From: an uncultured Ruminococcus sp. | Lineage (GTDB): Bacteria > Bacillota > Clostridia > Oscillospirales > Acutalibacteraceae | DNA length: 35,192 nucleotides | Assembly: GCA_902796225.1 (NCBI GenBank) | Contig: CADBOO010000087.1 | Span: forward strand, 1-35,192 | Reading direction: 5' to 3' | Shown here: piece after piece, positions 1 through 35,192 of the stretch | Position numbering within the stretch: the first letter of the stretch is position 1 | How the letters are laid out: every line of letters begins with the position of its first letter | Notes under the pieces: generated by a model | What the model was told of the DNA's origin: nothing | The model's database searches: none | What the model saw: the letters and a program-made list of their open reading frames with translations, nothing else | Position numbers and translations under genes: made by a program

Positions 1-615
1 AAGGGCGAATGTAAGCGCCGTCTGCAGGAACGCCTGGGTCTTGAGCAGAGCTGGGATACTCCCATCGTCGCGATGGTCACCCGCATGGTCGAGCACAAAG
101 GTCTCGATCTGGTACGCGGCGGTCTGCCGGATCTGCTGAACAACCACAAGATGCAGTTCGTCATCCTCGGCTCCGGCGATGAAGAATACGAGAACTTCTT
201 CCGCGATATGCAGTGGTTCTATCCGGGCCGCGTCTGCACCTGTCACGGATTTGTTCCCGAGCTTGCCCGCAAGATCTACTCCGGCGCGGACATCTTCCTG
301 ATGCCGTCCAAGCAGGAGCCCTGCGGTCTGTCTCAGATGATCGCGCTTCGCTACGGCACCATCCCGGTTGTCCGCGAGGTCGGCGGTCTGAAGGACAGCG
401 TATTCGACAGCGCCGATAACTACGGCAACGGCTTCACCTTCAAGAACTATGATATCGCCGATATGTGCAACGCCGTCAAGCGTGCCCTCGCAGGCATCTA
501 TGACAACGAAGGCTGGCATCAGCTGATGTGGCGCGCGATGATGAGCGACAACAGCTGGGAACGCAGCGCGCAGGACTATATCAACGTTTACGAAGATACC
601 ATGCACTGGCTGTAA
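1..615 (+). CDS. glgA: Glycogen (starch) synthase, C-terminal part (5' end outside window)
   Basis: The reading frame is open from base 1, so this is the last 204 residues of a longer protein (the family is usually about 475-490 aa). It is the C-terminal Rossmann domain of a GT5 ADP-glucose:alpha-1,4-glucan glucosyltransferase, which extends glycogen chains in the cytoplasm. Recognisable family stretches are the VTRMVEHKGLDLV segment and the nucleotide-sugar-binding loop with PSKQEPCGLSQM followed by LRYGTIPVVREVGGLKDSV, where the Glu of the KQEPCG segment is the conserved GT-B glutamate. The codon use (GGC, CTG, ATC) is that of a well-expressed gene. A strong terminator follows about 35 bp after the stop, so this is the end of its transcription unit. 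The family call is secure; start and N-terminus cannot be judged. Confidence 0.93.
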   Translation, partial: KGECKRRLQERLGLEQSWDTPIVAMVTRMVEHKGLDLVRGGLPDLLNNHKMQFVILGSGDEEYENFFRDMQWFYPGRVCTCHGFVPELARKIYSGADIFLMPSKQEPCGLSQMIALRYGTIPVVREVGGLKDSVFDSADNYGNGFTFKNYDIADMCNAVKRALAGIYDNEGWHQLMWRAMMSDNSWERSAQDYINVYEDTMHWL

Positions 616-650
616 TCACACACATTCAATAATTCATAATCAAACAATAA

Positions 651-694
651 CCCCGCCGCTTCGGAGCACACCGAGGCGGCGGGGCTGTTTTTTT
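651..694 (+). terminator. Rho-independent terminator of glgA
   Basis: A 14-bp GC-rich stem with one G-U pair (651-664 with 671-684) has a 6-nt loop and is followed by a run of T at 687-694. It sits 36 bp after the glgA stop codon. Confidence 0.9.
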
Positions 695-727
695 GCTTTT
701 CGGTATCGTCAAAGGATCAGTTCGTCG

Positions 728-786
728 AGGGGTCACCCTGAGAGAAGGACAGATCAGAGCCTTCTCAGGCTGAGGAACCGTCCCCT
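728..786. repeat. Nested inverted repeat, REP-like hairpin
   Basis: The inner arms CCTGAGAGAAGG (737-748) and CCTTCTCAGG (760-769) pair with a 2-nt bulge. Outer arms AGGGG (728-732) and CCCCT (782-786) enclose them. On the minus strand it begins with AGGGGACGGTTCCT, which resembles extragenic palindromes associated with RAYT transposases in other genomes; that resemblance is from memory. It lies just beyond the 3' end of the minus-strand XRE gene and could also act in its termination or mRNA stability. Only one copy is in the window. Confidence 0.45.
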
Positions 787-800
787 GCTGTTAATCCCGA

Positions 801-1019
801 TTACTCCTCTGCGTTCGGGTCATATTCGAGGATATCCCCGGGCTGACAGTGCAGCGCTTCACAAATCGCGCAGAGGGTGGAGAATCGCACCGCACTGATC
901 CTGCCGTTTTTCAGCTTTGACAGATTGACATTGGCGATCCCGACCATCTCGGACAGCTCATTCAGCCCGATCTTGCGGTCCGCCATCACGCGGTCAAGCC
1001 GCAGTATGATCTTTCCCAT
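801..1019 (-). CDS. Small XRE/Cro-CI family HTH regulator
   Basis: A 72-aa protein that is almost entirely one helix-turn-helix domain. The pattern LNELSEMVGIANVNLSKLKNG (residues about 19-39) is the HTH, followed by the VRFSTLCAICEALHCQPGDILEY tail typical of the YozG-like Cro/CI subfamily. It binds DNA, probably as a dimer. The start has an AGAGGTG ribosome site, 11 nt after the stop of the upstream DUF2975 gene, so the two are cotranscribed. This pairing of a tiny XRE protein with a DUF2975 membrane protein is common in Firmicutes. The two identical palindromes around the promoter (1746-1762 and 1803-1819) are the likely target, suggesting autoregulation. This is an inference from position. 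Confidence 0.9.
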   Translation of the reverse strand: MGKIILRLDRVMADRKIGLNELSEMVGIANVNLSKLKNGRISAVRFSTLCAICEALHCQPGDILEYDPNAEE

Positions 1020-1030
1020 AGCGACACCTC

Positions 1031-1720
1031 TTATAATGTTTCGTCGGATTCTTTCTGCAGCTGTGCGCCGTAACGGAAGACAACAGCCAGCACAAAGATG
1101 ATCACGGCGGTGATGATAGATCCGAAATCAAACGAAAGACCGAATCCGTGTCCTATTGTGAAAATCGCGGAGATGCTCGCCTTGCAGACCGAGGAAATGA
1201 TCGAGGCGGAAAGGATCGCGATCGCAAAGTTCCGCATCTTCAGGATGATGCCGTCTGTAAACGGAGATTCGGCGACCGACAGCTCCTTCATCAGCGCCTT
1301 GAAGAAGAATGCGCAGACAATAAATGCGATCACTGCGACCAGTGCTACCCAGATTGCGGGAACGACTTCGCCGGACTGAATACGGATCATATCCGCGTTC
1401 GCGTGGATGACAGCGCTTCCGTCGACATTTTCCGCGCTTGCATAAAAGATTCCTCTTCCGAAATCATGGATCTCGGGGCTATCTTCATTGACGCCGCTGA
1501 CGATACCATCCGTAACGCCGCCGAAGACGTCCTTGTTCAAGGTAACGTCAGCCTGAGCGGAAGCGTTCACCGAGATTGTATCCTTCGGCAGTACCGATGC
1601 GGTGATCGCGACGCCGATGATCGCGACCGACGCGATGATCGAAAGGACGATGACGACGATGGTGATGATCTTGCCGACCTTGCCGATCGTATTCATTCTC
1701 TTGACTAATTGATTGTTCAT
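1031..1720 (-). CDS. DUF2975-family membrane protein
   Basis: A 229-aa protein with four hydrophobic segments: residues about 16-42, 120-142, 165-185 and 198-218. The region between the first two, about residues 45-117, is polar and probably extracytoplasmic. The stretch ELSVAESPFTDGIILKMRNFAI is characteristic of DUF2975 (PaREP-type membrane sensors of unknown function). The start is set by a GGAGGT site 7-8 nt upstream. It is the first gene of a two-gene operon with the XRE regulator. No enzymatic motif is visible. A role as membrane partner of the regulator is plausible but unproven. The extracytoplasmic region is larger than in many short DUF2975 proteins. Confidence 0.82.
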   Translation of the reverse strand: MNNQLVKRMNTIGKVGKIITIVVIVLSIIASVAIIGVAITASVLPKDTISVNASAQADVTLNKDVFGGVTDGIVSGVNEDSPEIHDFGRGIFYASAENVDGSAVIHANADMIRIQSGEVVPAIWVALVAVIAFIVCAFFFKALMKELSVAESPFTDGIILKMRNFAIAILSASIISSVCKASISAIFTIGHGFGLSFDFGSIITAVIIFVLAVVFRYGAQLQKESDETL

Positions 1721-1745
1721 GATATTACCTCCAAAAATTAATTAT

Positions 1746-1762
1746 TTAACGTTTATCGTTAA
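1746..1762. promoter_or_regulatory. Operator palindrome 1, TTAACG-N5-CGTTAA
   Basis: A perfect 6-bp inverted repeat with a 5-nt spacer, placed just downstream of the -10 box of the DUF2975/XRE promoter, so a bound protein would cover the transcription start. It is the same sequence as the copy at 1803-1819 except for one spacer base. Confidence 0.8.
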
Positions 1763-1766
1763 CTGG

Positions 1767-1795
1767 AGTTTATCACACTAAAATACGTTTGTCAA
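1767..1795 (-). promoter_or_regulatory. Sigma-A promoter of the DUF2975-XRE operon
   Basis: On the minus strand there is a perfect -35 TTGACA (1790-1795), a 17-nt spacer and -10 TAAACT (1767-1772). It is framed by two identical palindromes. Confidence 0.85.
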
Positions 1796-1802
1796 TAGTT
1801 TT

Positions 1803-1819
1803 TTAACGTTTTTCGTTAA
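1803..1819. promoter_or_regulatory. Operator palindrome 2, TTAACG-N5-CGTTAA
   Basis: The second perfect copy of the palindrome lies just upstream of the -35 box. The centre-to-centre distance to copy 1 is 57 bp, which would place both near the same DNA face or allow looping. The likely ligand is the XRE protein encoded at 801-1019. Confidence 0.78.
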
Positions 1820-1852
1820 ATTTTTTATTTAAATATTAAATCCAATAAAAAT

Positions 1853-1924
1853 GTGTCATCCCGAACACACACGTGTGTACCGCAAAGAACCCGAATCGGT
1901 CTATTGCGTTGTTCAGAATGACAC
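1853..1924. repeat. Long imperfect hairpin, dispersed-repeat-like and terminator-like
   Basis: The ends GTGTCATCCCGAAC (1853-1866) and GTTCAGAATGACAC (1911-1924) are inverted copies with 12 of 14 bases pairing. A second small palindrome, ACACACGTGTGT, lies inside. T-rich runs flank both sides (TTCTTTTTTC after 1924; TTTTTATT when read on the minus strand). Termini of the type GTGTCATTCTGA recur in many genomes as small non-autonomous repeats (recollection, not a search). It lies 14 bp past the stop of the C39-like gene, so it may serve as that operon's terminator. Confidence 0.55.
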
Positions 1925-1938
1925 TGTTCTTTTTTCTT

Positions 1939-2484
1939 TCAAAAAATATAACCCACAATAAAGCGGAAGTTGCTGATATCACTCAGCTCCGTCGGACGGA
2001 ACTCCACCCCGCCGGGAGTATAAAAATTTGCAGAATAATAGGCGTTCTCCGCGGGATCGTAATACACGCAGTAAAAGTGCATCCCGTAAAAGCGCCTGTT
2101 CCATGTGCAGACGATGCCGATTTTGTGAGTCAGCAAGGCGGCTTTGAAATCAACAGGCGCGCTATATTTCCAATAAGGAATTTTATGCCTGCTGAAATAT
2201 CTGCCTAGCGACAGCGGCTTGGTGCCGAATTTTGCACCCAGCCACGGCATGCGCAGCAACTCCATATCGCGCAGGACGTCGCAGAAGTTCTGCTCCCTTC
2301 CGATGAATTTCATCACGTTATGGATCGCAACAGCGCCGCAACCTTCTCTACCGATATGACCGCGCTTGCCGAAGCTCAGATCGGCGACTTTCTTATTCCA
2401 TTGATAAAAGATGTAATCCCGATACTCGGGAAGGCGGTTCAGATTATCCCGATACCGCGCCTCTATTTGCTCACGTCTTTTCAT
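1939..2484 (-). CDS. C39-like (papain-fold) cysteine peptidase domain protein
   Basis: A 181-aa protein without signal peptide or membrane segment. GREGCGAVAIHNVMKFIG places a Cys (C49) at the start of a helix as in the C39/papain-like fold, with a later His in YGMHFYCVYYD (H136) and an Asp or Asn just after (D143 or N147), giving a plausible Cys-His-Asp set. The sequence is too short and lacks the transporter part of bacteriocin-processing ABC exporters, so this is a stand-alone domain, either a peptidase or an acyl/amide-transferring enzyme. Its start overlaps the thioesterase gene by 14 bp, implying translational coupling. What it cleaves is unknown. The fold assignment is by motif only; substrate specificity is not inferred. 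Confidence 0.62.
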   Translation of the reverse strand: MKRREQIEARYRDNLNRLPEYRDYIFYQWNKKVADLSFGKRGHIGREGCGAVAIHNVMKFIGREQNFCDVLRDMELLRMPWLGAKFGTKPLSLGRYFSRHKIPYWKYSAPVDFKAALLTHKIGIVCTWNRRFYGMHFYCVYYDPAENAYYSANFYTPGGVEFRPTELSDISNFRFIVGYIF

Positions 2485-3205
2485 TCGCTTTTACCTTAAT
2501 AATACATGCAGCGGCAACCGCGTCATCATGATTGAACGCAAACAGTCGGTATTCATCGCCGCTTTGCTCGCAGAAGATCCGCAGTTCTTCTCCGTAATAC
2601 GCCTGATTGATATAGTGGATCTCAAAGTCGGTGATAAAGAACCGATCATAGAAATCCGGATCGAAGGCGTTCATGAACATATCGACATAATGCAGGTTGT
2701 TCATGTGGCGGCTCAGGTCGATATCGGTATACTCCACGGTATGGGAACAGCGGTATTCCTTCGTATTCGACGGCTTCAATCTGCGGGTGAACGGTTCCAC
2801 CGTCAAATCGCCCTCTGCCAGATCATCGGGCAGTTCAATGCAGCTGAGCTTCTCGATTTTCTTCGCCTGCATATCCACAACACAGCTTTCGAGCCGTCCC
2901 TCGCACAGGAGGTCTTCCCCGCGGGTGATCCGCATCTCCTGCCACGAACGCACAGCGTCCAGCTTTGATACCCATGTTGCGATATGGATGATATGATCAA
3001 AATCGCATTTGTCGTAGATCTTCAGCTTGTACTTGGAGTACACCCACGAAACGCCGTACTTCTGAGGGATACGATTATTCCCCTTCCCCATTTCGTGATA
3101 AAACCCCGCGGCAATATCCTGAAAATAATAGAAATAGCCTTTGGTTGATACTAATCCATCCGCCTCGCTCTCGCGAAAACGCGGTAAATAATCGATCTCG
3201 TACAT
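2471..3205 (-). CDS. Acyl-ACP thioesterase (FatA/FatB-like double hotdog)
   Basis: A 244-aa protein. It belongs to the acyl-ACP thioesterase family that hydrolyses acyl-acyl carrier protein to release free fatty acid in the cytoplasm. The N-terminal hotdog shows the FYYFQDIAAGFYHEMG and PQKYGVSWVYSKYKLKI segments. The second hotdog starts around EYRCSHTVEYTDIDLSRHMNNLHYVDMFMNAF, where the RHMNN motif (R166-N170) is the usual Asn/His-containing element. Its ATG overlaps the HAD gene's stop by one base (TAATG) and it overlaps the downstream peptidase gene by 14 bp, so the three form one operon. Bacterial members have variable chain-length preference, which cannot be read from this sequence. Confidence 0.87.
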   Translation of the reverse strand: MYEIDYLPRFRESEADGLVSTKGYFYYFQDIAAGFYHEMGKGNNRIPQKYGVSWVYSKYKLKIYDKCDFDHIIHIATWVSKLDAVRSWQEMRITRGEDLLCEGRLESCVVDMQAKKIEKLSCIELPDDLAEGDLTVEPFTRRLKPSNTKEYRCSHTVEYTDIDLSRHMNNLHYVDMFMNAFDPDFYDRFFITDFEIHYINQAYYGEELRIFCEQSGDEYRLFAFNHDDAVAAACIIKVKANEKT

Positions 3206-3858
3206 TATTCTGTCACTTCCTTCAAATAGGCGATCACATCGTTGAGCGTCGGCAATACGGCCTCCGCCATCCTGCGGATCTCATCATCCGGCTGCAGGAT
3301 ATCCGGCACCATGATCGGGTGCATCCCGGCATTATGAGCGCAGCGGATCCCGTTGAAGCTGTCCTCAATGACATAACAGTCTTCAGGATCGGCGTGCAGC
3401 TTATCTGCAGCCGTCAAAAAAATCTCCGGGTGGGGCTTGCTGTGACTGACCATATCGCCGCAGATGATCTCGTCGAATCTGTCGAGCATGCTTTCCTCGC
3501 TGAGCATCCGTTTGACAGACTTCTCACTGGTCGATGACGCGAGCGCCGTCGGGATGTTTCTCTCCTTAAGGTATGCAAAGATCTCCTGTACACCGGGTTT
3601 CAGATCGAATCGCAGTGTACCCAATCTCCTGCGCACCAGATCATAGTAGTGCGGAAAGTCGAAGTCTTCTCCGTAGGCTTCTTCAAATATCACCTTGCTG
3701 CGATTCCAATTCGCGCCGATACAGTCGATACACGCCTGCTCGATGAACGGTATACCCTCGTCTTCACAGATCACGCGAAACGATTCGATATACGCGCGCT
3801 CGGAATCAAATATCACGCCGTCCATATCAAAGATGACGGCAAAATCCGGTCGTTCCAT
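3205..3858 (-). CDS. HAD-superfamily phosphatase, beta-phosphoglucomutase/phosphatase subgroup
   Basis: A 217-aa protein from the chosen start. Motif I is FDMDGVIFDSE with nucleophile D11 and acid D13; motif II is the Ser/Thr in ALASSTS; motif III is Lys in HSKPHPEIF; motif IV is VIEDSFNGI. A helical cap follows motif I, as in subfamily IA enzymes that dephosphorylate sugar phosphates or other small phosphate esters. The start is the ATG at 3858: a GGAGG site ends 6 nt before it, whereas the ATG at 3864 abuts the GGAGG and the TTG at 3876 lies upstream of it. First gene of a three-gene operon with the thioesterase and the C39-like gene. The substrate cannot be told from sequence. Confidence 0.9.
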   Translation of the reverse strand: MERPDFAVIFDMDGVIFDSERAYIESFRVICEDEGIPFIEQACIDCIGANWNRSKVIFEEAYGEDFDFPHYYDLVRRRLGTLRFDLKPGVQEIFAYLKERNIPTALASSTSEKSVKRMLSEESMLDRFDEIICGDMVSHSKPHPEIFLTAADKLHADPEDCYVIEDSFNGIRCAHNAGMHPIMVPDILQPDDEIRRMAEAVLPTLNDVIAYLKEVTE

Positions 3859-3920
3859 ACGCATCCTCCAAATCAAAACACATTATATACCAACTTTGCG
3901 GATTTTTCAATGCTTTCCTC

Positions 3921-3949
3921 TTGACAAATACAAAGAACAGGTATATGAT
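3921..3949 (+). promoter_or_regulatory. Promoter of arsR-zntA
   Basis: TTGACA (3921-3926), 17 nt, then TATGAT (3944-3949). The metal-regulator operator begins 7 bp after the -10 box. Confidence 0.85.
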
Positions 3950-3955
3950 AATGAT

Positions 3956-3981
3956 AACATATGAATAATTGTTCATATGTT
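3956..3981. promoter_or_regulatory. ArsR/SmtB-type operator
   Basis: A perfect 10-bp inverted repeat, AACATATGAA (3956-3965) and TTCATATGTT (3972-3981), with a 6-nt spacer. It matches the known ATATGAA-N6-TTCATAT form of ArsR/SmtB operators and lies over the transcription start, where a repressor would block initiation. Confidence 0.88.
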
Positions 3982-4007
3982 CATCTATTGAATTATCGGA
4001 GGTCATT

Positions 4008-4340
4008 ATGATACACGATGCGCATAAAAACATTGTAGAAGAAACCAAGTCAAAAATGCCGAACACCGATACGCTGTTTGAACTGGCGGACTTTTTCAAG
4101 GTATTCGGCGACTCCACCCGCATCCGCATCATGTGCGCGCTGTTCGAGCAGGAACTGAACGTCTGCTGTATTGCAGATATCGTCGGCATGGAGCAGAGCA
4201 CCGTATCCCACCAGCTCCGCGTCCTGCGTCAGGAAAACCTCGTCAAGGTGCGCCGTGACGGTAAGCAGAGCTACTATTCGCTTGAAGATGAGCATATCCA
4301 AAAGATCTTCGAAATGGGACTGGAGCATATTTTGGAATAA
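4008..4340 (+). CDS. ArsR/SmtB-family zinc-responsive repressor
   Basis: A 110-aa winged-helix protein. The recognition region CCIADIVGMEQSTVSHQLRVLRQENLVKVRRDGKQSYYSL is typical of the family. The last helix carries D-x-H-x10-H-x2-E, the same spacing as the zinc ligands of SmtB (D104, H106, H117, E120), so this is an alpha-5 site zinc sensor. A pair of cysteines (VCC) also stands where CadC-type alpha-3 ligands lie (ELNVCCIAD), so a second metal site is possible. The start is the ATG at 4008, which has GGAGG 5 nt upstream; an upstream TTG in frame lies inside the operator and has no ribosome site. It most likely derepresses the ATPase gene downstream when zinc or cadmium is high. Confidence 0.92.
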   Translation: MIHDAHKNIVEETKSKMPNTDTLFELADFFKVFGDSTRIRIMCALFEQELNVCCIADIVGMEQSTVSHQLRVLRQENLVKVRRDGKQSYYSLEDEHIQKIFEMGLEHILE

Positions 4341-4358
4341 CACACTCATTGAGGCGAT

Positions 4359-4407
4359 CGTAAAGTGCGGGATTTCTCTGACGGCGACGACCCTGTGTCG
4401 CTTTACG
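4359..4407 (+). other. Possible stem-loop with alternative pairing in the arsR-zntA gap
   Basis: The 109-nt gap holds arms CGTAAAG (4359-4365) and CTTTACG (4401-4407). A competing shorter stem, GCGAC (4384-4388) with GTCGC (4397-4401), shares bases with it. There is no poly-T tail. It could be an mRNA-processing or attenuation element, or chance. Confidence 0.3.
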
Positions 4408-4449
4408 ACGCTTCCCCGTCATACTGACTTATCGTTTTGAGGTACTGAT

Positions 4450-6492
4450 ATGAAACACGAATTGGTTTTGGAAGGGCTGAACTGCGCGCACTGTGCGGCA
4501 AAGATCGAGCAGAAGCTGATCGATACGCCGGACTACAGCGACGTCAGGTTCTCCTTCGCGACAAAAGAACTGTCGTTTAATTGCGAAAAAAGAAATATAA
4601 TCGAAGAAGTACAGATGCTGGTCGACAGCATCGAGGATGGCGTGACCGTCAGATCAGCCGATGACTGCGACGAGGAGAATGAAGAAAGCATCAGCAAGGT
4701 CAAGATCGTCCTGCTCATCCTCTCGGCAGGGCTGTTCGCCGCGGCATTTGTCCTGCATTTTTTTGAGGGCAACGATGTGATCTGCGCGATCCTGTCCGTG
4801 ATCTCGGCGATCCTCTCCGGATACGAGGTCGTATACGAAGGCGTCAAGTCAGCGATCAAGCTGCGGATCGATGAAACCACCCTCATGACGGTCGCGGTGA
4901 TCGCGGCGATGGTGCTGGGTGAATTCGTCGAGGCCGCCGCAGTCACCGTTCTGTTCGGGATCGGCGAACTGCTGGAGGATAAAGCGGTAGAAAAATCCCG
5001 CCGCGACATCCGCAAGCTCGCGGACATCCGTCCCGATACCGCCTATCTCGTCGACAATACAGGTTCGCGCGAAGTCCCCGCAAAGGACGTTGCAATCGGA
5101 TCGATCCTCGAGATCCCTCCCCATACCCGCGTTCCGCTGGACGGCGTCGTGACCGACGGCGCAACGACGGTCGACGCGTCGTCGCTGACAGGTGAATCCG
5201 CTCCCGTAGACGTCAGCGTCGGCTCGGAGCTGCTCAGCGGCATGATGAACAACGACCGCACCGTGCGGATGAAGGTCACAAAAGCCTATGCCGACAGCGC
5301 GGCGACACGCATCGTCAAGCTGGTCGAGGAAAGTGCGAAGAATAAGGGCGACCGCGAAAAACTGATCTCCCGCTTTGCGCGGATCTACACGCCCGTTGTG
5401 ATCCTGATCGGTGTGCTGATCGCCCTGATCCCGTCGCTTATCACCGGCGAATGGGCGACCTGGATCCACCGCGCTCTGGTATGTCTTGTCGCGTCGTGTC
5501 CATGCTCGATCGTCATCTCAGTTCCTCTCGCCTACTTTGCGGGCATCGGCGCAGCGTCAAAAGCCGGCGTGCTGATCAAGGGCGGCAGATATGTCGAGGC
5601 GTTATCAACAGCGACTTGCTTCGCGTTTGACAAAACCGGTACGCTCACAGACAATCATATTTCTGTTAAAGAAATAAAATCAGCCTCTGATTATTCTGTA
5701 GAAGAAATATTACGGATCGCCTATTCTGTCGAAGCGCATTCATCTCATCCTATTGCCGCCGCAATCAGAGAATATGCGGAGGCTCATCATATTTCCGAAT
5801 TAGAATTAAAAAACCACACCGAGATCTCCGGTAAGGGCGTATCGGCAGAGGACGACCGCCACACCTACGCTGTCACCAAATCCTCCGATCATCAGGCAAC
5901 GGCAGTCACTCTGGACGACAAGGTCATCGGTATGATCACGATCTCGGAACAGGCGCGCACCGAAGCAAAATCCGTTCTCAAAAAGCTGAAAGCGCTCGGG
6001 ATCGACAAGCTCGTCATGCTGTCGGGTGATAAACGCTCCGCGTGCGAAAAGGTCGCGGCAGAACTCGGCGTCACCGATATCCGCGCCGAGCTGCTCCCCG
6101 AGGACAAGGTCGCCTGTATTGAAGAACTGATCTCAGACCACGGCAACTGCTGTTTTGTCGGCGACGGCATCAACGACGCGCCGGTTCTCTCACGATCGGA
6201 CTGCGGTATCGCAATGGGACTCGGTTCGGATGCGGCGATCGAATCCGCCGATATGGTGCTGTCCGCAGAGAATCTCAACGCTCTGCCGAAAGCTGTCCGC
6301 GTCTGCCGAAGGACGATGCGCACCGTGCGCGGGAATATCATCTTCTCGCTGGCGGTCAAGGTATTGGTCATCACACTGGCGGCGCTCGGATTTGCTCCGT
6401 TATGGCTGGCTGTCGTCGCGGATACCGGCGTCTGCCTCTTATGCGTACTCAACTCGGTCAGACTGATCAAATCGAACGCCTCCCGGCAATAG
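4450..6492 (+). CDS. zntA: P1B-2-type heavy-metal (Zn/Cd/Pb) exporting ATPase
   Basis: A 680-aa membrane P-type ATPase that pumps divalent soft metals out of the cytoplasm. In order: one N-terminal HMA domain with NCAHC (C12, C15); transmembrane helices from about residue 85; TGES in the actuator domain; the CPC metal site C350-P-C352; phosphorylation motif DKTGTLT (D394); an HP pair (SSHPIA) in the nucleotide domain; and GDGINDAP. ADTG in the last membrane helix (VVADTGVCLLC) is the acidic residue typical of the Zn/Cd/Pb subgroup. GAGG lies 7 nt before the ATG. It follows the SmtB-type repressor and is probably cotranscribed with it. Codons around 5650-5820 are markedly more AT-rich than the rest of the gene. 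CadA is an equally valid name. Confidence 0.95.
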   Translation: MKHELVLEGLNCAHCAAKIEQKLIDTPDYSDVRFSFATKELSFNCEKRNIIEEVQMLVDSIEDGVTVRSADDCDEENEESISKVKIVLLILSAGLFAAAFVLHFFEGNDVICAILSVISAILSGYEVVYEGVKSAIKLRIDETTLMTVAVIAAMVLGEFVEAAAVTVLFGIGELLEDKAVEKSRRDIRKLADIRPDTAYLVDNTGSREVPAKDVAIGSILEIPPHTRVPLDGVVTDGATTVDASSLTGESAPVDVSVGSELLSGMMNNDRTVRMKVTKAYADSAATRIVKLVEESAKNKGDREKLISRFARIYTPVVILIGVLIALIPSLITGEWATWIHRALVCLVASCPCSIVISVPLAYFAGIGAASKAGVLIKGGRYVEALSTATCFAFDKTGTLTDNHISVKEIKSASDYSVEEILRIAYSVEAHSSHPIAAAIREYAEAHHISELELKNHTEISGKGVSAEDDRHTYAVTKSSDHQATAVTLDDKVIGMITISEQARTEAKSVLKKLKALGIDKLVMLSGDKRSACEKVAAELGVTDIRAELLPEDKVACIEELISDHGNCCFVGDGINDAPVLSRSDCGIAMGLGSDAAIESADMVLSAENLNALPKAVRVCRRTMRTVRGNIIFSLAVKVLVITLAALGFAPLWLAVVADTGVCLLCVLNSVRLIKSNASRQ

Positions 6493-6535
6493 CGAAAGCC
6501 TCAGCTTCCGCCGAAGACAGTTATAACGCAACTAA

Positions 6536-6570
6536 AAAACACGGCTGCTCTGAACGAACAGCCGTGTTTT
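6536..6570. terminator. Bidirectional terminator between zntA and the ABC permease gene
   Basis: A perfect 12-bp stem (6536-6547 with 6559-6570), AAAACACGGCTG and its complement, with an 11-nt loop. It has A-run and T-run ends, so it can stop transcription from both converging units. Confidence 0.88.
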
Positions 6571-6585
6571 GCTATGTACGGAGAA

Positions 6586-7335
6586 TTATTTCTCGCGCAT
6601 TCTTGATGTGAACAGTACGACCGCGAGGACGCACAGTACGACGCAATAGCCGAGCACGACCCAAATATGGCCCTCGGTGAAAATCCCGCTGTAGCTGCCG
6701 TGCAGAACCGCTTTCTGCATTTCTACCGCATGGTAGAACGGCAGGATCTGACCGACGGTCTTGAACGCGCCGCCGACCATATCAAGGCTGAACCATGCGC
6801 CCGACAGCCATGCGGTCAGGTTCGTGACCAGCGCGCCGCAGATCCCGCCGACCTGCTTCTCATTGAGCAGGGTTCCCAGCAATAAGCCGAGTGCGGCAAA
6901 CATGATCGCGGGCAGGATCGAGATCAGGATCGCGAGGAAGATATTCGCGGTGAACGACAGCCCGAGGATCATGGCGACCACATAGCAGATGATCCCCTGC
7001 ATCAGCGCGATCGGTATCAGCGGCAGCATATATCCGACGATATAATCGACCGCGGTCAGCGGGGTCGTCAACAGCCGCTGCAGCAGCGACGATCCTCTGT
7101 CCTTCGACAGCAGCAGACCTGCCATCAGGGTGAGGAACGACATTGCAAACACATTGACGCCGGGCGTCAGATTCTCGATTTTGAAATTCGACGGACCGTA
7201 ACCCTCCGGGATACCGCTGTTGATCGCAGATAAAAGGAGCAGCAGCGCAACCGGCATACCCAGTCCGAACGCAACGGTCAGCGGGTCAAGGATGATCTCC
7301 TTGGCAGTGCGTTTGGTAAATGTCAACCATCTCAT
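6586..7335 (-). CDS. ABC-2 type permease subunit
   Basis: A 249-aa protein with about six transmembrane segments, including the ABC-2 family core SKDRGSSLLQRLLTTPLTAVDYIVGYMLPL between helices 2 and 3. It forms the membrane pore of an efflux transporter with the ATPase encoded just upstream, whose stop overlaps its ATG by four bases (ATGA); an AGGAGGG site lies upstream. Last gene of a TetR-ATPase-permease operon, an arrangement typical of drug or toxic-compound exporters controlled by their own TetR. Substrate unknown. Its 3' end faces the zntA terminator. Confidence 0.9.
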   Translation of the reverse strand: MRWLTFTKRTAKEIILDPLTVAFGLGMPVALLLLLSAINSGIPEGYGPSNFKIENLTPGVNVFAMSFLTLMAGLLLSKDRGSSLLQRLLTTPLTAVDYIVGYMLPLIPIALMQGIICYVVAMILGLSFTANIFLAILISILPAIMFAALGLLLGTLLNEKQVGGICGALVTNLTAWLSGAWFSLDMVGGAFKTVGQILPFYHAVEMQKAVLHGSYSGIFTEGHIWVVLGYCVVLCVLAVVLFTSRMREK

Positions 7336-8060
7336 GAACGACCCTCCTTTACCAGCTTCACGAAGGCGGCTTCAAAATCATCAACGCCGGCTTCTTTCAT
7401 GATCTCTTTATCCGTGCCGACGGTGATCAGCTTGCCGTCCTTCATCACGGCAAGTCGATCGCACATCTCCTGCGCCTCTTCCAGATAATGGGTTGTCAGG
7501 ATGATAGTCAGCTCGCCTTTGATCGCCTTGATCGCATCCCACAGCTCGGCTCTGGCGATAACATCCAGACCGAGGGTAGGCTCATCGAGGAACAGAACGC
7601 TCGGCGAGTTGATCAGCGCCATCGCGATCGAGACCCTGCGTTTGTAGCCGCCGGAAAGCTTTTTGAGGCGTTTATCCATCACCTTACTCAGGCTCAGCGC
7701 GTTGCACAGTTCGGCGATCTTTTTTTCTGCGGCGTCCTTGTCCATACTGTAGATACCCGCCATCATTTTGAGGTTTTCACGCGCGGTGAGGTTTTCGGCA
7801 ACGGCTGTCTCCTGCGGAGAGATCGCGATCCTCTCGCGGATCTTCTGCTTATCGCCGAGAATGCTGAAGCCCGCGATCTCTGCGTCGCCCGAGGTGGGCG
7901 CGGTCAGGGTCGACAGCATTTTGATAGTGGTTGTTTTTCCGGCGCCGTTCACGCCGAGCAGTCCGAACAGCTCGCCCTTCTCGATCTCAAGGCTGAGCCC
8001 GTCGACTGCTGTGATATCTTTGTAGCGTTTTGTCAGTGACGACAGTTTGATCTCTGTCAT
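7332..8060 (-). CDS. ABC transporter ATP-binding protein (multidrug/Nod-factor type)
   Basis: A 242-aa ATPase subunit. Walker A is GVNGAGKTT, Q-loop ISPQET, signature LSGGYKRR, Walker B VLFLDEPTLGLD and the H-loop His is in TTHYLEEAQ. The sequence resembles the DrrA/NatA/CcmA class that energises ABC-2 exporters. It overlaps the TetR gene upstream and the permease gene downstream by four bases each (ATGA), giving a translationally coupled trio. An AGGAG site precedes the ATG. All catalytic motifs are intact. The exported compound cannot be predicted. Confidence 0.93.
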   Translation of the reverse strand: MTEIKLSSLTKRYKDITAVDGLSLEIEKGELFGLLGVNGAGKTTTIKMLSTLTAPTSGDAEIAGFSILGDKQKIRERIAISPQETAVAENLTARENLKMMAGIYSMDKDAAEKKIAELCNALSLSKVMDKRLKKLSGGYKRRVSIAMALINSPSVLFLDEPTLGLDVIARAELWDAIKAIKGELTIILTTHYLEEAQEMCDRLAVMKDGKLITVGTDKEIMKEAGVDDFEAAFVKLVKEGRS

Positions 8061-8632
8061 TCGACCACTCCTTCCTTATTCTGGAAACGACCGAGTATGC
8101 CCAGATATACATCCGACAGCATCTCGCTCGCTTCGTCTGCTTTGTATTCTTCAAAACCCGTCGCATACATGACGGCAAGTCCGTGTACCAGCACCCACAG
8201 CTCGGTATGGAGTCGATGCGCCTGCTCGTCCGACAGACCCGTACGTTCCCGGATCATGGCGACAATCATTTCGCTTTCGGCGGTATCGTCGATTCTTTCT
8301 TCACCGTTACGATCGCGCATAAACAGCATTTTAAACAGCTCCGGCTCATCGACCGCAAATTCGATATACGCCATACCGCTCGCCTTATAGGGCGGGTATC
8401 TGCAGGACTGCATCGACGAAAACGTCCGTTCGACATACAGCTGATACGCTTTATCCAGCACGCTCTTTTTGAGCGAATCCATATTCGGAAAATTGGAGAA
8501 GATCGGCTGGGTGGAACAGTTCAGCTTTTTTGCAACAGCGCGGGTCGTCAACCCGTCTGTCCCCTTTTCGCGCACCAGTTCGGTCGCCGCCGTGATGATA
8601 CTGTCACGGGTGATCTTGATCGCGGGAGGCAT
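8057..8632 (-). CDS. TetR/AcrR-family repressor of the ABC exporter operon
   Basis: A 191-aa protein. The N-terminal HTH spans residues about 7-53 (TRDSIITAATELVREKG, then LTTRAVAKKLNCSTQPIFSNFPNMDSL). The remainder is the helical ligand and dimerisation domain (TetR_C_13-like, by general pattern). It starts at an ATG with AGGAGGG upstream and is first in the operon. An 18-bp palindrome, ATATAACA-N2-TGTTATAT, overlaps its own -10 box and is the obvious operator, so the regulator should repress itself and the transporter until a ligand releases it. Confidence 0.92.
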   Translation of the reverse strand: MPPAIKITRDSIITAATELVREKGTDGLTTRAVAKKLNCSTQPIFSNFPNMDSLKKSVLDKAYQLYVERTFSSMQSCRYPPYKASGMAYIEFAVDEPELFKMLFMRDRNGEERIDDTAESEMIVAMIRERTGLSDEQAHRLHTELWVLVHGLAVMYATGFEEYKADEASEMLSDVYLGILGRFQNKEGVVE

Positions 8633-8646
8633 TTTGTCCCTCCTTT

Positions 8647-8664
8647 ATATAACATTTGTTATAT
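8647..8664. promoter_or_regulatory. TetR operator, ATATAACA-N2-TGTTATAT
   Basis: Perfect 8-bp arms separated by 2 bp, sharing two bases with the -10 box of the TetR-ABC promoter on the minus strand. Confidence 0.85.
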
Positions 8665-8691
8665 TATAAATCAAGAATACTAGTTTGTCAA
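8663..8691 (-). promoter_or_regulatory. Promoter of the TetR-ABC operon
   Basis: On the minus strand: -35 TTGACA (8686-8691), 17-nt spacer, perfect -10 TATAAT (8663-8668). Confidence 0.9.
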
Positions 8692-8706
8692 TACGAAATG
8701 CCGTTA

Positions 8707-8735
8707 TTGACACCGCTGCCGATTTGATTTACAAT
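8707..8735 (+). promoter_or_regulatory. Promoter of the O-antigen-ligase-like gene
   Basis: TTGACA (8707-8712), 17-nt spacer, TACAAT (8730-8735). It is divergent from the TetR promoter, with the two -35 boxes only 15 bp apart, so binding at one could affect the other. Confidence 0.85.
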
Positions 8736-8768
8736 AAACGCAGAATCATTCAATCAAAGGAACAAGCT

Positions 8769-10400
8769 ATGGCTAACAAGCAACACAGCAATCAAAAAAA
8801 CGAACAGTATCGGCCCAGCACCATGCCCGGCTTTCTGGTCAGCCTGTATCTGATATTGATGTTCAGCTTCTTTCCCCTCTTCCTCACACAGCAGTTCGTC
8901 AGTGCCCGCAGGGATAAATACTATTTTTATCTGGTGCTTTCCGGCGTGCTGATCGTATCGGTCGTGATCGTATCGCTGCTGGATTATTTTGAAGCAAAGC
9001 GGCATCACCAAGCCGATCTGCGACTCAAACCGATCACAGCTGCCGATATCTCGTTCTTATGCTTCTACGGCTTTGCGGCGATCTCGACGCTTCTCTCGAA
9101 GTATCCGGCAGAATCTTTCCTCGGCGTGTTTCCCAACGGCGGCAGAAATAACGGTCTGCTGCTGATGACCGTCTATCTGCTGGTTTATCTGGTCGTCACA
9201 CGGCGGTATTCTTTCAAAGAGTATGTGATCGCAATCTACCTGCTGTTCTCATCCTTTATCGCATTTCTCGCGATCGTCAACTTCTTCTACATCGATGTCA
9301 TCAACGTTTACAACGGATATATCGACCTGTGGAAGCAGTTTGACGGAACGCAGGGAAATGTTAATGTACTGCTCAATTTCGGCAGCACACTGGGCAATAA
9401 AAACCTGATCAGCGCTTTTATGTGCCTGTTCCTGCCGATCGCCGTGATGACCTTTGTGATCACGAAGACCCGCTATTTAAAGATCATCGGAGGCGTTGCG
9501 ATCTGCTTTGCCTACTGCGGACTTCTCTGCGCCGATTCCTCCTCGGGTATTCTGGGACTGGTCGTGATCATCGCGGTGATGGCGATCTTCTCTGCGCGCA
9601 GTTATTCCATGTGCAAATGGTATCTGCTGGCGCTGGCGATCATGTTCGCCTCCTCAAAGCTGCTGCGCCTGTTCTCCTATATCATGGGCGATATCAGCAA
9701 GGGATTTGAATTCATCCAGTCTTTTCTGATCTACAGCAATGCGATCTATATCCCGCTGATCGTCTGTGCGGCTCTGTTTGTGCTGCTGCAGCTGTTTGAG
9801 AAGAAACTGGCTCCGCATTATCCGAAAAAAGCGATCGTGATCACCCTGATCGTGCTGACTGTCGGCGGCGTCTGCGCAGCGATCTTTGCGTTCGTCTATT
9901 ACTCGTTCATCGCCCCCGAAGCCGAACTGAGCGAGGATCTGTCGGGACTGCTCCGCTTTGACGAAAGATGGGGTACCCACCGCGGATATTACTGGATCAA
10001 GAGCCTTGACGAATACAAAAAGTTCGATTTCCTGCACAAGCTGTTCGGCTATGGTCCCGACAGCGTCAGCGTCGTCATGGAACCGTATTACATCGATGAA
10101 CTGACAAAATTCAACGAATCCTCGACCGACTGTGTGCACAACGAATTCCTCAACTATTTCATCACACAGGGCGCGTTGGGACTGCTCAGCTATCTTGCGC
10201 TGCTCGGCACGGTGACCGTCCGCGCGATCCGCAGAGCAAAGGAAAACCCGGTGATCCTGATCTTCCTATCCGCAGTGATCTGCTGTGCCGTTCAATCGGT
10301 CGTTAACCTCTACCAGCCGATCACTACGCCGCTGTTCTTCCTCTTCCTCTCCCTCACCGAGGCACTGAATCGGCAAACGCCGCTGAAAACAAAAAAATGA
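8769..10400 (+). CDS. O-antigen ligase / polymerase (Wzy/WaaL-like) membrane protein
   Basis: A 543-aa polytopic protein with about a dozen hydrophobic segments. It has a large extracytoplasmic loop near residues 400-460 (RFDERWGTHRGYYWIKSLDEYKKFDFLHKLFGYGPDS) and the family's HNEFLNYFITQGALGLLSYLALL motif. This is the pattern of O-antigen ligase-like proteins that polymerise or transfer polysaccharide across the membrane. The start is the ATG at 8769, with AAAGGA about 7 nt upstream; the frame extends further to a TTG at 8685 but that reaches back across the promoter. It has no glycan-synthesis neighbours here, so the substrate (teichoic, capsular or protein glycan) is open. It stands alone between two hairpins and its own promoter. 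Confidence 0.85.
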   Translation: MANKQHSNQKNEQYRPSTMPGFLVSLYLILMFSFFPLFLTQQFVSARRDKYYFYLVLSGVLIVSVVIVSLLDYFEAKRHHQADLRLKPITAADISFLCFYGFAAISTLLSKYPAESFLGVFPNGGRNNGLLLMTVYLLVYLVVTRRYSFKEYVIAIYLLFSSFIAFLAIVNFFYIDVINVYNGYIDLWKQFDGTQGNVNVLLNFGSTLGNKNLISAFMCLFLPIAVMTFVITKTRYLKIIGGVAICFAYCGLLCADSSSGILGLVVIIAVMAIFSARSYSMCKWYLLALAIMFASSKLLRLFSYIMGDISKGFEFIQSFLIYSNAIYIPLIVCAALFVLLQLFEKKLAPHYPKKAIVITLIVLTVGGVCAAIFAFVYYSFIAPEAELSEDLSGLLRFDERWGTHRGYYWIKSLDEYKKFDFLHKLFGYGPDSVSVVMEPYYIDELTKFNESSTDCVHNEFLNYFITQGALGLLSYLALLGTVTVRAIRRAKENPVILIFLSAVICCAVQSVVNLYQPITTPLFFLFLSLTEALNRQTPLKTKK

Positions 10401-10411
10401 GTATAATGAAT

Positions 10412-10440
10412 CCCCATCTTATCACAACGATAGGATGGGG
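10412..10440. terminator. Terminator shared by the ligase gene and the alr-to-UPF0291 operon
   Basis: Stem CCCCATCTTATC (10412-10423) with GATAGGATGGGG (10429-10440), one mismatch, 5-nt loop. The T tail is weak on both sides. It lies between converging genes. Confidence 0.65.
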
Positions 10441-10485
10441 ATGATTCTTTATCGCACAATACAAGCACCTGAGCGCTGTATCGTT

Positions 10486-10719
10486 TCACTTCTTTTCGTT
10501 CTTTTTTCCGACTTCCATCGCTTCCTTCAGCGTGCGGACCGTTCCGTCGGGATAGCGGACGTCCATGTTGTCGAGCCGCTGTTTGAAACCCTGACGGAAA
10601 TTCTTCAAATAGATCGCATACAGCTCCTTCTGGCGCTTGGTTTCCGCTTCGGTCAAGCCTTTTTCTTTCTTCTTTTTCGCAAGAGCGTTGATCTCCTCAA
10701 GCATTTTGTCTGTATTCAT
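10486..10719 (-). CDS. UPF0291/DUF896 small protein (YnzC-like)
   Basis: A 77-aa protein from the chosen start. The pattern INALAKKKKEKGLTEAETKRQKELYAIYLKNFR is the hallmark of the DUF896 helical-hairpin family, seen beside SOS genes in Bacillus; its function is unknown. Two starts are possible: ATG at 10728, forming an ATGA overlap with ruvX but directly abutting the AAAGG site, or ATG at 10719, with AAAGG 9 nt upstream. I chose the second because the first leaves no spacing. It is the last gene of the long minus-strand operon that begins at alr. Confidence 0.85.
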   Translation of the reverse strand: MNTDKMLEEINALAKKKKEKGLTEAETKRQKELYAIYLKNFRQGFKQRLDNMDVRYPDGTVRTLKEAMEVGKKNEKK

Positions 10720-10724
10720 ATTCT

Positions 10725-11138
10725 TCATCCTTTCTGACTGTCCAAATAATCCTGCAGGATGATCGAAGCCGCTACGGCGTCTACCTGCTTTTTGCGTTTT
10801 TTGCCGTAAACCTCTTTCGCACTGAGGTAGGCATGGGCGGTGATAGTGGTGCCGCGTTCATCCTGCATCTTGTAAGGGACGCCGCTGAGCGCGCTGATCT
10901 TTTCGGCAAGCTCTCTGGCGCGAATCGCGCTTTCGCCCTCGGTGCCGTCCATATTCTTCGGCAGTCCGACGACGACCAGCTCCGCCTTGTTTTCTTTGAT
11001 TTGATCGGCGATCTTCTGCACCAGCCGTTCATCGTTATACTCTTCGATCACGCACAAAGACGATGCGAGAAAACCGCTTTTGTCCGAGATCGCAAGACCG
11101 GTTCTTGCGTGACCGAGGTCGACAGAAATAATGATCAT
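10725..11138 (-). CDS. ruvX: Putative pre-16S rRNA nuclease / Holliday-junction resolvase YqgF
   Basis: A 137-aa RNase H-fold protein. VDLGHARTGLA contains the first catalytic Asp (D7); VGLPKNMDGTEG and DERGTT (E94) follow; VDAVAASIILQDYL (D120) ends the active site. YqgF is essential in many bacteria and is needed for 5' processing of 16S rRNA; resolvase activity was the earlier proposal. The length is standard. It is 10 nt after the transglutaminase-like gene in the same operon. Confidence 0.95.
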   Translation of the reverse strand: MIIISVDLGHARTGLAISDKSGFLASSLCVIEEYNDERLVQKIADQIKENKAELVVVGLPKNMDGTEGESAIRARELAEKISALSGVPYKMQDERGTTITAHAYLSAKEVYGKKRKKQVDAVAASIILQDYLDSQKG

Positions 11139-11148
11139 AATACCCTTC

Positions 11149-12513
11149 CTAATAGTAATTCAGCATCACGGTGACCGCGCTGCGTTCCTTATTCTGATAA
11201 TAGCTCATGTTGCTGTTATCGATCTCATATCCGCTGATCCAACCGTTGACGTCCTCGACATAAGTGAAAAAGTACTGGGGCGAATCAACGAACAGCGCAT
11301 CGATCGCATCATCATAATCCAGCGCATCCGGATCGATATAAACGGTGATGTATTCCTTTTGATCCAGCGCCGCGCGATACAGAGAATCCTCCACGTCGGC
11401 GCCGTCATAATCCGTCAGATGCGCACACTCAAAGCGGTAATACGAATAATACGTCGCACTGCACTCCGGCAGATAGATATTCATCGCCACCGCGCTGAAA
11501 GTGGAATCGCCGTCGATCTCATCGTCGCTCAGCTGTGAAACGAGCTTCGAATTCGTATGATCTGCGCTCATCGTCGCTTCATCCAGATTGAAATACTGGT
11601 ACCGGCGGTAATCATACAGCTGATCATCCCAGGTCGGATCCACATAGTACCAGCCGTCGTCCAGACTGACCGCGTTCCACATATGCAGATCATTGGTACC
11701 GTCGCTGTCATAGCCGATCCCGGTGACGCCGATACAGTCGACGCCCAGACCGCACAACAGCAGCTGCATCGTTCTTGCATACCCCTCGCAGACCGCCTTG
11801 CCCTTCACCAGCGCGCCGTAAACGAGATACGCCTCGGGGACTCTTTGGTCGGTACTGTGCGACTGCGCGGCTTCTTTGTCATACTCACAGATCTCCGCGA
11901 TATAATCATGCACGGTTTTCTCGCGAGCATAAGCCGACAGATCCGCATCCACGCCTTCATAAAACGTATTGACGGCGGTATTGATCTCTGACTGCATGGA
12001 TTTTATTTCTTCAGGAGAATAAATAGACCGCATCTGTACGGCGGTATACTCCTTATTCTCATCGACAAGCTGATACAGCGTACCCGAAAGCCAAAACAGA
12101 TCGGGGTTATCGTCATACAGCGCCTTTGAGGCGATGCGGATATCCGCAGTCGACAGCACATATCCCTCAACCACCGCCTGACGGGTCTTATACAGCTTCT
12201 CGTTATTATCGTCGGTCTCGGGATAAACGTCGCGCACCTTTTCGGCAAGCGCGTCATACAGCGCCTTCTGACCATCGCTGAGCTGCGCGTAGGAATGGCG
12301 CGGATGGACAGGCGTGTAATAAGAGGAGTAGGTATACTCACCCGCACTGACGCTGACATATTCCCGGTCGTTATCCTCCGGGATCCCGTGCGTCGCCCCG
12401 GTATCGGGCGAAAGATGCATCTTCAGTCTGTCGATCCATTCGCACGAGGTCATAACAGCAGTCGTCATCAGCAGGATCAACAGCAGAGCGATTATTCTGA
12501 ATAATCGGTTCAT
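11149..12513 (-). CDS. Lipoprotein with transglutaminase-like domain
   Basis: A 454-aa protein. A short positively charged N-terminus and hydrophobic stretch end in VMTSC, a fair lipobox, so C24 would be lipid-modified and the protein held at the outer face of the membrane. The C-terminal half has the transglutaminase-like core: KAVCEGYARTMQLLL (C242), LHMWNAVSLDDGWYYVDPTWDD (H277, D292), a complete Cys-His-Asp triad. Such domains usually hydrolyse or crosslink peptide/protein amides at the cell surface. The start is the ATG at 12513 with AAGAGG upstream; a GTG two codons earlier overlaps that site. It is embedded 9 nt after tsaD in an otherwise cytosolic housekeeping operon. Confidence 0.85.
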   Translation of the reverse strand: MNRLFRIIALLLILLMTTAVMTSCEWIDRLKMHLSPDTGATHGIPEDNDREYVSVSAGEYTYSSYYTPVHPRHSYAQLSDGQKALYDALAEKVRDVYPETDDNNEKLYKTRQAVVEGYVLSTADIRIASKALYDDNPDLFWLSGTLYQLVDENKEYTAVQMRSIYSPEEIKSMQSEINTAVNTFYEGVDADLSAYAREKTVHDYIAEICEYDKEAAQSHSTDQRVPEAYLVYGALVKGKAVCEGYARTMQLLLCGLGVDCIGVTGIGYDSDGTNDLHMWNAVSLDDGWYYVDPTWDDQLYDYRRYQYFNLDEATMSADHTNSKLVSQLSDDEIDGDSTFSAVAMNIYLPECSATYYSYYRFECAHLTDYDGADVEDSLYRAALDQKEYITVYIDPDALDYDDAIDALFVDSPQYFFTYVEDVNGWISGYEIDNSNMSYYQNKERSAVTVMLNYY

Positions 12514-12522
12514 GTGCACCTC

Positions 12523-13536
12523 TTAAAACCAGTTTTCGCTGATGGGCAGGGTCGCGACGGCATTGAGGTCGGACTTTGCGAGATGACCCGCAAGATACTC
12601 GTAATATGCCTGAGCGCCGACCATCGCGCCGTTATCGCCGCAAAGCGATCGCTCCGGCATATACAGGTTGTATCTGCCCTCACAGCGCAGCTGCAATTCG
12701 CGGCGCAGCAGAGAATTCGCCGATACGCCGCCCGCGATCACAAGGGTCGTATATCCCAGATCCTGTGCCGCAAGCAGAAAATTGTCGGCAAGGCAATTCA
12801 CAACAGCTCTGCGATAGGACGCGCACATATCCGGAACGCTGATATCCCCGCTCTTTTGCTGTGTATTGTGGATCAGATTGATCACCGCTGTCTTCAGCCC
12901 CGAGAACGAAAAGTCGTAGGGCGAGCCGTCCACCTTCGGACGAGGCATGGGATACGCGTTTTCGTTGCCTGATTCGGCGATCTTATCCAGCTCCACGCCG
13001 CCGGGATACGGGATCCCCATTGCACGCGCGGCTTTATCAAAGGCTTCGCCCGCCGCATCGTCGCGGGTGCGACCGATAACCTTCAGATCGGTATAATCGC
13101 GCACCTCAACGATATGGCTGTGACCGCCGGATACGACCAGACATAAAAACGGCGGTTTTAATTCTTTGTGAGAAATATAATCAGACGCGATATGCGCGCG
13201 CAGATGATGCACGGGGATCAGCGGCTTCTTTGACGCCAGCGCAAAGCCCTTTGCAAAGTTCACACCTACGAGCAGAGCGCCGATCAGTCCCGGTGCATAG
13301 GTCACCGCGACGGCGTCGATATCATCAAGCGTACAGCCGGCAGTGCGGACGGCCTCATCCACAACGCCGACGATCGCCTCCGCATGACGGCGGGAAGCGA
13401 TCTCCGGAACAACGCCGCCGTAGAGCTTGTGTTCCTCTACCTGTGAGGCAACGATATTTGACAGGACTGTTCTGCCGTCCTCCACCACAGCCGCTGCAGT
13501 TTCGTCACAGCTGCTCTCTATCGCCAAGATTTTCAT
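12523..13536 (-). CDS. tsaD: tRNA N6-adenosine threonylcarbamoyltransferase
   Basis: A 337-aa protein of the Kae1/TsaD family. It transfers threonylcarbamoyl from threonylcarbamoyl-AMP to A37 of tRNAs that read ANN codons, with TsaB and TsaE as partners, which are not encoded in this window. It starts with the family hallmark ILAIESSCDETAAAVVEDG, shows the metal-binding HxxxH (HHLRAHIAS), VSGGHSHIVEV, and AGGVSANSLLR near the C-terminus. Its ATG overlaps the rimI stop by four bases. The central residue of HLRAH differs from the Glu seen in some homologues, but the two histidines are kept. Confidence 0.97.
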   Translation of the reverse strand: MKILAIESSCDETAAAVVEDGRTVLSNIVASQVEEHKLYGGVVPEIASRRHAEAIVGVVDEAVRTAGCTLDDIDAVAVTYAPGLIGALLVGVNFAKGFALASKKPLIPVHHLRAHIASDYISHKELKPPFLCLVVSGGHSHIVEVRDYTDLKVIGRTRDDAAGEAFDKAARAMGIPYPGGVELDKIAESGNENAYPMPRPKVDGSPYDFSFSGLKTAVINLIHNTQQKSGDISVPDMCASYRRAVVNCLADNFLLAAQDLGYTTLVIAGGVSANSLLRRELQLRCEGRYNLYMPERSLCGDNGAMVGAQAYYEYLAGHLAKSDLNAVATLPISENWF

Positions 13537-13970
13537 TCATATACCTTCTTTATCATGATCACCGCATCCTCGCGCGGAGCATCATAGTAATTCTTCCGGA
13601 CCGTGACCGGCACAAAGTCAAACGCCTCATATAAAGCGATCGCGCCGGTATTGGACGCACGCACCTCAAGGCAGATGGTTTTCACTCCGCTGCACGAGGA
13701 CAGCATCAGCTCGACGAGCTTTTTTCCGACGCCCTTGCGGCGGTACTCCGGACTGACCGCCAGTTCAACGATACTGCCTTCATCGGCGATCGCCTCAAAC
13801 GCGATATACCCGACGACCTTTTCTTCATCCACCGCAACAGCGCAGTAAGAATCGGCCTTATCCAGCTGAGAAGCAATACTCTGTTCGCTCCAGGCGCTCT
13901 CTCCGAAACAGCCGTCCAGCAATTCCTTGACACCCGCGATATGCCCGGGCTGCATTTTTTGCAGGATCAT
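13533..13970 (-). CDS. rimI: GNAT acetyltransferase, RimI-type
   Basis: A 145-aa protein. The acetyl-CoA pyrophosphate-binding loop is LAVSPEYRRKGVGKKLVELML, preceded by VGYIAFEAIADEGSIVELAV, and followed by the RimI-like NTGAIALYEAFDFVPVTVRKNYY. RimI acetylates the N-terminal Ala of ribosomal protein S18 and sits beside tsa genes in many Firmicutes. The start is the ATG at 13970, which overlaps the phosphatase stop by four bases (ATGA). A longer in-frame version running into the phosphatase gene is unlikely. It overlaps tsaD at its 3' end by four bases. Confidence 0.9.
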   Translation of the reverse strand: MILQKMQPGHIAGVKELLDGCFGESAWSEQSIASQLDKADSYCAVAVDEEKVVGYIAFEAIADEGSIVELAVSPEYRRKGVGKKLVELMLSSCSGVKTICLEVRASNTGAIALYEAFDFVPVTVRKNYYDAPREDAVIMIKKVYE

Positions 13971-14422
13971 AGCGTCGTGATCAGCAGCTTGACCGCGCCG
14001 ATGATCTCGTCGCGGCATTTGCGGTAAGCGTTCAGATCGCCGCCGTAGGGATCGACGATGCCCTGCCTGAGGTCATAGATATCGTCTACATTCGGTGCGC
14101 GACGCAGCAGGCGCAGCATGTTTTCGGGGATACCGATCGAGCGCAGGATCTCATAATGCTCGTCGTTCAGCGCGACGAACAGGCTGTATTGATTGAGGTC
14201 GATCCCGGGCAGAAAGCGCGTGCGGTGGGTACTCAGATCAAGCCCGATCTCCGCCACGGCTTTGACGGCGTTTTCCGATGCAGGTCTGTCGCCTATCGCG
14301 GCAACGCCTGCGGATTCGGCAACATAATCCAGCCCGCTTTGCGCAGCGAGCGAATTAAAGATCACCGCCGCCATCGGACTGCGGCAGGTGTTTCCTGTAC
14401 AAACAAATAATATCTTTTTCAT
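13967..14422 (-). CDS. ywlE: Low-molecular-weight phosphatase, YwlE-like (protein-arginine phosphatase)
   Basis: A 151-aa protein of the LMW-PTP family. The P-loop is CTGNTCRS with nucleophile C8 and R14, and the general acid is in VDPYGG (D124). The Thr in CTGNTCRS (T12) corresponds to the residue that gives Bacillus YwlE preference for phospho-arginine over phospho-tyrosine; tyrosine phosphatases have Ile there. YwlE reverses McsB arginine phosphorylation that tags proteins for ClpCP. No mcsB is in the window. It lies 9 nt after polA and overlaps rimI. The arginine-phosphatase call is by residue analogy. Confidence 0.87.
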   Translation of the reverse strand: MKKILFVCTGNTCRSPMAAVIFNSLAAQSGLDYVAESAGVAAIGDRPASENAVKAVAEIGLDLSTHRTRFLPGIDLNQYSLFVALNDEHYEILRSIGIPENMLRLLRRAPNVDDIYDLRQGIVDPYGGDLNAYRKCRDEIIGAVKLLITTL

Positions 14423-14431
14423 TGGTTCAAC

Positions 14432-16981
14432 CTAGCCTTTCGCATCATACCATGTCTCTCCCATCGCAGCTTCGGCAGTGAGCGGGACACTGAGGTGAAC
14501 GGCGTTCTCCATTTCTTCCTGCAGGATCATCGCGACCTGCATCATCTCGTAGGCGGGCGCTTCGACGATCAGTTCATCGTGCACCTGCAGGATCAGACGC
14601 GCGGATAATCCCTCTTTTGTCAGTCGTTTGTCCACATTCACCATCGCGATCTTGATGATATCCGCCGCTGTGCCCTGGATCGGGGCGTTGCGTGCGACGC
14701 GTTCACCGAAGGCGCGGGTGTTGCGGTTGGACGCCGACAGCTCCGGCAGATACCTGCGTCTGCCCTCGAGCGTCTCTACATATCCGTCGATCTTCGCCTT
14801 CTCGATGACCTCTTTCATATAGCGGTCGATCGCATGGAAATGCGCCAGGTAGGATTCAATATACTTCTGTGCCTCGCGCATACTGACGCCGATGTCCTTG
14901 GACAGCGAGAAAGCTCCGATGCCGTAGACGATGCCGAAGTTGACCGCCTTGGCGCGTGAACGCATCAGCGGCGTGACCTGATCGATCGGCACCTTGAACA
15001 CCTCGGACGCGGTAACGGTGTGGATGTCGATATTGTCGCGGAACGCCTGTTGCATATTTTCGTCGCCGGAGATATGCGCCAGCACTCTTAATTCTATCTG
15101 AGAATAATCCGCATCAACCAGCACACAGCCTTCCTTTGCACGGAAAAAGCGTCTGAACTCCCTGCCGCGTTCGGTGCGGACGGGAATGTTCTGCAGATTC
15201 GGCTCGGTCGAGCTGATGCGCCCGGTACGGGTCTCGGTCTGGTTGAAAGACGAATGGATACGTCCGTCGGCAGCGACCTTGTCGATCAGCGAATCGCAGT
15301 AGGTGGATTTCAGTTTTGCCACGGTACGGTACTCGAGGATCTTCGCGATCACGGGATGGAACCCGATCAGGCTTTCCAGCACCTCGGCGTTCGTAGAATA
15401 ACCGCTCTTCGTCTTTTTGCGCGGCGGCAGGTTCAGCTCCTCAAACAGTGCGGACGCCAGCTGCTTGGGCGAGTTGATATTGAACTCGTAGCCGACGTCG
15501 TCATAAATGGACTGCTGCAGCTCCTTGACCTCTTTGTCGAGCTGTTCGCCGTAGTCGCGGATCCCCTCGACATTGACGGCAAAGCCGATGTTTTCCATAC
15601 GCGCCAGCACCCTTGCAAGCGGGATCTCGATCTCGTAGAGTAATCTGTCCGCGCCGATACCGTGGATATCGTCGGCAAGACGCTTGCACAGCGCGGGCAT
15701 CGCGTGGTAAAAGGCGCACGCTTCATCCGCGTCATCTGCGCATTTCGCAACCGGGATATTGTAGCCGGCACACAGGCGGTCGAGATCGTAGCCGGAGGAT
15801 GACGGATTGAGCAGATACGCCGCAAGACTCGTGTCAAAAACAATATCGCAGTCGACGCCCTCTTTGTCGCAGTAAGCAAAGATCGGCTTGGCATTATCGG
15901 TATAGATCTTCTTGCCCGACGTCAGGATCGTTTTGATCGCGTTTTCACCGTCGATCGTATATAATAATTCTTCTGTAGAAATATATGCTTTATTCTCTGC
16001 AAAATCGATATGCAGATACAGCTCTTGAATAGTATCCATCACCGCTTTCAAATGCGCGTTATCAAGCGATTCGATCCGGAAAACACGTTTTTCTTCGTGC
16101 TTCACCTCTGCGGTTTCGGTCAGATCAAGTCCGAATTTTTCGATCAGCTTGAACAGCTCCAGCCGCGCCATCAGCCTTGCGGCGGCAGTCTTATCGCCCT
16201 CGCCGATCGAGTAGGAGGAAAGGTCGGTATCCACAGGAGCGCTCAGGCAGATCTCGCCCAGCTTGCGGCTGAGGAAGGCGCTGTCCTTCGATTGTTCCAG
16301 CTTTGCGCGCATACCGGGTTTGATATCCAGCTCGTCGAGGTGATCATAGATATAGTCGATGTCGCCGTACTTTCGGATCAGCTCGGTAGCGCCCTTGGGT
16401 CCGATGCCCGCAACACCGGGAATGTTGTCGGAGCTGTCGCCCTGGATCGCCTTGATCTCGATCAGCTTTTTCGGCGGCACGCCGTATTCCTCTTCAACAA
16501 CGGCAGGCGTATACATCATCGTGCCGTTGAGGTTCTTTGCCAGCCGCACGGATACACGGTCGCTCACCAGCTGCAGGCTGTCGCGGTCGCCGGTCGCAAT
16601 CACACAGGTGTTGCCGGAATTGGCGCATGCCTTCGACAGCGTACCGAGGATATCGTCCGCCTCGTATCCCTCGCAGGTGACGATCCGATACCCCAGATCC
16701 GTCAGCAGCTCCTTGAGCGGCGCCATCTGCTGATGCAGCTCCTCGGGCATTCCCTTGCGGTTCGCTTTGTATAAATCGTACATTTTATGACGGAAAGTCT
16801 TTGCTTTCAGATCGAACGCGATCGCCACCGCGTCGGGACTGACGTCCGCCTTCATGCGCTCGAACATGGTCAAAAAGCCGTAGATCGCGTTAGTAAACTG
16901 ACCGTCTTTGGTCGTCAGCGGCTTAATGCCGTAGAACGCGCGGTTAAGTATGCTGTTTCCGTCAACTACTAATAGAATCAT
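14432..16981 (-). CDS. polA: DNA polymerase I
   Basis: An 849-aa family A polymerase. The N-terminal 5'-3' exonuclease spans about residues 1-270 (VDGNSILNRAFYG, YEADDILGTLS, GDSSDNIPGVAGIGPKGA). A middle domain of about residues 290-460 lacks the DxE and other acidic residues of the 3'-5' proofreading site, so editing is presumably absent, as in many Gram-positive PolA. The polymerase domain has motif A DADYSQIELR (about residue 620), motif B RSRAKAVNFGIVYG (about 670) and motif C QVHDELIVEAP (about 795). Spacing to alr is 19 nt and to the phosphatase gene 9 nt. Two AT-rich codon islands inside the gene (15092-15104, 15968-15980) are discussed as a finding. Confidence 0.98.
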   Translation of the reverse strand: MILLVVDGNSILNRAFYGIKPLTTKDGQFTNAIYGFLTMFERMKADVSPDAVAIAFDLKAKTFRHKMYDLYKANRKGMPEELHQQMAPLKELLTDLGYRIVTCEGYEADDILGTLSKACANSGNTCVIATGDRDSLQLVSDRVSVRLAKNLNGTMMYTPAVVEEEYGVPPKKLIEIKAIQGDSSDNIPGVAGIGPKGATELIRKYGDIDYIYDHLDELDIKPGMRAKLEQSKDSAFLSRKLGEICLSAPVDTDLSSYSIGEGDKTAAARLMARLELFKLIEKFGLDLTETAEVKHEEKRVFRIESLDNAHLKAVMDTIQELYLHIDFAENKAYISTEELLYTIDGENAIKTILTSGKKIYTDNAKPIFAYCDKEGVDCDIVFDTSLAAYLLNPSSSGYDLDRLCAGYNIPVAKCADDADEACAFYHAMPALCKRLADDIHGIGADRLLYEIEIPLARVLARMENIGFAVNVEGIRDYGEQLDKEVKELQQSIYDDVGYEFNINSPKQLASALFEELNLPPRKKTKSGYSTNAEVLESLIGFHPVIAKILEYRTVAKLKSTYCDSLIDKVAADGRIHSSFNQTETRTGRISSTEPNLQNIPVRTERGREFRRFFRAKEGCVLVDADYSQIELRVLAHISGDENMQQAFRDNIDIHTVTASEVFKVPIDQVTPLMRSRAKAVNFGIVYGIGAFSLSKDIGVSMREAQKYIESYLAHFHAIDRYMKEVIEKAKIDGYVETLEGRRRYLPELSASNRNTRAFGERVARNAPIQGTAADIIKIAMVNVDKRLTKEGLSARLILQVHDELIVEAPAYEMMQVAMILQEEMENAVHLSVPLTAEAAMGETWYDAKG

Positions 16982-17000
16982 AATCAGCCTTTCCCTGTCA

Positions 17001-18218
17001 TCAAAGCTTATATACCACGCTGCCGGTGATCCAATTGGTGCGGTACAGCCGCGGAACGCGTTTGCTCACCGCGCACAGCACCTCGTAAGAAATGGTATCG
17101 CCCCAGCGGGCAACATCCTCTGCAGTCGGCTCGCCGTCATTACCGTTGCCGAAGACAACGACCACATTGCCGATCTCCGCCTCGGGAAAATCGGTGACGT
17201 CCAGCATCGTCTGATCCATGCAGATCCTGCCGATGATCTTACAGTTTTTGCCGAATTTTTTGGTCTTGTCCCAGACGAACATATAGCCATCCTTCGCGTA
17301 TGCACGAATAAACCCGTCTGCATAGCCGACAGGAACCGTCGCGATCCGCATATCGCGGTCTGCCGTAAACGTTCTGCCGTAACTGACGGTCGCGCCGGCT
17401 TTGACTGTCTTGATATGCGAGATCAGTGTTTTCAGACGCATCGCAGGATGCAGATGCAGATCGGAAACAATCTTATCACTCGGCGCATAGCCGTACAAAA
17501 TGATCCCCGCGCGTACCATATCAAGCCGCAGCGCCGGATAGTCCATGATCGCGCCGGAATTGGAACAATGACGGATCTCAAATCGAACGCCGCGCTTTTC
17601 GAGTTCATCGACGGTGTGGATAAAGCAACCGTACTGTTGATTTGTGAAGGCTTCACCGTCCGTGCCGTCATCGGCGACCGCAAAATGAGTAAATATGCCT
17701 TCCGTCACCAGATGCGGCAGACTGCACGCTTCTTTTATTTCTTCTATAGAATTATTATCACGCGGGAATTCCTGACAAATGAACCCGATACGGCTCATGC
17801 CTGTGTCCAGCTTGATGTGTATCCTGACTTCCACGGCGGATTTTTCGCATTCTTCACTGAGCCTGCGGGCATAATCGAGGCTGTAGACCGCCTGTCGGAT
17901 CGCGCCGTGCGCCAGATCTCTGCACCTGTCGGGCGGTGTATAGCCGAGGATCAGGATCGGCTCTTCGATACCTGCGTCACGGATTTCCAAAGCCTCGTCC
18001 AAATTGGAAACCGCAAAAAAATCCGCGCCCAGCTTATGATACAAGCGGCACAGCTCGACCGCGCCGTGACCGTAAGCATCCGCTTTGACGACACAGCACA
18101 GCTTGACGTGATCGCCGATCGTTTCTCTGATCGCCCGATAATTCGCCTCAACTGAATTCATATTGATCTCCGCCCACAGACGGCGGGTAAAAATCAAAGT
18201 ATCTTCTCTGTTTTGCAT
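17001..18218 (-). CDS. alr: Alanine racemase
   Basis: A 405-aa PLP enzyme that interconverts L- and D-alanine for peptidoglycan. The PLP lysine is in VVKADAYGHGA (K45). The second catalytic Tyr is in VSYGRTFTADRDMRIATVPVGYADGF, and GRICMDQTMLDV is the family's third motif. The start is ambiguous: ATG at 18218 has GGTGA about 5 nt upstream, while ATG at 18230 and TTG at 18239 extend the protein by four and seven residues with no clear ribosome site. First gene of an eight-gene operon with its own promoter at 18254-18282. Confidence 0.96.
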   Translation of the reverse strand: MQNREDTLIFTRRLWAEINMNSVEANYRAIRETIGDHVKLCCVVKADAYGHGAVELCRLYHKLGADFFAVSNLDEALEIRDAGIEEPILILGYTPPDRCRDLAHGAIRQAVYSLDYARRLSEECEKSAVEVRIHIKLDTGMSRIGFICQEFPRDNNSIEEIKEACSLPHLVTEGIFTHFAVADDGTDGEAFTNQQYGCFIHTVDELEKRGVRFEIRHCSNSGAIMDYPALRLDMVRAGIILYGYAPSDKIVSDLHLHPAMRLKTLISHIKTVKAGATVSYGRTFTADRDMRIATVPVGYADGFIRAYAKDGYMFVWDKTKKFGKNCKIIGRICMDQTMLDVTDFPEAEIGNVVVVFGNGNDGEPTAEDVARWGDTISYEVLCAVSKRVPRLYRTNWITGSVVYKL

Positions 18219-18253
18219 CGCTATCACCATATTTCGCAAATTACTCTATGATA

Positions 18254-18282
18254 ATTATAGTACAAACCCTGTCCTTTTACAA
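18254..18282 (-). promoter_or_regulatory. Promoter of the alr-polA-...-UPF0291 operon
   Basis: On the minus strand: -35 TTGTAA (18277-18282), 17-nt spacer, perfect -10 TATAAT (18254-18259). No other convincing promoter was seen before the operon's end at 10486, though internal ones cannot be excluded. Confidence 0.75.
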
Positions 18283-18333
18283 TAATATAGAAGAAATTTA
18301 ACAAAATCATATGATATTTTCCGCTATCTCCCA

Positions 18334-18362
18334 TTGACAAAGAGTAGAACGAAGTATAGAAT
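18334..18362 (+). promoter_or_regulatory. Promoter of the tetR gene at 18403
   Basis: TTGACA (18334-18339), 17-nt spacer, TAGAAT (18357-18362). It is divergent from the alr promoter, about 50 bp away. Confidence 0.82.
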
Positions 18363-18402
18363 ATAGACAGAATCATCATTATTTCAACAGGATGTGACTC
18401 GT

Positions 18403-19020
18403 ATGAAAAGAGCAAACAGCCCGACAAAAAGTAAGATTGTATCTGCTGCTTGGAAGTTATTTTATGAAAACGGTTTTGAGAATACCACAGTAGACGAAAT
18501 AGTAGAATTATCCGGTACATCAAAAGGATCCTTCTATCACTACTTCGAAAGCAAGGACAGCCTTGTCGGATCTCTCGCCTATCTCTTTGATGAAAAGTAT
18601 CAGGCGTTGGAAAAAGAGATCGAGTTCCGCCAGAGCGCCCTTGACACCATGCTGTATCTGACCAAGGAGCTTTGTCTGATGATCGAGAACAACATCGACA
18701 TCGATCTGCTGTCCCGGCTGTATGCCCAACAGCTGACAAAGCGCGGCAAAAAAGAACTGCTCGACCAGAATCGCGACTACTATCGCCTGCTCAAAAAGAT
18801 CGTACAGAAGGGACAGGAAAGCGGCGAGATCACCCGCGACAAATCCGCAGCGGAGATCGTCAGATTGTATGCGATCGCAGAGCGCGCGCTGCTGTATGAC
18901 TGGTGTCTGCACGGCGGTGAATATTCTTTGACAGAATATTCACAGACATTTATGCCTATGTTCCTCAGCAATCTCAAGCGCGTCAAAGACAAGCAAAACT
19001 CATACCTCTCCCAGTATTAA
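18403..19020 (+). CDS. TetR/AcrR-family regulator
   Basis: A 205-aa protein. The HTH spans residues about 11-55 (KSKIVSAAWKLFYENGFENTTVDEIVELSGTSKGSFYHYFESKDSL), a textbook TetR N-terminus. The C-terminal helical domain has no recognised ligand signature. The start is taken as ATG at 18403; a GTG at 18394 is possible but too near the AGGA site. It lies upstream of, and in the same direction as, the PutP-type symporter, with a terminator between, so it may or may not control it. The first 130 bp and the last 100 bp are AT-rich. A perfect 10-bp inverted repeat lies inside the C-terminal coding part. Confidence 0.9.
   Translation: MKRANSPTKSKIVSAAWKLFYENGFENTTVDEIVELSGTSKGSFYHYFESKDSLVGSLAYLFDEKYQALEKEIEFRQSALDTMLYLTKELCLMIENNIDIDLLSRLYAQQLTKRGKKELLDQNRDYYRLLKKIVQKGQESGEITRDKSAAEIVRLYAIAERALLYDWCLHGGEYSLTEYSQTFMPMFLSNLKRVKDKQNSYLSQY
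18917..18943. repeat. Perfect 10-bp inverted repeat inside tetR
   Basis: GTGAATATTC (18917-18926), 7-nt spacer, GAATATTCAC (18934-18943). It is the longest example of the intragenic TTCT-N5-AGAA pattern and encodes EYSLTEYS. Confidence 0.75.
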
Positions 19021-19061
19021 TTTTTTGGTACTGTTTTCAGTCTGTATTTTAGTCTAATATA

Positions 19062-19110
19062 AAAGCTCAGTATTTATGCGATATTTTGTCGTAATTTGAT
19101 ACTGGGCTTT
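19062..19110 (+). terminator. Terminator-like stem after tetR
   Basis: Arms AAAGCTCAGTAT (19062-19073) and ATACTGGGCTTT (19099-19110) pair over 12 bp with one G-U, with a 25-nt loop. The following T-run is short (TTTATTGTTT). Direct repeats TTTAGTCTA (19048-19056, 19115-19123) and TCTGTATT (19041-19048, 19132-19139) flank the stem on both sides, so it might instead be a regulatory region for the symporter gene. Confidence 0.5.
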
Positions 19111-19213
19111 ATTGTTTAGTCTATACTTTATTCTGTATTGCTTTTTCTGTTTTAACATGCTAGTATAAATAGGTATTGTGGATAGACCCCAATAAAATAT
19201 AGGAGGAATATGA

Positions 19214-20794
19214 ATGTCAACAAACACAATCATCGTTCTGGTCGCGTTTGTCATCTACATGGGTATGATGATCCTGATCGGCGCCATGAACTCCAAGAAC
19301 AAAAACAATGAGGATTACTTCCTCGGCGGCAGAGGACTCAGCTCCTGGACCGCGGCTCTCTCGGCACAGGCGTCCGATATGAGCGGCTGGCTGCTGATGG
19401 GTCTGCCCGGCGCGATCTATCTTGCCGGTTCCGGCGAGATGTGGATTGCGATCGGTCTTCTGATCGGTACCGTCCTCAACTGGATGCTGGTCGCCCGCAG
19501 ACTGCGCAAATACACTATTGTCGCGAACAACTCTCTGACGCTCCCCAGTTTCTTTGAAAACCGCTTCAAGGATCAGAAGGGCGTTCTGAAGGTCGTTGCC
19601 TCTATCGTCATCATCGTATTCTTCGCGGTATACACCGCTTCTGCATTCTCTGCCGGCGCTAAGCTCTTTGCAAACGTTTTCGGCAAGGGCGCTGACGACA
19701 ACGTCGCATACATGACGGGCCTGATCGTCGCTGCGGTTGTTATCCTCGTATATACCCTGCTCGGCGGCTTCAAAGCTGTCTGCTACACCGACTTTATCCA
19801 GGGTATGCTGATGCTGGTCGCGATCCTCGCTGTTCCGATCCTTGCATACTTTGTTACGGTACAGGGCGACGCAGGTTCTGTTTCCAATGCTGTTACACAG
19901 CACGGCGTTGCCGACGCTGCAGGCTTTTTCAGTCTGACCAAGAACGCCGACGGTTCGGCGATCTCGTGGCAGTCTGTTGTATCCGGCCTCGGTTGGGGTC
20001 TCGGTTACTTCGGTATGCCCCACATCCTTGTTCGCTTTATGGCGATCAAGAGTGACAAGGAAGTCAAAAAATCCCGCGTCATCGCGATCGTATGGGTCGT
20101 CCTGTCCCTCGGCGCAGCGTGCCTGCTCGGTTTGATCGCCCGCGGTTATCTGTCTGAGACTCTTACCGATAAAAACAGCGAGACCGTATTCATCCGCTGC
20201 ATCCAACAGCTGTTTGACGGCAACTTTGTCCTCATCTTCGTCGGCGGCGTATTCCTGTGCGGTATCCTCGCGGCGATCATGTCCACCGCTGACAGCCAGC
20301 TGCTTGTCACCGCATCTTCCGTATCCGAGGATATGTACAAGGGCGTCATCAAGAAGGATGCTTCTGAGAAAAGCGCGCTGCTGGTCGGCAGAATCGCTGT
20401 CGTTGTCACCGCTGTTGTTGCGTTTATCATCGCGATCGATCCGAACTCTTCCGTCATGAAGCTCGTATCCGACGCATGGGCAGGCTTCGGCGCGGCATTC
20501 GGTCCGGTTATCCTGCTTGCTCTGTTCTGGAAGCGCTTCAACCTCAGCGGTGCGGTAGCCGGTATGATCACAGGTTTCCTGACCATCATCATCTGGGACT
20601 ACATCCCCTTCTTCAACATTCCCGTTGACGGCGGCGATCCGATCACCACCATCGGTCAGAAGACAGGCGTTTACTCTCTGGTTATCGGCTTTGCTCTTGC
20701 GGCTGTTGTCGCAGTCGTCGTGACCCTGATCACCAAGGCTCCCTCCAAGGAGATCACCAAGGAATTCGAGAAGGTCAGCAAGGTCGAGATCTGA
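19214..20794 (+). CDS. putP: Sodium/proline-type solute symporter (SSS family)
   Basis: A 526-aa membrane protein with about 13 hydrophobic segments. Strong PutP-like stretches are EDYFLGGRGLSSWTAALSAQASDMSGWLLMGLPGA, the VYTLLGGFKAVCYTDFIQGMLM segment and AIMSTADSQLLVTASSVSEDMYK, which carries the Ser/Thr sodium ligands. It imports proline or a related compound with sodium. The AGGAGG site 7 nt upstream fixes the ATG at 19214. Codon use is strongly biased (GTC, CTG, ATC), which suggests high expression. The upstream promoter is weak: a TATAAA at 19164-19169 with no good -35. Substrate assignment within the family is tentative. Confidence 0.93.
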   Translation: MSTNTIIVLVAFVIYMGMMILIGAMNSKNKNNEDYFLGGRGLSSWTAALSAQASDMSGWLLMGLPGAIYLAGSGEMWIAIGLLIGTVLNWMLVARRLRKYTIVANNSLTLPSFFENRFKDQKGVLKVVASIVIIVFFAVYTASAFSAGAKLFANVFGKGADDNVAYMTGLIVAAVVILVYTLLGGFKAVCYTDFIQGMLMLVAILAVPILAYFVTVQGDAGSVSNAVTQHGVADAAGFFSLTKNADGSAISWQSVVSGLGWGLGYFGMPHILVRFMAIKSDKEVKKSRVIAIVWVVLSLGAACLLGLIARGYLSETLTDKNSETVFIRCIQQLFDGNFVLIFVGGVFLCGILAAIMSTADSQLLVTASSVSEDMYKGVIKKDASEKSALLVGRIAVVVTAVVAFIIAIDPNSSVMKLVSDAWAGFGAAFGPVILLALFWKRFNLSGAVAGMITGFLTIIIWDYIPFFNIPVDGGDPITTIGQKTGVYSLVIGFALAAVVAVVVTLITKAPSKEITKEFEKVSKVEI

Positions 20795-20821
20795 TCCGTC
20801 TCCTTCAATCATATGCTCATC

Positions 20822-20852
20822 AGCGCTCCCGTTATTGTCGGGAGCGCTTTTA
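20822..20852 (+). terminator. Terminator of putP
   Basis: A perfect 10-bp stem AGCGCTCCCG (20822-20831) with CGGGAGCGCT (20839-20848), 7-nt loop, then TTTACTTTA. Confidence 0.92.
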
Positions 20853-20894
20853 CTTTATATAGACGGTTGGCAGCTCCCTGTATTCTTTCACGCT

Positions 20895-20918
20895 GTTAAT
20901 TTCTCTATCGAAATTAAC
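20895..20918. repeat. Perfect 9-bp inverted repeat
   Basis: GTTAATTTC (20895-20903), 6-nt spacer TCTATC, GAAATTAAC (20910-20918). It is operator-like in size, or the stem of a second putP terminator without T-tail. No candidate protein is identified. Confidence 0.5.
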
Positions 20919-20920
20919 AA

Positions 20921-20957
20921 TTACACACATCTTACATCTTGTTACAGGAAGGTTACA
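20921..20957. repeat. Four TTACA repeats with helical phasing
   Basis: TTACA starts at 20921, 20932, 20942 and 20953 (intervals 11, 10 and 11 bp), ending 2 bp before NrdR-like box 1. A second pair with an 11-bp interval (21166, 21177) follows box 2. Confidence 0.55.
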
Positions 20958-20959
20958 AA

Positions 20960-20975
20960 CCACAAGATATAGTGT
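20960..20975. promoter_or_regulatory. NrdR-like box 1
   Basis: CCACAAGATATAGTGT agrees with the published NrdR consensus (acaCwAtATaTwGtgt) at 14 of 16 positions. It lies about 150 bp upstream of the likely transcription start. Confidence 0.72.
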
Positions 20976-21085
20976 TTAGCAAAATTCCCCACTCAATACT
21001 TAGTTATAATTCCTTTTTCGATATCATTTTGTTTTTTGTTAACAAAATCACCAAAGAAATATTTTTTTCTCGTTCATTTTAACGA

Positions 21086-21114
21086 TTGATTTTGCAATAC
21101 TTTTCTGCTATATT
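21086..21114 (+). promoter_or_regulatory. Promoter of nrdDG
   Basis: TTGATT (21086-21091), 17-nt spacer, TATATT (21109-21114) with a TG one base upstream (extended -10). Predicted start near 21121. Confidence 0.7.
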
Positions 21115-21134
21115 ATGACAAGATTTGCGCCCGC

Positions 21135-21150
21135 TCACAAGATGTTGTGT
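21135..21150. promoter_or_regulatory. NrdR-like box 2
   Basis: TCACAAGATGTTGTGT matches the NrdR consensus at 13 of 16 positions and lies just downstream of the predicted start, where it would block elongation or open-complex formation. Both boxes share the longer core CACAAGATrTwGTGTTTAG. Confidence 0.68.
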
Positions 21151-21213
21151 TTAGGGAATTAACCATTACAAAACGGTTACAAGAAAGCAGAAACATAAAT
21201 CAGGAGGATTAGC

Positions 21214-23565
21214 ATGATCAGCAAAATCGTTAAGCGCGACGGACGCGCGGTCGAGTTCGATCTCGACAAAATCACACAGGCAATCTACAAGGCGGCTCAC
21301 GCCATCGGCGGCAATGACTACGAGGCCGCAGAGCAGCTTGCCGACAAGGTCAAAGAATACCTTGAGGCGGAGGATAACGAATCCCCTACCGTCGAACATG
21401 TACAGGATACCGTTGAAAAGATCCTGATCGAGAACGGTCACGCAAGAACCGCGAAGGAATTCATTCTGTATCGTGCCGAGCGCACACGCGTTCGCGAGAT
21501 GAACACCAAGCTGATGAAGATCTACGAGGATCTGACCTTCAAATCCGCGAAGGATAACGACGTCAAGCGTGAGAACGCCAACATCGACGGCGACACCGCG
21601 ATGGGCACCATGCTGAAATACGGCTCTGAGGGCGCAAAGGAATTCTACCAGATGTATGTCCTCAATCCCAAATTCGCCAAGGCTCACCGCGAGGGCGACA
21701 TCCATATCCACGACCTCGACTTCCTCACCCTGACCACCACCTGCTGCCAGATCGATCTTCTGAAGCTGTTCAAAGGCGGTTTCTCGACCGGTCACGGTTT
21801 CATCCGCGAACCTAACGACATCTCCACCTACGGTGCGCTTGCGTGTATCGCGATCCAGTCTAACCAGAACGACCAGCACGGCGGCCAGTCCGTACCGAAC
21901 TTTGACTACGGCATGGCTCCCGGCGTCCAGAAGACCTACAACAAGCGCTACCGCCTGAACCTCGCCCGCGGCGCGGAACTCCTCGCCGACGACGAGAACG
22001 CCAAGGAAGATATCGACGCGATCTGTGACGCGGCTGAGGCTGCGACAGGCGATGTCGCCTGCCTTGAGCCGACCGACGCGTATATCAACAAAGAAAACGA
22101 ACTGCTGACAGAGAAGTACGGCGAGAAGCTCGCCGGCAAGCTGCAGCGTTTTGCGAGAAAGCACGCCGAGCAGGAGACCGACCGCGCGACCTTCCAGGCG
22201 ATGGAGGCGGTCGTCCATAACCTCAACACCATGCATTCCCGCGCCGGCGCACAGGTTCCGTTCTCCTCGATCAACTACGGTACCGATACATCCCCCGAGG
22301 GCAGAATGGTCATCAAAAACATCCTGCTCGCGACCGAAAAGGGTCTGGGCAACGGCGAGACCCCGATCTTCCCCGTCCACATCTTCAAGGTCAAAGAGGG
22401 CGTCAACTACAATCCCGGCGATCCCAACTACGATCTGTTCAAATTAAGCTTCCGCGTCTCCGCGAAGCGTCTCTTCCCCAACTACGCATTCATTGACGCG
22501 CCCTACAACCTCGCTTACTACAAGCCCGGTCATCCCGAGACAGAGGTCTCTTACATGGGCTGCCGCACCCGCGTCATCGGCAATAAATACGATCCTTCCC
22601 GCGAGATCACCTTCGGCAGAGGCAACCTCAGCTTCACCTCTATCAACCTGCCGCGCCTGGCGATCCTCGCCAACAAAAACATCGACTTCTTCTTTGAGCA
22701 GCTCGACCGCATGCTCGACCTGTGCATCGATCAGATCCTCGAGCGCTTCGAGATCCAGTGCCAGAAGTGCGTGCGCAACTATCCGTTCCTGATGGGTCAG
22801 GGCGTATGGATCGACTCCGAAAAGCTCAGCATCGACGACGAAGTCCGCGAAGTGCTCAAGCACGGCACCCTCTCCATCGGTTTCATCGGTCTTGCAGAGA
22901 CGCTGGTAGCGCTGATCGGCAAGCATCACGGCGAGTCTGAAGAAGCCCAGCGTCTGGGTCTTGAGATCGTTTCCTTCATGCGCAAGAAGCTCGACAGAAA
23001 GAGCGACGAGATGAAGCTCAACTTCACCTGCCTCGCCACTCCCGCAGAGGGTCTGTCCGGCAGATTCGTCCGCATGGATAAAAAGCGTTTCGGCGTCATC
23101 AAGGGCGTCACCGACCGCGATTATTACACCAACTCGTTCCATATTCCGGTCTACTATCCGATCAACGCCTTCGATAAGATCAAACTGGAAGCGCCGTATC
23201 ACGCGCTCACCAACGCCGGTCATATCTCTTACATCGAGCTTGACGGCGATCCCACCGAGAACCTCGAGGCATTCGAGCAGGTCGTCCGCTGCATGAAAGA
23301 GGAAGGCATCGGCTACGGTTCGATCAACCATCCCGTTGACCGCGATCCTGTCTGCGGCTATACCGGCATCATCGGCGACTACTGCCCGAAGTGCGGCAGA
23401 AAGATCATCAAGAACGGCGAGCAGGTAGAGCGTATCCGCCGCATCACCGGCTATCTTGTCGGCACGCTTGACCGCTTCAATAACGCCAAGCGCGCAGAGG
23501 TAAAGGATCGTGTCAAGCACGAAGTCATCCTCGACGACTGCGACTGCGGTTGTGAGATCGCATGA
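21214..23565 (+). CDS. nrdD: Anaerobic ribonucleoside-triphosphate reductase (class III)
   Basis: A 783-aa glycyl-radical enzyme that makes dNTPs without oxygen. An ATP-cone (residues about 2-90, ISKIVKRDGRAVEFDLDKITQAIYKAAHA) gives allosteric control. The catalytic barrel contains NQNDQHGGQSVPNFDYGMAPG and HNLNTMHSRAGAQVPFSSINYG. The C-terminal zinc region is CGYTGIIGDYCPKCG and the radical glycine is in RRITGYLVG (about G746). Only three cysteines (about 714, 724, 727) are seen in the zinc region instead of two CxxC pairs. The tail ends CDCGCEIA, cysteine-rich. nrdG overlaps the stop by four bases. Probably repressed by NrdR. Confidence 0.97.
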   Translation: MISKIVKRDGRAVEFDLDKITQAIYKAAHAIGGNDYEAAEQLADKVKEYLEAEDNESPTVEHVQDTVEKILIENGHARTAKEFILYRAERTRVREMNTKLMKIYEDLTFKSAKDNDVKRENANIDGDTAMGTMLKYGSEGAKEFYQMYVLNPKFAKAHREGDIHIHDLDFLTLTTTCCQIDLLKLFKGGFSTGHGFIREPNDISTYGALACIAIQSNQNDQHGGQSVPNFDYGMAPGVQKTYNKRYRLNLARGAELLADDENAKEDIDAICDAAEAATGDVACLEPTDAYINKENELLTEKYGEKLAGKLQRFARKHAEQETDRATFQAMEAVVHNLNTMHSRAGAQVPFSSINYGTDTSPEGRMVIKNILLATEKGLGNGETPIFPVHIFKVKEGVNYNPGDPNYDLFKLSFRVSAKRLFPNYAFIDAPYNLAYYKPGHPETEVSYMGCRTRVIGNKYDPSREITFGRGNLSFTSINLPRLAILANKNIDFFFEQLDRMLDLCIDQILERFEIQCQKCVRNYPFLMGQGVWIDSEKLSIDDEVREVLKHGTLSIGFIGLAETLVALIGKHHGESEEAQRLGLEIVSFMRKKLDRKSDEMKLNFTCLATPAEGLSGRFVRMDKKRFGVIKGVTDRDYYTNSFHIPVYYPINAFDKIKLEAPYHALTNAGHISYIELDGDPTENLEAFEQVVRCMKEEGIGYGSINHPVDRDPVCGYTGIIGDYCPKCGRKIIKNGEQVERIRRITGYLVGTLDRFNNAKRAEVKDRVKHEVILDDCDCGCEIA

Positions 23566-24083
23566 CTGAGCAAAGAACCAAACTGCAATTAGCCGGCGTC
23601 GTCCGCGAGAGCATCGTTGACGGACCAGGCATCCGCATGACCGTGTTCGTGCAGGGCTGTCCGCATCACTGCAAGGGCTGTCACAACGAACATACATGGG
23701 ATTTTGACGGCGGCTACACCTCCACTGTCGAGCGCATTCTCGAAGAAGCCGCGAAGGATCCTCTCTTAAGGGGGATCACCCTCAGCGGCGGCGAACCGTT
23801 CGCACAGGCGCACGCTTTGGCTGTGATGGCAAAAAAAGCCCACGCCATGGGTCTGAATGTGTTCTGCTACACCGGCTACACCTTCGAAAAGCTGTACGCG
23901 CAGTTTGACGAGCATCCCGAGTACAAAGAGCTGCTCGAGGAATGCGACTGGCTGGTGGACGGGCCGTTCGTCGAAGAACAGATGAGCCTGATGCTGCATT
24001 TCCGCGGCAGCCGTAACCAGCGCATCCTGAACGTCAGGGAATCGCTCGAAAAAGGCGAGGCAGTCTTATCCGATATCAATTGA
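23562..24083 (+). CDS. nrdG: Anaerobic ribonucleotide reductase activating protein (radical SAM)
   Basis: A 173-aa radical-SAM enzyme that installs the glycyl radical in NrdD using S-adenosylmethionine. The 4Fe-4S motif CPHHCKGC is C33-x3-C37-x2-C40, inside the NrdG-specific ESIVDGPGIRMTVFVQGC...HNEHTWDF context, and GGEPF (SGGEPFAQA) is the SAM-binding motif. The ATGA overlap with nrdD means coupled translation. A terminator follows about 65 bp downstream. Length and motifs are standard. Confidence 0.97.
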   Translation: MTEQRTKLQLAGVVRESIVDGPGIRMTVFVQGCPHHCKGCHNEHTWDFDGGYTSTVERILEEAAKDPLLRGITLSGGEPFAQAHALAVMAKKAHAMGLNVFCYTGYTFEKLYAQFDEHPEYKELLEECDWLVDGPFVEEQMSLMLHFRGSRNQRILNVRESLEKGEAVLSDIN

Positions 24084-24148
24084 TGCAGAAGCAATTCCGC
24101 ACAGCCGGATTGCGTTCTGATAAAAAACAGAAACCTATCATAGAGAAG

Positions 24149-24175
24149 CGTCGGGGCAATCGCTCCGGCGTTTTC
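24149..24175 (+). terminator. Terminator of nrdDG
   Basis: CGTCGGGGC and GCTCCGGCG (24149-24170) pair with G-U and a small loop, followed by TTTTCGTTTGTCTTT. Confidence 0.75.
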
Positions 24176-24377
24176 GTTTGTCTTTGACAGCATTCCGATC
24201 ATCGGCACTGGATGGATACCGCACCCTCCGCACAGGCTGATCCGCTTTTCGGGGAATCCGGCTATCATCAATGTTTCGCAACGTCTATAATACATGTCGG
24301 CTTCATTCCCGCAAACCGATTGCCACTCACCGCAGATTTACCAAAAAACAGGGCGGAATTTTACCGCATTTGCCATG
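24176..24377. other. Noncoding stretch between nrdG and the hydrogenase-locus promoter
   Basis: About 200 bp with no ribosome site, no start-stop frame with plausible codon use and no repeat that I could identify. An in-frame extension of the next gene runs through it but has no ribosome site. It may be a decayed remnant. Confidence 0.4.
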
Positions 24378-24406
24378 TTGTGCGGCAGCGGATTCTATGC
24401 TATAAT
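24378..24406 (+). promoter_or_regulatory. Promoter of the DRTGG-HATPase-hydrogenase operon
   Basis: TTGTGC (24378-24383), 17-nt spacer, perfect TATAAT (24401-24406) with TG one base upstream (extended -10). Confidence 0.82.
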
Positions 24407-24469
24407 AGTATAAATATAGCGTGTCGGCGTTATTCCGCGCGCACAGCTTATAACGAAAGGATGTATCGC

Positions 24470-24817
24470 ATGATTGTTAAGGACATTATCGACATACTCG
24501 ACGGAGAGATCATCTGTGAGGGCGACCTCAATCAGGAGATCAAAACCGCCTGCGGTTCGGATATGATGAGCGACGTACTGGCGTTCGTCAAGGATCAGAG
24601 CGTCCTGCTGACCGGTCTGGTCAACCCGCAGGTCGTCCGCACCGCGGAAATGATGGACATGGCGTGTATCGTATTCGTGCGCGGCAAGATGCCCGATCAG
24701 GGGATCATCAGCCTTGCCGAGAGCCGCGACATCACGCTGATCAAGACCCGCTACAGAATGTTCACCGCCTGCGGCAAGCTGTATGAGGGCGGTCTGTCCG
24801 GAGGTACCGCAGTATGA
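24470..24817 (+). CDS. DRTGG-domain protein 1
   Basis: A 115-aa soluble single-domain protein. The pattern DIIDILDGEIICEGDLNQEIKTACGSDMMSDVLAFVKDQSVLLTG, with a central beta-alpha-beta segment and VFVRGKMPDQGIISLAESRDITLI, matches small DRTGG-like proteins (PF07085) that accompany [FeFe]-hydrogenase clusters in Clostridia. The DRTGG fold is otherwise found beside CBS domains and in phosphotransacetylases, and may bind nucleotides. The start is the ATG at 24470: AAAGG lies 9 nt upstream, while an ATG nine bases earlier abuts it. First gene of the operon; its last four bases are the ATGA start of the next gene. Function in the complex is unknown. Confidence 0.8.
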   Translation: MIVKDIIDILDGEIICEGDLNQEIKTACGSDMMSDVLAFVKDQSVLLTGLVNPQVVRTAEMMDMACIVFVRGKMPDQGIISLAESRDITLIKTRYRMFTACGKLYEGGLSGGTAV

Positions 24818-25239
24818 GCAGTATCCACCTCCACTATGACGTATCGGGCGAGGATTTCACCCGCGCGGGTGAAGCATCCGGTTCGGTCAAAAAGCGTCTT
24901 AAGGCGCTCGGCTACAACACCGACGCCATCAGACGGGTCGCGATCGCGATGTACGAGGCCGAGATCAACATGGTCATCCATGCAGAAGGCGGCTTTGTCG
25001 ACGTCGATATCTATCCCGACCATGTAGACATCCTGATGAGCGATAAAGGCCCCGGTATCCCGGATGTTGAAAAGGCGATGCAGGAGGGCTTTTCCACTGC
25101 GCCCGACAACGTCCGCAATCTCGGATTCGGCGCGGGCATGGGTCTGCCGAACATCAAAAAGTACACCGACGATATGCGTATCGAAACCAAGATCGGCGTC
25201 GGAACGGACTTGTATCTGACGGTAAAAGTGAACCAATAA
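24814..25239 (+). CDS. HATPase anti-sigma-factor-like protein (RsbW/SpoIIAB type)
   Basis: A 141-aa GHKL ATPase. The N-box is in MYEAEINMVIHA (E48, N52), G1 is DKGPGIPD (D77) and G2 is GFGAGMGLPNIKKYT. The domain is complete but no other domain is present. Anti-sigma kinases of this type phosphorylate partner STAS proteins; no STAS protein is in the window. It is translationally coupled to DRTGG protein 1, and its position in clostridial hydrogenase operons points to a signalling or assembly role. 156 bp separate it from the next gene. Confidence 0.88.
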   Translation: MSSIHLHYDVSGEDFTRAGEASGSVKKRLKALGYNTDAIRRVAIAMYEAEINMVIHAEGGFVDVDIYPDHVDILMSDKGPGIPDVEKAMQEGFSTAPDNVRNLGFGAGMGLPNIKKYTDDMRIETKIGVGTDLYLTVKVNQ

Positions 25240-25302
25240 AGAAGCAGTCGTTGCAAGGCTTCACAGAAAGTTGTGCAATCCCGCAAAGACGACTCTGTTT
25301 TT

Positions 25303-25383
25303 GCAGGGGGGCGGCGCCTTGACGCCCCGATTCTATCCGATAGCTTCTTTTACTCTGCGGGACGTTGAGGCGGCGTCCCCTGC
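25303..25383. repeat. Structured inverted-repeat element in the operon gap
   Basis: The ends GCAGGGG (25303-25309) and CCCCTGC (25377-25383) are perfect complements. Inside are a GGGCGGCGCC...GACGCCCC hairpin and TATCCGATA. The 156-bp gap is unusual here because the flanking genes mostly overlap. The element looks like a small dispersed repeat or an RNA processing signal. There is one copy in the window. Confidence 0.5.
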
Positions 25384-25395
25384 GAATTGATCATT

Positions 25396-26670
25396 ATGAA
25401 ACAATATTTCCACTCTGTCGAGCTGGACGCGGACAAGTGCTGCGGCTGTACCAACTGTCTGAAACGCTGCCCTACCGAAGCGATCCGAATCCACAAAGGC
25501 AAGGCGCACATCCTCTCCGAAAGATGTATCGACTGCGGCGAATGCATCCGCATCTGCCCGCATCACGCCAAGCGCGCACATTCCAATCCGCTCGAAGATA
25601 TCGAACAATACAAAATCAAGATCGCTCTCCCCGCGCCCGCGCTGTTCGGCCAGTTCAACAATCTGGACGACATCGACATCGTGCTGACGGGGCTGAGAGC
25701 CGTGGGCTTCGACTTTATCTACGAGGTCAGCCGCGGCGCGGAGATCGTCAGCGAACTGACGCGCAACATGATCCGCGATAACAAGCTCAGAAAGCCGATC
25801 ATCAGCTCGGCGTGTCCCGCAGTGGTCAGGCTGATCAAGATCCGTTTTCCGGAGCTGTGCGGCAACGTCATGCCACTGCTCGCGCCCATGGAGGTCGCCG
25901 CAAAACTGGCGCGCCGTGAGGTACGCGGGATGACGGGGCTGGACGACAAGGACATCGGCGTCTTTTTCATCACACCCTGTCCCGCAAAGGTCACCGAGAT
26001 CAACTCGCCGAATCATGCGGAGAAATCCGCTGTCAGCGGCGCGATCGCGATCTCTCAGCTCTACCCTGCCCTGACCCATGCGATGGATCATCTGACCACG
26101 GTCGAATCGATCGCAAAGTCCGGACTGATCGGCGTCGGCTGGGCAACATCCGGCGGAGAGGCTGCCGCGATGCTGGGTGAGAAATATCTGGCGGCGGACG
26201 GCATCGAAAACGTCATCCGCGTGCTGGAAGAGCTGGAGGACGACCATATCCGCGACGTAGACTTCATCGAGCTGAACGCCTGTTCCGGAGGCTGTGTCGG
26301 CGGCGTGCTGACGGTCGAGAATCCCTATGTCGCTCAGGCGCGTATCCATAACCTGCGCAAGTATCTGCCCGTTTCGCTGAACCACCTCGACGAAAAAGAC
26401 GTCGACGCGATGCTGTGGGAGAAAGAGCTGACCTACAACGCGGAAAGCTTTGCCCTCTCGGACGACATCATGGAAGCGATGGAAATGATGGACAAGATGG
26501 AAAAGATCTGTGCCGATCTGCCCGGACTGGACTGCGGCTCCTGCGGCGCGCCTACCTGCCGCGCGATGGCGGAGGATATCGTCAAGGGCGTCGCCAAGGA
26601 AACCGACTGCATCCACAAGCTCAAGGCGAAGATCCAATCCGTCTATGACCAGCTGAGTTCAACGCTATGA
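25396..26670 (+). CDS. [FeFe]-hydrogenase-like protein with 2x[4Fe-4S] and C-terminal Fes domain, putatively sensory (HydS-like)
   Basis: A 424-aa iron-sulfur protein. Two 4Fe-4S ferredoxin motifs come first (C15-x2-C18-x2-C21-x3-C25; C44-x2-C47-x2-C50-x3-C54). The H-cluster domain follows: SSACP (C140), TPCPAK (C195), NACSGGC (C296, C300), so all four cubane ligands are kept. The proton-transfer cysteine of catalytic enzymes is Ala139, and the two Met near the cluster are Thr193 and Asn294. A Fes/PF04060 motif ends the protein (C372-x7-C380-x2-C383-x4-C388). These replacements are known from HydS-type group C/D proteins thought to sense hydrogen. The start at ATG 25396 has no good ribosome site; a TTG at 25387 adds three residues. 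It overlaps the next gene by four bases. Confidence 0.9.
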   Translation: MKQYFHSVELDADKCCGCTNCLKRCPTEAIRIHKGKAHILSERCIDCGECIRICPHHAKRAHSNPLEDIEQYKIKIALPAPALFGQFNNLDDIDIVLTGLRAVGFDFIYEVSRGAEIVSELTRNMIRDNKLRKPIISSACPAVVRLIKIRFPELCGNVMPLLAPMEVAAKLARREVRGMTGLDDKDIGVFFITPCPAKVTEINSPNHAEKSAVSGAIAISQLYPALTHAMDHLTTVESIAKSGLIGVGWATSGGEAAAMLGEKYLAADGIENVIRVLEELEDDHIRDVDFIELNACSGGCVGGVLTVENPYVAQARIHNLRKYLPVSLNHLDEKDVDAMLWEKELTYNAESFALSDDIMEAMEMMDKMEKICADLPGLDCGSCGAPTCRAMAEDIVKGVAKETDCIHKLKAKIQSVYDQLSSTL

Positions 26671-27023
26671 GTACGGCACAATTGACTCCCCGCGAGCAGG
26701 AATATATCGACTGCGAGGTCCCGATGCTGTCCGGCGGCAGCGCGGTCATGCGCTTGGTCGGAACATTTTTCGCCTCGCTCGGACAGGCGTTTCTGCCCGG
26801 ACTGAACAAAGCTGACAGCAAGCTGATCCGCACGATCCGCGAGATCCGCTACACCAGATTCAAAAAAGCCGTCCTTCGCAAGCTGGAGGATTCTCCGAAG
26901 AAGGGCGATGAAAAGATCCTCAGAAAGCTGAACAAAACCGACTTTGTCCTCTCGTTTGAAACCTACGATCCGGACGAATTCACAGAGCAGCTGTACGAGG
27001 AGTACATGGAAAAGCACCAATAA
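26667..27023 (+). CDS. Unknown 118-aa protein of the hydrogenase accessory operon
   Basis: Not recognised. It is soluble, begins STAQLTPREQEYIDCEVPMLSGGSAVM, has one short hydrophobic stretch (MRLVGTFFASLGQAFLPGL, residues about 28-46), and then a lysine/arginine-rich helix (RYTRFKKAVLRKLEDSPKKGDEKILRKL) and an acidic end. It overlaps the sensory-hydrogenase gene by four bases (ATGA), so the two are made together and may form a complex. The single cysteine (C16) excludes an iron-sulfur cluster of its own. Codon use matches the neighbours. A small terminator-like stem follows immediately. Confidence 0.72.
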   Translation: MSTAQLTPREQEYIDCEVPMLSGGSAVMRLVGTFFASLGQAFLPGLNKADSKLIRTIREIRYTRFKKAVLRKLEDSPKKGDEKILRKLNKTDFVLSFETYDPDEFTEQLYEEYMEKHQ

Positions 27024-27052
27024 AAGCCTCCCCTTATGTGGAAGGCTTTTTG
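27022..27052 (+). terminator. Short terminator-like stem within the operon
   Basis: AAAAGCCT (27022-27029) pairs with AGGCTTTT (27043-27050), with three more partly paired bases. The stem is weak and TTTTT is short. It may reduce transcription into the second half of the operon, since no promoter follows before 27066. Confidence 0.5.
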
Positions 27053-27065
27053 AAAGGAAACAACT

Positions 27066-27392
27066 ATGACCGTAAAAGAATTAGCTGAAAAGCTGGAACT
27101 CAGAACCCTTGTCGAGGACGACTTTGACCGCGAGGTCGAGGATTGCTATATCGGCGACCTGCTGTCGTGGGTCATGGGACGCGCTCCCGCCGACAGCGCA
27201 TGGCTGACCGTCATGGGCAACATCAACTCGATCGCCGTCGCGACACTTGCCGACGTCAGCTGTATCATCCTGGTCGAAAACGCCGCGCTTGATGCGGACG
27301 CTAAGGCAAAGGCAGAGATGCACGGCGTAAACATCCTGATCACCGACAAGAACAGCTACACCCTCGCCGTAGAGATCAGCAAGCTGATATAA
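27066..27392 (+). CDS. DRTGG-domain protein 2
   Basis: A 108-aa single-domain protein. The run DREVEDCYIGDLLSWVMGRAPADSAWLTVMGNINSIAVATLADVSCIILVENAALDADAKAKAEMHGVNILIT is a clear DRTGG pattern, closer to the profile than DRTGG protein 1. Two different DRTGG proteins in one operon suggest that they act as a pair. An AAAGG site lies upstream of the ATG. A 74-nt gap with a small direct repeat leads to the PHP gene. Confidence 0.86.
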   Translation: MTVKELAEKLELRTLVEDDFDREVEDCYIGDLLSWVMGRAPADSAWLTVMGNINSIAVATLADVSCIILVENAALDADAKAKAEMHGVNILITDKNSYTLAVEISKLI

Positions 27393-27393
27393 C

Positions 27394-27466
27394 GATGATT
27401 GAGATTGCCGCAGACCGATATGCGTATCCGACGCATGTATCAAGCCCGGGCAATGACGATTGAGAT
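27394..27466. repeat. Direct repeat and small hairpin between DRTGG 2 and PHP
   Basis: GATGATTGAGAT (27394-27405) recurs as GACGATTGAGAT (27455-27466), 61 bp apart, with ATGCGT-N5-ACGCAT (27420-27436) between. The second copy ends directly before the PHP start codon and supplies its poor ribosome site (GAG). Confidence 0.5.
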
Positions 27467-28180
27467 ATGAAAAAGTATTACTACGACCTGCACCTGCACT
27501 CATGCCTGTCGCCGTGCGGAGATATGGACATGACGCCCAACAACCTTGTCAACATGGCAAAGCTGCTGGGGCTGGACGTCATCGCCCTGACCGACCACAA
27601 TACTTCGCTGAACTGCGAGGCTGCGATGAAGGTCGGCGACGCTGTCGGGGTTCTGGTGATCCCGGGCATGGAGCTGACCACCGCCGAGGATATCCACGCG
27701 GTATGCCTCTTCCCTACGCTCGAAAAAGCCCTCGCCTTCTCCGATTATGTCGATCAGAACCGCATCCGGATCAAAAACAAGCCGCATATCTACGGAGATC
27801 AGGTCATCATGGACGAGGACGATCGCAAGATCGGAGAGATCGAGCATCTGCTGATCCCCGGCACGTTCATCGGCATCGGAGACGCCTATGCCAAAGCCAA
27901 AGAATTCGACGGCATCTGCTATCCCGCGCATATCGACCGCGACAGCCTGTCGATCCTGTCCGTACTGGGCGAGATCGATCCCGCCTGCGGCTTCAGAACA
28001 GCAGAGCTTGCGGATATCACCAAGCTCGATATGCTCAAAGAACAGCACCCCATCCTGAACACGCTGCACATCGTCACCTGTTCGGACGCGCATTATCTGG
28101 AGAATATGCGTGATGCGGCAAACACCCTTGAGCTGCCCGAGCTGACGCGCGAGGCGGTGCTCGCCTATTTAGATTCCTGA
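27467..28180 (+). CDS. PHP-domain metal-dependent phosphoesterase
   Basis: A 237-aa protein. The PHP metal motifs are complete: DLHLHS (H9, H11), LTDHN (D43, H44), GMEL (E69), CYPAHID and CSDAHYL near the end. PHP proteins hydrolyse small phosphates or nucleotides, or form polymerase proofreading domains; stand-alone clostridial ones next to hydrogenase genes are of unknown function. It is the last of the DRTGG-HATPase-hydrogenase genes, 14 nt before the first SGNH gene. The frame has a GAG-only ribosome site. Confidence 0.9.
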   Translation: MKKYYYDLHLHSCLSPCGDMDMTPNNLVNMAKLLGLDVIALTDHNTSLNCEAAMKVGDAVGVLVIPGMELTTAEDIHAVCLFPTLEKALAFSDYVDQNRIRIKNKPHIYGDQVIMDEDDRKIGEIEHLLIPGTFIGIGDAYAKAKEFDGICYPAHIDRDSLSILSVLGEIDPACGFRTAELADITKLDMLKEQHPILNTLHIVTCSDAHYLENMRDAANTLELPELTREAVLAYLDS

Positions 28181-28194
28181 CACGAAAGGTCAAT

Positions 28195-29793
28195 ATGAAA
28201 AAACAGTTCGCCAAAATCCTAGCCGTCCTGCCGGTCATACTGGTGCTGATGCTGACGGTTTTCATCACGTCGCCTGCGGCAAAAACACAGCTGAAGACCC
28301 CTGTCCTCAAAACGCCGTACTGCAACGCGACCGGCGTCAGGGTCAGTTGGAATAAGGTCAGCAGCGCGCAGAAATACCGCGTCTTCTTCAAGATCGGCTC
28401 CTCGTCGTGGAGAAAGCTCGCCGATACGACCAAAACCTGTTATCAGCACAAAATGGCTTACACCGGCAAGCTGACCTACACCGTCCGCTGTATCTCAAAG
28501 GACGGCAAAACCAATACAAGCGATTTTGATCACAAGGGCAAAGCCGTCACGGTCGTCAAAGCGCCGGCTCTCAGCTTCACCGACACGTCACGCGGGACGG
28601 TCATCAGCTGGCGCACAAGAAACGGCGCATCCTATTACCGGATCTTTATCAAGACGAACGGCACATGGAAAACCCTTGCCACCACCAATCAGTCAAAATA
28701 CCTGCACACGACTGCCCCCGTGAATACGACGGGTTACTACAAGATCCAGTGTCTGAACAGCGCCTGCAAAGCTGTCGGCGCATGCTCACCGACGCAAAGC
28801 CACTATCATTCCGTCGTCCGCAGCAGCGGATATACCAACATCATGTTTGCAGACGACATATACCGCACGCTGGGCAAACGCACCGTCGTTCCGAATTATC
28901 CGAACCGTGCGCTCAACCGCTGTAACGCTGCGACGATCCTTTGCAAAGCGCTGGGCTATTCTTCCCGCGCAGCGTACCTCAGCCTCAGCGATACGACCAA
29001 CACCGCGATGAAGACCGTCACCTTTTACGGCTGCTTCTATCCGGACGAAAAGAACCGGATCTATCCGGCTGCCATCGTGACGAACGCAGAGTACAATCGG
29101 ATGATCACCGACGCAAGCCGGTACAAGCTGCTCAGCGGCAAGACCGCACTCGCCTTCGGCGACAGCATCATGTACGGTATGGGCAACAGCGGTTACGGCG
29201 ACTGCCGCATGATCGCCGAAAAATACGGGATGAGATTCTACCGCTATGCGATCAACGGCGCGACATTCAGCACCCTGGATAACGGACGCAGACACATTTC
29301 CGAAGAAATCACCCGCGCGGCTGCCGACGGCAGAAAAGCAGACGTTATCTTCCTCAACGGCGCGACCAACGACGTCAAGCTGTGCGCTTCGTCATCTGCG
29401 CCCGATACGTATGATACAAACTCGCCGGAGAGCAGCGCCTATGTGATCGGCTTCCGTCAGTCGATGCAGCTGCTCGCCAACTACTGGAAAAACGTTCCGG
29501 TGATCTATATCCGCGCGCACAATATCGAAAGCTGTCCCGACAGGCTTGAAACAGCAATGGGTGAATACGGCGTTATGATCGCAAGAAGCTACGGCGCAGC
29601 TGCTGTCGATGTTTTCAGCAGCACCGACTTCAACACCTCCAAAGCGGCGATCAGAGAACGCTACACCGTCTACCGATCCGAACTCGGCAGGTGCGACGGC
29701 ACCCATCCCACCTACCTCGGCTACACCACCTACTATATCCCGCTTGTCGCAGATCAGCTCGACTCGATCTTTCGCAATTGCATCATCTGCTGA
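28195..29793 (+). CDS. Secreted FN3-like / SLH-like / SGNH hydrolase protein 1
   Basis: A 532-aa protein with a signal peptide (residues 1 to about 29: positively charged start, hydrophobic core, AA at the end). Two FN3-like repeats of about 85 aa follow, with the repeated YRVFxK...WxKLADT...YTVRCIS pattern. Next is a region resembling one S-layer-homology repeat (ILCKALGYS...YPDEKNRIYPAAIVTNAEYNRM). The C-terminal half is an SGNH/GDSL esterase: GDSIMYG (S324), GATFST, NGATND (N388-D393), DGTHP (D501, H504). Such enzymes deacylate or deacetylate cell-wall or plant polysaccharides. It has no promoter of its own in the 14-nt gap after the PHP gene. It is a shorter paralogue of the next protein. 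Confidence 0.87.
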   Translation: MKKQFAKILAVLPVILVLMLTVFITSPAAKTQLKTPVLKTPYCNATGVRVSWNKVSSAQKYRVFFKIGSSSWRKLADTTKTCYQHKMAYTGKLTYTVRCISKDGKTNTSDFDHKGKAVTVVKAPALSFTDTSRGTVISWRTRNGASYYRIFIKTNGTWKTLATTNQSKYLHTTAPVNTTGYYKIQCLNSACKAVGACSPTQSHYHSVVRSSGYTNIMFADDIYRTLGKRTVVPNYPNRALNRCNAATILCKALGYSSRAAYLSLSDTTNTAMKTVTFYGCFYPDEKNRIYPAAIVTNAEYNRMITDASRYKLLSGKTALAFGDSIMYGMGNSGYGDCRMIAEKYGMRFYRYAINGATFSTLDNGRRHISEEITRAAADGRKADVIFLNGATNDVKLCASSSAPDTYDTNSPESSAYVIGFRQSMQLLANYWKNVPVIYIRAHNIESCPDRLETAMGEYGVMIARSYGAAAVDVFSSTDFNTSKAAIRERYTVYRSELGRCDGTHPTYLGYTTYYIPLVADQLDSIFRNCIIC

Positions 29794-29797
29794 CTTG

Positions 29798-29825
29798 ACC
29801 GCTTCCGCTTTGGAGGCGGTTTTTT
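29798..29825 (+). terminator. Terminator of the DRTGG-to-SGNH1 operon
   Basis: ACCGCTTCC (29798-29806) and GGAGGCGGT (29812-29820) with a 5-nt loop, followed by TTTTT. Confidence 0.9.
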
Positions 29826-29899
29826 CTGTTATGTATCCGAACGCCGGAAATCAGGCATGATCTTTCGCAAAAAAACTGCGTAATTCTTGCCGCAGAGTG

Positions 29900-29928
29900 T
29901 AGACACTATCTGTATTTTGTGGTATAGT
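29900..29928 (+). promoter_or_regulatory. Promoter of SGNH protein 2
   Basis: TAGACA (29900-29905), 17-nt spacer, TATAGT (29923-29928). Confidence 0.72.
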
Positions 29929-29978
29929 AATTGTGTATGTACGACATTTTGCGGGGGATTCCGCGGGAAAGGAAGAGT

Positions 29979-32633
29979 ATGAAACAGTCACTCAGAAAAA
30001 TCGCATATTGTCTGCCTGTTCTGGTTGTACTGCTGACCGTCTTTCTCACCATGCCGACCGCACAGGCGGCACAGCTCAGAACCCCTGTGCTGAAAGCGCC
30101 CGTCAACACCGTATCCGGCGTCAAGGTAAGCTGGAACAAGGTACCGGGCGCACAGAAATACCGCGTTTATGTCAAAGCCGGCGCCTCTGCCTCGTGGAAA
30201 AAGCTCGCCGATACCACCGCCGTATCCTATCTGCACAAAACCGCGCAGTCCGGCACTGCCTATACCTACACCGTGCGGTGCATCTCGAAGGACGCTAGGC
30301 GCATGATGAGCGCATACGACACGAAAGGCAAACGGATCACCTACCTCAAAGCGCCTGTGATCACATCGCTGCGTATCACGGATACCGGGCCGGCGCTCGC
30401 CTGGAGCGCTGTCAAAGGCGCGGCGCGATACCGTGTTTTTGTCAAGTCGGGAGCATCGACGTGGGTCAAGCTCGCCGACACCTTCGGATGCACATATGTA
30501 CACCGCGGCGCAGCTGCCGGCAGAAAATACACCTACACGGTGCGCTGTATCTCCGCTGACGGCAGACAGTTCACCAGCGCATATGATACGACCGGCAAAG
30601 CCATCACCTATTTCAACACACCCGTGCTGAACCTGACCAACGTGACCGACGGCGTAAAGCTGAGCTGGAACGGTACCAACGGCGCGGTCAATCACCGTGT
30701 CATGATCCGCAGAAACGGCGCCTGGCAAACCGTTGCCGACACTGCCGACGCCTCCTATATCTATCCCGCCGTATCCGGCACGAGATACACCTTTGCCGTC
30801 CGCTGTATCAACGCATCCGGCACTGCCTATACCAGCTGTCTGTCGGAGGAGCAGTCGATCACCTACGTCTCGGCGCCTCAGATCAACGCCGTATCCGACG
30901 AACCCGACGGCGCAAAGATCACCTGGAACGCCGTTGCAGGCGCTGCAAAATACCGTGTGCTGCTCAACGAGGACGGCGACTGGCAGACGCTTGCGGATAC
31001 CGACGCACTCAGCTACACGCATGACGCGGGACACGAAACCTACTGCACCTACGCGGTCTGCTGTCTGGATGAACACGACAGCGTGATCAGCGGCTTCTAC
31101 GCCGAAGGCTACACCCACCTCTACCGCATTCCCGCCGTACTGGACCCGCCGGTCATCAGCGGTTATGATAACCGCGAAAACGGGATCGAATTCCGGTGGA
31201 CGCCGATGGAAGGCGCGGAAAAATACCGTGTGCTGAAGAAGATCGCCGACCGCTGGACGATCCTCGCAGATACCGCCGAAACGTCCTATCTCGATACCGC
31301 CGTATCTACCGGTGAAAGCCTGACCTATACCGTCTGCTGCATCACCGCCGACGGCAGCGCGTATACCAGCGCGTATGATACCGTCGGCAGCCGATTCGTC
31401 TATTTCGGCGCGCCGGGCGTGAAGATCACCGATACCGCCGACGGACTTCTGATCAGTGTCGACGGATGTGCATTTGCATCCGGACACCGCCTGTATATCA
31501 AAAGCGGCGACAGGTGGACAAAGCTTGCCGATACAACGGAAACGACCTACCTGTACACCGGCGTCACCGAGGGCGACGAATACAGCTTTACCGCGTGCTA
31601 CATCGACGAAGACGGCACTCCGCTGGGGCCGTATCACGAAGAAGGCACGACGCATACATTTGTAAAGGATCCCGATAACGTGCTCTATACGATGGAACGA
31701 TTTGCAGCACAGATCAGCGCTGCGACCGGCAACCCCGCCGTCAGCGTCCCTGCGGGAGCGATCCTCAACCGCCGCAATTCCGCCGAGATCCTCTGCAAGG
31801 CGCTCAATTATCCCGCGCTCACCAAAGGCGTCAGCCTGCTGGATTCCGACAGCAGCGACCTCAAGACCGCCGTCTTTCTGGGATTCTTCTATCCCAACGA
31901 AAGCGGCAGGATCTATCCCGAGGCGCCCGTCACCGACGTCGAATACGAAGCGCTGATGACCGAAGTCGGCAGGTATGTCAAGCTCCGCGGCAAGACCGCC
32001 CTGGCATTCGGCGACAGCATCATGTACGGCTACGGCAACAACGGTTACGGATCATGCCGCATCATCTGCGTCAAATACGGGATGAATTTCATCAACTACT
32101 CCGCCTGCGGCGCAACATTCGGCACCTGCAGCAACGGCCGCGTCCATATCTCCGACAGGATCACCGCGGCGCATAACGCGGGCTGCAAGGCGGATATCAT
32201 CCTGCTCAACGGCGGCACCAACGACCTCGTCCTCATCCGTAAAGGGCAGACTCCCGATACCTTTGACCCGAAGAATCCCGCTGCAAGCACCTTCTCGAGG
32301 GGACTGGATTACTCGCTGATGCTGATCCGTTATTTCTGGGGCAATACCCCTGTGCTGTACACCCGCAACCACAACATGGTGGTCAGCAGCGAATCGCTGG
32401 AAAAGCAGCTGGGCGATTACGGGCTGCAGCTCGCAAACAGGTACTACGCAAACACGGTCGATATCTACACCGACACCGATCTTGACACAGAGATCCCCGC
32501 GATGCGCGACCGCTACACGATGTATCGCGACGACCTCGGACGCTGCGACGGCATCCACCCCAACTATCTCGGCTACACCGCCTACTATCTGCCGCCGGAG
32601 ACAAGGATGTTCCTGTCGATCCTGCTGCCCTGA
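29979..32633 (+). CDS. Secreted six-FN3-like / SLH-like / SGNH hydrolase protein 2
   Basis: An 884-aa protein with a signal peptide ending near AQA (residues 1-31). Six FN3-like repeats of about 85-90 aa run to about residue 563, each with the WxK..G...YRV core and YTVRCI-type strand. An SLH-like segment follows (AEILCKALNYP...YPNESGRIYPEAPVTDVEYEALM), then an SGNH esterase: GDSIMYG (S680), GATFGT, NGGTND, DGIHP (D857, H860). It is a longer paralogue of protein 1 with four more repeats. The ATG at 29979 has AAAGGA upstream; an upstream in-frame TTG lies in the leader. It probably sits at the cell surface and acts on polysaccharide esters; binding by the FN3-like repeats is inferred. Confidence 0.88.
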   Translation: MKQSLRKIAYCLPVLVVLLTVFLTMPTAQAAQLRTPVLKAPVNTVSGVKVSWNKVPGAQKYRVYVKAGASASWKKLADTTAVSYLHKTAQSGTAYTYTVRCISKDARRMMSAYDTKGKRITYLKAPVITSLRITDTGPALAWSAVKGAARYRVFVKSGASTWVKLADTFGCTYVHRGAAAGRKYTYTVRCISADGRQFTSAYDTTGKAITYFNTPVLNLTNVTDGVKLSWNGTNGAVNHRVMIRRNGAWQTVADTADASYIYPAVSGTRYTFAVRCINASGTAYTSCLSEEQSITYVSAPQINAVSDEPDGAKITWNAVAGAAKYRVLLNEDGDWQTLADTDALSYTHDAGHETYCTYAVCCLDEHDSVISGFYAEGYTHLYRIPAVLDPPVISGYDNRENGIEFRWTPMEGAEKYRVLKKIADRWTILADTAETSYLDTAVSTGESLTYTVCCITADGSAYTSAYDTVGSRFVYFGAPGVKITDTADGLLISVDGCAFASGHRLYIKSGDRWTKLADTTETTYLYTGVTEGDEYSFTACYIDEDGTPLGPYHEEGTTHTFVKDPDNVLYTMERFAAQISAATGNPAVSVPAGAILNRRNSAEILCKALNYPALTKGVSLLDSDSSDLKTAVFLGFFYPNESGRIYPEAPVTDVEYEALMTEVGRYVKLRGKTALAFGDSIMYGYGNNGYGSCRIICVKYGMNFINYSACGATFGTCSNGRVHISDRITAAHNAGCKADIILLNGGTNDLVLIRKGQTPDTFDPKNPAASTFSRGLDYSLMLIRYFWGNTPVLYTRNHNMVVSSESLEKQLGDYGLQLANRYYANTVDIYTDTDLDTEIPAMRDRYTMYRDDLGRCDGIHPNYLGYTAYYLPPETRMFLSILLP

Positions 32634-32646
32634 TACCGACGTTCAT

Positions 32647-32686
32647 GACCATACTGCCGACCCCTCGTCGGCGGTGTGGTCTTTTT
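32647..32686 (+). terminator. Terminator of SGNH protein 2
   Basis: A 15-bp stem with two G-U pairs (32647-32661 with 32667-32681), 5-nt loop, then TTTTT. Confidence 0.92.
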
Positions 32687-32855
32687 GTATTCTCCGGCAG
32701 GCTGCATCCGGTTTACCGCCGCGAAAACAGCGGTATTTTACACAAAAATCTCCTGCAGATTTTGTACACTATTTTCCCGCTTTTTCTCTTTTCGAAAATT
32801 GGATGATATTTAGCAAATACGCCTGCAAATTCCGTAGTTTTTTGCAAGATTTTTA
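32687..32855. other. Noncoding, AT-rich region upstream of the hnd promoter
   Basis: No gene. It contains CCGC-N7-GCGG (32718-32732), a perfect 7-bp inverted repeat AAAATCT-CCTGC-AGATTTT (32745-32763) about 95 bp upstream of the hnd -35 box, and T-rich tracts. Possible operator or upstream activating region. Confidence 0.45.
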
Positions 32856-32884
32856 TAGACATTCACACGGATTTATGTTATATT
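32856..32884 (+). promoter_or_regulatory. Promoter of the hnd operon
   Basis: TAGACA (32856-32861), 17-nt spacer, TATATT (32879-32884) with TG one base upstream (extended -10). Confidence 0.78.
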
Positions 32885-32890
32885 ATACGT

Positions 32891-33011
32891 GTATGTATAG
32901 TTGAATTTTCGCTACGATTCAGGTACATCAAAAAACCGACCGGTGAACGCCGCTGCACGGGATCCAGATCGTGCCGTGACGGGCATCGGGACTAATTAAG
33001 GAGGAAGTAAG
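32891..33011 (+). other. Structured 5' leader of the hnd mRNA
   Basis: About 120 nt of leader. The clearest stem is GCACG-(GG)-ATC (32955-32964) with GAT-CGTGC (32967-32974), an 8-bp helix with a 2-nt bulge and 2-nt loop. A second small stem, GCC...GGGC, follows, and an AAGGAGG site is 6-7 nt before the ATG. I do not recognise a known riboswitch class. Confidence 0.45.
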
Positions 33012-33512
33012 ATGCAAAAGAAAATCAGCAGCCTGCCCTTTCAGGGAACACCTGAACAGGAAGAAAAGCTGAAGGCGGTCATCGCGCAGTATCAGGACGA
33101 TCCCGGCGCTGTCATGCCCGTGCTTCAGGAGGCTCAGGAGATCTACGGCTACCTGCCGCTGGAGGTCCAGACCATGATAGCCGACGGGCTGAACGTTCCG
33201 CTTGACGAGGTCTACGGCGTATCCACGTTCTACAGCCAGTTCGCTCTCTCGCCCAAGGGCAAGTATCATATCAGCGTGTGCCTGGGCACCGCCTGCTATG
33301 TCAAGGGATCCGGCGACGTGCTGAACAAGCTCAGCGAAGAGCTGGGTATCGAGGCTGAGGAATGCACTCTCGACGGCAACTTCTCGCTGACTGCGTGCCG
33401 CTGCATCGGCGCGTGCGGTCTGGCGCCTGTCATGACGATCAACGACGACGTCTACGGCAGACTGACCATCGACGAGGTTCCCGGCATTCTGAAGAAGTAC
33501 AAGGGAGCATAA
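33012..33512 (+). CDS. hndA: NuoE-like [2Fe-2S] subunit of bifurcating-type hydrogenase
   Basis: A 166-aa thioredoxin-like ferredoxin subunit. The N-terminal helical segment and EVYGVSTFYSQFALSPKGKYHISVCLGTACYVKGS are typical of NuoE. The [2Fe-2S] ligands are C90-x4-C95 and C131-x3-C135 (CRCIGAC). In HndABCD/HydABC complexes this subunit passes electrons between the flavin subunit and the hydrogenase. The ATG at 33012 is fixed by AAGGAGG. It shares one base with the next gene (TAATG). Confidence 0.95.
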   Translation: MQKKISSLPFQGTPEQEEKLKAVIAQYQDDPGAVMPVLQEAQEIYGYLPLEVQTMIADGLNVPLDEVYGVSTFYSQFALSPKGKYHISVCLGTACYVKGSGDVLNKLSEELGIEAEECTLDGNFSLTACRCIGACGLAPVMTINDDVYGRLTIDEVPGILKKYKGA

Positions 33513-34066
33513 TGAGAGAGCTATCCCTCAACGTCATGGATGTGGCGCAGAATTCTGTCAGGGCTCAGGCGAGTCTTGTCAGGATCGACGTCAGCGAAAG
33601 CGACCGTGAGGACAACCTCACCATCGCGATCAGCGACAACGGCTGCGGCATGACCGACGAACAGGTACAGCAAGTCATCGATCCGTTTTTTACGACGCGC
33701 ACCACGCGTAAGGTCGGCTTAGGCGTTCCGCTGTTCAAGCTCAGCGCCGAACAGACAGGCGGCTCCTTTGATATCAAATCAAAGGTCGGCGAGGGTACCG
33801 TTACCACCGCCAGCTATGTCAAGTCAAGCGTTGATATGACCCCGCTGGGAGATATCAACGACACGGTAAAGATCCTCATCCAGTGCAACCCCGATATCGA
33901 CTTTGTCTTTACCCACTCGACCGACCTCGGCTCGTTTGCCCTCGATACCAGAGAACTCAGGGAAGTCCTCGAGGGCGTCAGCCTCGACACGCCGGATGTG
34001 CTCGCATGGATCGCACAATTCTTGGAAGAAAATACCCAAAACATATATGGAGGTGCAGAAAATTGA
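33512..34066 (+). CDS. Histidine-kinase-like ATPase in the hnd operon
   Basis: A 184-aa GHKL ATPase. LNVMDVAQNSVRA is the N-box (N14), DNGCGM the G1 box (D42), PFFTTR the F-box and GLGVPLFK the G2 box. The conserved phospho-acceptor His domain of histidine kinases is absent, and so are transmembrane segments. The last 70 residues, after STTDLG-like strands, are specific to this subgroup. The gene sits between hndA and hndB in many clostridial hydrogenase operons, so a role in regulating or assembling the complex is likely but unproven. The start is ATG 33512, overlapping hndA by one base; frames reaching further upstream read through hndA and are not real. Confidence 0.9.
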   Translation: MRELSLNVMDVAQNSVRAQASLVRIDVSESDREDNLTIAISDNGCGMTDEQVQQVIDPFFTTRTTRKVGLGVPLFKLSAEQTGGSFDIKSKVGEGTVTTASYVKSSVDMTPLGDINDTVKILIQCNPDIDFVFTHSTDLGSFALDTRELREVLEGVSLDTPDVLAWIAQFLEENTQNIYGGAEN

Positions 34067-34434
34067 AATCATTAGCTGAATTACAGGCTATCAGGGACAG
34101 AGCTAAGGCTCAGCTTGATCTCAGAAGAGAGAATCCCAACGCTGCCAGAGTGCTGGTCGGTATGGCTACCTGCGGTATCGCCGCCGGCGCGCGTCCCGTT
34201 CTGAACGCTTTTACGGAAGAGATCGCCAAGCGCGGTCTGACAAAGGACGTCACCGTCACACAGACCGGCTGCATCGGTATCTGCCAGTATGAGCCCGTCG
34301 TCGAGATCGAGATCCCCGGCGAAGAAAAGGTCACCTATGTCAAGGTGGCTCCCGAGATGGTGCCGCGCATCGTCAGCGACCATCTTGTCCATCACCAAGT
34401 CGTGTCCGAATACACCATCGGCGCTATCAAATAA
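34063..34434 (+). CDS. hndB: [2Fe-2S] ferredoxin-like subunit HndB
   Basis: A 123-aa thioredoxin-like protein from a TTG start. The start is set by GGAGGT (34049-34054) 8 nt upstream and by overlap with the previous stop (TTGA, same bases as an ATGA junction). VGMATCGIAAGARPVLNAF (C37) and QTGCIGIC (C70, C74) are typical of the HndB group. Only three cysteines are visible where a [2Fe-2S] site needs four ligands; this may be normal for the subgroup. Next to hndC, with an AAGGAGG site in the 12-nt gap. Confidence 0.9.
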   Translation: MKSLAELQAIRDRAKAQLDLRRENPNAARVLVGMATCGIAAGARPVLNAFTEEIAKRGLTKDVTVTQTGCIGICQYEPVVEIEIPGEEKVTYVKVAPEMVPRIVSDHLVHHQVVSEYTIGAIK

Positions 34435-34446
34435 GGAGGTCAATGC

Positions 34447-35192
34447 ATGTATCGTTCTAATGTGCTGGTTTGCGGCGGTACCGGCTGTACCTCGTCGCAC
34501 AGCTTACTGATCGCCGAGAAGCTCAAGGAAGAGCTTGCGGCTAAAGGACTGGATAAGGAAGTAAACGTCATCACCACCGGATGCTTCGGTCTGTGTGCGC
34601 TGGGCCCCATCATGGTCGTTTACCCCGAAGGCTCCTTCTACTCCATGGTCAAGGTCGAGGACGTTCCCGAGATCGTCGAGGAACACCTCAACAAGGGCCG
34701 TATCGTCACCCGTCTTCTGTATCAGGAGACCGTTGAAGAAGACACCATCAAATCTCTGAATAAAACCGCTTTCTATGAGAAGCAGAAGCGCGTCGCGCTG
34801 CGCAACTGCGGCGTGATCGACCCCGAGAAGATCGACGACTATATCGCCAACGACGGTTATGCCGCACTGGGCAAGGTGCTGACCGAGATGACCCCCGAAC
34901 AGGTCATCCAGACCATGCTCGACTCCGGTCTCAGAGGCAGAGGCGGCGCAGGCTTCCCCACCGGTCTGAAGTGGAAGTTCGCCGCGGGCAACGACGCCGA
35001 TCAGAAGTACGTCTGCTGTAACGCCGACGAAGGCGACCCCGGCGCGTTCATGGATCGTTCCGTCCTCGAGGGCGACCCCCACGTTGTGCTGGAAGCTATG
35101 GCGATCGCAGGCTATGCCATCGGCGCAAGCCAGGGCTACATCTACGTTCGTGCAGAGTATCCGATCGCTGTCAAGCGTCTGCAGATCGCGAT
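34447..35192 (+). CDS. hndC: NuoF-like NAD(P)/FMN subunit HndC (3' end outside window)
   Basis: The first 248 residues of a larger flavoprotein; the family is about 600 aa, so most of it lies beyond the right edge. The N-terminus is a thioredoxin-like [2Fe-2S] domain (C9-x4-C14, C46-x3-C50). The FMN/NAD(H) domain begins with GLRGRGGAGFPTGLKW and CCNADEGDPGAFMDRSVLEGDPH. It accepts or donates electrons with NAD(P)H in the bifurcating hydrogenase. The ATG at 34447 has AAGGAGGT upstream; an ATG four bases earlier is out of frame and leads to a stop after five codons. hndD, the catalytic hydrogenase, should follow. Confidence 0.95.
   Translation, partial: MYRSNVLVCGGTGCTSSHSLLIAEKLKEELAAKGLDKEVNVITTGCFGLCALGPIMVVYPEGSFYSMVKVEDVPEIVEEHLNKGRIVTRLLYQETVEEDTIKSLNKTAFYEKQKRVALRNCGVIDPEKIDDYIANDGYAALGKVLTEMTPEQVIQTMLDSGLRGRGGAGFPTGLKWKFAAGNDADQKYVCCNADEGDPGAFMDRSVLEGDPHVVLEAMAIAGYAIGASQGYIYVRAEYPIAVKRLQIA

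Follow-up and report, generated by a model that had tools for sequence, protein, structure and literature searches.

A genus-restricted 25-bp palindrome as a candidate chromosome-position motif, with genic copies retained through synonymous codons

In Escherichia coli, matS, a 13-bp palindrome that works with MatP, marks a chromosome domain. Noc of Bacillus subtilis has about 70 palindromic sites (NBS) placed unevenly over the chromosome, and SlmA of E. coli has 24-52 palindromic sites (SBS) that are also unevenly distributed and serve in division coupling, as described in the accessible part of PMC4726725. The RBM sites of RefZ in Bacillus are nearly palindromic and lie on both arms, at origin-referenced positions that are conserved across the genus (accessible part of PMC6657595). 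In Dam-methylating gammaproteobacteria GATC is over-represented when coding flexibility is taken into account, and this excess reaches a symmetrically placed peak on each replichore, as set out for E. coli in the available portion of PMC4786541. As far as the available text of these sources goes, domain-marking motifs have been described in few bacteria, with NBS and SBS avoiding the terminus and RBM marking sporulation boundaries. Here we describe a palindromic motif from an uncultured Ruminococcus sp. (GCA_902796225.1, below the own genome), with particular attention to one stretch of 35,192 nucleotides (the window).

The full element is a 25-letter palindrome, TTATWWTTCT-N5-AGAAWWATAA, and is longer than the core TTCT-N5-AGAA noted in a sequence-only reading of the window. 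That reading had listed eight strict core copies; all eight were recovered where it had placed them, and the window contains no further copies. Two of them, spaced 33 bp, lie in a zntA-type ATPase gene at 5655..5679 (core 5661-5673, 31.2 bits; codons CAT ATT TCT GTT AAA GAA ATA AAA) and 5688..5712 (core 5694-5706, 30.0 bits). The others are found in a transglutaminase-core lipoprotein gene (12001..12025, core 12007-12019, 27.8 bits), in tsaD (13156..13180, core 13162-13174, 31.2 bits), twice in polA, i.e. at motif A (15086..15110, core 15092-15104, 24.7 bits) and between the exonuclease and polymerase parts (15962..15986, core 15968-15980, 31.3 bits), in alr (17733..17757, core 17739-17751, 32.2 bits) and in a TetR-family gene (18918..18942, core 18924-18936), where the wings are poor and the copy is weak (14.3 bits, compared with 24.7-32.2 bits for the other seven). 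The window holds two TetR-family genes, the second of which has homologues in 18/21 near loci and no match in 61% of G220, a single-contig relative. Two near copies had also been proposed: the one in the zntA-type gene at 5787..5811 (core 5793-5805, TTCCGAATTAGAA) is real, with 24.4 bits, but the one at 9209-9221 is not (-6.8 bits). The motif reads identically on either strand; no strand is therefore assigned to any copy, and the description of copies on both strands, although correct in its coordinates, reflects merely the strand of the host gene. Of the 73 strict copies in the genome, 7 fall in the window, where 1.2 are expected, which makes it a local hot spot.

Chance had been estimated to give fewer than one copy, in agreement with dinucleotide shuffles (mean 0.45, maximum 4, 0/100 reaching eight). 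As had also been claimed, all eight copies are intragenic and share one codon phase, T TCT nnn nnA GAA. When synonymous codons were shuffled within genes, the codon-shuffled null that had been proposed as a check, the mean count in this phase was 0.16. Over all phases the mean was 0.66 and the largest total 5, with 0/3000 reaching eight, for 31 genes of which one (34070-34434) had been entered in the wrong frame. The codons concerned are indeed rare in the window, with TCT making up 10% of Ser, ATA 5% of Ile and TTA 4% of Leu codons. The emphasis on helix capping, in contrast, concerned a by-product, as phase 2, the phase of the window copies, happens to spell S-x-x-E. When a consensus copy is read by phase, phase 0 holds a TAA stop, phase 2 ends in TAA and phase 1 is stop-free.

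The own genome contains 73 strict copies, compared with one of the reversed control. Per genome, there are about 70 strict or 270 scored copies. When all 6-base gapped palindromes were scanned in 744 kb of its sequence, the motif ranked first; in the same scan of G220 it was outside the top 25, and dispersed repeats headed the list. In a sample of the own genome 139 PWM sites were found, against a mean of 4.3 in three block shuffles, with the PWM trained on 55 strict sites from the same sequence (7 of them from the window) and the totals enriched because 19/20 stretches of one set had been picked for holding sites. Forty unbiased stretches alone, chosen by contig number and including three from the long contig C30, gave 55 sites of at least 14 bits in 446 kb. 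The motif is restricted to the genus: 99/99 other genomes of the genus carry 6-69 copies (controls 0-4), and 146 genomes of other genera carry 0-8. Its half-site spacing is fixed, x being 7 in 33/35 TAWTTC-Nx-GAAWTA pairs of the own genome and in 23/50 pairs of the AT-rich G220 (x from 0 to 15 allowed). The exact sequence had no match in the literature searched for it.

Conservation of the synonymous choice in relatives, another check that had been suggested, was found at several sites but not at all of them. The alr copy was kept in 18/21 relatives, against 0.09 expected. Among relatives with S..E, the polA linker copy (15962..15986) was kept in 16/19 and the cores of the zntA copies in 11/13 (5655..5679) and 5/8 (5688..5712, for which 14 homologues were seen); codon usage predicts less than 0.1 for each of these four copies. 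The strict core in tsaD was present in 5/14 relatives with S..E, and the other nine used TCA (8) or TCC (1) but kept AT-rich codons in the rest of the site. The lipoprotein copy, however, was kept in 0/12 relatives with S..E and is therefore lineage-specific among the relatives seen; the tetR copy was kept in 3/16 with S..E, and the motif-A copy of polA in 1/20 relatives. The motif-A segment shows the largest AT-ward synonymous shift in polA when compared with L072 (rank 1 of 841 windows), and is tied for first among 840 when compared with L073. Copies in phase 1 also exist, e.g. K-I-L-S-E-N in polA of relatives. Relatives thus retain the rare codons at some sites and not at others. The earlier argument for a necessarily synonymous effect was borne out.

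On each arm of G220 the 59 strict sites are densest at a distance of roughly 0.75-0.80 Mb from dnaA, and they are sparse around the origin. By fifths of arm the counts are 3, 2, 9, 17 and 2 on the left and 0, 0, 8, 14 and 4 on the right, with 5.9 expected in each (KS p 1.7e-8), so that the terminus-side fifths hold 2 and 4 sites. The best mirror axis, at 1.02 Mb, coincides with dnaA and the GC-skew turn, and the GC content of the peak zones resembles that of most of the remaining chromosome. Past inversions around the axis between origin and terminus could account for part of the symmetry of this mid-arm clustering. The site-bearing zntA, polA and tsaD of the window map to 187-316 kb in G220, i.e. 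to the left-arm zone; alr has only a 39% match, at 1.29 Mb. Thinning at the origin was also observed in two further genomes. In G023, where the origin was inferred from the noc/parB locus, the 374-kb contig with this locus carries 1/52 sites against 11.2 expected (50 of the 52 were listed; by the order of the list, the remaining two belong to the last contig). In the own-genome sample, 6 sites fell in 103 kb at less than 430 kb from the origin, whereas the 93 kb at 550-1000 kb held 19 (p 0.005 with L125 included; 0.026 if L125 is omitted, for which there is no reason). This comparison used the 18/40 unbiased stretches that could be mapped, L016 being kept despite scattered anchors, and excluded the window, the site-chosen stretches and 22/40 unbiased stretches without an anchor gene. 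Stretches mapping beyond 1000 kb had 10 sites in 49 kb, as dense as mid-arm, and thinning at the terminus was thus not reproduced in the own sample. An over-represented palindrome with a non-uniform, origin-referenced spread, as a domain motif should show, was therefore found in G220, and in G023 and the own sample. In the own sample the distances between neighbouring sites suggested a helical period of 10 (p about 0.003 without correction, the best among three periods tried), but G220 showed no such periodicity and it was dropped; the peak zones used in that analysis were drawn after the data had been seen.

The 139 scored sites comprise 66 genic and 73 intergenic ones, i.e. 53% lie in intergenic DNA, yet this makes up 13% of the sample, as judged with genes called by a simple codon-score script, so that in some cases a site may have been called 'intergenic' or phase-0 in error. 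Because of this higher intergenic density we keep as a rival the reading that a global transcription factor uses the sites as operators, the intragenic copies being weak or decoy. AT-rich wings on a gapped palindrome are typical of operators, and some clusters do lie upstream of genes, e.g. a group of three sites immediately ahead of an integrase-family gene in L021. However, the 60 strand-assigned intergenic sites occur in all orientations (++12, +-14, -+19, --15, the 14 being convergent) with no clear upstream preference, and with 66/139 sites inside genes the concentration upstream of genes typical of operators was not found. Conservation of the intragenic sites in relatives and the dependence of density in G220 on distance from the origin also argue against operators, which we regard as an unlikely explanation. 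The consensus could fold into an RNA hairpin in transcripts, with a 10-bp stem and a 5-base loop, and among genic sites paired wing bases are somewhat more frequent than expected (35 vs 25.7 at -3). Placement is independent of transcription direction, though, and at 45 intergenic core sites the wings lacked pair covariation (22 vs 23.1, 18 vs 19.7 and 36 vs 36.6 expected), which indicates a DNA site and not a peptide or RNA signal; the hairpin was rejected on this ground and is the least probable of all the readings.

A codon or peptide effect, in which S-x-x-E at helix starts is written in slow codons, would account for the common phase and peptide type of the eight window copies. It is nonetheless highly improbable: TCT followed by GAA at distance three shows a mild excess in 481 kb including the window (only 44 vs 30 expected), on which the rule was rejected, the window has only slightly more S-x-x-E than expected (49 vs 39), and copies also occur in phase 1 and between genes. 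Programmed slow translation at helix starts, offered by the sequence-only reading, is left unsupported by the phase-1 copies and by the 73/139 sites outside called genes. Its alternative of a biased repair tract is disfavoured by the fixed half-site spacing (x=7 in 33/35 own pairs). Its suggestion of an uptake site would fit genic and intergenic copies, a reading-frame preference and genus restriction, as expected if molecular drive had spread a sequence serving DNA uptake or self-recognition. Known uptake sequences reach a thousand or more copies per genome, well above the copy numbers seen here, and the uneven, origin-referenced distribution in G220 further disfavours this reading, which we consider improbable. 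The evidence favours its remaining option, in which this peptide tolerates a nucleoid-type DNA site.

The best explanation, to which we assign a probability of roughly two in three, is that the palindrome acts as a chromosome-position motif specific to the genus, in the manner of NBS, SBS, matS or RBM sites. TTATWWTTCT-N5-AGAAWWATAA would be a candidate dimer-type binding site, which a protein of the genus would recognise in double-stranded DNA. Its placement would follow chromosome position more than gene, dense mid-arm on both replication arms and sparse near the origin, and genic copies would be kept, and also gained, through synonymous substitution. Through these sites the predicted protein may mark or organise the middle of the chromosome arms; the simplest model would be of a nucleoid-occlusion or domain-organising type, coupling division or segregation to replication progress. 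Counting against this explanation are the turnover of sites at the lipoprotein, motif-A and tetR copies and the higher intergenic density, which would also fit a regulator; the full two-arm map comes from one chromosome, G220.

The described systems differ from the motif in several respects. The matS domain is the terminus, not mid-arm, and its sequence is a different one; that of SBS is unrelated to the motif. NBS are similar in copy number and half-site, and the genus has a Noc-like gene, but the core differs, with a TTC-GAA spacing of 4 in NBS and 7 here. Both NBS and, in the part of its source available, SBS are under-represented at the terminus, whereas thinning of the motif is clearest at the origin. 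By the accessible accounts, RBM comprise five sites with a sporulation role, unlike the tens of copies per genome, many of them genic, found here, and GATC is a four-base methylation site, far commoner, that peaks about one third towards the terminus.

Candidates for the reader protein were sought beside dense clusters. Five dense-cluster stretches of the own genome carry murD-, ftsK-, cell-wall-hydrolase- and secDF-like genes (named by reading translations), and none of three DNA-binding-type genes has a close site-carrying counterpart in the 61% of G220 that was fetched. An 83-aa HTH_31-like protein, under the Pfam cut-off, adjoins two sites in L006, and L021 has a GntR-family and a phage-integrase-family protein near a dense cluster. 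The first two were rejected for want of a match in the same part of G220, and the third because its 61% identical match there lies near the terminus without sites; it has three weaker matches, one with a site nearby.

That a Noc-like ParB paralogue reads the motif instead of the classical Noc site is a tentative sub-hypothesis of the chromosome-position reading, suggested by sequence comparison and on balance doubtful. A Noc-like gene is present in 6/6 genus genomes searched; in G220 it sits between rsmG and parA, and its product scores above the cut-off for ParB_N and HTH_ParB and below the 315-bit cut-off for TIGR04285 (303.9 bits, E 8e-91). The classical core TTTCCCGGGAAA occurs 0 times in the own genome and in 1.5 Mb of G220, and 7-11 times in 4/9 genomes from other genera of the same family. 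The half-sites are alike (AWTTCT in the motif, ATTTCC for Noc), those of the motif being 3 bp further apart, and the contact position after GK is K instead of S in 5/6 genus proteins. However, the other 5/9 same-family genomes have only 0-2 classical cores, and the Noc specificity positions given in the accessible part of PMC7383237 are largely kept. The sister genus g13 has the same helix, yet contains 4 copies of the motif (control 1) and no classical core, and G005 lacks the S-to-K change, yet has 42 motif copies. The six genus noc loci carry no site of at least 14 bits; two PWM hits lie in the noc locus of the sister G153, and G023 and G009 have one site each near parB, with none at the other four genus parB loci. 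As the specificity residues do not single out the genus, Noc was not accepted as the established reader and is left as a candidate.

The motif sequence offers a direct handle with which to fish out the reader protein. We put at about even the chance that the palindrome belongs to an undescribed chromosome-address system, i.e. a 25-bp motif mirrored at mid-arm and written even into essential genes such as polA by synonymous rewriting, whose putative reader would sense replication or segregation at mid-arm. If this is true, mirror mid-arm peaks together with retention through synonymous codons would be a new layout, and coding sequence, even that of polA motif A, would be moulded by a chromosome-scale DNA code.

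The element at issue is a 25-bp palindrome with AT-rich wings, of which TTCT-N5-AGAA is the core. All eight core copies listed in the sequence-only reading are present in the window, in zntA (5661-5673 and 5694-5706), the lipoprotein gene (12007-12019), tsaD (13162-13174), polA (15092-15104 and 15968-15980), alr (17739-17751) and tetR (18924-18936), and there is no ninth strict copy anywhere in it. As claimed, all eight are intragenic and share the single phase T TCT nnn nnA GAA. After within-gene synonymous shuffling of the window genes, phase-matched copies averaged 0.16 against the observed eight, and a total of eight with all phases pooled was reached in 0 of 3000 shuffles. Two near copies had also been proposed; the one in zntA (5793-5805) is good, but the one in the ligase gene (9209-9221) is not. 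The statement that copies lie on both strands says nothing beyond host-gene orientation, because TTCT-N5-AGAA is identical to its own reverse complement. The emphasis placed on an S-x-x-E helix cap falls away, as the peptide is merely the phase-2 spelling of the DNA; in the polA of relatives, phase 1 reads K-I-L-S-E-N. The full consensus contains an internal TAA in phase 0, a terminal TAA in phase 2 (the phase of the window copies) and no stop in phase 1; in place of the terminal TAA the window genes have AAA, TTA and other codons. Split into phases 2, 1 and 0, the genic sites count 45, 14 and 7 in stretches of the own genome, and 97, 36 and 13 in G220, a single-contig relative of the same genus.

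The full palindrome was seen in a 481-kb sample made up of the window and 40 own-genome stretches picked by contig number. Half of its 48 core matches lie outside called genes, and the logo of these 24 shows the wings, TTATWWTTCT-N5-AGAAWWATAA. The own genome has 73 copies of the strict pattern TWWTTCTNNNNNAGAAWWA and a single copy of its reversed form, and when all gapped palindromes with 6-base arms were scanned over 744 kb of own sequence, the element ranked first. The same scan of G220 did not place it among the top 25, which dispersed repeats lead. When the wings TAWTTC/GAAWTA were fixed and spacers of 0-15 allowed, spacer 7 accounted for 33/35 own pairs and 23/50 pairs in the AT-rich G220. 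Dispersed inverted repeats such as CCACCC-N4-GGGTGG (76 times in 1.5 Mb) are strong in the G220 stretches L128-L202; they resemble a family of interspersed hairpin repeats that has nothing to do with the palindrome. Across the whole window, GATC-Nx-GATC (x = 2, 5, 8, 11, 14, 17, 20) makes up most of the strongest spaced palindromes against a base-composition null, a series that probably reflects the codon periodicity of the ATC-rich genes. Elsewhere in the window, the neighbouring proteins encoded at 28195-29793 and 29931-32633 have a similar layout, with repeat units preceding C-terminal parts that resemble each other, and look like a tandem duplication.

Among 139 sites scoring at least 12 bits in the own stretches, 66 are genic and 73 intergenic; with just 13% of the sample lying between genes, site density is higher there. 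The 60 intergenic sites with both neighbours called fall between gene pairs oriented ++ (12), +- (14), -+ (19) and -- (15). In a set of 45 intergenic core sites, the frequency of pairing between mirrored wing bases is close to that expected under independence. The 49 genic core sites show some excess of paired wing bases, largest at position -3 (35 against 25.7 expected), which may reflect codon constraint. The palindrome is a signal at the DNA level.

Synonymous conservation was counted over 21 close loci, only where Ser and Glu are conserved, and proved uneven: the cores in alr (18/21), the polA linker (16/19) and zntA (11/13 and 5/8) are mostly kept, but that in polA motif A is kept in 1/20 and that in the lipoprotein gene in 0/12, with tsaD at 5/14 and tetR at 3/16. 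For every one of the eight sites codon usage predicts fewer than 0.1 kept cores. At motif A, the own genome and the relative's locus L071 read GAT TAT TCT CAR ATA GAA TTA AGA, and 19 relatives use mainly GC-ending codons. This eight-codon window shows the greatest net AT-ward synonymous shift among 841 windows against the relative L072 and the joint-greatest among 840 against L073; no such shift appears against L071, which has the site too. The motif A site was therefore gained through several synonymous changes and, given the uneven retention, sites turn over. In one relative (L079) the polA linker carries four core copies, at 10941, 10975, 11017 and 11047, all within some 120 bp and distributed over two codon phases. 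In another, a core at L087:13954 lies in a tsaD-like stretch outside called genes, and tsaD may be frameshifted or miscalled there.

The palindrome is genus-specific and selected. Strict copies number 6-69 in 99 other genomes of the genus (controls 0-4) and 0-8 in 146 genomes from other genera of the order, mostly close to their own controls; among the matches listed for the higher of these counts, such as G166 (7, control 0), TTTTTCT..AGAAAAA repeats predominate. Among named records, the nearest to the window belong to uncultured Ruminococcus sp. and Clostridia, and some of them have goat, reindeer or roe deer in their titles.

The single contig of G220 is 2.44 Mb long. Its dnaA gene sits at 1.015 Mb, with a second, weaker match to a DnaA domain at 35 kb, and the two arms are of roughly equal length, as the turning points of the GC skew are near 1.02 and 2.22 Mb. 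Counted in fifths of each arm outward from the origin, the 59 strict sites of G220 number 3, 2, 9, 17 and 2 on the left arm and 0, 0, 8, 14 and 4 on the right, against a uniform expectation of 5.9 per fifth (KS p 1.7e-8). Median distances from dnaA are 749 and 798 kb on the two arms, and the best mirror axis, tried at 20-kb steps, is 1.02 Mb. In the 15-contig genus genome G023, 1 of 52 sites falls on the 374-kb contig bearing the noc/parB locus, where 11.2 would be expected; contig 6 carries 31, with 16.5 expected. Of the 40 unbiased own stretches, 18 could be placed on G220. Those less than 430 kb from the origin (stretch L125 included) hold 6 sites in 103 kb, those at 550-1000 kb hold 19 in 93 kb and those beyond 1000 kb hold 10 in 49 kb; origin thinning thus recurs (p 0.005, or 0.026 without L125), and terminus thinning was not recovered in these 18 stretches. 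When 18 window genes were searched in 61% of G220, the best matches of zntA, polA, nrdD, nrdG, tsaD, rimI and ptp fell in the left-arm zone, between 187 and 317 kb, which fits the window being a site hot spot. The first window gene matched at 1.49 Mb (87%) and alr at 1.29 Mb (39%); ruvX, the lipoprotein gene and the second tetR had no match in the searched 61%. A ScpB-like gene, so named from its translation (1,804,524-1,805,153), is a few kb away from where the G220 sites cluster most densely (1,812,516-1,814,828).

The palindrome sites would be bound by a dimeric reader protein. A Noc-like ParB paralogue (L189:2920-3765, that is G220 1,022,920-1,023,765; C20:23515-24309 in the own genome) is attractive in this role, since neither the own genome nor 1.5 Mb of G220 contains the classical Noc core TTTCCCGGGAAA and the half-sites of the two elements are similar. 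However, the Noc specificity residues reported in PMC7383237 are also common to a sister genus without the motif, and we therefore regard this paralogue as a rather unlikely reader. Three DNA-binding-type genes adjoining dense site clusters of the own genome gained no support as readers when compared with 61% of G220.

In the own genome such a protein would have some 70 (strict) to 270 sites, the latter figure being extrapolated from the 55 that scored in 446 kb. Among known systems, matS is one of the nearest working analogues. The nearest also include Noc sites and SlmA sites (PMC4726725) and RefZ motifs (PMC6657595), and in Escherichia coli GATC forms symmetric peaks on both replichores, like the palindrome in G220 (PMC4786541). 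The literature searched by sequence held no mention of the exact motif; the kind of element is already known, and its sequence and mid-arm layout appear to be new. Copy number, origin-referenced placement and indifference to orientation are most likely explained by a chromosome-scale role, to which sites positioned relative to the origin, largely regardless of gene orientation, would be suited. Bound sites would then mark the nucleoid at mid-arm, in the service of domain folding, segregation or the control of division.
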